Source of the DNA: a virus
Virus record (IMG/VR): IMGVR_UViG_3300024343_000049
Location: 1 to 36,356 of that record
Strand: one strand, 5' to 3'
Length of the DNA stretch: 36,356 nt
The notes under the pieces were generated by a model. That model had not been told where the DNA came from and searched no databases. It saw only the letters and a program-made list of their open reading frames with translations. This document shows, one piece after another, positions 1 to 36,356 of this stretch (positions are counted from its first letter, which is position 1; every line of letters begins with the position of its first letter). The position numbers and the translations under genes were made by a program.

Positions 1-404
1 TCAGAAACATTTTGACCGAGCAGCTGTGTGTTCTTAAAGTCACCATGAATAATAAAGTCTTTAGGTAGCTTACGTTCTTTGTAAGCACACACAACGTTAT
101 CTTTTGTGTAAGGATAGAAGTGAGATTCGATTGTACCATCTTCAGCATAGGCTACTCGTACACCGTAGTGTTCAGCTACAGGTTTAGTAATACCTCTTTC
201 TTTAAATCCACGGGTATCGTAGGACTTAATATCTTCTAGGGTTAGTTCTGTTCGGTAAATCATTTTAGCCATTGGCTTTTCCTCTGAGTTAATCTTACTA
301 CTTTTTTGACAGCTAAAACAGAAGCCGAACTCATCATCATCCTTGTAAGAGAATGCGTCTGATGAGCTACACTTCGGACACGCTGCGTGATACCATCTGC
401 TCAT
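1..404 (-). CDS. DNA primase/helicase, N-terminal part (cut by window edge)
   Basis: T7 gp4-like bifunctional primase/helicase, which would make RNA primers and unwind DNA at the phage fork. Only the first 134 codons are in the window; the gene runs off the left edge. The N-terminus is a zinc-binding domain: H6-A-A-C9-P-K-C12, then G-F-C29-F-S-C32-Q, a four-cysteine finger of the kind in T7 gp4 (C17, C20, C36, C39 there). The start of the primase core follows. The helicase domain lies outside the window. Met45 (ATG at 272-270) is preceded by AGAGGA seven bases upstream, which suggests a second, finger-less product like T7 gp4B. The gene starts just after the stop of the 53-codon gene at 409..570. 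Family call is secure from the finger and the neighbours; the internal start is inference. Confidence 0.85.
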   Translation of the reverse strand, partial: MSRWYHAACPKCSSSDAFSYKDDDEFGFCFSCQKSSKINSEEKPMAKMIYRTELTLEDIKSYDTRGFKERGITKPVAEHYGVRVAYAEDGTIESHFYPYTKDNVVCAYKERKLPKDFIIHGDFKNTQLLGQNVS

Positions 405-408
405 TTAC

Positions 409-570
409 TTAGTTCCAATCTCGATCTTCTCGGAGTTCCCTTATCATTCTCCTACGTTCTTTAGCAGACTTTTGAGTGTCTCTTTTACGCTTGAATTGAT
501 CTCGGTATTCCGATTTAAGGTTTACATCATCATCTTCTTTGTATTGTTTTCTATCATCCTTTTGTTTCAT
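409..570 (-). CDS. Small highly charged protein, unknown function
   Basis: 53 codons, ATG to TAA. The product is almost entirely charged and polar (Lys, Arg, Asp, Glu), with a Lys-Arg-rich middle and C-terminus (KSAKERRRMIRELRED), probably one long helix. The ATG overlaps the TGA of the upstream GIY-YIG gene as ATGA, so it is probably translated by re-initiation. It sits between GIY-YIG nuclease and primase in the replication operon. A nucleic-acid or replisome-binding role would fit the charge but is only a guess. Confidence 0.6.
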   Translation of the reverse strand: MKQKDDRKQYKEDDDVNLKSEYRDQFKRKRDTQKSAKERRRMIRELREDRDWN

Positions 571-986
571 AGTTTTGGTTTAATAAATTTTACTGCACCA
601 ATGTTACCATTATACCAGAGTCTTTCTCCTGACTCTGTCTCTTCTCTTGAGAGTACTTCTGATAACCATTGTTCTTGTACTTCACGGTATGTGAGCATAC
701 CTTTTCCTTGTACCCATTCATAAATGACGAAGGTGAAGGCTTCTTTACCGTACTTTTTAATGTCATCGTTTAATTCCTTACATGATGAAGTATAAGTTCT
801 CCAGTCAGACTCTTTAGTAGTCTTAACTCGGCGAGACTTACCCTCAACTTTCTTCATAGATACACTTACAATTTGTTTTCTTCCAATATATCTTCTTCCT
901 GTGATGAGGTTTTCAATATAGTAGATGAATCCAAAAGCTCCGTCTGGTCTGTCACTGAGTGGGCACCAGTGTCCGTAATCGTCCAT
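567..986 (-). CDS. GIY-YIG family endonuclease (Seg-like)
   Basis: 139 codons. Residues about 18-40 carry the GIY-YIG core in a variant form: GFIYYI, then RRYIGRKQ with the family Arg/Lys, and a later Glu in the EVQEQWL segment that suits the metal-binding Glu. The N-terminal WCPLSDRPDG lead-in is typical of small phage GIY-YIG proteins annotated as Seg-like homing endonucleases. No separate DNA-binding domain is visible, so it could be a free-standing homing enzyme or a recombination/repair nuclease. T7 places its Holliday-junction endonuclease I near this position, which makes a resolvase-like role conceivable. The first 121 bases overlap the 3' end of the exonuclease gene in another frame. 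The upstream Shine-Dalgarno is weak. Confidence 0.75.
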   Translation of the reverse strand: MDDYGHWCPLSDRPDGAFGFIYYIENLITGRRYIGRKQIVSVSMKKVEGKSRRVKTTKESDWRTYTSSCKELNDDIKKYGKEAFTFVIYEWVQGKGMLTYREVQEQWLSEVLSREETESGERLWYNGNIGAVKFIKPKL

Positions 987-1717
987 GATAATTTTTCTTC
1001 TAGTTCTTCATAAGTTAAAGGTCGAAGATCATCAGACATCTCTCGGATATAGATTAGATTAGCACACTTAGTGAAAGCGTCTTTCCAATTATAACCTACT
1101 TTTTGTCTCCATGTCTCAACAACCTTGTCCCATATGTGGTTAATAGGTACGTTAGCTAAGATCTTTTCTGCAGTCTTGGGGCCAACTCCTTTTAAACCTT
1201 TGATGTTATCAGTTGAATCGCCAGTTAATATCTGTGTCATCAGTACTCGATAGCTATCTTCAGGCTCCATATAATATAGGTTTGTAGTCCTAAAATTATA
1301 GTGGTACCCTGGGAGTGTATCTAAGTCTTTATCGATGTGACAAATAACATAGCGTTTATTTTCTTGTAAAGCTAGATCTGCTGCTACACCACAGTAATCA
1401 TCTGCCTCTGCATCATCAGAGCATATACAGAAGTTCTTAGCGTACTCATACAGCATCTCTATCCTGTCTTTAACTTCAGGTTCTAAGGTATCTTTACGAT
1501 TACCTTTGTAATCATCAGTAACCTTATACCTAAAGTTGTTAACACCCTTAATGAATACAGCGCCTTCAAGAGACCCTGTATTGCTCATGATCTCCTTGAG
1601 CTTATCATCAAAAGCTTTCTTAGCTAGTGCAGGTGACGGTTGATAGTGTGCTATCTGGTAGATAATACTGTCAGCGTCAATAATAGCTAAGTCAAATTGA
1701 TCGTCTGGTCCAATCAT
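866..1717 (-). CDS. 5'-3' exonuclease (T7 gp6 / FEN family)
   Basis: 283 codons. Flap/5' nuclease that would remove RNA primers and resect ends during recombination-dependent replication. Metal-binding acidic residues are in the family order: D14 and D16 (IIDADS), DDYKGNRK at 68-75, E104/D106/D107 (DDAEADDY), D129/D131 (HIDKDLDTLPG), and D167/D170 in TGDSTDN, followed by the helix-three-turn-helix GLKGVGPKTAEK at 174-185. The start has AAGGA nine bases upstream, 11 bases after the polymerase stop. The last ~39 residues lie in the overlap with the GIY-YIG gene, are Ser/Thr/Glu-rich and beyond the catalytic fold, so the tail may have been added by read-through of an older stop. Confidence 0.9.
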   Translation of the reverse strand: MIGPDDQFDLAIIDADSIIYQIAHYQPSPALAKKAFDDKLKEIMSNTGSLEGAVFIKGVNNFRYKVTDDYKGNRKDTLEPEVKDRIEMLYEYAKNFCICSDDAEADDYCGVAADLALQENKRYVICHIDKDLDTLPGYHYNFRTTNLYYMEPEDSYRVLMTQILTGDSTDNIKGLKGVGPKTAEKILANVPINHIWDKVVETWRQKVGYNWKDAFTKCANLIYIREMSDDLRPLTYEELEEKLSWTITDTGAHSVTDQTELLDSSTILKTSSQEEDILEENKL

Positions 1718-1728
1718 ATCTTCCTTTC

Positions 1729-3576
1729 TTAGTGAACATCTGCGTAGTTAGTACCTACCTTTGCGTCACCACCCATACAAGTGATACCAAACCACTTAGG
1801 TGCTTCAACAAAAGCTTCTACAGATAGCTCACGTACTTCTTCTACGTGTTCGTCCTTACATACAACTGCTACTTCATCATGATAATGTAGAGCAAAGTAA
1901 TGTGGAATGTTTCTTTCTACTAGTTTCTCTTTGAGATACACTGCAGCAGCCTTACAGGTTACGCCTTCAGCTGTCTGTAATAGGTAATTCAAGATCTGAT
2001 GTGGAGAAGAAACAAATACAAGACGTCCATCTAGACCTCTAATAAATGCTTTTTCTTTACCAAACGCCGAAGAAGTGTTTTGGTATTGTACCATCAATTT
2101 ATCTTTAAGTTCTTTAAGTCCTGGAATAGACCTTTCAAACTTATCCATAGCCTCTTGACCTATCTTAGCATCTCGTTTACCACTAAGGATAAGACCTAAC
2201 TTACCAGCACCACCACCAAAGAGGAAGGCATATAAGAAGGGCTTAGCTAGTTTACGAGAGACACTTAGCGCATCAGCATTACGTTGATGTACGTCACCGT
2301 TAATTACTTCATTAGTGAATTCATCATTACCAATGTAGTGACAAAGACCTCGCATCTGATTACCAGCAGAGTCGGCACCTACAATAGTAGTTCCAGGCTC
2401 ACAGATGAGTAGTGACCTCATCTCCTTACCATACACAGAGTCTACTGAAGGTAGGTTAGCAACAACCTCATGACGGCATCTAAAAGTAGGCGTACCGATA
2501 GTCCACATACGACCATGTAGTCTATTGTTAGGTGACTTTTTTACTTCTTCAATCCATCCTTCAAGAATACCTTTACGGCTACGTACGGTGTAGTATTCTG
2601 ATACTAGCATCGCATCGTTTGCTAAATTTTCGAGGCTTGATTCCGTAATTTTCGGAGACTTGTTTACGAATTTACCGTTGATACGCTCAACATTCCATTC
2701 ATCAGGTACCCATCCAATAGAGTATAGCCAGTCCTTTACTACTTCGATTGACCCTACCTTACCCTGTTCAAAGGATACACGGCAATATGGACCATCAATA
2801 GGACGATCTTCCCTACCACTCTCTTGTGTATATCCAAAGTGCTTTACAGTAGCTACCGTATAGCATCCATCTTTACGCCAAGCAGGTGTCTTGTATTCAT
2901 CAGCTTTATCAATCTTAATGCAGCGCATACCGATCTTAGGTTCTAATACAAGTTCAATAGCATCTAGCTTGTTGTTGATATCTGTTAACAATGATTGAGC
3001 GCTAGCCATATCAAACATCCAACCCTTATTACGGATCTCTGCTTCGATAGCTGCAAAGCCCATCTCAGTCTTGATACCTTGTTGGTATGTAGGATGCTTG
3101 TTTATAATCTTCATAGACTCTTTAACAAGTTCATGATAGACCTTTACGTTAAGCTCTACATCTCGGATACAGTATGTTAACATCTCCTTAGTGTACTGAC
3201 TGAAGTCATTGAATTCTAGCTTAGGGAAATCTAGTTTAGAACCCCATCCTTCTAGACCGTGTTTATGATCACGTTTGTACTGATTCATCTGAGACAGAAT
3301 CCATGTATCGATTACTTGTTGATTTGGTTTTGGACTCCAACCTAATAGGTGCTTCAACACTACCAAGTCATAACCAATAAAGTTATGACCGAAGATAACG
3401 TCAGCTGTTCCAATGAACTCTAGACCCTCCTCCATTGAGGGAAGTTCGCTATCATAGTCAGAGAAAGAGTACACAGTACCCTTATCCGAATCAATTGCAA
3501 CCATACACCAGATCTTAGAGACATCAGGCATAAAGCCGTTAGTCTCTATGTCTACGCATAGTCTTAATTTACTCAT
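1729..3576 (-). CDS. DNA polymerase, family A, with 3'-5' exonuclease
   Basis: 615 codons; replicative polymerase, shorter than T7 gp5 (704). The proofreading domain is intact: D9 and E11 in DIET, N65/D70 in GHNFIGYD, Y135/D139 in YCIRD. Polymerase motif A is GADSAGNQMR with D402; the position of the usual steric-gate Glu (DxSxxE) is Q407. The O-helix is R441-KLA-K445-PFLY449-AFLF453-G: Tyr at the T7 Y526 position and Phe where most members have Tyr of YG. Motif C is HDE at 566-568. The ATG overlaps the stop of the metallopeptidase gene (ATGA). It forms the core of the minus-strand replication operon with exonuclease and primase. Family is certain; the two substitutions are aligned by eye. 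Confidence 0.95.
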   Translation of the reverse strand: MSKLRLCVDIETNGFMPDVSKIWCMVAIDSDKGTVYSFSDYDSELPSMEEGLEFIGTADVIFGHNFIGYDLVVLKHLLGWSPKPNQQVIDTWILSQMNQYKRDHKHGLEGWGSKLDFPKLEFNDFSQYTKEMLTYCIRDVELNVKVYHELVKESMKIINKHPTYQQGIKTEMGFAAIEAEIRNKGWMFDMASAQSLLTDINNKLDAIELVLEPKIGMRCIKIDKADEYKTPAWRKDGCYTVATVKHFGYTQESGREDRPIDGPYCRVSFEQGKVGSIEVVKDWLYSIGWVPDEWNVERINGKFVNKSPKITESSLENLANDAMLVSEYYTVRSRKGILEGWIEEVKKSPNNRLHGRMWTIGTPTFRCRHEVVANLPSVDSVYGKEMRSLLICEPGTTIVGADSAGNQMRGLCHYIGNDEFTNEVINGDVHQRNADALSVSRKLAKPFLYAFLFGGGAGKLGLILSGKRDAKIGQEAMDKFERSIPGLKELKDKLMVQYQNTSSAFGKEKAFIRGLDGRLVFVSSPHQILNYLLQTAEGVTCKAAAVYLKEKLVERNIPHYFALHYHDEVAVVCKDEHVEEVRELSVEAFVEAPKWFGITCMGGDAKVGTNYADVH

Positions 3577-4055
3577 ACAATTTTCTTTCCATAGTTCTCT
3601 GCATAGAAATACTCTAGCATACGGGCTTCCATCTCCATAGGTTCAAAGCAGTAAGCTTCGAATGTATCCTTGTTGTCGTATGTTAAGCCCTTGATTTTAA
3701 AGTCTTTTCTACCGCATAAGAATTGACATGCATGAACTATCTCATGACAAAGTATACTAACAAAGTGATCTATCATATACTTGTTAGGTTCCCAGTTGCT
3801 TAAGAAGGGATCACGTACCTGTATTAAGATGCGTTGATTGTCCTCAGAAAAGCTAGTGATACCTTGATTAGAAGCTTCTGCATCATACTCTACCGCACAA
3901 ATACCAATATGAATTTTCTTATCGGTAATAGGTAAGTTAAACCGTTTACTGTAGTCTATAAGACAATTAGTAAACAGTTCTTTTACTTCCCTTTCTGCAG
4001 GTGGTAGACAAGCTACCGATACAGAAATGTTTTTAGGTAACTTATTCTTCATCAT
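3573..4055 (-). CDS. Putative zinc metallopeptidase (HExxH)
   Basis: 160 codons. A CHEIVHACQ segment (about residues 103-111) gives the zincin HExxH motif. A downstream FEPMEMEARMLEYF segment resembles the P-x-E-x-E-A-R helix that supplies a third ligand in small phage and SprT-like metalloproteases. The N-terminal half looks like the usual small alpha/beta lead-in of such proteins. No signal peptide, so it should act in the cytoplasm. It sits directly upstream of DNA polymerase with an ATGA junction and overlaps the small membrane gene upstream by 14 bases. Substrate unknown; removal of DNA-protein crosslinks, as SprT-like proteins do, is one possibility. Confidence 0.6.
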   Translation of the reverse strand: MMKNKLPKNISVSVACLPPAEREVKELFTNCLIDYSKRFNLPITDKKIHIGICAVEYDAEASNQGITSFSEDNQRILIQVRDPFLSNWEPNKYMIDHFVSILCHEIVHACQFLCGRKDFKIKGLTYDNKDTFEAYCFEPMEMEARMLEYFYAENYGKKIV

Positions 4056-4242
4056 CGTCTTCCTTTAACATGACCTTAACATTAGGTGAGCCAAGAGATT
4101 CTAGCTCTCTAGCCATACCCAACACTAACTCTTGATATGCTTCGATTTGGTCTTCCATATCTCGGACTTTATCAATAAGATAGTGTAGGTATAGACCTAG
4201 AGCGATCATTCCTACAATTATCATCCATGCGTATTCAGTCAT
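4042..4242 (-). CDS. Small membrane protein with coiled-coil tail
   Basis: 66 codons. Residues about 5-23 form one hydrophobic segment (YAWMIIVGMIALGLYLHYLI), followed by a heptad-like charged helix (DKVRDMEDQIEAYQELV) and a very acidic end (DDDEE). The arrangement resembles spanin-like or regulatory membrane microproteins, but it sits inside the replication operon, not among the lysis genes. Its ATG overlaps the dCMP deaminase stop (ATGA) and its 3' end overlaps the metallopeptidase start by 14 bases. Function unknown. Confidence 0.65.
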   Translation of the reverse strand: MTEYAWMIIVGMIALGLYLHYLIDKVRDMEDQIEAYQELVLGMARELESLGSPNVKVMLKEDDDEE

Positions 4243-4703
4243 AGTAGTCCCGTGTTAGCTAACTCTTTAGCAGAGAATAGCTTTGTGTTACTTGGTTGTT
4301 CGTTAACTAATACACCAAGCTTACGTAGGTATTCTACTCCCTCCATAGACTTATAATCGTCTCGATATACGACCCGACTAATTCCGCTGCTGTATATAAG
4401 CTTGCTGCAATCAATACAAGGGGCGAGAGTACAATAAAGCGTAGCGTCACTAGTGGAATGGTTACTAGCGGCAACCTTAGCGATTGCAGTAGCTTCAGCA
4501 TGTAATACTGGATTTTGTTGAGTGTTATTATCAGTTCCTCTAGCAGTACCATTATATGAGAAGGAAATAATGTTACTATCCTTAACAATGATAGCACCTA
4601 CCTTTTTATCCGTAGCATAACTCAGCTTAGAGATTACGTTACAGATATCCATGTACATCACATCCCAGTCACTCAAAGTCTTCGTCTTCTGTTGCTCTGT
4701 CAT
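4239..4703 (-). CDS. Deoxycytidylate (dCMP) deaminase
   Basis: 154 codons. Zinc-dependent deamination of dCMP to dUMP, feeding dTMP synthesis. Active-site elements: H68-A-E70 (zinc ligand and proton-shuttling Glu) and P95-C96-I-D-C99. Length matches the family. Start at 4703 is chosen because GGAG lies eight bases upstream; it overlaps the preceding small gene by 35 bases. With the MazG-like, DUF3310 and deoxyribosyltransferase-like genes it suggests remodelling of the dNTP pool. A related nucleotide or RNA-editing deaminase is possible but the context favours dCMP. Confidence 0.85.
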   Translation of the reverse strand: MTEQQKTKTLSDWDVMYMDICNVISKLSYATDKKVGAIIVKDSNIISFSYNGTARGTDNNTQQNPVLHAEATAIAKVAASNHSTSDATLYCTLAPCIDCSKLIYSSGISRVVYRDDYKSMEGVEYLRKLGVLVNEQPSNTKLFSAKELANTGLL

Positions 4704-4830
4704 ATATCATCTCCATTTCTGACAATGTGTCTAAGAACTCTAGAAATAAACTTGTTGATTCGCTATCAAAGGGGTTACGAATAACTACAGTTATTTCTGT
4801 ATACCCTTCGGGCGATGTCTCAATTAACAT
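4669..4830 (-). CDS. Small acidic hypothetical protein
   Basis: 53 codons from ATG 4830-4828. A longer frame begins at 4908, but GAGGGAG just upstream of 4830 and the short overlap with the MazG-like stop favour the inner start. The predicted product has a short beta segment (TEITVVIRNP) and an acidic C-terminus (ATEDEDFE). It is wedged between MazG-like and dCMP deaminase genes, overlapping both. Function unknown. Confidence 0.55.
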   Translation of the reverse strand: MLIETSPEGYTEITVVIRNPFDSESTSLFLEFLDTLSEMEMIYDRATEDEDFE

Positions 4831-5110
4831 ATGCTCCCTCTTTAGGAAAATATTTATACCATTCCTGATATGTTTCCATCTTGTTATGGTATGATTCTTC
4901 GATAGCATCTGTATCTAAGTCCCATTGACTAACAAGCATTGTTAACATAAAAGACAACTGACCAATCTCTGTTTGAAGGTTTTCCTTATTGCTGATACCC
5001 GTCTCAGGGTGTGTTTGATTAAGACCAAACCTAAATACCTTAGAGATAGCTTGAATTACTTCAGCACATTCTTCTTGGGTATTTAGTGGTAGTATGTCTT
5101 CGATGTTCAT
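4820..5110 (-). CDS. MazG-like nucleotide pyrophosphohydrolase
   Basis: 96 codons, a single all-helical MazG domain. The first metal motif is E13-E14-C-A-E17; the second helix has T-E48-I-G-Q51-L where active members usually have ExxD, so one metal ligand appears replaced by Gln. MazG-type enzymes hydrolyse NTPs or dNTPs to monophosphates; in phages they are thought to adjust nucleotide pools or alarmones. It is the first gene after the promoter-like motif at 5122..5141, with AAAGGA before the ATG. The missing Asp means activity should not be assumed. Confidence 0.7.
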   Translation of the reverse strand: MNIEDILPLNTQEECAEVIQAISKVFRFGLNQTHPETGISNKENLQTEIGQLSFMLTMLVSQWDLDTDAIEESYHNKMETYQEWYKYFPKEGAYVN

Positions 5111-5121
5111 GTTTTTCCTTT

Positions 5122-5141
5122 AGTCCTATTAGGTACCGTCT
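5122..5141 (-). promoter_or_regulatory. Putative phage RNA polymerase promoter A
   Basis: Minus strand reads AGACGGTACCTAATAGGACT, matching the shared motif of this genome. It points at the MazG-like gene; if transcription began at the G of TAATAGG, the leader would be about 16 bases and contain AAAGGA. It overlaps the end of the upstream gene, supplying its last codons and TAA plus an adjacent TAG stop. Promoter activity is inferred from repetition, position and orientation. Confidence 0.7.
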
Positions 5142-5506
5142 GTTTCTGGATTATAATCTGGGTGTAGCCTTTTAGCTTCATCAATCCCTGCCTGAATAGC
5201 AGTGAGGATACCTAGCCTTGTGAGTGCTTCTATCGCTTCTGGTGGGAAGTTGAATTGGTAGATAGCACTACCATCTTCGTTCTCTTTAATCAATGTTACG
5301 TTTCCTGTTCCTACTGTTGTCATGTGTTCTTCTCCTTCATATCTTCTCCACGCCACAGGCTCCTGCACAGGTGCTGAACGGGCTTGCTTGATGGCGGTGA
5401 TGGCTTTGGCAATATGCTCAGGGGTTGGTTCTTTTTCGTAGCGGCACGCCATGTCTTCAAGTTCCAACGCCTCCAGCGCCAGCTTCAGTGCTTCGTCTGT
5501 GGTCAT
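5129..5506 (-). CDS. Hypothetical phage protein with chimeric composition
   Basis: 125 codons. N-terminal residues 1-55 (EALKLALEALE, AITAIKQA, then PVQEPVAW) resemble a modular lead-in common in phages and prophages of beta- and gammaproteobacteria and are GC-rich by eye. The C-terminal half (FNFPPEAIEALTRLG, HPDYNPETDG) has the genome's usual AT-rich composition. The simplest reading is a recombinant of a transferred N-terminal module with a resident protein. Gene end and stop lie inside promoter motif A. The start overlaps the previous gene's stop (ATGA). No enzymatic motif is visible. Confidence 0.65.
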   Translation of the reverse strand: MTTDEALKLALEALELEDMACRYEKEPTPEHIAKAITAIKQARSAPVQEPVAWRRYEGEEHMTTVGTGNVTLIKENEDGSAIYQFNFPPEAIEALTRLGILTAIQAGIDEAKRLHPDYNPETDGT

Positions 5507-5787
5507 ACATCCTCCTCCGATAAAAACTCAGCCTTCACTAGATTAGCCGCAACGTGCCAATAGTTATGCGTTCCCCTAGCCGCCTCGTGTTGAATCATTA
5601 ATAAGTTGATAACGTCCTTCATGTACTGCTTACAAACGTAGTCTTCAACTAACTTGGTAAATTTCTTTAGTTCTTTAGTATAACCTTGAGACCAATCTAC
5701 TAGTTGTCCTTTGGGTTTCCAAGGTTCATCTCCCCATAAACAGAAGCCAGCCTCAGCAACCAAACGCTCGTATACATCTTTTTTCAT
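5503..5787 (-). CDS. Hypothetical protein
   Basis: 94 codons, mostly helical, with Trp-rich N-terminal segment (CLWGDEPWKPKG) and a C-terminal HNYWHVAANLVKAEF. No family recognised. ATGA overlaps link it on both sides: to the 27-codon membrane ORF upstream and the gene at 5129..5506 downstream, so it belongs to the same transcript. Confidence 0.65.
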   Translation of the reverse strand: MKKDVYERLVAEAGFCLWGDEPWKPKGQLVDWSQGYTKELKKFTKLVEDYVCKQYMKDVINLLMIQHEAARGTHNYWHVAANLVKAEFLSEEDV

Positions 5788-5867
5788 GTTAATGCTCCTA
5801 ATACCATTACAATAATATGCCCGATAAATAAACCTACTACGAAGTAAGCTACGTTTTCAATAGTCAT
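5784..5867 (-). CDS. Possible 27-aa membrane microprotein
   Basis: ATG 5867 to TGA 5784. Nearly the whole product is one hydrophobic helix (VAYFVVGLFIGHIIVMVLGA). It fills the gap between two genes, overlapping the upstream gene by 11 bases and the downstream ATG as ATGA, the pattern used by genuine genes here. No clear Shine-Dalgarno, so it would depend on coupled translation. Confidence 0.45.
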   Translation of the reverse strand: MTIENVAYFVVGLFIGHIIVMVLGALT

Positions 5868-6099
5868 CAGCGGTTTGCGCATCGATATGTCCTAACTTAA
5901 TCAAGATTTCTTTTATTTCTTTGGGTAGTATTGCTACGCCATCATAGTCAACTAGCTTAAAGTCATTATCAAACCATAAACCACCTCCACATTCATCACC
6001 TAAGTTCTTATGTTCGAAATAGCCATACTTAGCGATAGAATCAATTGCGACCTCAAAAGATCTTGTGTTAAGTACAGTATCAAAGTCGTATTGTGCCAT
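5857..6099 (-). CDS. Conserved-looking hypothetical protein
   Basis: 80 codons. Contains a glycine-rich ECGGGLWFDND stretch and a C-terminal helix (PKEIKEILIKLGH). No signal, membrane segment or catalytic motif that I recognise. Start overlaps by one base the stop of the GIY-YIG fusion gene (TAATG), consistent with co-translation. Confidence 0.65.
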   Translation of the reverse strand: MAQYDFDTVLNTRSFEVAIDSIAKYGYFEHKNLGDECGGGLWFDNDFKLVDYDGVAILPKEIKEILIKLGHIDAQTADDY

Positions 6100-6704
6100 T
6101 AGTCTTTCCTTAAGTTGTTAGACAAGTTGTAGTACATACCTGAGCGAGTAGCTTTCAGCTGCATAATCAGCATAGTCTCTAGCTCAAGCATCTCTTCATC
6201 AGTACCATATGCGAGTATAGTACGCATAAAGTCAACGGGATTACTTTTAATTTCCTCAAGAAGCTTTTCGGATGAACATATGTAGCCATCATCAGGACTA
6301 CCCTTATGTTTACCGATGTACTTCCTATCATTGAGATCTACCCACATGTATACGAAGGCTTCTCCTTCCTCTCTGCTAGGAATATCTTCTTCACGGACAG
6401 CTTCATTCTTGTCGTTACCTTCAAGATGATTTGTCCAGATCTCCTTTACATATGCCAGCATATGATCACCCTTAGGTGCTCGCCACATGACTACAAAGGA
6501 ATCTGTGCCTTCATTCTCACATAGGAAGTCGTATACCCACTTGTTATGTAGACCAGAGTACTCAGTACCATCGATTGTAACCTTGATCATAAGTTTATCT
6601 GAAGCAGAGGTGTAAGCCTCAACTTCATCTACCTTACATTCAAAGATATCGAAGTACTTATTACTTCCAGCCACAAACTTTGTGACGGTGTTAACTAGTT
6701 TCAT
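6099..6704 (-). CDS. GIY-YIG domain protein with novel N-terminal domain
   Basis: 201 codons. The C-terminal ~90 residues are a GIY-YIG fold: EAFVYMWVD, then RKYIGKHKGSPDDGYICSS, a FMRTILAYGT segment, and a Glu-rich helix (EEMLELETMLIMQL) ending in MYYNLSN; this pattern is common in phage GIY-YIG proteins. The N-terminal ~110 residues look like a mixed beta domain (FDIFECKVDEVEAY, DGTEYSGLHNKWVYDFL) I do not recognise. It may be the substrate or DNA-recognition part. It is the second GIY-YIG gene of the window, 5 kb from the first. Homing, restriction-like or repair roles are all open. Confidence 0.7.
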   Translation of the reverse strand: MKLVNTVTKFVAGSNKYFDIFECKVDEVEAYTSASDKLMIKVTIDGTEYSGLHNKWVYDFLCENEGTDSFVVMWRAPKGDHMLAYVKEIWTNHLEGNDKNEAVREEDIPSREEGEAFVYMWVDLNDRKYIGKHKGSPDDGYICSSEKLLEEIKSNPVDFMRTILAYGTDEEMLELETMLIMQLKATRSGMYYNLSNNLRKD

Positions 6705-6712
6705 TCTTACTC

Positions 6713-6904
6713 CTATTCATAGTTCATCTCCACGTAACTATCTTGAAGATATTTTATGTAATCTTCTGACAGATACTCTGCTAGGTTAACATCACTATCT
6801 TTTAAGTATGCTTCTAGTAGATTACAATACTTTGTATCGTGATCATACTCAAAGTCACACCATACAAATACATTGTAATCAAGCGACATTTTAACTATCG
6901 ACAT
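6713..6904 (-). CDS. Small acidic hypothetical protein
   Basis: 63 codons from the third of three tandem ATGs (6904), which has GGAG at seven bases; starts at 6910 or 6889 are also possible. Acidic and aromatic-rich (YNVFVWCDFEYDHD, EYLSEDYIKYLQDSYVE). Overlaps the stop region of the upstream gene. No recognised family. Confidence 0.55.
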   Translation of the reverse strand: MSIVKMSLDYNVFVWCDFEYDHDTKYCNLLEAYLKDSDVNLAEYLSEDYIKYLQDSYVEMNYE

Positions 6905-7277
6905 CATCATACTCCATGTTAACTATACGAGGAACTTTATCGAATACTTCTAAGGCAGTTAGTTTACCTCTGTATACGGGGTTATTAGTAAACTTTTTTA
7001 CGAAGGTGTTGTACTTGTAAGGGTTGTAGGTTACTACATCACCTTTAAACATTTCACCGATGGTACCAACATCAATTAGTGTTCCAGCTACACCAGCGTG
7101 TACGTTCTTTTTCCTTTCACGCAGTACTCGTTGACGACCAGCCTCAGATACTTTAAACTGAGTATGACCTAGCACGATTGAATGACTATGACCGATAACC
7201 TTACCTTTATTAGCGCCCTCAAGTGATTTAACACTAAAGAGGCGCTTGTGTAGGTTGAAGTACACAAACACCTTCAT
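6891..7277 (-). CDS. Conserved hypothetical phage protein
   Basis: 128 codons, basic. The N-terminus (MKVFVYFNLHKRLFSVKSLEG) and the segment KVSEAGRQRVLRERKKNVHAG resemble a protein family I have seen as hypothetical in many tailed phages of Proteobacteria. A nucleic-acid-binding role would fit the basic middle but nothing proves it. It is followed closely by the gene at 6713..6904 and preceded by the DUF3310 gene with a ten-base gap. Confidence 0.7.
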   Translation of the reverse strand: MKVFVYFNLHKRLFSVKSLEGANKGKVIGHSHSIVLGHTQFKVSEAGRQRVLRERKKNVHAGVAGTLIDVGTIGEMFKGDVVTYNPYKYNTFVKKFTNNPVYRGKLTALEVFDKVPRIVNMEYDDVDS

Positions 7278-7287
7278 AACTTACTCC

Positions 7288-7683
7288 TTATTTCCAGCCA
7301 GTTTCGACTCTACCAGTGCGATAGTAGTTAGCTAGGCATTGTGCATACCAAGAGATCTTAGTAGCATCTTGCTCTTTGGAATCTTTCTTTCCAAGTCGCA
7401 TAGAGTACTTATAGATTTGACCTAGCAAATGAGCCTCAACTCCTGAGTATCCTTCAAGAAGATCTTGCATTAACTCAATATATTGTTTACCAGCAGCTAC
7501 ACCTTTATAGTGTGTAGGGTTGATTTGATCCTTAGTAAGCTCATTAAGGTATTCAATACTACGCATTACCTCTTCTTCCTCCTCTTCAATAATAGGTTGA
7601 TTGTACCACTTGTTAGCAGACTTAAGCCATTTACTAGAGGCCATTTTATCATAGAAATCAGTTTGAGGTGTAGACATCGCCAT
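7288..7683 (-). CDS. DUF3310 protein, possible nucleotide kinase (T7 gp1.7-like)
   Basis: 131 codons. Residues about 52-125 follow the DUF3310 pattern: INPTHYKGV, then a helix, GQIYKYSMRLGKK and ATKISWYAQCLANYY. T7 gp1.7, a thymidylate/deoxyguanylate kinase, carries this type of domain, so a dNMP kinase role is plausible in a cluster rich in nucleotide enzymes. A run of six Glu (EEEEEE) precedes the domain. First ATG 7683 and third codon ATG 7677 share an AAAGGA; either could be used. Overlaps the upstream gene by 26 bases. Confidence 0.7.
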   Translation of the reverse strand: MAMSTPQTDFYDKMASSKWLKSANKWYNQPIIEEEEEEVMRSIEYLNELTKDQINPTHYKGVAAGKQYIELMQDLLEGYSGVEAHLLGQIYKYSMRLGKKDSKEQDATKISWYAQCLANYYRTGRVETGWK

Positions 7684-7918
7684 TTTCCTTTACTTTAGAG
7701 TCTTCATACGGTGAAACTAATCGGCGGTACATTTCGAGTTTACAACTCTCTAAGGCACCGACTACATCGTTCATAGTTACATATCGTTCTCCTTTATGCG
7801 CAAGATAGTCTAAGCAGACTGTAGTCAGGATATAGTTAAGCTCACCCGAGTCATTAGGCATACGGTGAGCGTAATCAACGTTAACATCCCAGCGTTGTTG
7901 TTTAGTGATATAAGGCAT
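7658..7918 (-). CDS. Conserved phage protein (MPYI... family, DUF6899-like)
   Basis: 86 codons from ATG 7918. An upstream ATG at 7972 is rejected because AGGAGG sits five bases before 7918 and the upstream gene stops one base earlier. The sequence matches a widespread small phage family by pattern: MPYI start, GELNYILTTVCLDYL, a NDVVGALESCKLEMYRRLVSPYEDSK core and KENGDVY end. Its biochemical role is unknown to me. Soluble, all-helical. Confidence 0.7.
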   Translation of the reverse strand: MPYITKQQRWDVNVDYAHRMPNDSGELNYILTTVCLDYLAHKGERYVTMNDVVGALESCKLEMYRRLVSPYEDSKVKENGDVYTSN

Positions 7919-7919
7919 A

Positions 7920-8513
7920 TCAACCTCCTGTGTGGTTTGGTATTGCGGGATGAGTATAGTTTGTATTTTCAAAGTAACTTTCTAAACGTTCATCCATCTT
8001 TTCGTAGTAGTCATCATCATCATAGTCGAGTTCATCAGACATAAAATCTTCTTCTTGATAGTCACCGTTAACGTAGTAACCGATATAGTTAACACCTTGT
8101 TCTACAAACGTGGCATTAACCTTAAAGTTAAAACGTTCAAAGAGTTCTGTATAGAATTTTATCGGGGGACTCCAAGCAGTATCAAAGTAGATTTCCATAC
8201 TATCACCATCAATAGAGAAAAACATATCATCTGATTGAGCATCCCACTTGGTTCCCCATTTTGATAAACACCAGTCGTACCAACCTGAATGACCGTATTT
8301 TTCTAGCAAAGATTCTCTTAGCGCATTCTTTTCATCTGCATCTTCACCACCGAATGAACCAGTACGTGGATCGTTTAGTTCTGGCGGGATTGGAATAAAG
8401 AAAGACATTAGACCACCTCCTTCTTTAAGGTGGGTATCAAGTCTACGAATCATTTGAGCACTTTCATGCTCTGTGGCTGTAATAACTACTGCGTTTGCAC
8501 ACCAATTAGGCAT
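7920..8513 (-). CDS. Api92-like ferredoxin-fold protein (DUF1281 type)
   Basis: 197 codons. The start MPNWCANAVVI, the middle WCLSKWGTKWDA and the segment IYFDTAWSPPIKFY are signature pieces of Api92-like phage and plasmid proteins of unknown function. The C-terminal 55 residues are very acidic (DELDYDDDDYYEKMDE), outside the conserved domain. A truncated relative with the same IYFDTAWSPP segment lies at 10753..11031. The 3' end contains the AGGAGG that drives the next gene. Cytoplasmic. Confidence 0.75.
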   Translation of the reverse strand: MPNWCANAVVITATEHESAQMIRRLDTHLKEGGGLMSFFIPIPPELNDPRTGSFGGEDADEKNALRESLLEKYGHSGWYDWCLSKWGTKWDAQSDDMFFSIDGDSMEIYFDTAWSPPIKFYTELFERFNFKVNATFVEQGVNYIGYYVNGDYQEEDFMSDELDYDDDDYYEKMDERLESYFENTNYTHPAIPNHTGG

Positions 8514-8523
8514 TTTATTTCCT

Positions 8524-8610
8524 TTAAAGTTTTAGTTTCTTTTTAGAGAAGATTATTGCAAGCATCATTTTTAATGATATTAACGACAGTACTACTATCA
8601 ATACTTTCAT
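8524..8610 (-). CDS. Possible 28-aa membrane microprotein
   Basis: ATG 8610 overlaps the stop of the deoxyribosyltransferase-like gene as ATGA. The product is a hydrophobic helix (VLIVVLSLISLKMMLAIIF) with a lysine-rich tail (SKKKLKL), a single-pass topology with positive end inside. It fills the only sizeable gap here. Evidence is coupling and composition only. Confidence 0.45.
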   Translation of the reverse strand: MKVLIVVLSLISLKMMLAIIFSKKKLKL

Positions 8611-9017
8611 AGGTATTCCTCAATAAGTGTTTCACAAGCTTTATCTACGGTAGATCGCCATTCAGTAATTAATGACTCAAAGAAAGGATGGATATGATCA
8701 TCCTCAGCTTTGAAAGCTACAACAGGTTTACCTAGTGTATGTGAGGCATAGAATACTTCCATAGCAGTACCGTGTTTAGCTAGTTTAGGGTCATTAAGGT
8801 TTACTAATAAGATATCTGCTTCCCGAATATCTCGTAGGTCTAACTCGAAGATACGTTTCATGTAACGCTTTTCGAAGTTATGTAGTCTACGACATGGATC
8901 GAGGATATCATAGTGATCTTTTAGCAGAGATTTAGCAGTGTTACGCCAACCAGAAGCAGCATCAGAAGATACATGCTCCATTGGACCTGCAAGGTAGATA
9001 GTTCTACGCTTAATCAT
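8607..9017 (-). CDS. Nucleoside 2-deoxyribosyltransferase-like protein
   Basis: 136 codons. N-terminal IYLAGPM (7-13), then GWRNTAK, a LDPCRRLH segment, D-L-R-D-I-R-E-ADILLVNL (60-74), GTAMEV with E87 in the catalytic-Glu position, and a GKPVVAF strand match the nucleoside 2-deoxyribosyltransferase superfamily (Rossmann-like). Such enzymes exchange or hydrolyse the base of deoxynucleosides or monophosphates (compare DNPH1). In this phage it probably scavenges host nucleotides or removes unwanted dNMPs. Substrate not predictable. Start overlaps the small HTH gene by eight bases. Confidence 0.75.
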   Translation of the reverse strand: MIKRRTIYLAGPMEHVSSDAASGWRNTAKSLLKDHYDILDPCRRLHNFEKRYMKRIFELDLRDIREADILLVNLNDPKLAKHGTAMEVFYASHTLGKPVVAFKAEDDHIHPFFESLITEWRSTVDKACETLIEEYL

Positions 9018-9174
9018 TATATTCCTCTTCTAACATATCAACAAACATTACAACAGATAAGGCATCGTGTACCCAGTTTGTAGTAATATCGAGTTCATAG
9101 GCAATATCTTCTGGTATAACACCAGCATTGTATAGCTCATGAATTTGCAGATGTAGATCACTCATGACACTCAT
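9010..9174 (-). CDS. Small helix-turn-helix protein
   Basis: 54 codons, ATG 9174 (AGGA at seven bases) to TAA 9010. The segment LHLQIHELYNAGVIPEDIAY followed by ELDITTNWVHDALS reads as a helix-turn-helix of the sigma-factor/resolvase-like type, with a short acidic C-terminus. Similar tiny HTH proteins are common in phages and may bind DNA or act as transcription modulators. It lies in the operon just downstream of the SSB terminator. Target unknown. Confidence 0.6.
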   Translation of the reverse strand: MSVMSDLHLQIHELYNAGVIPEDIAYELDITTNWVHDALSVVMFVDMLEEEYND

Positions 9175-9176
9175 GG

Positions 9177-9371
9177 TTAGTTCCTTTCTTTTAGCATGAA
9201 ATACTCGTTAAGCAGAATAGCAACTTGGTTAGTATCTTGTACAGATACTTTTAGTGTAAGCCAATCACTGCTTTCTGTAACTACTTCCATTGATACAATG
9301 AAAGCATTACTAATGGACTCAACATAAAAATTGTTGTTACGTTGTTTAAAGTCTGAGAGATGATTTGTCAT
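9177..9371 (-). CDS. Small hypothetical protein
   Basis: 64 codons. N-terminal polar segment, then alternating beta-like residues (FIVSMEVVTESSDWLTLKVSVQD) and a helix (AILLNEYFMLKERN). First gene after the SSB terminator, two bases before the HTH gene, with AAAGGA before its ATG. No family recognised. Confidence 0.6.
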   Translation of the reverse strand: MTNHLSDFKQRNNNFYVESISNAFIVSMEVVTESSDWLTLKVSVQDTNQVAILLNEYFMLKERN

Positions 9372-9392
9372 TATGTGTCCTTTATGATTGAA

Positions 9393-9436
9393 TAAAAAAT
9401 CTCTACAAAGAATCCGTTAGGAATCTTCATAGAGAT
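9393..9436 (-). terminator. Intrinsic terminator after SSB
   Basis: On the minus strand: ATCTCTA, an inner AAGATTCC-TAAC-GGATTCTT stem with one T-T mismatch, TAGAGAT, then TTTTTTA. A 7-bp outer stem, extended inner stem and U-run immediately downstream of the SSB stop. It should separate abundant SSB message from the downstream operon, fully or partly. Confidence 0.8.
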
Positions 9437-9442
9437 ATGTGT

Positions 9443-9955
9443 TTAGAACATTCCTTCTTCTTCAGTAGCAGGAGTACCCTCAGGCATTTCTTCATCGAAG
9501 TCTACGAAGTTAGTGTTCTTTGGTTCGTACTTAATCAAGTCAACTACTTGTACAGCAGTCAACATTGTAGAGGTACCTTCTTTTGTTACTTTACCGTTAG
9601 GTGCTTTGATCTGATAGTCTTGTTGGAAGACAATAACGTTACCAACAGAACCATTACCGATGGTCTTAGAGTCGATAGGATTTTTAGAAGAATCTACAAC
9701 TCGTACCTTAGCAGCTTCAGAACCATCTTTCTTAATAGCTTTCTTCTTGAGCTGTACTGCAACAGTATTAGGCTCAAAACCAGCTTTCACCTTACCAAAC
9801 TTAGCAAGTTCAGATTCACGCTTCTTAGGAACTTGAATAGAGAGTTCCCATTGATCAGTACCGAAGGGTGATACTGGCTTATCGAGTTTAGCCCAGTACA
9901 ACTTTACTTCTTTGATCATAACGTTAGAACCAGTGTTGTTAATAGAATCAGTCAT
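9443..9955 (-). CDS. Single-stranded DNA-binding protein (T7 gp2.5-like)
   Basis: 170 codons (T7 gp2.5 is 232). The body is a lysine-rich beta protein consistent with an OB fold (KEVKLYWAKLDKP, FGTDQWELSIQVPKKRE, KVRVVDSS). The C-terminus is acidic and ends in an aromatic residue (DFDEEMP ... EEEGMF), the signature used by T7 gp2.5 to contact polymerase and helicase. It is the first gene of the minus-strand replication arm, with AAAGGA before the ATG, a 7-bp hairpin in its leader and its own terminator. Strongly supported by tail and context, though the fold is inferred. Confidence 0.75.
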   Translation of the reverse strand: MTDSINNTGSNVMIKEVKLYWAKLDKPVSPFGTDQWELSIQVPKKRESELAKFGKVKAGFEPNTVAVQLKKKAIKKDGSEAAKVRVVDSSKNPIDSKTIGNGSVGNVIVFQQDYQIKAPNGKVTKEGTSTMLTAVQVVDLIKYEPKNTNFVDFDEEMPEGTPATEEEGMF

Positions 9956-9980
9956 TTTGTGTCCTTTAAGAGTTTAGTGT

Positions 9981-9997
9981 TAGCGAATAGTTCGCTA
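9981..9997. repeat. Inverted repeat in SSB leader
   Basis: TAGCGAA-TAG-TTCGCTA, a perfect 7-bp inverted repeat with a 3-base loop, in the divergent region between SSB and small terminase. It abuts promoter B and lies in the untranslated leader of SSB, so it could be an operator or an mRNA hairpin for SSB control. Confidence 0.6.
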
Positions 9998-10016
9998 GAT
10001 GGTACCTAATAGAGAT
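9997..10016 (+). promoter_or_regulatory. Putative phage RNA polymerase promoter B
   Basis: AGATGGTACCTAATAGAGAT; matches the shared motif except A for G after TAATAG. It points at the small terminase gene, whose ATG lies 25 bases further with AAAGGA between. Inferred promoter. Confidence 0.65.
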
Positions 10017-10040
10017 TTTACTCTACTATAAAGGAACCAT

Positions 10041-10433
10041 ATGTCAGGTGGAAAAGCAAGAAATGTTAACTCATTAGCTAATCTTAAAGTAATTACTTCA
10101 GATACAGCTAAGGAAAACCAAAAGAAAAGTGTTCAATCACGACTAGCTAATATTCAAGCAAGAGAAGCTTTTAAACTCTCTGCTAAGAACTTTAAAGCAG
10201 TCATGGATGAACTTCCAGAAATGTCCTCCTTGGATGTTATTAAGATGGCTATGCTACAAGCTCTTCAAGAAGATAACTTAGAAGATGCAGCTCGATATGC
10301 TAGTATGCTAGCAGAGTATCAGGCACCTAAACTCCAACGTATTGAACAGAACACTACTACTAGAGTCTCTGATATGTCGGATGAGGAACTCCAGAGAATT
10401 ATCTTTCAAGAAGGTCTTGAAGATAAGTCTTGA
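10041..10433 (+). CDS. Probable small terminase subunit
   Basis: 130 codons. Mostly helical, with a basic N-terminus (MSGGKARNVNSLANLK), a central VIKMAMLQALQEDNLEDAARYASMLAEY region and a C-terminal DMSDEELQRII motif preceded by KLQRIEQN, the ending seen in many small terminases. It would recognise DNA ends or pac sites for the large terminase. It has its own promoter motif and terminator and is separated from the large subunit by 4.3 kb of opposite-strand genes. Assignment rests on pattern and context rather than a diagnostic motif. Confidence 0.6.
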   Translation: MSGGKARNVNSLANLKVITSDTAKENQKKSVQSRLANIQAREAFKLSAKNFKAVMDELPEMSSLDVIKMAMLQALQEDNLEDAARYASMLAEYQAPKLQRIEQNTTTRVSDMSDEELQRIIFQEGLEDKS

Positions 10434-10443
10434 AAGAGACTCT

Positions 10444-10477
10444 AAAGAGAATATTCATTAAGGATATTCTCTTTTTT
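10444..10477 (+). terminator. Intrinsic terminator after small terminase
   Basis: AAAGAGAATAT - 9-base loop - ATATTCTCTTT, an 11-bp perfect stem followed by a T-run. It begins 11 bases after the stop codon. The minus strand lacks a strong U-run, so it is mainly a plus-strand terminator. Confidence 0.85.
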
Positions 10478-10522
10478 ATTTCTCTTTATTAATAATATCT
10501 ATATGATACTATTTACTGGAAA

Positions 10523-10542
10523 TTCCCTATTAGGTACCGGCT
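10523..10542 (-). promoter_or_regulatory. Putative phage RNA polymerase promoter C
   Basis: Minus strand AGCCGGTACCTAATAGGGAA, a full match to the shared motif. It points left, into the back of the small terminase gene and on towards SSB, so its transcript would be antisense to the former before reaching the latter. Confidence 0.65.
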
Positions 10543-10546
10543 AAAG

Positions 10547-10756
10547 TTAGATTTCTAATTCATCTTGAACCTCCATAGCGTTTGATGGTAAATAACCTAC
10601 AGACTGTACATAGCGACTGTTACTCACAAAGTACATCTCTAGGGACTTGATATCATAGTACAGTCCATTAGGTACATTCCAGACATCTCTGGAGTACCAT
10701 ATGGAAGGAGCTATGACAGGTGTGAGAGTTAGTATGGGATAGGCTTTAGTGTTCAT
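10547..10756 (-). CDS. Hypothetical protein
   Basis: 69 codons; aromatic and beta-rich (PSIWYSRDVWNVPNGLYYD, MYFVSNSRYVQSVGYLPSN). Last gene of the minus-strand accessory cassette; ATGA overlap with the truncated Api92-like gene, so the two are co-translated. No family recognised. Confidence 0.6.
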   Translation of the reverse strand: MNTKAYPILTLTPVIAPSIWYSRDVWNVPNGLYYDIKSLEMYFVSNSRYVQSVGYLPSNAMEVQDELEI

Positions 10757-11031
10757 TCGTTATCCTCGATAATTAGCCCGAATTTTAACCTGAAATTTAT
10801 AAGTTTACCTGCAACAATATCTATAAGATATATCTCTGCATCGTTGTACTCATGATCAGATAGGTTGTTAAGATATGCTTCAGCATTGGCTTTTAGGTAT
10901 ACAAGGGAGTTGCCTTGATAGAATACTTTATTATCATAGGCATCATAACCGATGTATGTGAAGGGACAATCGGAATACTTACTTTTATAAATAGCCATAG
11001 GTGGACTCCAAGCAGTATCAAAGTAGATCAT
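10753..11031 (-). CDS. Truncated Api92-like protein
   Basis: 92 codons from ATG 11031, chosen because GAGGAG lies seven bases upstream. It opens with IYFDTAWSPP, the segment found at about residues 108-117 of the full-length Api92-like protein at 7920..8513, so the conserved N-terminal half is missing. The rest (FTYIGYDAYDNKVFYQG) keeps a shorter version of the YIGYY region of that protein, then diverges. Intact start and Shine-Dalgarno suggest it is expressed, as a reduced paralog rather than a decayed remnant. Confidence 0.6.
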   Translation of the reverse strand: MIYFDTAWSPPMAIYKSKYSDCPFTYIGYDAYDNKVFYQGNSLVYLKANAEAYLNNLSDHEYNDAEIYLIDIVAGKLINFRLKFGLIIEDNE

Positions 11032-11203
11032 TATCAAACTCCTCAAAAGATAGAAAGTCATTTTGCTCTTCAACAGACATTCCGTAGAACGTTTGGTAGT
11101 GTACTTCACCACAACATTGGAAGGAATGTTTCTGAGTACCACAATAGCAACAATACAGGGTAGTGTCGCTAAGTAGCTCTTGTATTCGTTCTTCTTTAGT
11201 CAT
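11018..11203 (-). CDS. Small Cys-rich (zinc-ribbon-like) protein
   Basis: 61 codons. Cysteines in YCCYCGTQKH and FQCCGEVHYQTF could bind zinc; similar C-C-G-E-x-H-x-x-T segments occur in small phage hypotheticals. C-terminus acidic (SFEEFDNDLL). The 3' end holds the GAGGAG used by the next gene. Overlaps the upstream gene by eight bases. Confidence 0.65.
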   Translation of the reverse strand: MTKEERIQELLSDTTLYCCYCGTQKHSFQCCGEVHYQTFYGMSVEEQNDFLSFEEFDNDLL

Positions 11204-11372
11204 ATAGCTTTTCCTTATCGAGTTCTTTAAAGAGTGTGTTGAGGAATATGTGGAATGTTACAATATTTGGTGTGTCGAGGTTCTTTACATGTTTCCAGTA
11301 AGAGTTGTTTAGGGATTTGTCGGTGGCGAATAGTTCTGAGGTGAACTGTTCTTTGAGAGTTTTTGTAGTCAT
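11196..11372 (-). CDS. Small hypothetical protein
   Basis: 58 codons, ATG 11372 to TAA 11196. Helical, polar (TLKEQFTSELFATDKSLNNS, FHIFLNTLFKELDKEKLYD). Weak Shine-Dalgarno. It is the first gene after the 162-base non-coding block. No family recognised. Confidence 0.55.
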   Translation of the reverse strand: MTTKTLKEQFTSELFATDKSLNNSYWKHVKNLDTPNIVTFHIFLNTLFKELDKEKLYD

Positions 11373-11534
11373 ATATTACTTTCTTTGTTTAACTTTTGAT
11401 ACCCGCACAAGATTTACCCCAAAAACCTCCATCTAGCTACATTCTCAGCTACGATACCCTGAGAAATATACTCAGAGAGCAGCAGAAAGGTACCTAGACG
11501 AGGCTTTTGTGTGTATACCTATATAGGTACTATG
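11373..11534 (-). promoter_or_regulatory. Non-coding block with palindromes and degenerate promoter-like motif
   Basis: No gene seen. Contains TTCTCAG (11442-11448) pairing with CTGAGAA (11459-11465), and a further CTCAG (11471-11475) that could compete, so alternative hairpins are possible. A perfect 14-base palindrome TACCTATATAGGTA lies at 11516-11529; on the minus strand GTACCTATATAGG resembles the shared promoter motif with one extra base. It faces the genes at 11372 and below. Confidence 0.4.
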
Positions 11535-11783
11535 TTAATTACTTAAAATGTCCTCTTGAGCCAACTCTTGGCTTCTGTATCGCTTAACATTTCCCCTGAT
11601 AACATCATCAAAGTAGTCGATATCTAGGTCAGCTTCCCTAAGTTCTTCTTTAAATACCTCACTCATCTTCTTTATTGTTAGCAAATGACCTGTCCAGTCA
11701 TGAGGTTGTCCATAGGTATCCTCAAATGCACCAATTAAATCGAGATATGCATCGAGAATTGCTGAGGTTTGTTTGGTATTCAT
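11535..11783 (-). CDS. Hypothetical protein
   Basis: 82 codons, helical and acidic (EVFKEELREADLDIDYFDDVI), with a Trp/His segment (GQPHDWTGHLL) in the middle. ATGA overlap with the gene upstream. No family recognised. Confidence 0.6.
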   Translation of the reverse strand: MNTKQTSAILDAYLDLIGAFEDTYGQPHDWTGHLLTIKKMSEVFKEELREADLDIDYFDDVIRGNVKRYRSQELAQEDILSN

Positions 11784-12022
11784 AGTACTTTCTCCTCTTG
11801 GTCATACACTTCGTTGTAATTTACCACACAACCCTCTAAATCTACTGTGTTACAGAGATTTTCGATGGTAGTTAGGTCTTTTGCAGTAGCAAATACATTA
11901 TGAACTCCTGCATGATCTACAGAAAGCACTGCCTCACAGCTAAATTCTGCGAGAGATTCAATGATTTCTTCAATCGAGGTGCCTACGTTGTCCTCATTTA
12001 GTGGTGTTAGCAGCATATACAT
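11780..12022 (-). CDS. Hypothetical protein
   Basis: 80 codons, acidic, predicted alternating strand/helix (IEEIIESLAEFSCEAVLSVD, NVFATAKDLTTIENL). AAGGAG eight bases before the ATG, the same leader style used by the next genes upstream. No family recognised. Confidence 0.65.
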   Translation of the reverse strand: MYMLLTPLNEDNVGTSIEEIIESLAEFSCEAVLSVDHAGVHNVFATAKDLTTIENLCNTVDLEGCVVNYNEVYDQEEKVL

Positions 12023-12033
12023 GTCAATTCTCC

Positions 12034-12186
12034 TTAGATAAGCTTATAGCTGTTCATGTAGTTAACGAAACTGATACGCTTCCTGCGTAATACAGTACCT
12101 ACCCAGAAGTCCCAGGTATCTGCGTCAGAAGCGTAAGGGAAAATCAGGTAGAGATTACCTGAGATGTACTTGAGTTGTGGTTTCAT
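12034..12186 (-). CDS. Small hypothetical protein
   Basis: 50 codons with AAGGAG seven bases before ATG 12186. Basic and aromatic (ISGNLYLIFPYASDADTWDF, VLRRKRISFVNYMNSYKLI). Its stop merges with the Shine-Dalgarno of the next gene (TAAGGAG), as do others in this cassette. Confidence 0.65.
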   Translation of the reverse strand: MKPQLKYISGNLYLIFPYASDADTWDFWVGTVLRRKRISFVNYMNSYKLI

Positions 12187-12197
12187 CTGTATTCTCC

Positions 12198-12305
12198 TTA
12201 GTAGATGATTACTTGGTAATTCTCAGGCGAGTATTCGTTGAGAATGGCTGGGTTTGTGGTCTTCGCCACTAAGACTTGTGTCAAGCGATGGTAGATGAAG
12301 TACAT
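12198..12305 (-). CDS. 35-aa microprotein
   Basis: ATG 12305 with AAGGAG six bases upstream; TAA at 12198 fused to the next Shine-Dalgarno. Product begins MYFIYHRLTQVLVAKTT. Too short to classify; the regular spacing and strong ribosome site support translation. Confidence 0.55.
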   Translation of the reverse strand: MYFIYHRLTQVLVAKTTNPAILNEYSPENYQVIIY

Positions 12306-12315
12306 GGTTATCTCC

Positions 12316-12669
12316 TTAAATAGCAATCAAGCCAACAAAGTATGAGTCAGTTGTGTATTTGCGACCATTAACACTAGTAGCAAAGAACACTACCTCTTGA
12401 TTAACCCTTTTAGCAAGGCGATTGTATATATCGCTAGTAGTTAATGTTGTGTTAAAAGTTTTGTTTACCGTCTTTGTTACAACAGCCCTAGTTCTAAAGT
12501 CAGAACAGATAGCAACAACACGATCACCTTGATTTAAGATGATCTTGATTGTCACTGGTTCAGACACAGAAACATCTGGCAAACTGAAGAGCTTGCTTAG
12601 TCGAGCGTTCTCAGCAGAGGAGAAAGCAGAGGTAAAAGCAGAGGTAAGATTGAGAGTAGCCGTTGTCAT
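12316..12669 (-). CDS. Hypothetical protein
   Basis: 117 codons, Thr/Ser/Val-rich, probably beta (TIKIILNQGDRVVAICSDF, RTRAVVTKTVNKTF, EVVFFATSVNGRKY). AAGGAG six bases before the ATG. The 102 bases upstream (12670-12771) are non-coding, with a small AGAGG/CCTCT hairpin at 12719-12733 and a possible 13-codon leader ending in ATGA at this start. Confidence 0.65.
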   Translation of the reverse strand: MTTATLNLTSAFTSAFSSAENARLSKLFSLPDVSVSEPVTIKIILNQGDRVVAICSDFRTRAVVTKTVNKTFNTTLTTSDIYNRLAKRVNQEVVFFATSVNGRKYTTDSYFVGLIAI

Positions 12670-12771
12670 TGTAATCTCCTTGAGTAATGACAGCCTATGA
12701 TCCGCATAGGAACGGTGTAGAGGAAAACCCTCTTAGAAGCACCCTGAAGGATGCAACTAGGAAAGCTCTCT

Positions 12772-12939
12772 TTAGAGTTCAGGAGCAGGACGGAACTCCA
12801 CAAGCTCACCAAGCTCATCCGCAACGATGTTACACTCGGTGGCAACCAACTCTGCGTCAGCTTCAGACAGGCCCGAAGCGTACAGCTCATCTTCACGACC
12901 ATTGGCACAAGACCACACACACCAGTTTTTGTTTGTCAT
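12772..12939 (-). CDS. Small acidic hypothetical protein
   Basis: 55 codons, ATG 12939 (AGGAG seven bases before) to TAA 12772. Acidic (GREDELYASGLSEADAELVA, VADELGELVEFRPAPEL) with a WCVWSCANG start. Higher GC than the replication genes. Longer frames on both strands cross this locus but lack ribosome sites. No family recognised. Confidence 0.65.
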   Translation of the reverse strand: MTNKNWCVWSCANGREDELYASGLSEADAELVATECNIVADELGELVEFRPAPEL

Positions 12940-13028
12940 TTGACAACTCCTAACCCCAGAAACCCCTGAGGAACGGGACGAGCACAGCGCTCTCCAAGGG
13001 TCTCCGTAGAGACCTATGGGCAGTACTG
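12940..13028 (-). other. Structured gap
   Basis: 89 non-coding bases with GGTCTC-CGTA-GAGACC (12999-13014), a perfect 6-bp tetraloop hairpin, and a GAGC/GCTC element around 12979-12992. No T-run follows, so a terminator is unlikely; mRNA processing or stability elements are possible. Confidence 0.35.
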
Positions 13029-13361
13029 TTACGGCTTACCGTAGTAGTTATTCAAACCCTCATTGATCTGGTCCATTGTGGCATTACGCATACCAGGGTC
13101 ATCGTCATCCAAGAACCTAGAGAGTTCACAATTAATCCTAGCAGCATTAAGCAGCTTTTGCAGAGCCATCTCGGTGACAAGAGGATTGTCAACAGTGTAA
13201 GACTCTATTGCGTAGTCAACGCTCTCCTGTAAAGTGTCACAAGAAACCCTCCAAGCAATTAGAAGGTCACATCCCTGAAGACGATCAACAACGTCTTGGT
13301 CGTACCCATGAAGGGTCAAGGTCGTAATGTCTTGGTGAATAGTGTCAAGTCCGTTTGTCAT
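13029..13361 (-). CDS. Hypothetical protein
   Basis: 110 codons from ATG 13361, preceded by AAGGA at seven bases; an upstream in-frame ATG at 13475 lies inside the neighbouring gene and is rejected. Acidic, helical; contains CDLLIAWRVSCDTLQESVDY and a DDDDPG loop. The stop of the preceding gene provides part of the ribosome site. No family recognised. Confidence 0.6.
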   Translation of the reverse strand: MTNGLDTIHQDITTLTLHGYDQDVVDRLQGCDLLIAWRVSCDTLQESVDYAIESYTVDNPLVTEMALQKLLNAARINCELSRFLDDDDPGMRNATMDQINEGLNNYYGKP

Positions 13362-13371
13362 AGTAATTTCC

Positions 13372-13866
13372 TTAGAAAGGTGCGTCAATAGAATAGTCAT
13401 ACTGCTCACGAGTGAGCCTCCTAGCCTCAGCAAGGTTATGGAAGGCAATGTCGCGGTAATAAGCAACAGCATCACGGTACTCAGCGTCTGAATCGGAGCT
13501 TTTCTTTCTGCTCAAGGTAGGAAGGAACACCCAAGAGTAAGTATCCCACCAAGCAACAAGAGGAGCAGAAGGTTCACGACCAGACATCCAGTGAGGACAG
13601 CCCTTAGACCGCCACCACTTTAAGTGCCTGTACACAGAGTTAGGAATATCACAGCCACGAAGAGCCATATCAAGAATCTCAGATTCAAAGTCACCAGAGA
13701 AAGAAGCGTCTTGCTGGAGATCACCAGCAACAGCCCGAGAGAGCTTAGGACGAGACCGAAGGTAAGAGACAGGCGCATAAGACCCACAAGGATGTGAGAC
13801 CATTACACCATCACGGATGTCAACGCGTTTACGAACAAGAAGGTTAACAGTGTTAAAGCGTTTCAT
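13372..13866 (-). CDS. Hypothetical protein, largest of the accessory cassette
   Basis: 164 codons. Basic N-terminus (MKRFNTVNLLVRKRVDIRDG), Trp-rich middle (HLKWWRSKGCPHWMSG, LVAWWDTYSWVFLP) and an Ala/Tyr helix near the end (YRDAVAYYRDIAFHNLAEARR). GGAG seven bases before the ATG lies in the end of the upstream gene. A is under-represented on the coding strand compared with downstream genes. No family recognised; a host-directed early protein is a guess from its position. Confidence 0.6.
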   Translation of the reverse strand: MKRFNTVNLLVRKRVDIRDGVMVSHPCGSYAPVSYLRSRPKLSRAVAGDLQQDASFSGDFESEILDMALRGCDIPNSVYRHLKWWRSKGCPHWMSGREPSAPLVAWWDTYSWVFLPTLSRKKSSDSDAEYRDAVAYYRDIAFHNLAEARRLTREQYDYSIDAPF

Positions 13867-13867
13867 T

Positions 13868-14035
13868 TTACATCTCCAGAGAGTTAAGACCGAAAGAACA
13901 AGCGAAGGTTAACAACCCACCACAGACGAGGAGCAACAAGCACTCCACAGGCGGGAACATAAACAACGCACCAAGGAAAGCAAGCCCGATAGAGAGCAAG
14001 CCAAGAAGACCGAAGAAGCGAAAGAAGAAAGACAT
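13868..14035 (-). CDS. Small membrane protein, two hydrophobic segments
   Basis: 55 codons from ATG 14035 with TTGGAGG five bases upstream. Two hydrophobic stretches (residues about 3-27 and 32-48: LLSIGLAFLGALFMF and CLLLLVCGGLLTFAC) separated by PPVE suggest a hairpin inner-membrane protein. The coding strand is A-poor (four A in 13921-14040), which itself favours hydrophobic codons, so the membrane call needs caution. One base separates its stop from the next ATG. Confidence 0.6.
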   Translation of the reverse strand: MSFFFRFFGLLGLLSIGLAFLGALFMFPPVECLLLLVCGGLLTFACSFGLNSLEM

Positions 14036-14060
14036 AGGAACCTCCAAGAAAGAAAAAGAG

Positions 14061-14408
14061 TTAAGCAGCTTCAACACCAACGAACCAGGTATCAGGCGAG
14101 TAACCGAACGCAGCACAGAAGCGAACAGACGACCCAACACGAGCCGACAGACGAGAGAACACAAGGTCCACCGAGACCGAACGACCCAAGGCACGAGAGG
14201 CGTACGAAGGACGACAAACACGGACACGACCGTCCGAGCAGACCACAGAGACCGAGTCCACACCAGACACCGACACAGCCACAACCGACACGGGAGCAGA
14301 CCACCGAGCACGAGGAACGGAAGCCAACAGCGAGGAAGGACGAGGAGCAGCGACAGAGGAAGCAGCACCAAGGACGGGAAGAGAAGAAACAAAAGAAGAG
14401 AGAGACAC
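14061..14408 (-). CDS. A-depleted gene with GTG start, unknown function
   Basis: 115 codons if started at GTG 14408. GGAG at 14418-14415 sits six bases upstream, and its A is the only A on the sense strand from 14537 to 14258. The product has a Ser/Val/Ala/Pro-rich N-terminus (MSLSSFVSSLPVLGAASSVA) that could be a secretion signal, then a beta-like body (DSVSVVCSDGRVRVCRPSY, GRSVSVDLVFSRLSA) and a normal-looking end (FGYSPDTWFVGVEAA). The first 50 codons contain no A, so residues needing A are absent. Other frames are open too because stop codons need A; this frame is preferred for its ribosome site and realistic C-terminus. Confidence 0.5.
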   Translation of the reverse strand: MSLSSFVSSLPVLGAASSVAAPRPSSLLASVPRARWSAPVSVVAVSVSGVDSVSVVCSDGRVRVCRPSYASRALGRSVSVDLVFSRLSARVGSSVRFCAAFGYSPDTWFVGVEAA

Positions 14409-14520
14409 AACGAACTCCAGAAGCCACAGAGGAAGAAGAAGCGCGGGACCGCAGGGCAAGACGGCAACACGCAGGAGAGCGACCCACCAGAAGAGGGGGG
14501 ACACGAACGAGGAAGGGGCG
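14101..14520. other. Thymine-depleted (plus) / adenine-depleted (minus) tract
   Basis: By count, the plus strand has six T in 420 bases; 14258-14537 has one (14416). All other bases are common (roughly 38% A, 28% C, 33% G in the part counted). Covers most of the GTG-start gene and its leader. Effect fades downstream along the minus-strand transcript. 14409-14562 holds no gene that I can support. Confidence 0.9.
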
Positions 14521-14562
14521 AACCCAAACCAACACCCTGATTCTTTGACACAGAGAGAGGTA

Positions 14563-14594
14563 CCCCCCAAACATTCCCCCAAAAACCCTCCCCC
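14563..14594 (-). other. G-quadruplex motif in cassette leader
   Basis: Minus strand: G5-A-G3-TTTTT-G5-AATGTTT-G6. Four G-runs with loops of 1, 5 and 7 bases, a canonical G4 pattern, upstream of the A-depleted gene. It would be present in the nascent RNA and in the non-template strand. Confidence 0.6.
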
Positions 14595-14662
14595 AAAAAA
14601 TCCTAGGGGTTACCCAAAACCTAATACAAAATATTACTTTTAGAAATGTAATAAGAGTTATT

Positions 14663-14682
14663 AGTCGGTTCCTAATAGGAAA
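14663..14682 (+). promoter_or_regulatory. Putative phage RNA polymerase promoter E
   Basis: AGTCGGTTCCTAATAGGAAA; one T for A inside GGTACC. It points at the large terminase, with a short leader carrying AGGA. Two other palindromes flank it: TAATAA-GAG-TTATTA at 14649-14663 and ATACAT-TTT-ATGTAT at 14684-14698. The minus-strand cassette promoter must also lie near here but no convincing -10/-35 is seen. Confidence 0.65.
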
Positions 14683-14715
14683 TATACATTTTATGTATTT
14701 TATAGGACACAAGTA

Positions 14716-16347
14716 ATGAATAATAAAGAGAAGCTAGAAGCGCTGAGAGAACTCAAGAGAAGAGAAAAGCTAGCTGAATACAAGGATAACTTTGAGTTAT
14801 TTGCTAAAGAACAGATTAAGATCTTACCTAAAGATTCTTCGCAGGGCTTTCAGCCATTTACGTTTAATAGTGCTCAAAGTATTGTCAATGAACAAATTGA
14901 GAAACAGTTGAAAGAAACTGGTAGAGTTAGAGCGATTATATTGAAGGCACGGCAGATGGGTTTAAGTACCTATGCTACTGGTAGAGTCTTCTGGAAGAGT
15001 TATTTTAATGCCTATAACAAGTCAGTTGTTATGGCTCATGATACAGCTACCTCGGATGCTTTGTTTAGCATGTCGAGGAATACTATCGATAATATGCCTG
15101 AGCAGTTTAAACCTAAGTTCAAGAAGTCTAATGCTAAGGAGATCATGTTTGAACACAACGATTCAGGTTACAGATTATATACAGCTGGCTCGCCGGAGGC
15201 AGGCCGAGGAACTACACCGACTATTGCGCATCTTTCTGAGGTGGCTTTCTGGACTCACGATGAGAAGATTCTCGCGGGTATGTTCCAAGGTATTTCACAA
15301 GCTAAAGGTACAGAAGTAATTCTAGAGAGTACTGCTAATGGAGTAGGGAATGCCTTTCATAGGTTATGGCAGGGTGCCGTTAAAGGAGAGAATGAGTATA
15401 TTCCTATTTTTGTTCCTTGGTTTCTTATGGAAGAATACCGTAGAGAAGCCCCAGAGGGCTTTGAAAGAACCGATAAAGAAGAGATATTAGTTACTAGGTT
15501 TAAGTTAGATGATGATCAACTTTACTGGAGGAGACTAAAGATAGCTGAGGGTGGTGAGGATAAATTCCGTCAGGAGTACCCCGCTACAGCTGATGAAGCA
15601 TTTATTGTTTCAGGGGCTAACGTATTTAATATTGAGAAGCTAGCTGCTCTAGTACCCCAACCTATATTAGCTTCTAAGGAGTTTAACTTCGAGTCTAATA
15701 TGATGGAAGATAAGGATAGGGGATCAATAGAGATCTTTAAGTATCCTATGTTTGGAGATTCCTTTACTATTGGTGCTGATGTATCTTTAGGAGTAGGTAA
15801 AGATTCTTCTGCTGCAGTTGTTATGAATGCAGATAGAGAAGTATGTGCTGTATATAGAAACAATATGATAGATCCCTCTAAGTTTGGTGATCTTTTGTTT
15901 TACTTAGGTAGGTACTATAATAATGCTCTTTTAGCTGTAGAGTCTAACTCTATGGGTATTGCTACATTAAATAGGCTTACACAGATGCAGTACGTTAATA
16001 TGTACTATCAGACTAAGTTAGCTAATGTTTCTAAAGAAGAAGGTAACAGGATTGGATGGAGGACTACCTCAGCATCTAAGCCAGCTATTATTGGATTCTT
16101 AAAGAATGCTATCGATAATGAGGATATCTGGATTCCTTCTAGACTAGTTATTGGGGAGCTAATGAATTATGTGGCAGATGACTCAGGAAAAACTAATGCT
16201 ATCGTTGGTCATAATGACGATACTGTTATTGCTCTAGCTATTGCCCTTGAAGTTATTAGAACACATGGTGATAGATTAAAGAATAATAATGTACCCTTTA
16301 CACAGAAGATGGGCAACTTTCAACAGATAGAAACTAACTGGCTATAA
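14716..16347 (+). CDS. Terminase large subunit
   Basis: 543 codons. ATP-driven packaging motor and nuclease. ATPase: K77-A-R-Q-M-G-L-S-T85 (Walker A-like), IAHLSEVAFW with E175 (Walker B), ESTANG at 204-209 (coupling motif). RNase H-like nuclease: D355 in GADVSLG, E409 in AVESNS, D501/D502 in GHNDDT. Length and motif order are typical of T4/T7-type large terminases. AGGA before the ATG; promoter E just upstream. First gene of the long plus-strand structural transcript, while its probable small partner is 4.3 kb away. Confidence 0.95.
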   Translation: MNNKEKLEALRELKRREKLAEYKDNFELFAKEQIKILPKDSSQGFQPFTFNSAQSIVNEQIEKQLKETGRVRAIILKARQMGLSTYATGRVFWKSYFNAYNKSVVMAHDTATSDALFSMSRNTIDNMPEQFKPKFKKSNAKEIMFEHNDSGYRLYTAGSPEAGRGTTPTIAHLSEVAFWTHDEKILAGMFQGISQAKGTEVILESTANGVGNAFHRLWQGAVKGENEYIPIFVPWFLMEEYRREAPEGFERTDKEEILVTRFKLDDDQLYWRRLKIAEGGEDKFRQEYPATADEAFIVSGANVFNIEKLAALVPQPILASKEFNFESNMMEDKDRGSIEIFKYPMFGDSFTIGADVSLGVGKDSSAAVVMNADREVCAVYRNNMIDPSKFGDLLFYLGRYYNNALLAVESNSMGIATLNRLTQMQYVNMYYQTKLANVSKEEGNRIGWRTTSASKPAIIGFLKNAIDNEDIWIPSRLVIGELMNYVADDSGKTNAIVGHNDDTVIALAIALEVIRTHGDRLKNNNVPFTQKMGNFQQIETNWL

Positions 16348-16358
16348 GGAGAAATACT

Positions 16359-16643
16359 ATGGCTGAAAAAGATTCAAGATTAACAAGAGCTGGTGTATCT
16401 GGCTACAATAAGCCTAAAAGAACCCCTAGCCATCCTACTAAGAGTCATGTTGTTGTTGCCAAAAGTGGTGACACGGTAAAGACAATTAGATTTGGTGAGC
16501 AGGGTACCTCTGGATCTCCTAAGAGTTCAGGGGAATCAGACTCAGATAGAAAGCGTAGAGAGTCCTTTAAGGCACGGCACGCTAAGAATATTGCTAAAGG
16601 CCCTTTATCAGCAGCATATTGGGCTGACAAAGTTAAATGGTGA
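16359..16643 (+). CDS. Small basic phage protein (DUF6321-like)
   Basis: 94 codons, basic. Recognisable pattern: KPKRTPSHPTKSHVVVAK, KTIRFGEQG, RRESFKARHAKNIAKG and a SAAYWADKVKW end, as in a small conserved family found next to terminase or portal genes of many aquatic phages. Function unknown; nucleic-acid binding is plausible from charge. GGAGA before the start. Confidence 0.75.
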   Translation: MAEKDSRLTRAGVSGYNKPKRTPSHPTKSHVVVAKSGDTVKTIRFGEQGTSGSPKSSGESDSDRKRRESFKARHAKNIAKGPLSAAYWADKVKW

Positions 16644-16647
16644 ATAT

Positions 16648-16797
16648 ATGGCACAAATGAATGTACCCCTAACGGGTAAAGAAAAAGAACAATTTAAGAG
16701 TGTATTAAAGCAAAAGGATAACCCTAAGCTTTTGCAGCCAAAAGAAAAAATTGAAAAAAGTACGGGTAGAACTCTACCTATCAGAAATAACAGATAA
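16648..16797 (+). CDS. Small lysine-rich protein
   Basis: 49 codons from ATG 16648; a longer frame from 16492 overlaps the previous gene completely and is rejected. Highly charged (GKEKEQFKSVLKQKDNPK, PKEKIEKSTGRTLPIR). Followed by a stop fused to AAGGAG of the next gene. No family recognised. Confidence 0.6.
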   Translation: MAQMNVPLTGKEKEQFKSVLKQKDNPKLLQPKEKIEKSTGRTLPIRNNR

Positions 16798-16807
16798 GGA
16801 GAATTAA

Positions 16808-17104
16808 ATGCCCGGAACAGTAATTACATGGCAAAACAGTGGTAGTGGCAACTACACTAACGTTACAGACCGATATGTAGGTAAAACAGATAATGGTTAT
16901 TATCTTGTTAAGTTTACATGGAATGCACAAACTAGAATTGTTGCAGTAAAGAGTTATGTTGAGATTCCTAGTGAAATCCTCAAGATTATTTCAGGAACTG
17001 CTGCATACGAAGACGCAGTACTATTGTCTAACCAAGTTAAAACACTTATTACTAACGCTCCTTCAGATATCTATCTGGAAGACCTGTTGGACACATCTAA
17101 CTAA
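16808..17104 (+). CDS. Hypothetical structural-region protein
   Basis: 98 codons. N-terminal half beta-like (TVITWQNSGSGNYTNVTDRY, YYLVKFTWNAQTRIVAVKSY), C-terminal half helical. AAGGAG eight bases before the ATG. Between terminase and portal, so possibly a packaging or head-completion accessory; unproven. Confidence 0.65.
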   Translation: MPGTVITWQNSGSGNYTNVTDRYVGKTDNGYYLVKFTWNAQTRIVAVKSYVEIPSEILKIISGTAAYEDAVLLSNQVKTLITNAPSDIYLEDLLDTSN

Positions 17105-17130
17105 AATAGTCCCTTGTGTCCTACCTGTTG

Positions 17131-17159
17131 GTCACTAGCAGTTGGACGGAACTAGTGAC
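17131..17159 (+). other. Hairpin before portal gene
   Basis: GTCACTAG - 13-base loop - CTAGTGAC, a perfect 8-bp stem without a T-run. Followed by ACCTAATAT, a partial match to the promoter motif. Could be an mRNA processing site. Confidence 0.45.
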
Positions 17160-17182
17160 ACCTAATATCAGCCGTTGTAGGC

Positions 17183-17198
17183 TTGATTGATTGATTGA
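17183..17198 (+). repeat. (TTGA)x4 tandem repeat
   Basis: Four TTGA units directly before the AAAGG that serves the portal gene. Slippage here would change spacing upstream of the ribosome site. Confidence 0.7.
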
Positions 17199-17208
17199 AA
17201 GGTTTACA

Positions 17209-19422
17209 ATGGCATTAAATGAAACTATCGGGTATAAAGAACCTGTAGGCGATGAAGAGTTAAAGGCAATGATCGAGCAGGGTGTAATGAACTCTGTTGG
17301 TGACTTCCTTAATAGTGCTGATTTAGCAAGAGAAAGACAAAAGGCTACATACGAATATGGTATGATGCCTATTCAACACCTAGCCCCACAAGGTGTATCT
17401 CAAATTGTTTCATCAGATACCGTAGAAGCTGTTGAAGGCTATACGGCTATCTTGGCTGAACTAATGTTCAACAATAATAAGCTAGCCAGATTTATTCCAG
17501 CAGGTACTAAACCTACGGATTATCATAATGCTAAGATTGCTTCTAATTTAGTTAACTATACTATCTTCAAACAGAACCCTGGTTGGGAGATCCTCAATAC
17601 ATGGGTTAAGTCTTCTTTGTTATGGAAAAATAGTATTGTCCGTTGGGACTTTATTGAAGACTTTGAATATACATTTGAGGAATATGACTCTATTAGTCAA
17701 GAGAACTTAGATATTCTTTTGGCAGATACTGATACAGAGATTATTGGTAACTTGACTTATGAGCAAGAGCTAGGTACTGATGAAGAAGGAAATGCTGTAT
17801 ACAATTTAGTATACAAAGATGTTCGCCTTAAGAAGCAACATAATAAGACAAGAATTAAGATTGAGAACGTTCATCCTGAAGCGTTCCGTATCACTAGAGA
17901 CGCTAAGTCTTTAGATGAAGCTAATTTTGTAGGTATTCAGATCGATATGACTCGGTCTGAGATTAGAAAGTTTTACCCTGATATTGCAGAGAACATCAGC
18001 TGGGACGATATTGGAGACGGTAGCTATGATTGGGCTACCAAGTACACCGAAGAGCAAGCTGCTCGGAAACGTCTTGCTGGTGAAGAGTACTGGCTGGGGG
18101 GTAATTCACGGGAACTTTTCCCAACAGAAGCTAACCGACAGGTAACTGTCATTGAATGTTGGTTGAGAGTTGACCGTGATGGTGATGGTATTGCGGAACT
18201 AAAACATTTTATTGTTGCAGGTGGAACTATCCTCCTGGAAGAAGACTGTGACTGTGTTCCTTTGGCTACTCTCTGCCCATTCGAGATTCCTCACGAATTC
18301 TTTGGTTTGTCAGTAGCAGACATGATTCGTCCTTCTACACTAGCAACTACCGCTATTATGCGTGGTTTCGTAGAGAACGTATACCTAACTAATTATGCAC
18401 CGAAACTTGCGGATCCTAACGTGGTAGATTTTTCTGCGCTTCAAAATATGAAGCCTAAGCAGATTGTTGCTACTAACGGTAATCCTAATGGTGCGGTAGC
18501 ATCTATGACTCCTGATACTATCAGTACAGGAACTGTACCTCTTTTAGAGATGTTGCAGTTACATAAAGAGCAAGCTACAGGCTTGTCAAAAGCGGCTCAA
18601 GGCCTCAATGACACTCTTTATGTTTCTGGCAACTCCGAAGAAAAGATGCAGAGAGCTATGTCAGCAGCTCAAGTACGTATCCAGTTTATGGCACGTAGAT
18701 TTGCTGAGACAGGCTTTAAGCGCTTAGTTGAGGGTGTGTATAAAACCCTCCGTACTAAACTTCGGGGTAAAGAAGCAAAGTACTACGATCAAAACGATAT
18801 GTTTAAATCTATTGATCCTGGTATGTTACCTGACAATATGTTAATGTATGTTGACATCGATGTTGGTGAAAATAGTAATAGCAATATTATTAAGAAGATG
18901 ACTATGGTTGGTCAACAGTTGATTCCAGCACTCCAACAGTCTGGTGCAGGTGGTGTAGTAGCTCCTGAAGCTGCTGCTAAAATCGCTTGTAAGACTCTTG
19001 AGGCTATGGACTTAGATCCATTAGACTTTCTTGTTGACTACACTGATCTTAAGTTCGTTGAGCAAGCTATGCAAGCTCGTCAAGCTGAACAGCAAGCAGG
19101 TGACGCTGCCCGTAAGCTTGAAGAAAAGATTAAAGAGTTGGATGCTATCCAAAGAGAAGCTACGGTTGAACTTACTAGAGTACAATCCAGAAATGCTATG
19201 CAAGATAACACCAAACAACTTATGGTTGCTTTGGATAAGAGCTATCAAGAATGGGCTAAGCTTTCTATTCAAGCCGCTGAGAAGGGTGTTACACTTGACC
19301 CACGACCTAGCGCTGAGGAGTTGTTAGCTATTGCTAAACAAATGATCGATGCTGACTCAGTTGAGGAAGCTCCTCAACAAGAGATGATGGAACAGCAACA
19401 ACCACAGCAACCTATGATGTAA
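17209..19422 (+). CDS. Portal protein (P22-like)
   Basis: 737 codons from ATG 17209 (AAAGG six bases before); an in-frame TTG at 17191 lacks a ribosome site. Twelve copies would form the DNA gate at the capsid vertex. Features of P22-like portals: a long N-terminal alpha/beta wing, DRDGDGIAELKHFIVAGG, the FGLSVADMIRPSTLATTAIMRGFVENVYLTN stem/crown helices (about 370-400), LLEMLQLHKEQATGLSKAAQG, and a C-terminal coiled coil with Gln-rich tail (QQEMMEQQQPQQPMM) matching a barrel extension. Size is close to P22 gp1 (725). Confidence 0.9.
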   Translation: MALNETIGYKEPVGDEELKAMIEQGVMNSVGDFLNSADLARERQKATYEYGMMPIQHLAPQGVSQIVSSDTVEAVEGYTAILAELMFNNNKLARFIPAGTKPTDYHNAKIASNLVNYTIFKQNPGWEILNTWVKSSLLWKNSIVRWDFIEDFEYTFEEYDSISQENLDILLADTDTEIIGNLTYEQELGTDEEGNAVYNLVYKDVRLKKQHNKTRIKIENVHPEAFRITRDAKSLDEANFVGIQIDMTRSEIRKFYPDIAENISWDDIGDGSYDWATKYTEEQAARKRLAGEEYWLGGNSRELFPTEANRQVTVIECWLRVDRDGDGIAELKHFIVAGGTILLEEDCDCVPLATLCPFEIPHEFFGLSVADMIRPSTLATTAIMRGFVENVYLTNYAPKLADPNVVDFSALQNMKPKQIVATNGNPNGAVASMTPDTISTGTVPLLEMLQLHKEQATGLSKAAQGLNDTLYVSGNSEEKMQRAMSAAQVRIQFMARRFAETGFKRLVEGVYKTLRTKLRGKEAKYYDQNDMFKSIDPGMLPDNMLMYVDIDVGENSNSNIIKKMTMVGQQLIPALQQSGAGGVVAPEAAAKIACKTLEAMDLDPLDFLVDYTDLKFVEQAMQARQAEQQAGDAARKLEEKIKELDAIQREATVELTRVQSRNAMQDNTKQLMVALDKSYQEWAKLSIQAAEKGVTLDPRPSAEELLAIAKQMIDADSVEEAPQQEMMEQQQPQQPMM

Positions 19423-19427
19423 ATATG

Positions 19428-19459
19428 ATTCACCCCTCTGCCATTAGGTACGGGTGAAT
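19428..19459 (+). other. Hairpin after portal gene
   Basis: ATTCACCC - 16-base loop - GGGTGAAT, perfect 8-bp stem, no T-run. The loop carries ATTAGGTAC, a partial inverse of the promoter motif. Possible processing or weak termination site. Confidence 0.45.
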
Positions 19460-19475
19460 ATTCTAAAGTAAAGAA

Positions 19476-19826
19476 ATGAATCAATATAAAGATGGGTTTC
19501 AGAAGAGAACGAAACCAAAAATGAATCATGAAACTGGTGAATATAAAGTTGAACCTTTCCGTGATGCACAAATTGCTCTAGGAAAATCACAATTCGCTAA
19601 TCAAGAACGTGAACAGTTCTTTGGTGAGGCATACTCAGAGATCTTAGCTGACCTCTTTGTTACTTGGCTAAAGACAGAACCTCATTGCAGTAAAGAGCGT
19701 GAGTATCTCTACCATACCGCTATGGCGTTAGGTAGTGTTAAGGAAAAATTAATCGGTATCGAAATGTATGGCAACAATATGCAATACATTAATAAACAAT
19801 CCCAAGAAGGGGAAGACAGAGAATGA
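19476..19826 (+). CDS. Conserved structural-region protein
   Basis: 116 codons, soluble and helical; segment TEPHCSKEREYLYHTAMALGSVKEKL is of a type seen in hypothetical proteins just downstream of portal genes. Shine-Dalgarno weak. The stop overlaps the next ATG (ATGA). Possibly a head-assembly accessory. Confidence 0.65.
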   Translation: MNQYKDGFQKRTKPKMNHETGEYKVEPFRDAQIALGKSQFANQEREQFFGEAYSEILADLFVTWLKTEPHCSKEREYLYHTAMALGSVKEKLIGIEMYGNNMQYINKQSQEGEDRE

Positions 19827-20059
19827 GTAATTATGATATGGCAAAGACTGTGCTAGAGAGAGCGCAGGAGGAAATCATCCGCGAGTTAGCCTTGTGTGGG
19901 CAGAACGGTGGAGTAGGACGTGCGCAGAATTATGCTCCAATCCTTGTTACACTAAACAAGGCAATTGAAGTAGTAGAGTCTTTTAAAAAGAAAGACCCTA
20001 AAGAATTCGTAGAACGTATGGCTAAAGCAAAAGCTTCTAAAGCTGCTAAAGCTGAATAA
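19823..20059 (+). CDS. Small helical structural-region protein
   Basis: 78 codons, translationally coupled to the previous gene by ATGA. Two helices and a Lys/Ala-rich tail (RMAKAKASKAAKAE). Position before the scaffold suggests a head-assembly role, but no family is recognised. Confidence 0.65.
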   Translation: MSNYDMAKTVLERAQEEIIRELALCGQNGGVGRAQNYAPILVTLNKAIEVVESFKKKDPKEFVERMAKAKASKAAKAE

Positions 20060-20082
20060 TTGGACACAAAGGTAAAAGAATT

Positions 20083-21231
20083 ATGAACCTAGAACAACTC
20101 TCTACCAACACTCCTGCCTCGGAAATTTCGAGCGCGAGTTTCGATGACGGAAGTTATAGTGCAGACTTGGAAGCAAAGAGTCTTGATGACATTCTTCGCA
20201 ACTCACCAGCAGCTAATCTGCTAGGGTTGCCTGAAAAAGAAGAATCTCTACCAGAAGAAGACGACAGCGTCCCGAGTCCAGAAGACTCATCGGAAGAAGA
20301 AGAAGCCCCGCAAGAGACCGATGATGAATCTGAAAATGACCTAGATGAAGAAGAAGAATCAAGTGATTCTGAAGAAGAAAAGACAGATGAGGATGATACG
20401 TCTACCCAAGATGCTGAATTACCGACTGAAGATGATATTGATTGGGAATACAAAGTACCTGTAACCGTTGACGGTAAAACAGAGTACGTTACCTTAGAAG
20501 AAATCCGTAAGGGCTATTCTACTGATAAACATCTATCTCAAAAAGGGCGCGAACTTGGCGAACTGAGAAAACAGATTGAACAAGAAAAGACAGAAAAACT
20601 TAAAGAAGTTATTGAATTAGGGCAGATAATCCAACAGGAATTAACTGCCACTGAAACATCTCTTGCCGAAGAGTATCACAAACTAAGTAAGGACATTGAA
20701 CAAGCTCGTGATGAGGGTGACTCATATTCAGCTCGTGAACTTAAAGAACAACGTGAAGCGGTGCAGGAGAAGTACTGGAAATCTCGTAATAAACGAGAAG
20801 AACAAGCAAAGGCAATTGCCTCTCAATTCGAAGCTCAAATGGAGAATGAACGACAAGAGTTACTGAAGTCATATAACGAGCGTATTACTACGCTAGTTCC
20901 TGACTATTCAGAAAAAGTCGCTAAGTCTATTAGAGAATTCGCAATTCAAGAGGGTATCTCGGAAGACCTATTGGGGTCTATCTATGATCCACAAATTGTT
21001 AAGTTCATCAATGATTACCGTAAGTTAAAAACAGCTAAAGAGACTGGTGCAGTAAAACGTAAAGCAGCTCCCGTAGTGAAGTCGGTACCCTCTAAGAAGG
21101 GAACACCTAAATCACAAAAGGAACAGCAAGCCGCTACAAACACTAGATCTAAAGTATTGTCTGGTCAAGGTTCAAAACAGGATGAAATTGATTTTCTGAA
21201 ACGTATTTCTTCAGTGAGCAAAAAACTTTGA
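20083..21231 (+). CDS. Scaffolding protein
   Basis: 382 codons. Residues about 50-120 are an extreme acidic Ser/Asp/Glu tract (EEDDSVPSPEDSSEEEEAPQ and similar), then a short conserved module (VPVTVDGKTEYVTLEEIRKGY), a long coiled coil (about 145-270) and a basic C-terminus (AVKRKAAPVVKSVPSKKGTP). Acidic, elongated, coiled-coil, directly before the capsid gene: the usual profile of an internal scaffold, with the basic end likely to touch the capsid protein. Confidence 0.85.
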   Translation: MNLEQLSTNTPASEISSASFDDGSYSADLEAKSLDDILRNSPAANLLGLPEKEESLPEEDDSVPSPEDSSEEEEAPQETDDESENDLDEEEESSDSEEEKTDEDDTSTQDAELPTEDDIDWEYKVPVTVDGKTEYVTLEEIRKGYSTDKHLSQKGRELGELRKQIEQEKTEKLKEVIELGQIIQQELTATETSLAEEYHKLSKDIEQARDEGDSYSARELKEQREAVQEKYWKSRNKREEQAKAIASQFEAQMENERQELLKSYNERITTLVPDYSEKVAKSIREFAIQEGISEDLLGSIYDPQIVKFINDYRKLKTAKETGAVKRKAAPVVKSVPSKKGTPKSQKEQQAATNTRSKVLSGQGSKQDEIDFLKRISSVSKKL

Positions 21232-21264
21232 ATTTAATTTCTCACTATAAAAGGAAAAATAAAA

Positions 21265-22344
21265 ATGACTGCACGTACATTCGCCACTGGCGGCCCTAAG
21301 GCTGCTACCGGTACTTCTATGAACGTCTCTGAGCGTGAAGACCTGGCTAACTTTATTTCAATGATCAGCCGTGATGAGACACCATTTATGTCTTCTATCG
21401 GCAAAGCCAAAGCTACTGCTGTGTTCCACGAGTGGCAAACTGACGAGCTGGCTGCTCCCTCTTCTGCTGCTGTTGCTGAAGGCGTTTCTTACGCTACTCA
21501 AGCCGCTGCACAAGGTGCCGAGCCTCTGCGTACTCGTTTAGGCAACTACACCCAAATCAACTCTAAGACCGTTACGGTTACTGGTACTAAGCGTGCCGTT
21601 GATCAAGCTGGTGTTGCTGACGAATACGCATACCAGCTGAAGAAGCGTGGTACCGAACTGCGCCGTGATGTCGAATTCGACATGATCAACAGCTGGAACA
21701 GCTCAAACGGTTCAGGCGTCCGTAAAATGGGCGGCTACCAAGCTTGGGTTAACGATGCATCTACTGCATTGAACGTGTTGGCTACTCCTTCTGAGTACAC
21801 CGCACCTGCAACTGCTGGTGCTGGTACCGCTGGTACTTTCACTACCGTTACTTCTGCTGATAAGACTAGCCTGCAATTGTCACACATTGACACCGTTATG
21901 CAAGCTATCTACGAAAACGGTGGTAAGGCTACTAAGCTGATGGTTTCTCCCGCAAACCGCCGTGTGTTCTCTGCTAAGGCACAGGCTGCAGGTTCATCTA
22001 GCTCTAATGCTGGTGACGGTAACGTTCGCCGTAACGTTGATGCAGACGGTAAGCTGCGTCAATCAGTTGAGATCTATATGTCTGACTTCGGCGACATCAT
22101 GGTTGTTCCCAACTATGTGATGGGTATTGCCAACACTGGTATTTCTGGTTTGGACAACGCTGCTAACTTCACTGCTTTGGTCTATGATCCAATGTGGTTC
22201 AGCTACGCTTCTCTGCGTCCTATGCAAGAAGTTGACCTCGGTCAGTTGGGCGACTCTATCATCGGTCAAATTGTTGAAGAAGGTACACTGGAGTGCCGTA
22301 ACCCCAAGGGCTGCGGTATGATCTTCGGTCTGTCTGGTCAGTAA
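21265..22344 (+). CDS. Major capsid protein (SU10/DUF5309 type)
   Basis: 359 codons. N-terminal MNVSEREDLANFISMISRDETPFMSSIGKAKA and HEWQTDEL, the middle LGNYTQINSKTVTVTGT, KRGTELRRDVEFDMI and SPANRRVFS segments fit the SU10-type (DUF5309) HK97-fold capsid family. Strong AAAGGA site. Its third positions are markedly richer in C and G (CTG, GGC, CGT, ACC) than in neighbouring genes, as expected of the most abundant phage protein. A strong terminator follows. Confidence 0.9.
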   Translation: MTARTFATGGPKAATGTSMNVSEREDLANFISMISRDETPFMSSIGKAKATAVFHEWQTDELAAPSSAAVAEGVSYATQAAAQGAEPLRTRLGNYTQINSKTVTVTGTKRAVDQAGVADEYAYQLKKRGTELRRDVEFDMINSWNSSNGSGVRKMGGYQAWVNDASTALNVLATPSEYTAPATAGAGTAGTFTTVTSADKTSLQLSHIDTVMQAIYENGGKATKLMVSPANRRVFSAKAQAAGSSSSNAGDGNVRRNVDADGKLRQSVEIYMSDFGDIMVVPNYVMGIANTGISGLDNAANFTALVYDPMWFSYASLRPMQEVDLGQLGDSIIGQIVEEGTLECRNPKGCGMIFGLSGQ

Positions 22345-22353
22345 TTAACCTAT

Positions 22354-22385
22354 AAAGGGGTGAGGGAAACCTTGCCCCTTTTTAA
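22354..22385 (+). terminator. Intrinsic terminator after capsid gene
   Basis: AAAGGGG...CCCCTTT with inner AGG-GAAA-CCT stem and a T-run, ten bases after the capsid stop. Probably lets capsid mRNA accumulate over tail genes. Confidence 0.9.
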
Positions 22386-22400
22386 TTAGAGGAAGAAACA

Positions 22401-22667
22401 ATGCAATATATTAAAATCACACAGACTAACGGTACAGCAACGTACTATCCTGGTGCTACTTCTTCTGTTACAATTTCTGCTCCAGTACTTAGCGGTAATG
22501 TAGTAGTTAGCAGAGGTAAAATTACTTCTGTATCTTATGAAAAGATTGTTGGTACTGCACTGACATACGTAACAGATACCGTGGCAGCTTACGATGGTAC
22601 TAACGCACTATATGAATTTGGTCAATTGGGTCATGACGGTATCTTTACCGTAGCACACTCCAACTAA
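22401..22667 (+). CDS. Small beta-rich virion-region protein
   Basis: 88 codons, Thr/Ser/Val/Tyr-rich with alternating strands (YIKITQTNGTATYYPG, VVVSRGKITSVSYEKIVG). Directly after the capsid terminator, where head decoration proteins are often encoded; that role is inference. GAGGAA before the ATG. Confidence 0.65.
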   Translation: MQYIKITQTNGTATYYPGATSSVTISAPVLSGNVVVSRGKITSVSYEKIVGTALTYVTDTVAAYDGTNALYEFGQLGHDGIFTVAHSN

Positions 22668-22681
22668 ACAAAAGAGGACAC

Positions 22682-23005
22682 ATGGGCTTTCTATCACAAG
22701 ACAATAACAAAAATAGTTTTAAAGTATCTACTGACAGTAAGGACTTTAGACTAGAACAAGATGTTCAGGCATACAAAGATTATGCCGCACAACAACGGGA
22801 ATTAGATTCAATTTCGCATAGCGGTAGGCAATATAGATCATTTGCTATTATTCCCGATATTGTAGCTATTGATATCTTAACAAAATACGGCATTGATGTA
22901 CACTCACCAAACTTTATGAGTGACCCTGCTGCTATGCGTAGATTAAAACAAATTATTGATAGCGATTATCCCGCACTTAAAACAAGTAACGTCCGAACGT
23001 TATAA
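22682..23005 (+). CDS. Conserved hypothetical phage protein
   Basis: 107 codons; polar N-terminus, then QYRSFAIIPDIVAIDILTKY and DPAAMRRLKQIIDSDYPALK. The pattern (small protein between capsid and adaptor) is common in related podoviruses. Function unknown. AGAGGA upstream. Confidence 0.65.
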   Translation: MGFLSQDNNKNSFKVSTDSKDFRLEQDVQAYKDYAAQQRELDSISHSGRQYRSFAIIPDIVAIDILTKYGIDVHSPNFMSDPAAMRRLKQIIDSDYPALKTSNVRTL

Positions 23006-23017
23006 GGAGAATTAAAC

Positions 23018-23887
23018 ATGGCAACACCAAAGTATGACGCACTCGTAGAAAAAGTACGGGACTGGAGTAACAAAAAGGAAGTAGCTACAATCCCAAATAG
23101 CGTCATTGAGGATTGCCTAAACTATTCGGCTGATTTTTGTTACAGGGAATTACGTATCCCGCCTTTAGAGCATGTGCTTACTTATACAATCTCTTCAGGA
23201 AATAACCAAGAGGATTCAAGATATTCCGTAATTGAACCCCCATCTAATTTGCTTAATTTTATTCATATTAGAGTTAAACCACAAAACACTAATAGCTCCT
23301 ATGAGTCAGTAGTATTTAATGAAGTATCTGATAGTAGAACTTTTCTTGATGTATACTCAGAACATTATAGTAGCTATCGCTTTATGTGGTTAAATGACCA
23401 AATCAAAATATCACCTCAACTTGAAGAAGGGGTTGTTCTTGAGATTGCATACTATAGAAGATTACCTGACCTGAATGCAACCTACTCTGTTGTACCTGTA
23501 AACTATATTGTTGGGATAGCCGGTTCAGATCAACCTTACTTAGAAGAGTCTACGGCACCTGAAAGTGTTACTTTATATTTTGCAACTAGCAATGGAGTGA
23601 CAAAAGTCTTTTCAACTGAGGCTGAGGCTTTATTGTATGATCCTACAGTTACAAATAATAGTTATATTGGCAAGGAATCTCCTAATTGGATGAGAGACAG
23701 TAATGAAAGAACTTTGCTTTTTGGTGCTCTTAAATATATTGGTGCATATTTGTTTGATGAGAAAATGGAAAATAATTATGCAGCAAAACTGTCAGAAGAA
23801 ATCCAAAGAATGAATAACGAAGAAAATTTTAGAAGAGCAAAGGGCGGTAACGTTCAGGTTCATTTTAATAGTAATGGATTAATTTAA
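23018..23887 (+). CDS. Head-tail adaptor protein
   Basis: 289 codons. Starts with a helical segment (YDALVEKVRDWSNKKEVATI, VIEDCLNYSADFCYRELRIP), has a beta core with LEIAYYRRLPDLN, and ends with PNWMRDSNERTLLFGALKYIGAYLFDEK followed by a long helix. This arrangement is that of phage adaptor / T7 gp11-like or P22 gp4-like proteins that ring the portal. AAGGAG before ATG. Confidence 0.75.
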   Translation: MATPKYDALVEKVRDWSNKKEVATIPNSVIEDCLNYSADFCYRELRIPPLEHVLTYTISSGNNQEDSRYSVIEPPSNLLNFIHIRVKPQNTNSSYESVVFNEVSDSRTFLDVYSEHYSSYRFMWLNDQIKISPQLEEGVVLEIAYYRRLPDLNATYSVVPVNYIVGIAGSDQPYLEESTAPESVTLYFATSNGVTKVFSTEAEALLYDPTVTNNSYIGKESPNWMRDSNERTLLFGALKYIGAYLFDEKMENNYAAKLSEEIQRMNNEENFRRAKGGNVQVHFNSNGLI

Positions 23888-23897
23888 GGGGGTTTAT

Positions 23898-26800
23898 ATG
23901 GGATATAATTCAACACCAGGGGCTACTGGAGATGCACCCGATGGCGGTGTATATGATAGCCAAACAAGCCCTACCGAACAAGTTGCAGGTTTAACCCTGC
24001 TTAACAAAACAGCTATTGCTGCAGAAAATGCTCTCAACAGCCAGGAGGCAGCCAAGGCTTCTGAAGTTAGTGCGTTAGCAAGTTCACTAAGCGCTTTGGC
24101 AAGTAAAAATTCTGCTGAAGCAAGTGCAGATGCAGCAGAATCTTCCAATCTACTTGCAAATCAGGCGTTAAACCAAACAATTGTTGCTGCTGATAATGCT
24201 TCTAACAGTGCTAGTGCTTCTGCAATTTCTGCAGAACAGGCTGAAACTTCGAGTACTTTAGCAGGTCAACATGAAGCTACAGCTCTTGACTATGTAACTA
24301 CTGCTGGTACTTATGTTCAGCTCTCCGGTATTAATTCAACTGCTGCAGCCACTAGCGCAACTAACGCAGCTACTAGCGCAACTAATGCGGCTACTAGCGA
24401 GAGTAATGCGGCTACTAGCGAGGCCAATGCCGCTAATAGTGCATCCAGCGCAGCCACTAGTGCGACTAATGCAGCTACTAGTGAATCTAATGCTGACACC
24501 AGTAAATCTAATGCCGCAACAAGTGCTTCTAACGCAGCCACTAGTGCGGCTAATGCAGCTACTAGTGAAAGTAATGCGGCAACAAGCGCAACTAATGCAG
24601 CTACTAGTGAAAGTAGTGCAGAAACTTACGCATCGAATGCTGCAAGTAGTGCAGAGGCTATTGCCGCTATTGAACTTATTGCTGCAGAAAATGCAGAGCT
24701 TGCATCTACCAGTGCAAGTAATGCTGCTACTAGCGAAAATAATGCGGAAACAAGTGAAAGCAATGCTGCAACAAGTGCAAATGCTGCGGCTGTTAGCGCA
24801 TCTGCTGCATTAGCTAGCTCAAACTCTGCATCAACTAGCGCAGGCACAGCTGCTTCCGATGCCTCAACTGCTAGTACAGCAGCAGCTAACGCTTTAACAA
24901 GTGCCTCTAACGCATTTACCAGTGCAAGTAATGCTGCTACCAGCGAATCTAATGCAGCCACTAGTGCAAATTCTGCTTCTACAAATGCGATTAATGCAGC
25001 CTCCTCAGCTTCTAATGCCTTAGCTAGTGAAGGTACTGCTTTATCCGCCAGTAATTCTGCATTAGCTTCTTCAGCTTCTGCTTCACAAAGCGCATATAAT
25101 GCACAACAAAGTTCAGCTAGCGCAAGTACGAGTGCTGCAGCTGCTTTAGTTTCAGAAACTAACGCAAATACTTCTAATATTCAATCTACTAATTCTGCAG
25201 TTAATTCAGAAATTTCCGCACAGGCTTCTGCCGCATCTGCTTTTGCCTCTGCTCAATCGGCAGCTGCTTCAGCACTATCAGCAGAATCAGCAGCTCTTTC
25301 CTATGATCAATTTGATGATCGATACCTTGGGCCTAAAGAAGAAGAACCAACATTAGATAACGATGGAGATGCCTTACTTGAAGGCGCACTCTATTGGAAT
25401 AGTACAACCAAGAAGATGTATGTTTACAATGGTACTATATGGGAAGGCACAGCAATTACCTTGTCAGTATTTGATACTGATGATCTTTCTGAAGGTACAG
25501 CAAATAAATATTATTTAACTTCTAGGGCTACAGAAGATGTTGGTGCAGTAACTTTAGATATGACTGGGTTTGTTAATAGAACAGACAGCACATTATCTTT
25601 TAATACAGTTACAAGAGTATTAACATTAACTCCCACGACTACTACTGTAATTTACTATCGTGGTAAAAAGTATGAAGTATCTTCACCATTAAGTATTACA
25701 ATTACAAATACGTCTGGTGGTAGGTATGTTTATTTTAATCCAACTACAGAAGCCCTTGCTGAAGGTAATATTGGCGATTATGGCGGAATCATTACCAATG
25801 CTCTTGTATCCTATGTTTATTGGGATTCAGTAGCTCAAAAGGCTCTTATCTTTGGTGATGAAAGACACTCTGCGCATAGGGATACCCAATGGCATCTGTC
25901 TAAGCATATTGAACAAGGCTCTGTATGGCGGTCAGGTGGTAATGCTAGTTATACGCTACTTAATGAAGCTAATATTTCACTTGCATTTAGCAACCCAATT
26001 AGTATTGCAGACGAAGATGTTGTACACTCTATTGCTCATTCGGCTACGCCTAGCCTACCTTATCAACAAGTTCTAGAGGGTGCTGCAGTAATACCTACTG
26101 TATACTTAAGTGGAACTACTTATGTTCAGACTACAGCAAGTACTGTACCTTGGGTGGCAGGAACTGCTCTTGCAAGATATAACCCTGTATCTGGTGGTGT
26201 AGGTAGTTTAGTGGATGTTACTAACAACAACTACATGAGCTACTGGATTGTAGCTACTAATGATAGTGTGTATCCTGTTAAAGCAATTATGGGTCATAAT
26301 CAATCTAACAAGATTGAAGATATTGAGGCCGAAACATTTGGCGACTATGGACTTCCAGTCCCTGAGTTAGTTCCAATGTATCATGTTATTCTAAGAGTAG
26401 ACACTGCTTACACTCAAAATACACCACACGTTGCTATTGCTGCTGTGTATAGATTAACAGGTCGTGAAGTGTCTACTGCTACTGCCTTTAGCGCTACAAG
26501 CCACTCTGCTTTAACAGGTAGAGGTGCTGAGGATCAACACCCAATTAGTGCTATTACTAATTTGCAAAGCACTTTAGATACGGAGGCATCTACAAGAGCT
26601 TCAGCTGATACTGCACTTCAAACGGCAATTGATGCAGAGGCGACTGCAAGGGCTACGGCAATTTCAGACGAGGCTTCTGCAAGATCTTCGGGTGATACTA
26701 ATACCTTAACATCTGCTAATGATTATACGGATAGCGCTATTTCTAGTCTTGTAGATACTGCACCTACTACATTAAACACACTTAATGAGTTAGCAGCAGC

Positions 26801-29800
26801 CCTAGGAGACGATGCCAACTTTGCTACAACAGTCTCTACTAATATTGGTTTAAAGGCAGATAAGTCAACCACAATATCTGCAGGTACTGGTCTAAGTGGA
26901 GGGGGTAGTTTAGCTTCTAACCGAACAATTAGTCACGCTGATTCAACTGTAACCGCTGGAACTTATGGTTCAAGCACTTCTATTCCATCTATCACAGTAG
27001 ATGCTAGAGGTCATGTTACAGCGGCTAGTGGTAATTCTATTAGTGTTGGTGATGGTTCGTTCACTGTTAACACCAGCACAGGTTTGTCTGGCGGCGGTCA
27101 GTTAGGTACAGCAAACCAAGCTTATGCTACTTCACTTACGTTGACAAACACGGATCGCGGATCTCAGCAGAACATCTTTAAGAATATTGCCGTTTCGGGC
27201 CAGCCTACAGTTATTGCTGATAATAACAACGATACGTTGACTTTTGTAGCAGGTAGCAATATTAGTTTAACAACAGATCCAGCAGCAGACTCATTAACAA
27301 TTAACGCCAATATTCCTACATACAGTCTTGCTACTTCAACAGTAGCAGGAATAGTTAAATTAGAATCTGACGTAGACCAAACAATAACAGCAAACCCTAT
27401 TTCCGCTGCAATTGGACGCACTTATGGCATCCAGCTTAACGAATTAGATCAGATGGTTGTTAACGTTCCTTGGTCAAATACAACCTACAACATTGCTACT
27501 TCTACTGTGGCTGGTATTGTAGAGTTGTTTAGTGACACAGACCAATCAATAGCAGCAAACGCTGTAACGGCGACTGCTGGCAGAACCTATGGCATTCAGC
27601 TTAACTCTGATAACCAGATGGTTGTTAACGTTCCTTGGTCAAATACAACTTACAATATCGCTACTGCCAATATACCTGGTCTTGTAGAATTGTTTAGCGA
27701 TGCAGACCAATCAGTACCAGCAAACCCTATTTCTGCTGCGGGTAGTCGCACTTATGGTATTCAGCTTAACTCTGCTAATCAAATGGTTGTTAACGTCCCT
27801 TGGGTGGACACCGACACTACTTACAGCCAAGCAACTGCAAGCACTTTAGGTCTGATTAAACTTGAAGATGATACTGTCCAAACAGTAGCAGCAAACGCCG
27901 TAACAGCTACATCAGGAAGAACTTACGGTGTTCAGGTTAATAATTCTGGTCAAGCTGTTGTCAACGTCCCTTGGTCTGACACCAACACCGACACTAATAA
28001 CTATGTGACAAGTGCTGCTTTTGATACAGGTACGGGTGTTCTTACGCTAAACCGTTCTGGTTTGACAGCAGTTACTGTTGATCTTGATGGGAAGTACGCT
28101 GAGTCTAGTCACACCCACAGTTATGTATCAGAAGGCGGAACTACGTTTAGTGGAGAGTACCCTGTAACAGCTCGTACGGCTGCGAACACTATTTACTCTC
28201 ACAGTGGAATACTGTTTAGAGGTTCTGACAGCCGCTTAACAGTTTCGGGGCTTATCTATGCAAGCGGAACTCAAAGAGTCTTTGCTGATAACTACCACCC
28301 TAACGCCGACAAGTGGACTACAGCACGCACTAACACCGTAACCTTAACAGGTGATGTAACTGGTTCAGGTAATGCTTCGGTTGATGGTTCAGGAAACTGG
28401 ACTGTTAGTGTAGCTACCACGGTTGGTGATAACAGCCATAATCACAGCATTGATAGTATTTCTGACGAGCATCGGTTGTTTAACAACATGGGTGCAAATC
28501 ACAACACTACTACCAACTTTAATAGCGTTCCCAATTTCGGCGCTAGGTATGTACAAGCTGGCACTAATGGACCAACTGGCGTAGGATCTCATCAGTTCTA
28601 TGGGTTTACGTTAGGTCTTGGTAATGAGTATTCTATAAGCCAGTATGCCTCTCAACTTTACTGGGCAAGACAGGCTCAAAGTGGCGGAACATACCTCTGG
28701 GCTAGAGACTTAGAAAGCGGTACTTGGGGTTCTTGGCGCAAAATGTCGGCTGGATACGCTGACTCAGCAGGTTCTGCATCTACTGCTGATTATGCTACTA
28801 CAGCAGGCTCGGCGGATCAGATTGATGGATGGGGTTTTGTGAACACTGGCAGCAACAGCGCTGTTAACGCAGACACAATAAATAGCAACGGCATTAGTTA
28901 CTACACAGCAGGTGTTACAAACTTCAGTGGCAATTCAACAGATGGAGCCTTGTACTCACAGCGTTACAGCGATTCTTGGCAACATCAAATTGCTGGTGAC
29001 TATCGTTCTGGTCAGATTGCTTTACGTGGAAAAAACAACGGCACATGGCAAGCATGGCGCACTGTCGTAGATTCTTCTAACGTAGGCACCTATGCGGCTT
29101 TACCGGGGCATAGTCACAGCAACTACGTCACAACTACTTACAACTCAAGTCTGAACAGCGATAGCCGTAATAGTCGTGGTGTTACTCGTTTGTACCGCCG
29201 TGATGATAATAGTGACTACAGTGTGCAAACATACTGGACAGGGAGCTATTGGCGTTTGTATGGGTATTACGGAGATAGTGGCCACGCTGATGTTCAAGTA
29301 GGTTATGCTGACAGCGCTGGCTATGCTTCATCTGCTGGCAGCGCGGGTAACGCAACCACGCTTAACTCAAAAGCCTCCAGTGCTTTTCACCAAAGAATTC
29401 ATTACGGCACTACAGCGGGTAACTCTGGGTATTACAAAATTAAAATACTCCCTGCTACTAGCTGGATGATGTCTTTTATTATTCGAGTTTATCAAAGCTA
29501 CGGGAGCTTTGATATTCGAGTAAGCGGGTATAACTATGGTGGAAACTACTGGTACTCACCGGAAGCTAGTCTTATTGATGGGTCAAGCACAAGCATTGAA
29601 GTTCGTTTTGGTTATGACAGCGCATATAACCTTTGGGTAGCAATTCCTGCGGCATCTTACACTGGCCTAGATGTTGTTAGTGTTGTCAATGGATATACGC
29701 AGGTTGACGGTGATTACGCAGATCAATTTTCAATTACGCATCAAACAAGCCTGACAGGTACGACACAAACTACTGTGACTGCGTACAGGCCTTTGAAGTA

Positions 29801-30518
29801 CAACGAAAACGCCGTCACAGCTACAACCCTACAAACTGCACGTACAATCAACGGCGTGTCGTTTAACGGCTCTGCAAACATTACCGTAGCGGATAGCACT
29901 AAGTTACCATTAACTGGTGGTACTACAACGGGAACTATTAACGCACCCACCTTCAACGCTACTAGCACAACTAGTGGCGGTTTCCAAGGTATTGATGCTG
30001 ACACCGTAAGTAGCCCTAGCTTTACATGGACTGCTGACTTAAACACAGGTATCTGGAGACCGGGCACTGATATTGTTGGTATTACTGCTGGTGGTAATGA
30101 CGAGTTTAGGGTTTATACTTCTTATACCATTGCGTATGGCTCAAGTCGCGCCCCTATCTTCTACGATAGCAACAACACTGCTTATTACGCAGACTTGTCT
30201 TCTACAGGTACGTCAATTAATGCAGCAGGCTCTATTGTTGCTGCCTCTGATATTCGTTTAAAAGATAATATTGAAACAATACCAAATGCACTAGAGAAAA
30301 CATTGAAGCTACGTGGTGTAACATACACACGAAAAGACGGTGATAATAAAACTAGGCAGGTTGGGGTTATTGCTCAAGAAGTAAAAGAAGTTTTACCTGA
30401 AGCGGTTGTAGATGGCGCACATTTATCCGTTGCCTATGGTAATATGGTAGGTTTGTTAATTGAGGCTATTAAAGAGCAACAAAAGCAAATCGAAGAACTT
30501 AAATCAAAATTAATTTAA
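23898..30518 (+). CDS. Giant tail fibre with S74 intramolecular chaperone
   Basis: 2206 codons. N-terminal ~30 residues probably anchor to the tail; residues about 30-470 are an Ala/Ser/Asn-rich heptad coiled coil (NAATSES-type units); then a beta domain with YWNSTTKKMYVYNGT, a HSALTGRGAEDQHPISAITNLQS linker, GLSGGG repeats, four ~55-residue repeats (1142-1363), knob-like TWGSWRKM and TWQAWRTVVDSSN segments, and DSNNTAYYADL before the end. The last 90 residues are a peptidase S74 chaperone: cleavage expected before S2117 in ASDIRLK, with K2122 completing the Ser/Lys pair. Trimeric host-receptor binder. Fold of the middle is inferred. Confidence 0.9.
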   Translation: MGYNSTPGATGDAPDGGVYDSQTSPTEQVAGLTLLNKTAIAAENALNSQEAAKASEVSALASSLSALASKNSAEASADAAESSNLLANQALNQTIVAADNASNSASASAISAEQAETSSTLAGQHEATALDYVTTAGTYVQLSGINSTAAATSATNAATSATNAATSESNAATSEANAANSASSAATSATNAATSESNADTSKSNAATSASNAATSAANAATSESNAATSATNAATSESSAETYASNAASSAEAIAAIELIAAENAELASTSASNAATSENNAETSESNAATSANAAAVSASAALASSNSASTSAGTAASDASTASTAAANALTSASNAFTSASNAATSESNAATSANSASTNAINAASSASNALASEGTALSASNSALASSASASQSAYNAQQSSASASTSAAAALVSETNANTSNIQSTNSAVNSEISAQASAASAFASAQSAAASALSAESAALSYDQFDDRYLGPKEEEPTLDNDGDALLEGALYWNSTTKKMYVYNGTIWEGTAITLSVFDTDDLSEGTANKYYLTSRATEDVGAVTLDMTGFVNRTDSTLSFNTVTRVLTLTPTTTTVIYYRGKKYEVSSPLSITITNTSGGRYVYFNPTTEALAEGNIGDYGGIITNALVSYVYWDSVAQKALIFGDERHSAHRDTQWHLSKHIEQGSVWRSGGNASYTLLNEANISLAFSNPISIADEDVVHSIAHSATPSLPYQQVLEGAAVIPTVYLSGTTYVQTTASTVPWVAGTALARYNPVSGGVGSLVDVTNNNYMSYWIVATNDSVYPVKAIMGHNQSNKIEDIEAETFGDYGLPVPELVPMYHVILRVDTAYTQNTPHVAIAAVYRLTGREVSTATAFSATSHSALTGRGAEDQHPISAITNLQSTLDTEASTRASADTALQTAIDAEATARATAISDEASARSSGDTNTLTSANDYTDSAISSLVDTAPTTLNTLNELAAALGDDANFATTVSTNIGLKADKSTTISAGTGLSGGGSLASNRTISHADSTVTAGTYGSSTSIPSITVDARGHVTAASGNSISVGDGSFTVNTSTGLSGGGQLGTANQAYATSLTLTNTDRGSQQNIFKNIAVSGQPTVIADNNNDTLTFVAGSNISLTTDPAADSLTINANIPTYSLATSTVAGIVKLESDVDQTITANPISAAIGRTYGIQLNELDQMVVNVPWSNTTYNIATSTVAGIVELFSDTDQSIAANAVTATAGRTYGIQLNSDNQMVVNVPWSNTTYNIATANIPGLVELFSDADQSVPANPISAAGSRTYGIQLNSANQMVVNVPWVDTDTTYSQATASTLGLIKLEDDTVQTVAANAVTATSGRTYGVQVNNSGQAVVNVPWSDTNTDTNNYVTSAAFDTGTGVLTLNRSGLTAVTVDLDGKYAESSHTHSYVSEGGTTFSGEYPVTARTAANTIYSHSGILFRGSDSRLTVSGLIYASGTQRVFADNYHPNADKWTTARTNTVTLTGDVTGSGNASVDGSGNWTVSVATTVGDNSHNHSIDSISDEHRLFNNMGANHNTTTNFNSVPNFGARYVQAGTNGPTGVGSHQFYGFTLGLGNEYSISQYASQLYWARQAQSGGTYLWARDLESGTWGSWRKMSAGYADSAGSASTADYATTAGSADQIDGWGFVNTGSNSAVNADTINSNGISYYTAGVTNFSGNSTDGALYSQRYSDSWQHQIAGDYRSGQIALRGKNNGTWQAWRTVVDSSNVGTYAALPGHSHSNYVTTTYNSSLNSDSRNSRGVTRLYRRDDNSDYSVQTYWTGSYWRLYGYYGDSGHADVQVGYADSAGYASSAGSAGNATTLNSKASSAFHQRIHYGTTAGNSGYYKIKILPATSWMMSFIIRVYQSYGSFDIRVSGYNYGGNYWYSPEASLIDGSSTSIEVRFGYDSAYNLWVAIPAASYTGLDVVSVVNGYTQVDGDYADQFSITHQTSLTGTTQTTVTAYRPLKYNENAVTATTLQTARTINGVSFNGSANITVADSTKLPLTGGTTTGTINAPTFNATSTTSGGFQGIDADTVSSPSFTWTADLNTGIWRPGTDIVGITAGGNDEFRVYTSYTIAYGSSRAPIFYDSNNTAYYADLSSTGTSINAAGSIVAASDIRLKDNIETIPNALEKTLKLRGVTYTRKDGDNKTRQVGVIAQEVKEVLPEAVVDGAHLSVAYGNMVGLLIEAIKEQQKQIEELKSKLI
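24341..24660 (+). repeat. 21-bp / 7-residue repeat array in tail fibre
   Basis: Imperfect 21-base units encoding A-A-T-S-x-x-N, tight here and looser from about 24000 to 25300. Encodes a trimeric coiled-coil stalk; unit number can vary by recombination, changing fibre length. Confidence 0.85.
27321..27986 (+). repeat. Four ~165-bp repeats in tail fibre
   Basis: Units at 27321, 27486, 27651 and 27822. Each ends in RTYGIQLN...QMVVNVPW or a variant. The first three are close in nucleotide sequence around ATGGTTGTTAACGTTCC; the fourth has diverged. Suggests recent tandem duplication of a beta repeat. Confidence 0.85.
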
Positions 30519-30527
30519 ATTAGCCAC

Positions 30528-30556
30528 GGAGGGGGTTTCGGCTCCCTCCTTATTTT
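30528..30556 (+). terminator. Intrinsic terminator after tail fibre
   Basis: GGAGGG - loop - CCCTCC followed by TTATTTT, ten bases after the tail fibre stop. The next gene's ribosome site follows at once. Confidence 0.8.
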
Positions 30557-30569
30557 AGGAGAAAAGAAA

Positions 30570-30926
30570 ATGGCGATTACGTATACATGGAAAATTACTG
30601 GTCTAAAGACTAAAGATGTCACAGATAGTAAGAAAAGTGCAGTAGTACAGACCTACTGGGAAAAGAGGGGATTTGATGAAAATGGTAATGAGGGTATGTT
30701 TGCTGGTGCAACACCATTTACAGTAGACCCTACAGATGATTCAGGACCATTTATTCCTTTTGATCAACTTACAGAAGCAGATGTGCTTGCGTGGATTCAA
30801 TCTGTAGTTGTAGACGGTTATGAAGAGCATGTGAATTTAAAGATCCAAGAACAAATTGATGAAAAAGTTAAACCAGTAGTAGACACACAAATGCCGTGGG
30901 CTGCTAGTGCTAATACAGAGGGATAA
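30570..30926 (+). CDS. Conserved phage protein near tail fibre (DUF7936-like)
   Basis: 118 codons. MAITYTWKITGLK start, VVQTYWEKRGFDENGNEG, FIPFDQLTEADVLAWIQSVV and VKPVVDTQMPW match a small family common near tail-fibre genes in cyanophages and other aquatic phages. Probably a virion or fibre-assembly component. AGGAG before the ATG. Confidence 0.65.
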   Translation: MAITYTWKITGLKTKDVTDSKKSAVVQTYWEKRGFDENGNEGMFAGATPFTVDPTDDSGPFIPFDQLTEADVLAWIQSVVVDGYEEHVNLKIQEQIDEKVKPVVDTQMPWAASANTEG

Positions 30927-30928
30927 AT

Positions 30929-31306
30929 ATGGCAACTACATTAACTAGCACTGGGATAACTTTTCCTGATTCAACTACACAAACCACTGCTGCAAGTGGT
31001 GGTGGTTCAAGTATTGGTGTAGATCAAACATGGCAAGATGTTACAGGATCCCGATCGCTAAATACAACGTATACTAATGACACAGGTAAACCTATTCAGG
31101 TTACGGCCAGTATTCAGGCGCAAAGTACTCTCAGTACAAAACGTGCAATTGCCGTAGTAAATGGTGTTACGATTCTAGAATCGTACACGCAAGATTGCTG
31201 TGGTATTCCACAATATTCATGGTTTCCTCTTTCCTTTATTGTACCTGCTGGTAATACGTATCAATTAAGAGGTATGAGCATTTCTAGATGGGCTGAATTA
31301 CGATGA
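30929..31306 (+). CDS. Small fibre-like virion protein
   Basis: 125 codons. The N-terminus LTSTGITFPDSTTQTTAA is a motif found at the start of many phage fibre and decoration proteins; a Gly/Ser linker follows, then a beta-rich domain (IQVTASIQAQSTL, YSWFPLSFIVPAGNTYQLRG). Possibly a short receptor-binding or decoration protein. Starts two bases after the previous stop and overlaps the next gene (ATGA). Confidence 0.65.
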   Translation: MATTLTSTGITFPDSTTQTTAASGGGSSIGVDQTWQDVTGSRSLNTTYTNDTGKPIQVTASIQAQSTLSTKRAIAVVNGVTILESYTQDCCGIPQYSWFPLSFIVPAGNTYQLRGMSISRWAELR

Positions 31307-31527
31307 TATTACCTGAACAAGATATTATTGATGAACGTATGGCTATTTGCTTGGCATGTGATAAACAAAAAGACATGAGCCACGATCCGTTATACTTCTT
31401 TATAGATGCCATTGGTAATTTAATACCGGACGCACCTAAGACTTTATGCACTGAGTGCAGTTGCCCAACATGGGCCAAAGTACGGTTTATGACAAACAGC
31501 TGCCCTTTAAATAAATGGAAACGCTAA
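31303..31527 (+). CDS. Small Cys-rich zinc-finger-like protein (DUF6171-like)
   Basis: 74 codons. CLAC, then CTECSCPTWAK and NSCPLNKW give six cysteines with the spacing of a small zinc-binding family often found among phage tail/lysis genes. Translationally coupled to the previous gene. Function unknown. Confidence 0.65.
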   Translation: MILPEQDIIDERMAICLACDKQKDMSHDPLYFFIDAIGNLIPDAPKTLCTECSCPTWAKVRFMTNSCPLNKWKR

Positions 31528-31563
31528 ATTTAAAATAACTTAAATAAAGACTAAACAAATAAA

Positions 31564-31773
31564 ATGGAAAATACAAAAACAACCATTACACTTAATGATA
31601 AAGAATATCTAATTGCAGATATGAATGAAGAAGAAAAAATGATTCTTAATCATATTGCAGATTTAGAACGTAAGCTTTCATCAGCAAAATTCAATGTTGA
31701 CCAACTACAAGTAGGACATAATGCCTTTGTATCTATGCTGGCATCTTCGCTTGAAAGACCTAAAGAGGAATAA
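31564..31773 (+). CDS. Small helical protein (DUF6447-like)
   Basis: 69 codons. Short beta start with NDKEYLIADMNEEEK, then a long helix (LNHIADLERKLSSAKFNVDQ). Pattern resembles DUF6447, a small phage family. The stop is followed directly by the next ATG. Role unknown. Confidence 0.6.
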   Translation: MENTKTTITLNDKEYLIADMNEEEKMILNHIADLERKLSSAKFNVDQLQVGHNAFVSMLASSLERPKEE

Positions 31774-31995
31774 ATGAAAGAAGTAACACACCAAGAAATT
31801 TATGATAGGTTAATTACCTTAGAAGCTAAGGTAGATAAATTAAATAACGAAACACAAGAAGTTGTTAGGGCCTTTTCTGCAGCACAGGGTGCATTTACCG
31901 TGTTAGAATGGATTGCTACTGCTGCAAAACCTGTCTTATGGATTGCAGGTGTAGTTACAGCCTTTTCGTTTATGATTTCAGAATATAGAAAATAA
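31774..31995 (+). CDS. Small membrane protein, possible lysis factor
   Basis: 73 codons. N-terminal coiled coil (IYDRLITLEAKVDKLNNETQ), then one strong hydrophobic segment (about 47-68, IATAAKPVLWIAGVVTAFSFMI) and a short basic end. In a cluster of membrane genes before the endolysin, so it could be a holin partner, antiholin or pinholin-like protein. No conserved holin motif. Confidence 0.6.
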   Translation: MKEVTHQEIYDRLITLEAKVDKLNNETQEVVRAFSAAQGAFTVLEWIATAAKPVLWIAGVVTAFSFMISEYRK

Positions 31996-32010
31996 GAATG
32001 GAGAATAAAT

Positions 32011-32454
32011 ATGCTTGCTGAACTTGCCGTAGCAAACGCTGCCTTTGCAGTAATTAAGGAGACGATTGCTAATGGTGGTGACATCATGGCTGCTGGCCAG
32101 CATATCTTCTCATTCTTTGATAACAAGGCTAAAATAGCTAAGAAGGCTAATCAGTCAGGATCTGACTCAGAAGCTTTCTTTGCTCTTGAATCTATTAAAC
32201 AAAATGAAGAACAAATAAAAGAAATGTTTATTTACCAAGGTCGCCCTGGACTATGGGATGATTGGTTATATTTTCAAGCAGAAGCTAAACGTAAGCGTGA
32301 GGCAGAAGCTAGAGAGATATTACTCGCTAAGATTAAACGTAAAGAACTTATTTGGTCTTGGATTAACGGTACAATAATTGCTATCTGTGTTATAACAGGT
32401 GTAGCGGCTATTGCTGGTCTTGTCTGGGTTATTATGACTAAAGGACAATTCTAA
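32011..32454 (+). CDS. Conserved phage membrane protein
   Basis: 147 codons. N-terminal LAELAVANAAFAVIKETIANGGD, the segment EAFFALESIKQNEEQIKEMFIYQGRPGLWDDW and a charged helix (FQAEAKRKREAEAREILL) precede one C-terminal transmembrane segment (IIAICVITGVAAIAGLVWVI). I recognise the pattern as common in podoviruses near lysis genes, without a known function. Possibly cell-envelope or virion associated. Confidence 0.7.
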   Translation: MLAELAVANAAFAVIKETIANGGDIMAAGQHIFSFFDNKAKIAKKANQSGSDSEAFFALESIKQNEEQIKEMFIYQGRPGLWDDWLYFQAEAKRKREAEAREILLAKIKRKELIWSWINGTIIAICVITGVAAIAGLVWVIMTKGQF

Positions 32455-32472
32455 TTATTAAGGAGGTGTACT

Positions 32473-32901
32473 ATGTTACCCTTACTTGGAAGTCTTGTTG
32501 AGATAGGTGGTACCTGGCTCAAAGGAAAACAAGAAGAAACAAAGGCTAAAGCAGAAGCTAGGTTAATAGAGATCTCTGCTGAAGCTGATATTAAGAAAGC
32601 TAAAGCAATTGCTGCTATTAATGCTGCTGAATCAGGTCAACAACAAGATTTTGATTTAGATAAAATTGCTATGGAACAAATGGGTAAGAGCTGGAAGGAT
32701 GAACTGGTACTAGTTATTTTCTTAGCACCTATGGTCATGGCATTTATTCCAGGTATGGAGAAGTATTCTTTAGCTGGATTCGAAGTAATTAAGAGTATGC
32801 CTGAGTGGTACCAGTATACTATTATCGGTATGATTGTAGTTATCTATGGTATGCGCGGTATGGTTAAACAATTAATTAGCAGTAAATTAAACATTAAATA
32901 A
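32473..32901 (+). CDS. Holin (3-TM GTA-holin type)
   Basis: 142 codons. An N-terminal amphipathic/charged helix (KGKQEETKAKAEARLIEISA), then SWKDELVLVIFLAPMVMAFIPG and PEWYQYTIIGMIVVIYGMRG. The W-K-D-E ... P-E-W-Y-Q pattern fits the three-TM holin of gene-transfer agents and related phages. It would permeabilise the inner membrane and release the M15 endolysin encoded two genes downstream. AAGGAGG site is strong. Confidence 0.75.
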   Translation: MLPLLGSLVEIGGTWLKGKQEETKAKAEARLIEISAEADIKKAKAIAAINAAESGQQQDFDLDKIAMEQMGKSWKDELVLVIFLAPMVMAFIPGMEKYSLAGFEVIKSMPEWYQYTIIGMIVVIYGMRGMVKQLISSKLNIK

Positions 32902-32911
32902 GGAGGTTACT

Positions 32912-33112
32912 ATGGTATTCCTACCTGTGCTATTCTATTGTTTAGCTAACAATGTTTGTCAATTCGATAATGGTGCTATATCAGCTAGCATCGAAGAATG
33001 TACTAATCAAAATAACAGGGCAGAGTTAGTTCTTAGAGCAGATCCTGATGTTATTGCTTTCCAGACCACTTGTCTTGATTTAAGTAAACCTAGAAAGGCT
33101 GATATTATTTAA
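32912..33112 (+). CDS. Small Cys-containing protein, possibly exported
   Basis: 66 codons. Hydrophobic start (VFLPVLFYCLANNVC) could be a signal or anchor; four Cys (C10, C16, C30, C54) could form disulphides in the periplasm. Lies between holin and endolysin, TAATG overlap with the latter, so a lysis accessory (spanin-like) is possible. AAGGAGG site. Confidence 0.6.
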   Translation: MVFLPVLFYCLANNVCQFDNGAISASIEECTNQNNRAELVLRADPDVIAFQTTCLDLSKPRKADII

Positions 33113-33573
33113 TGAAACTAAGTAAAAATTTTAGTTTAGAAGAACTTACAAAATCAGATTTAGCTATACGCTACGGTATAGATAATACACCTGATGAAAC
33201 CGTTACAGCTAATTTACAAAGATTAGTTGATAATATTCTACAACCATTAAGAGATAAATTTGGTCCAGTAATTATTTCTAGTGGGTATCGTAGCCCAGAA
33301 GTTAATTCCAAAGTAGGTGGCAGTAAAACTAGTCACCATTGTTTCGGTTACGCTGCTGATATTGAAATTCCTGGAGTTGATAATAAAGATTTAGCATTAT
33401 ACATTAAAGATAATTTTAAATTTACACAGTTAATACTAGAGTTTTATAAGCCTGGAGTGCCTGACAGTGGTTGGGTTCATGTGGCTTACAACGAGAATGA
33501 CCTTAAAGGCCAAGAGTTGACAGCAACTAAGGAGTCAGGTAAGACGCATTATAAGCCTGGCATCGTATTCTGA
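33112..33573 (+). CDS. Endolysin, peptidase M15 type
   Basis: 153 codons. Zinc peptidase cutting the peptide part of murein. S-x-H76-xx-G-x-A-x-D83 (SHHCFGYAAD) and GWVH123V supply the zinc ligands, with E110 the likely catalytic Glu. SGYRSPEVNSKVGG is the family's substrate-site loop. No signal peptide, so it relies on the holin. Last gene before promoter G. Confidence 0.85.
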   Translation: MKLSKNFSLEELTKSDLAIRYGIDNTPDETVTANLQRLVDNILQPLRDKFGPVIISSGYRSPEVNSKVGGSKTSHHCFGYAADIEIPGVDNKDLALYIKDNFKFTQLILEFYKPGVPDSGWVHVAYNENDLKGQELTATKESGKTHYKPGIVF

Positions 33574-33592
33574 GGCGGTACCTAATAGGAAT
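33573..33592 (+). promoter_or_regulatory. Putative phage RNA polymerase promoter G
   Basis: AGGCGGTACCTAATAGGAAT, full match, beginning on the last base of the endolysin stop and pointing at PhoH. A start at the G of TAATAGG would leave a leader of only about 9 bases before the TTG start. Confidence 0.7.
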
Positions 33593-33596
33593 AATC

Positions 33597-34280
33597 TTGA
33601 AAAGAAACAACAAACAACGCAATGAACGTATGGTTAGAGAAGATAGGTCATTTCATTTCCAACCAAAGACTCGTAACCAACAGATGCTTCTAGATGCTAT
33701 AAGTGAATTTGAAATTACAGTAGCGTTAGGGCCAGCTGGAACTGGTAAAACATTTTGTTCAGCTAGTAAAGTAGCCCAAATGTTTTTAAAAGGTGGTTAC
33801 GATTATATTATATTAAGTAGAGCTAATGTGCCTACGGGTAGAACATTAGGTGCATTTCCAGGGACTGTTGAGGAAAAGCTATCACCTTGGTTAATGCCTA
33901 TTACTTCAGTATTAGAAAATAGATTTGGTAAAACTAAATATGATTATTTAGTAAGTAAGAAAACAATTCAAATGCAACCCTTAGAAACCATTAGAGGTAG
34001 GTCATTTGAAAACTCTTTAGTAATCATCGATGAATCTCAAAACTTAACATTTGATGAAATTAAAGCTATTACTACTCGTTTAGGTGAAAACTCTAAAATG
34101 ATTTTATCGGGAGATGCGTCTCAGTCCGATGTTAGTAATGGAAACGGTATTACTAAGTTTACTAAATTATGCGATAAAAATAATATTCAGATTCCAGTAA
34201 TTGAATTTACAGTTGACGATGTTGTGCGTTCAGATATTGTTGGCGCTCTAGTTAAAATGTTTGTTAAAGAAAATGTATAA
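33597..34280 (+). CDS. phoH: PhoH-like ATPase
   Basis: 227 codons from TTG 33597 (AGGA seven bases before) or 216 from ATG 33630. Walker A G45-PAGTGK-T52, Walker B VIIDESQN with D145/E146, and a LSGDASQSD sensor are all intact. PhoH-like proteins are frequent in marine and freshwater phages; a role in RNA metabolism or phosphate stress is proposed but not settled. Its own promoter motif makes it a separately controlled late gene. If transcription begins at the motif's G, the TTG message is nearly leaderless. Confidence 0.9.
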   Translation: MKRNNKQRNERMVREDRSFHFQPKTRNQQMLLDAISEFEITVALGPAGTGKTFCSASKVAQMFLKGGYDYIILSRANVPTGRTLGAFPGTVEEKLSPWLMPITSVLENRFGKTKYDYLVSKKTIQMQPLETIRGRSFENSLVIIDESQNLTFDEIKAITTRLGENSKMILSGDASQSDVSNGNGITKFTKLCDKNNIQIPVIEFTVDDVVRSDIVGALVKMFVKENV

Positions 34281-34297
34281 ATAAATAAGGAGCAGTT

Positions 34298-35842
34298 ATG
34301 CCAACCAAACAGATTTTGAATTTAGGTAGAGCAGGTATTATTAAAGATATACCCTCCATATTGCTACCGGAAAATGCTTTTACTGACGGTAGGAATGTAA
34401 GATTTAATAATGAATCTGTAGAGACTATTACAGGTGAGGCTATGTATCAGGTGATAGGGACTCCTTCAACTATCGAATATGGTATGCACTGGAGAAAACC
34501 TAGTATTGGTTATAATATTTATTTTAAAGATGGATACATTGTTAGGGTAGATTCTGTAGGTAATACATCTTCTCCTCTATTAAATAGTTCAGATCTTAAA
34601 TATGATAATAGTGTTTGGCATACTACTTACTTTAATGGTGGTTATGCAGTAGTGTTTAATAATAGTAAATCAACACCCTTGTATATGTTACATGGTGATC
34701 TAGTTGCAGGAACGGAGCCTCAAGAATTACCTGGATGGAATTATATTACAGGCATGGAGATAACTGCTGAGGTAATTAAACCTCTTGGTTATTCTCTTGT
34801 TGCCGCAAACCTTACTATTAACGATAATGGTACAATAGTTAATGCGCCCTCAACAATTAGAATTTCTGTTCAAGCAGCAACAGGACAATTTCCAACAGTA
34901 TGGCAACCAGGTTTAACGACCGATACTGCAGATGAATTTGAAATAAACTCCACATCACCTATATTAGATATGGGTGAGCTTAGAGGTAATATGTATATTT
35001 ATTCATCAGATAGTATCCATGTATTGTCTATTAATAATGGTACAAGATTACAACCATATGCTAAAGGTAATGGCATATTGAGCCAAGGCTGTTTTGCTGA
35101 GTTTGAAGGCAAACACTTTGTTGTAGATAGAAACGATATCTATATTCATAGCGGTTCAGGAGGTATTGAGTCTGTTGCAAACACTAGAATTAAGGATTAC
35201 TTCTTTAATAATTTAAATAAAAGTAAATCGGATAAAGTAATTGTAAAGAAAAATTCTAAGGCGGGTGAGATCTGGGTTTGTTATCCTAAAGGTTCTAATA
35301 GTCTTTGTAATGAAGCTCTAATCTATAATTATAAAAACAATACATGGACAATAAGGGACTTACCTAATATTGTTTCTATATTTGAAACTTATTCTACTTC
35401 AAATGGTTTTGCTTACTCAGACGAACGATTGGTTATGTTAAATAATAGTAACTATTCTTTTGTTGTAGATGAAGGATACCAAATGTGGGATGGTTATGAC
35501 TTTGTTAACTATGAGTCGTTTGTGGCAAGAGAAAAATTAAACTCAGGAGATACTCTTGGTAGTTTATTTATGAGTTCAATTACTCCTATATTTGATAAAG
35601 TACCTCTTGATTCTTCAATTAACATTACAGTTACTAGCCAAAATAATTATGTATTAGATCCTGATTGGTCTAATACAAGTGGAAGAGATGTGTTTGAATT
35701 CTTACCTAACAATGAAAGAAATCAAGGTTATAAAGTAGACCCAAGAACCAGTGGCAGATTACTTAATTATAAAATCAGTAGTGATGACTATTGGAGATTA
35801 GCTTTAATAGGTATTGATGTATACCCATCGGATAGGAGATAA
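34298..35842 (+). CDS. Tail/stabilisation protein (P22 gp10-like)
   Basis: 514 codons. Beta-rich, propeller-like repeats of aromatic-Gly turns. N-terminal GRAGIIKDIPSILLPENAFTDGRNVRF is characteristic of podovirus proteins annotated as stabilisation or tail hub proteins; FAEFEGKHFVVDRNDIYIHSG and NTWTIRDLPNIVSIF look like blade strands. With the portal and adaptor it would seal DNA and form the tail hub. Not a strict motif-based call. AAGGAG before the ATG. Confidence 0.65.
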   Translation: MPTKQILNLGRAGIIKDIPSILLPENAFTDGRNVRFNNESVETITGEAMYQVIGTPSTIEYGMHWRKPSIGYNIYFKDGYIVRVDSVGNTSSPLLNSSDLKYDNSVWHTTYFNGGYAVVFNNSKSTPLYMLHGDLVAGTEPQELPGWNYITGMEITAEVIKPLGYSLVAANLTINDNGTIVNAPSTIRISVQAATGQFPTVWQPGLTTDTADEFEINSTSPILDMGELRGNMYIYSSDSIHVLSINNGTRLQPYAKGNGILSQGCFAEFEGKHFVVDRNDIYIHSGSGGIESVANTRIKDYFFNNLNKSKSDKVIVKKNSKAGEIWVCYPKGSNSLCNEALIYNYKNNTWTIRDLPNIVSIFETYSTSNGFAYSDERLVMLNNSNYSFVVDEGYQMWDGYDFVNYESFVAREKLNSGDTLGSLFMSSITPIFDKVPLDSSINITVTSQNNYVLDPDWSNTSGRDVFEFLPNNERNQGYKVDPRTSGRLLNYKISSDDYWRLALIGIDVYPSDRR

Positions 35843-35844
35843 CT

Positions 35845-36356
35845 ATGAGTTTAACACCACCAGTTACTGGTAATGAGGATTTAGATTCCTTTCTGTTTAA
35901 TATCGCTCTTAACGGCCTTGGAGTCGGTGGTGGTAATGGTACCTTAAATTATAGCAATGGAATCTTATATGATTCTGAAAATAATATTGTTGGCTTTAAA
36001 TACCAATATATACATATAAGATATGCAGATGATAATACAGGTACTAATATATCTACATCTTCAGTTGATAGGGTATTTTATGGTATTTACAACTCATCTT
36101 CAACTACTCCAAATAACAATCCAGCAGATTATACTTGGTTTGAAACAGAAGGTTTTGGAAATACACATAAGCTGTGGTATAGTGTAATTGGTGGTAGGCA
36201 AATTAAGTTTCAAGCTAGTATCTTACAGCCTGCAAATGTGTGGGTACCTCATGTAGAACAGGTAATTGACTTAGATATTATTACTTTAGGGCTTGCTAAT
36301 CTTCAATCTCAATCCACAGATGTTAATGAGTTATTAGGTATACTTGAAAACCAAAT
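35845..36356 (+). CDS. Tail structural protein, N-terminal part (cut by window edge)
   Basis: First 170 codons; AGGAGA precedes ATG 35845, two bases after the previous stop. Gly/Asn-rich N-terminus, then YQYIHIRYADDNTGTNISTS, a WFETEGFG segment and GGRQIKFQASILQP, as in podovirus proteins with fibronectin-like structural domains. Open at the right edge. Probable tail tip or internal virion protein. Confidence 0.6.
   Translation, partial: MSLTPPVTGNEDLDSFLFNIALNGLGVGGGNGTLNYSNGILYDSENNIVGFKYQYIHIRYADDNTGTNISTSSVDRVFYGIYNSSSTTPNNNPADYTWFETEGFGNTHKLWYSVIGGRQIKFQASILQPANVWVPHVEQVIDLDIITLGLANLQSQSTDVNELLGILENQ

Follow-up and report, generated by a model that had tools for sequence, protein, structure and literature searches.

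A probable T7-type RNA polymerase and promoter pair in an aquatic phage related to Roseobacter phage CRP-7

Our analysis of a 36-kb IMG/VR fragment points very strongly, on sequence evidence, to five sites being middle or late promoters read by a T7-type single-subunit RNA polymerase that the phage itself encodes. The fragment, here called the window, is the whole stretch of 36,356 nt that was analysed, and it comes from an aquatic phage, kin of Roseobacter phage CRP-7, whose TerL is the nearest to that of the window (59% identity). By fold and logic the polymerase-promoter pair belongs to the T7-type kind. The phage, judged by its genome plan and head genes, is not a member of Autographiviridae: where that family has all genes on one strand and T7-like head genes, the window has genes on both strands and a portal and an SU10-type capsid that match SU10 families.

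Oriented sites in the window and its relatives

The window carries exactly five copies of the motif AGNYGGTWCCTAATAG, located at 5126-5141 (-), 9997-10012 (+), 10527-10542 (-), 14663-14678 (+) and 33573-33588 (+), and 100 dinucleotide-preserving shuffles contain none. The same motif reversed but not complemented gave no match in the window, and a loose scan of the window with three mismatches allowed was uninformative (63 matches versus 60 expected). A site-like match at 7759 (-) lies within coding DNA, scores low and is kept in relatives as coding sequence, and was discarded. The initial annotation had listed five directional copies, and its places and strands are exact; its observation that four of them end in GGR also holds, GGR following TAATA in all but the 9997 copy, which reads TAATAGAGA. 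It had further set four copies before co-directional genes, and here the short leaders (9-38 nt from predicted +1 to start codon) and the MazG-like, large terminase and PhoH genes stand, whereas the name "small terminase" lacks family support.

All five sites carry the exact motif. Promoter 1 (AGACGGTACCTAATAGGACT, 5122-5141, minus strand), with a predicted +1 at 5126 and 16 nt to the start codon, is predicted to drive the leftward MazG-like gene at 4820-5110 (phrog_4856, E 6e-15) and the cluster that follows (deaminase, DNA polymerase A, exonuclease); its homologue in the relative G001, at 49649, stands ahead of the same MazG-like gene. This copy, at 5126-5141, sits at the end of an upstream ORF. 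Promoter 2 (AGATGGTACCTAATAGAGAT, 9997-10016, plus strand; predicted +1 at 10012, 29 nt to the start codon) has its G001 homologue at 55672 and is predicted to drive ORF 10041-10433, a putative terminase small subunit of 130 aa for which family searches gave no support for that name. Promoter 4 (AGTCGGTTCCTAATAGGAAA, 14663-14682, plus strand; predicted +1 at 14678, 38 nt to the start codon) lies between divergent operons and is predicted to drive the terminase large subunit at 14716-16347 and the late genes; the motif ahead of TerL is kept in many (dozens) of 80 related loci despite differing flanks. Promoter 5 (AGGCGGTACCTAATAGGAAT, 33573-33592, plus strand; predicted +1 at 33588, 9 nt to the start codon) is predicted to drive a gene with a TTG start at 33597-34280, identified as PhoH by family match, and G001, G006, G011 and G013 have a similar site and leader.

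Promoter 3 (AGCCGGTACCTAATAGGGAA, 10523-10542, minus strand; predicted +1 at 10527) points against ORF 10041-10433 and has an AT-rich leader. No co-directional ORF lies within 150 nt of it, the nearest starting 572 nt away, past the antisense of ORF 10041-10433. The convergent arrangement is kept in 11 relatives (G001, G003, G005, G006, G008-G012, G015 and G016), in most of them with an AT-rich leader. Between the ORF and promoter 3, a terminator-like hairpin of 13 pairs with a T-run (10444-10474, plus strand), with a similar one at the same place in relatives, probably ends the rightward transcript, and transcription from promoter 3 would meet it. Promoter 3 may feed the leftward genes beyond or give a short RNA; it may also prime DNA replication, as phi1.1A/B does at the T7 origin.

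A consensus of T(-16) A G N Y G G T W C C T A A T A followed by G(+1) R R A A describes the sites in the window phage and most relatives. Among 81 different sites of this GGTW type, A(-15), G(-11) and G(-10) are each present in 81/81 and G(-14) in 75/81; CCTAATA is near fixed, and after it come G at +1 in 70, G at +2 in 37 and A at +4 in 72. A minor class of sites ends in TAATACC, which would place C at +1. Across 17 related records we counted 110 sites, 93 with their +1 outside ORFs (random mean 7.8, maximum 16) and 72 with a co-directional ORF beginning within the next 150 nt (random mean 12.4, maximum 23). These counts are approximate, since a simple greedy rule was used to call ORFs and over-long calls sometimes hide close starts, as for the site G001:1565, with TerL starting at 1601. 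A tRNA-Met gene begins 4 nt after the predicted +1 in G004 and G007, and a site in G002 likewise abuts one. The purine run after +1 and the tRNA genes 4 nt downstream fit a start at the G that follows an AT-rich stretch. Repeated, oriented copies that share a conserved core and stand shortly ahead of genes are what is expected of a T7-type promoter.

The phage RNA polymerase

The initial annotation had predicted a single-subunit phage RNA polymerase encoded outside the window, and such a gene is present on contig L199 (IMGVR_UViG_3300027255_000140), 1.2 kb to the left of the window. Across window positions 1-1716 L199 differs from the window at 2 of 1,716 nt, and it continues past the edge with a primase/helicase-like ORF and then a 732-aa RNA polymerase gene (L199:2915-5110), which is 1,199 nt beyond the window and is followed by a copy of the motif at L199:5116. 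The same metagenome gave another contig, G053, which has 99.99% identity to the window over 7084-16025, is identical to it over 35804-36356 and extends 19 kb past its right edge. L199 and G053 are not one strain throughout, with only 82% identity in their overlap at the far end of L199, and because the L199 population differs elsewhere in this way, its gene gives a probable rather than an exact sequence for the polymerase of the window phage.

The search that the annotation had proposed beyond the window recovered the motif in relatives and the polymerase, as Pfam RNA_pol (PF00940), in 12/12 related records of 58-64 kb and in CRP-7. With a relative's enzyme as query, phmmer found T7 RNA polymerase at 1.8e-28. 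An AlphaFold2 model of the G001 enzyme, predicted from an input without the CRP-7 row, has a mean pLDDT of 81. In structural comparison with this model T7 RNA polymerase scores Z 39 and, over 623 residues, the T7 RNAP-promoter complex 1cez scores Z 32.7, with N4-type polymerases next at Z 15-20. The enzyme thus has both the RNA_pol domain and the T7 RNAP fold, the copy of the window phage being seen through L199. Its hairpin is modelled with a pLDDT below 50 at 588-618, so that the equivalence of residues 595/611 with T7 748/758 is structurally tentative, and its alignment to T7 by sequence is ambiguous.

Promoter-polymerase covariation and rival explanations

Three relatives (G009, G010 and G012) have no GGTW sites and carry NAGNNG(T/A/G)CCCCTAATAG in their place. 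In their polymerases the hairpin HERKQRGTIKGIxGNKDGRVMHVIKV has His in place of Gln595 and Arg in place of Met611 (residues numbered as in the G006 enzyme). Another scan brought in 80 polymerase loci. Where residue 611 is Met or Thr, the bases at -11 to -8 are GGTA, GGTT, GGTG, GGAA or GGAG; where it is Arg or Asn, they are GTCC, GACC, GCCC or GGCC (GNCC). In 33 records, the GNCC pattern AGNNGNCCCCTAATA was found in 11/11 with Arg/Asn and in 0/22 others, and the GGWW pattern AGNNGGWWCCTAATA in 12 with Met/Thr and in 0/11 with Arg/Asn. All 62 distinct enzymes that stand on the polymerase tree (one row each) with calls in both traits are concordant, 50 joining Met/Thr to non-CC and 12 joining Arg/Asn to CC at -9/-8, where the promoter call is the majority among the candidate sites of the enzyme's contig (1-2 sites on short contigs).

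The polymerase tree implies at least three independent switches, all concordant, and with only three a sign test (p 0.25) cannot reach significance. The force of the argument lies in the exact concordance and in the known T7 loop contacts at -11 to -7: loop 739-770 of T7 RNA polymerase contacts these bases, with Gln758 at -8 and Arg756 at -9 (PMC5937735). By covariation, then, bases -11 to -8 behave as bases read by the specificity loop, and Arg or Asn opposite a template-strand G would be chemically sensible. Position 595 fits -10 less well, since one locus (L222) keeps Gln with a GTCC promoter, so that 595 alone does not fix base -10, and another (L229) has Phe with GGCC. For the polymerases with Tyr/Ser at the two positions (L231-L234) no promoter was found.

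The same covariation weighs on every other reading of the sites. If the sites were instead recognised by host RNA polymerase or through a phage sigma factor, TAATAG would serve as a -10-like box, which suits a sequence that is AT-rich and close to gene starts. Against this, we found no conserved -35-like block upstream (no more than 0.39 bit per position, 20 to 6 bases before GG), the 9-38 nt leaders counted from the G leave scant room, and sigma-70-like sites are not in excess in the first 18 kb (39 versus 46 in shuffles). It would also leave the covariation with a single-subunit polymerase unexplained, and we consider this reading very unlikely. Still less probable is an operator role, which the annotation had listed as an alternative and in which a regulator of phage or host origin would bind the near-palindrome CCTA-A-TAGG to control the downstream genes. 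The sites do lie just upstream of genes and CCTAATAGG is nearly identical on both strands, yet conservation differs between the two sides (CCTAATA hardly varies, the GG to its right does, and A(-15), G(-11) and G(-10) upstream are fixed) and site orientation follows the genes. The operator alternative is weak: the minor class ending in TAATACC shows that the near-palindrome itself is not conserved, and the bases of an operator would not follow a residue of the polymerase as these do.

That the motif is an RNA leader element or a processing site in polycistronic transcripts, and not a start site, seems the least credible of the three. Some copies do stand at the ends of upstream ORFs, as at 5126-5141; however, those between divergent operons (14663) or 4 nt before tRNA genes would head the transcript, and the upstream half (-16 to -8) is equally fixed and covaries with the polymerase.

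The T7-type promoter reading, which the annotation had put forward, has on its side a polymerase gene, a relative's model that matches T7 RNAP and the covariation of -9/-8 with a specificity-loop residue. By analogy with T7, host RNA polymerase would transcribe the phage polymerase gene first. The specificity hairpin of the phage polymerase would read the major groove at bases -11 to -8, and the enzyme would melt the TAATA region and initiate at the G of TAATAG. Leftward transcripts would then carry the genes of nucleotide metabolism and replication, and rightward transcripts those of packaging, head and tail. A fuller scenario, in which residue 611 (Met/Thr versus Arg/Asn) sets -9/-8, the full promoter sets of genomes have been re-coded on at least three occasions and, in addition, the conserved promoter against ORF 10041-10433, with its AT-rich leader, primes replication, is tentative and rather unlikely to be right in all its parts.

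Known polymerase-promoter systems and significance

T7, T3, SP6 and K11-type promoters are likewise of about 20 bp (-16 to +5), occur in several copies per genome, start at a purine after an AT-rich TATA-like stretch and have their specificity at -11 to -8. The T7-type single-subunit RNA polymerases of Autographiviridae share the fold of the enzyme described here. To our knowledge, the promoters of T7, T3 and SP6 have a consensus other than TAGNYGGTWCCTAATAGRRAA. In place of the AT-rich upstream block of T7-type promoters this group has a nearly fixed G at -14, and its enzyme, at 732 residues, is about 150 shorter than T7 RNA polymerase (883) and has no alignable counterpart of T7 residues 90-104. 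In the titles and abstracts reached by a literature search with the exact motif string we saw no use of it as a promoter, and other literature searches gave none for this phage group; this is a T7-type polymerase-promoter pair whose consensus was not met in the literature searched. The EM1 RNA polymerase and promoter, a T7-like pair taken from metagenome DNA and then tested in vitro (PMC9596486), differ in the promoter TCAGAAGTCACACTATAA, the 41-kb phage genome and an unrelated consensus.

The closest isolate is CRP-7 (MK613349), a short-tailed phage of 58 kb. A 2019 paper annotated its RNA polymerase as a distant relative of Autographivirinae enzymes, with less than 25% identity, and does not mention promoters in its main text (PMC6918029). 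Identity to CRP-7 is 59% in TerL and 32.5% in RNA polymerase, and a T-poor tract and the gene order DNA polymerase, exonuclease, primase, RNA polymerase are shared. CRP-7 differs from the window phage in having its own promoter motif, TATAGTCCMYTATTAAAAGGR, in five copies, in full TATAGTCC(C/A)(C/T)TATTAAAAGG(A/G), with one copy beginning TGTA; the form TATAGTCCMYTATTAAAAGG includes the AAAAGG region. We found it by reading the sequence before genes, an 11-mer repeat search being swamped by A/G-rich coding repeats. All five copies stand before genes, one of them 25 nt ahead of the polymerase gene. The motif has GTCC like the Arg/Asn class, and the CRP-7 polymerase has Asn at the aligned position.

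A promoter consensus and a polymerase are now assigned for a phage group met here, CRP-7 excepted, only as metagenome contigs, so that the transcription units of these genomes can be read from sequence. Signal and polymerase change together across relatives, a natural record of enzymes switching the DNA code that they read: in the matched polymerase/promoter set (GGTW, GGAA, GTCC, GACC, GCCC, GGCC) specificity shifts and all promoters of a genome follow. The same set supplies candidate orthogonal polymerase-promoter pairs, and these polymerases of about 732 residues, which have no alignable T7 AT-rich recognition loop, may show a different way of reading the upstream element.

Variants of the predicted phage promoter

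In most relatives we find a subclass of the predicted phage promoter that ends in TAATACC in place of TAATAG, as exemplified by the site at L199:5116, on the contig that overlaps the window's left end. Sites of this kind lie mostly between the gene for the T7-type RNA polymerase and the next gene, which is often, judging by resemblance, a putative ribonucleotide reductase. The TAATACC end would put C at +1, an unexpected starting base for a polymerase of the T7 type, and these sites possibly have a weak or shifted start. Among more distant relatives (L223-L228), the core variants CCTATAG and CCTAAAG replace CCTAATAG, and none of the promoter motifs was found in L231-L234, the contigs whose polymerases carry Tyr/Ser at the two positions of the specificity-hairpin region (595 and 611). 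A different element, TAGGTTCTTATGA, is repeated in L231 and likewise in L233, and it may be the promoter signal for the Tyr/Ser polymerases of L231-L234.

Organization around the large terminase gene and a putative small-subunit ORF

The 130-aa ORF at 10041-10433, a putative terminase small subunit, is flanked by two predicted phage promoters facing each other. A hairpin separates the two promoters, and the leftward one is followed by an AT-rich leader (hairpin and leftward promoter at 10444-10542 in the window); this convergent arrangement is conserved in eleven relatives. Elsewhere, in the replication cluster, the exonuclease gene overlaps at its end with a SegE-like GIY-YIG endonuclease gene (567-986).

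A thymine-depleted tract at 13911-14537 contains only 17 T in 627 nt of the terminase-coding strand. Such a tract lies some 98-330 nt upstream of the large-subunit gene, TerL, in 15 of 16 related records, the longest having 10 T in 861 nt (score 731 versus at most 44 in shuffles). Roseobacter phage CRP-7, counted apart, has 11 T in 700 nt at the record end, 3.1 kb upstream of TerL. Across relatives base composition is conserved, and sequence only patchily. The tract is not an assembly error, because two contigs (L008 and L239) match the window there at 99.96-99.99%. A role in packaging or at the terminus is a guess.

tRNA genes at the predicted start site

Three tRNA-Met genes in relatives (L132:3425-3498, L104:7250-7323 and L127:11917-11990) each start about 4 nt past a predicted phage +1; the phage polymerase therefore seems to make these tRNAs.

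Follow-up and report, generated by a model that had tools for sequence, protein, structure and literature searches.

Exclusion of adenine from the start of a presumed early transcript in a family of aquatic bacterial viruses

The locus described here raises the question of what could exclude one nucleotide from one strand of viral DNA, in every sequence context, at the start of a single transcript. The window, comprising the whole 36,356-nt stretch of virus record IMGVR_UViG_3300024343_000049, is a 36-kb fragment, the relatives of which measure ~58–64 kb. By direct count, plus-strand T occurs once in the 280 nt of 14258–14537 (at 14416), a scarcity with a binomial P of ~1e-40 (log10 P values from -40 to -53), and the lowest count in any 280-nt stretch outside the tract is 49. 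There are six T in 14101–14520 and four in 13921–14040, followed leftward by 6–12 per 60 nt at 13441–13800 and 21 at 13021–13080, all counts on which the initial annotation had relied and which were reproduced exactly. The tract is due to neither chance nor misassembly. The assembly error considered at the outset is excluded by the presence of the tract in dozens of independent contigs and in a cultured isolate, the Roseobacter phage CRP-7.

Early and replication genes run leftward in the window, and the terminase and structural genes run rightward (Table 1). Since the tract opens the leftward side, with a sharp terminase-side edge at ~14537/14538, the sense strand is the one that lacks A; the edge motif, the relatives and the gene layout concur with the original proposal that this is the start of a leftward message. 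One to three copies of the promoter-like element are conserved upstream of the tract in relatives, and we infer its promoter function from sequence only. The depletion does cover 14061–14537, the extent first assigned to it, but these limits do not hold: the depleted feature is wider, with strong depletion in the leader and genes 1 and 2 and partial depletion in genes 3–6. Fourfold-site A in successive leftward genes is 0/96, 0/29, 4/85, 6/45, 5/31 and 14/62, and then ~0.36 (94/259 in the DNA polymerase gene, 0.23 to 0.52 in the remaining leftward genes), so that synonymous-site A recovers from 0 to baseline across roughly 2.2 kb. The expected fade along the message hence extends to fourfold sites, and is not a by-product of protein composition. 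Searches of the window for Rfam families and tRNA genes returned none, and tandem repeats of 21/84 nt and 165 nt (24337–24997 and 27423–27803) lie within a 2206-aa tail-fibre-like gene.

Table 1. Features of the adenine-depleted locus and associated genes in the window.
Feature	Position	Strand	Remarks
Phage-promoter-like element TTTCCTATTAGG	14671-14682	-	T7-like RNA polymerase promoter candidate; upstream of tract, same direction
G-run-rich spacer (GGGGGAGGGTTTTTGGGGGAATGTTTGGGGGG)	14548-14600	-	Terminator-like hairpin
Edge motif	14538-14557	-	CTCTCTGTGTCAAAGAATCA in the window, CTTTGTGTGTgAAAAGAATCA in the family; A depletion begins here
A-free untranslated leader	14409-14537	-	Small GGGTTCGCCC hairpin, C-runs, structured region, Shine-Dalgarno GGAG
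Predicted leader hairpin	14441-14472	-	Comparable stem-loop with A-U, G-C or G-U pairs in relatives
Gene 1, A-purged	14061-14408	-	GTG start; 115-aa predicted OB-fold protein; fourfold A 0/96
Gene 2	13868-14035	-	55 aa, hydrophobic, probably membrane protein; A 7%, fourfold A 0/29
Gene 3, partly depleted	13372-13866	-	164 aa; fourfold A 4/85
Gene 4	13029-13361	-	110 aa; fourfold A 6/45
Gene 1 paralogue, normal composition	12316-12669	-	A 28%, fourfold A 14/62; 28% amino-acid identity
Large terminase, divergent landmark	14716-16347	+	Neither A- nor T-depleted
dCTP/dCMP deaminase	4239-4703		
Nucleoside 2-deoxyribosyltransferase-like gene	8607-9017	-	

A terminase search of viral contigs returned 184 relatives, of which 80 were kept. 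The T-poor tract was found at nearly every relative locus extending far enough upstream, sharp on the terminase side and fading on the opposite one. The edge motif occurs in 69 of the 69 family sequences examined, with near-invariant columns, and an exact 22-mer search of the whole collection detected it nowhere outside the family. Across 56 dereplicated genomes, sense-strand A stands at 0.4–1.2% at +40 to +100, 5% at +100 to +200, 10% at +200 to +300, 15–16% at +300 to +500, 28% at +900 and 34–37% from 1.5 kb on, a mean slope that largely mixes genomes of differing tract length. An A-poor untranslated leader of ~100 nt occupies the same place in nearly all of these genomes (A is 0.9% from +20 to the start codon), in many of them the purge extends to the first gene, and tract length varies from ~100 to 900 nt within limits that follow gene boundaries. 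The purge ends abruptly after the leader in L015, L069 and L073 and after gene 1 in L018, L024 and L036; in the leader-only genomes (L108, L144, L015, L069 and L073), depletion reaches only as far as the start codon or its vicinity. Neither the identity of a gene nor its distance was accepted as sufficient cause: in short-tract genomes, normal genes such as MYYVYSKK.. still have 35% A at +256, whereas copies of gene 1 remain A-free at +600. In one relative, a large presumed virion protein of 1408 aa (L088:9113-13339) shows a weak match to the N4-type virion RNA polymerase profile phrog_2206 (E 3e-4), which presumably falls outside the catalytic part of that enzyme.

The cultured phage CRP-7 (MK613349) encodes a terminase 59% identical to that of the window, and carries the tract at the join of its record ends (57339–58095; A 21/757, including a 200-nt A-free stretch). 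Five uncultured members of its group also carry it, and the group features of CRP-7-like podoviruses (terminase, portal, capsid, DNA polymerase and T7-like RNA polymerase) were found. CRP-7 shares with the window family the same edge, leader and A-free first gene, and by eye the leaders of both groups are alike (TTTGGGTTyGyCCCTTC...CCCCCC), but the CRP-7 tract lies ~3 kb from the terminase, the intervening genes differ and no dCMP deaminase was found. The passages of the CRP-7 paper that were searched (PMC6918029) contain no discussion of an A-free tract. An annotated coding sequence, CRP7_gp72 (57271–57966), runs antisense through the tract and is probably an annotation artefact, since a strand that lacks T cannot contain stop codons. 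Within the CRP-7 group, CRP-7, L119, L137 and L140 have an A-free first gene, whereas its A content is intermediate in L144 and normal in L108, and an A-free leader precedes it in each. Relatives with normal A at the same locus, which the initial annotation had set against its own reading, thus exist only locally: the homologous leader has regained A in L112 and L149, and the orthologous first gene of L108 has normal A behind its A-free leader, while depletion persists elsewhere. These exceptions indicate that A exclusion is selectable and reversible.

The association of the tract with other modules can be traced in contig G015 (L153; L185–L187), the terminase, portal, capsid and scaffold of which are ~46–60% identical to those of CRP-7 (terminase 60%). 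No matches to the CRP-7 DNA polymerase, RNA polymerase, primase or deoxyribosyltransferase were found in this contig, nor was an A-free tract upstream of its terminase. By its gene content G015 appears to be a natural module swap relative to CRP-7, and the joint absence of module and tract suggests that the tract goes with the replication/transcription module. The fragment containing the relaxed L112 leader (contig G016) retains those of the CRP-7 replication genes that lie within it.

The extent of the purge is best seen in gene 1. In its A-poor copies fourfold-site A is 7/1786, compared with 39.6% in normal genes, and 188 of the 198 codons that still contain A have no A-free synonym; in the window copy, all A is confined to D, E, Y, T or stop codons. 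Many copies start with GTG or TTG, the ATG having been changed. Among the pairs listed, synonymous divergence is 0.13–0.29 and N/S 0.13–0.42, values indicative of purifying selection on the encoded protein, and at synonymous sites C, G and T have replaced one another freely. Relative to a paralogue 1.7 kb downstream in the same genome, A-poor copies show replacements that include K by R, I by V, and N or T by S. Where the gene is purged, the first protein hence appears to be rebuilt from about ten kinds of amino acid. AlphaFold predicts a confident OB fold for the window protein (pLDDT 81, and >90 over most of residues 30–115). A structural search with this model returned only generic OB-fold matches, none of them significant; they include OB-fold subunits of bacterial toxins, a resemblance of predicted fold only that would imply no function for gene 1, and no match was found in PHROGs. 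The model of the CRP-7-type protein is weak (AF2, pLDDT 59), and hhalign did not join the alignments of the window-family and CRP-7-type proteins. BLAST ties the first genes of L108 and L144 to the CRP-7 family, and that of L108 also resembles the window family by eye. Small early families, such as those at +448 and +783 past the edge motif, have an SD.R.R or DD..R motif in common and are possibly additional paralogues of gene 1.

Several observations bear on whether this composition arose by selection or by mutation. Across the 56 genomes the ratio C:G:T remains nearly constant at ~29:31:41 while A ranges from ~10 to 36%. The rise of G at fourfold sites is only modest (0.15 to 0.22 of C+G+T). 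At positions of A in the relaxed L112, the bases found in L119 and L137 are G, T and C at 24:22:5. This replacement of A by the three other bases in proportion speaks for selection against A, and not for the strand-biased A-to-G change listed among the possible causes at the outset, which has to be abandoned. Among close relatives A is involved in 28/531 differences within the tract, compared with 62% outside it; the tract also shows no excess of C–G differences and less divergence overall, a pattern that makes A-to-N hypermutation unlikely. A mutational origin, either through adenine-targeted hypermutation akin to that of a retroelement or through A-to-G editing of an exposed strand, would be compatible with a gradient from the transcript start and with the replacement of A by all three other bases, but it is highly improbable given the lack of specific G enrichment, the absence of a hypermutation signature from close pairs and the persistence of conserved A in D, E and Y codons. 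Diversity-generating retroelements produce adenine-specific change within a defined stretch, and to that extent resemble the tract. They were rejected as a cause since A-to-N change with a diversified protein was not found: no reverse transcriptase (RVT) family appears among the Pfam matches listed for G001 and CRP-7, there is no template copy, the fade has the wrong direction and the protein is apparently under purifying selection. Selection against A is hence very probable, and the start of the leftward early transcript appears, from these comparisons, to be kept A-free by purifying selection acting nucleotide by nucleotide.

The nature of the depletion constrains which property of A is avoided. 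All NAN contexts are depleted, whatever the neighboring bases, and the effect is independent of reading frame, involving noncoding leader and gene alike. This overturns the earlier suggestion of escape from MazF-type toxins, mRNA interferases that cleave at ACA, because depletion is not confined to any such motif. Avoidance of RNase E-type (generic AU-rich) sites was likewise rejected: the GNTTT consensus is not avoided in the leader (observed/expected 1.11) and T makes up 40% of it, but runs of five T are avoided there (0.42 of expectation, versus 1.86 elsewhere). Economy of ATP in early messages, also raised initially, is doubtful because the major capsid gene (21265–22344, plus strand), presumably the most expressed, keeps 11% fourfold A, compared with 25–38% in other late genes and 0% in gene 1; the capsid value resembles the codon bias of a highly expressed gene. 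Protection from UV, whereby the template strand of the first gene would be spared thymine dimers in sunlit water, would suit aquatic phages and a template-strand-specific effect, but its probability is negligible: pyrimidine-flanked, dimer-prone template T is retained more often than purine-flanked T, both near the start (0.22 vs 0.09 of baseline) and further on (0.63 vs 0.42), which excludes such dimers as the cause.

Other explanations place the hazard in the DNA template or in the supply of nucleotides. Modified or replaced template T, such as deoxyuridine, could expose the template to uracil-DNA glycosylase or stall RNA polymerase, and a T-free template could allow transcription of the first gene ahead of any protection; the proposal seems unlikely. 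It accounts for strand and context independence and for a cumulative fade, and agrees with the presence of a dCMP/dCTP deaminase in 12 of 12 near-full genomes, of a nucleoside-deoxyribosyltransferase-like gene in the same 12 and in CRP-7, with the absence of thymidylate synthase and dUTPase among the Pfam matches listed for G001, and with the lack of any UDG family match in 14 records. DSS3_VP1 and PBS1 have been described as phages with dU-DNA (PMC12697855), and in them, as in the window family, a dC deaminase adjoins replication genes; a lack of T on one strand might conceivably serve to avoid dU. However, neither DSS3_VP1 nor PBS1 (scanned in all but its last 2.2 kb) contains an A- or T-free tract, and dU-DNA was therefore rejected as a general cause. 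The deaminase was not found in CRP-7, which has one of the strongest tracts, and a template hazard gives no account of depletion that ends near the start codon in leader-only genomes. The HD-family dTMP phosphatase known from dU-DNA phages was not found in the window family: no HD family (dTMP phosphatase/dTTP pyrophosphatase) is present among the best 25 of 28 Pfam families for G001 or the matches listed for CRP-7, and the open reading frame at 9443–9955, considered as a candidate, resembles instead a single-stranded-DNA-binding protein. As regards these genes themselves, the deaminase matches in G004, G006 and G007 each contain one in-frame stop (TAG, TAA and TAG, respectively), and of 50,697 phage records only those of CRP-7 and a Moorella phage contain a match to the deoxyribosyltransferase-like gene (8387–8830 in CRP-7).

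A DNA-level element, such as a replication origin, packaging site or genome end that needs one T-free strand, for instance to block priming, is unlikely. The conserved motif, G-runs and promoter-like element adjoining the tract are consistent with it, as is the link to the replication/RNA-polymerase module, neither module nor tract being present alongside the capsid genes of G015. Four of 57 contigs (L026, L034, L051 and L075) begin 12–30 nt upstream of the terminase start (P ~2e-4 against uniform ends), a pile-up that is possibly a physical genome end and that would also fit. Such an element does not, however, predict a length of ~100 to 900 nt set by gene boundaries or a synonymous-site fade over 2 kb, and in the zone from 40 to 200 nt GTC and CTG are depleted to no greater degree than the majority of T contexts, with the retained Asp codons preferring GAC (template GTC) over GAT. 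Transcription independent of ATP, in which the first message would be made from GTP, CTP and UTP only during depletion of ATP by infection stress or an ATP-destroying defence, is decidedly unlikely. It would produce a single-base, context-free, sense-strand effect that starts at the presumed transcription start and fades along the message, but ATP would still be required for translation, codons in which A cannot be avoided persist, leader-only genomes would derive no benefit and no related nucleotide sensor was found.

The explanation tentatively favored here is the inactivation of exposed early RNA at its adenines. The first message would be made while phage RNA is scarce, and each exposed A would be a liability if RNA in a cell just infected were inactivated at adenines, whether by a defence enzyme of the host or by a host-shutoff activity that the phage encodes; since phage populations are huge, even a tiny cost per A may suffice. 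The untranslated leader would be the most exposed part and hence almost always A-poor, ribosomes would shield coding parts, which would be purged only in some lineages, and the A left in leaders would lie mostly in stems. In predicted stems, 0.73 of residual leader A is paired, compared with 0.57 in shuffles (n=59, phylogenetically non-independent), and this location, together with depletion that ends near the start codon, favors a hazard to exposed RNA over one acting at the time of transcription, although the excess in stems may merely reflect selection on the hairpin. On the other hand, the stems themselves are almost A-free, a loss that a purely single-strand-specific attack would not require, the avoidance of U-runs in the leader is not predicted by attack on RNA, and no A-directed RNA enzyme was identified in host or phage. 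Systems of a comparable kind do exist. MazF and CmdT both act on A-containing single-stranded RNA, as the proposed activity would, and both would select against A in messages, but each depends on its own context (ACA for MazF), whereas every A in every context is avoided in the tract. CmdT, an anti-phage enzyme, modifies the adenine in GA of single-stranded RNA (PMC11618068).

A literature search yielded no precedent for the removal of a single nucleotide from one strand of a gene up to the synonymous limit. It is possible, though less likely than not, that the locus represents a natural three-letter message, in which leader and first gene have been re-encoded without A, at the expense of changes in the protein, to escape an adenine-dependent hazard in the newly infected cell. 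If so, this way of excluding a base would have no described precedent, and would point either to an attack on A that is still to be discovered or to a hazard of template T. The pairs of gene 1 and its paralogue, and the orthologous series of L108, L144 and CRP-7, provide natural experiments in making proteins from about ten amino acids, and the cultured pair of CRP-7 and the RCA roseobacter FZCC0042 makes the cause directly testable. A large group of aquatic bacterial viruses thus appears to be under strong selection against a single RNA base, and the fact that this pressure hits every A but is confined to the start of one transcript would mark a specific vulnerable step in early infection.

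Follow-up and report, generated by a model that had tools for sequence, protein, structure and literature searches.

The window analysed here, by which we mean positions 1–36,356 of virus record IMGVR_UViG_3300024343_000049 (W below, with L and G numbers denoting the records of relatives), has at the head of its early operon a zone from which A is almost completely missing on the coding strand. Within it the A of the coding strand (the T of the template) is excluded regardless of sequence context. This holds both for the untranslated leader and for coding sequence, where the encoded proteins have been rewritten to suit. That this A-exclusion zone is a conserved and strand-specific phenomenon we regard as virtually certain, and in this group of water-borne phages it appears to be a genome feature of a new kind; a limited literature search, by terms in open papers, found no precedent for it. 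Our best overall explanation, to which we assign a probability of roughly 0.5, is that a genuine GGAG/GTG start lies in a conserved zone where purifying selection acts against A early in the transcript. The zone, conserved, anchored at a defined site and fading over 2 kb, points to a process of early infection that has gone unrecognised: a directed mutator, or else a hazard specific to one base.

The core of the zone, read on the minus strand, covers 14258–14537, which takes in the 5′ leader followed by codons 1–50 of the first early gene. A sequence-only reading had reported that the sole minus-strand A in these 280 nt is at 14416, within a GGAG six bases ahead of a GTG start at 14408, and this proved exact: the plus strand of the interval contains one T only, at 14416, and the minus strand reads GGAG (14418–14415, with the A at 14416), TTCGTT and then GTG (14408–14406). 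Equally exact was the statement that 50 A-free codons follow this start, the next minus-strand A being 14257 in codon 51. The two T-free plus-strand runs, of 158 and 121 nt, are the longest runs in the window that lack any single base; outside the A-free region the longest such run is 49 nt (C-free), and 60 copies of the window generated by a first-order Markov model reached 60 nt at most. At the window T frequency of 0.293, the probability of one T or fewer in 280 nt is 9 × 10^-41. Chance as the cause of the A-free core is excluded. A also persists in a conserved box just upstream, in stop codons and in a few Asp and Tyr codons. Since a tract whose two strands lack A and T respectively allows no stop in any of the six frames, long open frames in it (13868–14596 and 14092–14712, for example) are by themselves no evidence of genes.

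Early genes in the window run leftward from 14.5 kb and late genes rightward from the terminase large subunit gene terL (14716–16347, plus strand; PHROG match, 8 × 10^-30), which is the first gene of the late operon and is not depleted. The A-free stretch is the leader plus first gene of the early operon. The portal gene, an SU10-type capsid gene, DNA polymerase A and a dCMP deaminase (of dCMP type, its best match being the structure of a phage dCMP deaminase) are also present. With terL and portal proteins 59% and 53% identical to those of CRP-7 and with the same early/late layout, the window belongs among the CRP-7-like podoviruses. A T7-like RNA polymerase gene is found in CRP-7 and in the relative G002, and the window ends before that gene.

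The first initiation site and the first early gene

The first early gene, g1, encodes 115 amino acids at 14061–14408 on the minus strand, and we consider the gene and its GTG start (14406–14408) almost certainly genuine. When W is compared with L002, the g1 frame shows 30 synonymous and 13 nonsynonymous differences and the other frames 6/37 and 1/42; the nonsynonymous share of 30% compares with 74% under random substitution among C, G and T. The homologs of g1 begin at the same residue, with ATG at that place in L027, L037 and L048. With purifying selection confined to this frame and a conserved Shine-Dalgarno and start, the sequence comparison classes g1 as a protein-coding gene with bacterial initiation. 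A paralog with ordinary composition lies 1.7 kb further downstream in the same operon (12316–12669, minus strand; BLASTP E 2 × 10^-5), and it serves as an internal control, with 23% A at its fourfold sites and none at the 96 fourfold sites of g1.

Alignment of the g1 family shows a core resembling CSDxRxR, in which the S, the D and both R are invariant. In the structure model of g1, 78 residues have a pLDDT of at least 90, and they lie in the C-terminal domain. Its matches in the PDB are weak and OB-fold-like: archaeal aIF1A is the top one (E 8 × 10^-3), and further weak matches are lysyl-tRNA synthetases and AB5-type B subunits, both with an OB fold. The model thus suggests a small binding domain, predicted to be OB-like over about residues 30–115, and we make no finer assignment. 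No homolog of g1 or its paralog was found by tblastn in the phage collection.

The sequence-only reading had proposed that A is removed everywhere except where ribosome binding needs it, which stands in modified form. Depletion strength was measured for each genome at +150 to +400 from the box, which is beyond the first ribosome-binding site in nearly all of them. The first Shine-Dalgarno and start codon together retain at most one A in 18 of 18 distinct strongly depleted genomes and in 7 of 24 weakly depleted ones (Fisher p = 2 × 10^-6, kinship ignored); the other 17 weakly depleted genomes have two or more, as GGAG plus ATG or richer. The strongly depleted genomes reach this in different ways. 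GGAG(G) is combined with GTG or TTG in W, L002, L004, L016, L020, L021, L029, L037, L041 and others, GGGG is combined with ATG in L017, L027, L031, L046 and L048, and L023 and L054 have GGGG with GTG and so keep no A at all. The GGAG...GTG arrangement is retained in L002 and L004 despite divergence of the surrounding tract, but it is not general, and the part of the earlier proposal that made GGAG itself the requirement falls away. A is thus trimmed even within the ribosome-binding site, down to the minimum that still allows initiation, and GGAG as such is not essential.

The zone in relatives and its shape

In about 60 relatives whose terL is 82–100% identical to that of the window, the zone occupies the equivalent place, just past the box at the head of the early operon. 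Where enough sequence is available, T is scarce or absent over a stretch upstream of terL in nearly all relatives, least markedly in L073, and the T-free runs reach 259 nt; several marine relatives (L134, L145, L163, L166 and L170) have an A-free stretch as well. Near-complete genomes have one main zone apiece. In the cultured Roseobacter phage CRP-7 (MK613349), runs of 224, 168 and 104 nt at 57384–57896 lack A, again at the head of its early genes; this phage shares the tract and the operon layout with the window and has a first ribosome-binding site of GGGG...ATG with a single A, but differs in having ten more annotated genes between the tract and terL. The zone is not an assembly artefact. 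None of the unrelated or distant podoviruses used as controls (Clew-1, VPp1, CRP-1, CRP-4, Vibrio phages and a Manatee Spring podovirus) has a comparable tract; their longest run free of A or T, 88 nt, falls among structural genes.

The sharp 5′ edge of the zone is marked by the conserved box, which reads CTGTGTCAAAGAATC in the window (14539–14553, minus strand) and TTTGTGTGTG..AAAAGAATC in relatives, and which is single-copy in every genome with a match to the motif. Between an AT-rich region and the box is a G-rich block (TTTTTTGGGGGAGGGTTTTTGGGGGAATGTTTGGGGGGTACC; 14559–14600, minus strand), and in 42 relatives G is raised to about 0.31 at −75 to −25 of the box. We assume that the box is at or near the transcription start; its role could be that of promoter, processing site or origin. 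In many relatives a sigma-70-like −10 element can be seen by eye about 100 nt upstream of it.

When 42 divergent genomes are aligned at the box, the coding-strand A frequency falls from 0.27 before the end of the box to 0.115 at 0–25 nt, 0.028 at 25–50 and 0.003 at 50–75, and then recovers smoothly to 0.15 at 350 nt, 0.19 at 500, about 0.27 at 1000 and about 0.36 past 2 kb. With increasing distance, A at fourfold sites is 0, 0.01, 0.05, 0.18, 0.28 and 0.40 in strongly depleted lineages and 0.08, 0.18, 0.21, 0.38, 0.46 and 0.47 in weakly depleted ones. Residues that need an A-containing codon make up about 4% of the first 250 nt in the strong lineages vs. about 53% downstream. The same gradient is visible along the early genes of the window, all on the minus strand: A occupies 0/96 fourfold sites in g1, 0/29 in the second gene (13868–14035, whose ribosome-binding site retains two A in GGAGG and ATG and which encodes a 55-aa hydrophobic protein homologous to that of the first gene of L006), 5% in the third (13372–13866, 164 aa), 13% in the fourth (13029–13361), 23% in the g1 paralog and 23–50% thereafter. 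Tested gene by gene within protein families, the trend of third positions with distance is weak overall (r = 0.2), because the strength of the zone differs among lineages.

A is depleted about equally in every neighbour context, and at fourfold sites it is replaced mostly by T, which rises from 0.28 to 0.63 as G rises from 0.08 to 0.18. The leader diverges about as fast as synonymous sites do (0.21 vs. 0.15), and changes that involve A are 20% of those in the leader vs. 59% at fourfold sites of terL. Depletion strength varies widely and leader/first-gene modules move between lineages, so terL is a poor clock. L061 and L062, for example, have two differences in the 90 nt before the box and differ at 31 of 104 positions in the leader; such modules seem to be swapped between lineages.

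Selection, mutation and other causes

The sequence-only reading had ascribed the pattern to selection rather than random bias. Chance has been excluded above; when selection is weighed against biased mutation, the sequence tests tilt the balance towards selection without deciding the matter, and we slightly favour it for the following reasons. In 10,159 fourfold sites the best fit is an exponential decay of log-odds with a length of 599 nt (negative log-likelihood 4908), ahead of an exponentially decaying A-specific mutation rate (4923), a step (5246) and no gradient (5942), although the advantage over the mutation model is modest and the lineages are not independent. Non-A changes run at synonymous speed while A-involving changes are suppressed. 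In g1 neither G-to-T nor T-to-G changes are raised, contrary to what is expected if G passes through a fast-decaying A state, and the compositionally ordinary g1 paralog outside the zone also supports selection. Counting against it is C–G exchange in g1, which is raised about 3.5-fold relative to C–T, as a model of mutation by passage through A would predict.

Under selection, A would be purged from the earliest RNA, or T from the strand that templates it, with a cost per A that is greatest at the transcription start and decays along the transcript. Such a decay would be expected if a base-specific hazard or shortage struck the segment transcribed first, at the outset of infection and ahead of the action of early proteins. 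The hazard might consist in template T being attacked or causing stalls, in an activity that acts on A in RNA, or in a limited supply of ATP. In its full form, this account holds that every A in the head of the first RNA, or every T in its template, is dangerous early in infection, and that the zone is maintained by selection against a base-specific host or phage activity at the expense of ATG starts and most A-requiring amino acids; we put it forward tentatively, and an early-infection hazard as the source of the cost is possible but doubtful. We know of no molecular cause by which the cost of a single A could override ATG and GGAG. Since the cultured CRP-7 shares the feature, its cause is directly testable.

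Localised A-directed mutation proceeding from the box, with A kept only where its loss is very harmful (one A in the ribosome-binding site and some Asp and Tyr codons), is a less favoured but serious rival. The process would be linked to transcription or replication; it could set out from an RNA-primed origin or R-loop situated behind the G-rich block, and an error-prone polymerase that stays on its template for a few hundred nt is another candidate. The sharp onset and smooth decay resemble a processive event, the lack of context dependence and the raised C–G exchange agree with it, and the G-rich block and AT-rich region by the box look origin-like. It is opposed by the slightly worse gradient fit, by the behaviour of G-to-T and T-to-G changes and by non-A substitution in the zone, which is not strikingly raised. 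The prevalence of A-to-T over A-to-G is unfit for adenine deamination, which we reject as the main cause (the phage deaminase is moreover of dCMP type). Diversity-generating retroelements change A alone with little context dependence, and the depletion seen here is likewise clearly A-specific, but their target is the 3′ end of a gene and the zone is at the head of an operon; no reverse transcriptase (PF00078) was found in 14 records, with control genomes positive, although several of these records are fragments and a host enzyme could act in trans, and 12000–16400 of the window contains no near-identical template/variable repeat pair differing at A. We reject a retroelement of this kind for want of the enzyme in those 14 records. 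Immunoglobulin somatic hypermutation begins shortly past a promoter, decays over 1–2 kb and has a strand bias at A; it is, however, a vertebrate, deaminase-triggered process with hotspots, and the zone has neither a context preference nor an A-to-G signature. TA and GC skews that fall with distance are known near starts of transcription and replication, and like the zone they are strand-specific and peak at a start site; such skews are small, whereas the zone loses one base almost wholly, start codon included.

A concrete form of the selective explanation is that the genome contains a hypermodified thymine or uracil, so that, until an early inhibitor has been produced, template T or U is attacked or brings the host RNA polymerase to a stall. 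The resulting cost would fall on the template strand, be specific to one base, ignore context and lessen over time, and there is a dCMP deaminase in the window and in G002; the lack of thymidylate synthase, ThyX and dUTPase in 15 records is compatible with it and proves nothing, as many phages are without these enzymes. We think it unlikely: the 25 families listed for CRP-7 include no dCMP deaminase, no gene for a known uracil-glycosylase inhibitor or for base modification turned up, and elsewhere in the early operon template T is plentiful.

It is very unlikely that the zone serves to keep restriction sites, or other motifs at which DNA is targeted, off the DNA that enters first. A strand without T loses all type I and most palindromic sites, and depletion at the early-operon head that decays with distance would fit protection until early proteins appear; T7 likewise guards its leading end. 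Depletion is not confined to recognition motifs, however, all contexts of A being affected alike. Any set of motifs could be removed by far fewer changes, asymmetric sites would remain, and GC-only sites (GCGC, GGCC) persist in the tracts, by inspection rather than statistical count. The absence of context dependence likewise disposes of restriction motifs as sole cause, of UV damage at template dipyrimidines, of ADP-ribosylation at GA and of RNase cutting at AU.

That the composition is imposed by the encoded proteins (hydrophobic or rich in Ser, Ala and Arg) or by a structured RNA is scarcely credible, even though first genes often encode small membrane proteins and the leader is conserved, since the untranslated leader is equally A-free and fourfold sites lack A, which refutes it, members of the g1 family outside the zone freely use Lys, Asn, Thr and Asp, and the leader RNA has neither a consensus structure nor extra folding stability (z-scores near or above zero), on which ground a structured leader is rejected.

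Minor observations

Small OB-like early proteins form a family with several paralogs per genome (12316–12669 and 14061–14408 in the window; also L002, L006, L015 and L023). A SegE-type GIY-YIG endonuclease is encoded at 567–986 (PF19835, E 3 × 10^-33), a family matched by 2 of the 32 window proteins scanned. A candidate promoter of the T7-like RNA polymerase for the late operon (AGTCGGTTCCTAATAGGAAA; 14663–14682, plus strand) is conserved in relatives, with one or two copies per genome where matched, one of them adjoining terL. The coding-strand G runs at 14559–14600 (G5AG3T5G5...G6) could form a quadruplex or favour an R-loop. A small hairpin resembling AGAGCG(T/A)(C/T)CTTGCTCT recurs between the first and second early genes of L020, L021, L054, L064, L067 and L073 and may be a processing site.

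Contigs L155, L158 and L160 end at the same base (the terL match begins at 4087 in each), approximately where the A-free tract would begin, and L176 and L178 end close to it; the shared end of the three is either an assembly break at the variable tract or a physical genome end. In six contigs (L026, L032, L034, L051, L075 and L076) the first base lies no more than about 30 bases from the terL start codon, a number that seems high for random breaks.

CRP-7 gp72 has been deposited on the minus strand across the A-free tract (L085:28271–28966, which is CRP-7 57271–57966). The evidence says, contrary to that annotation, that the real gene is on the plus strand and starts at the ATG after GGGG. Gene callers misplace genes in stop-free zones of this kind, where genuine starts are GTG or TTG, and annotations there should be read with this in mind.
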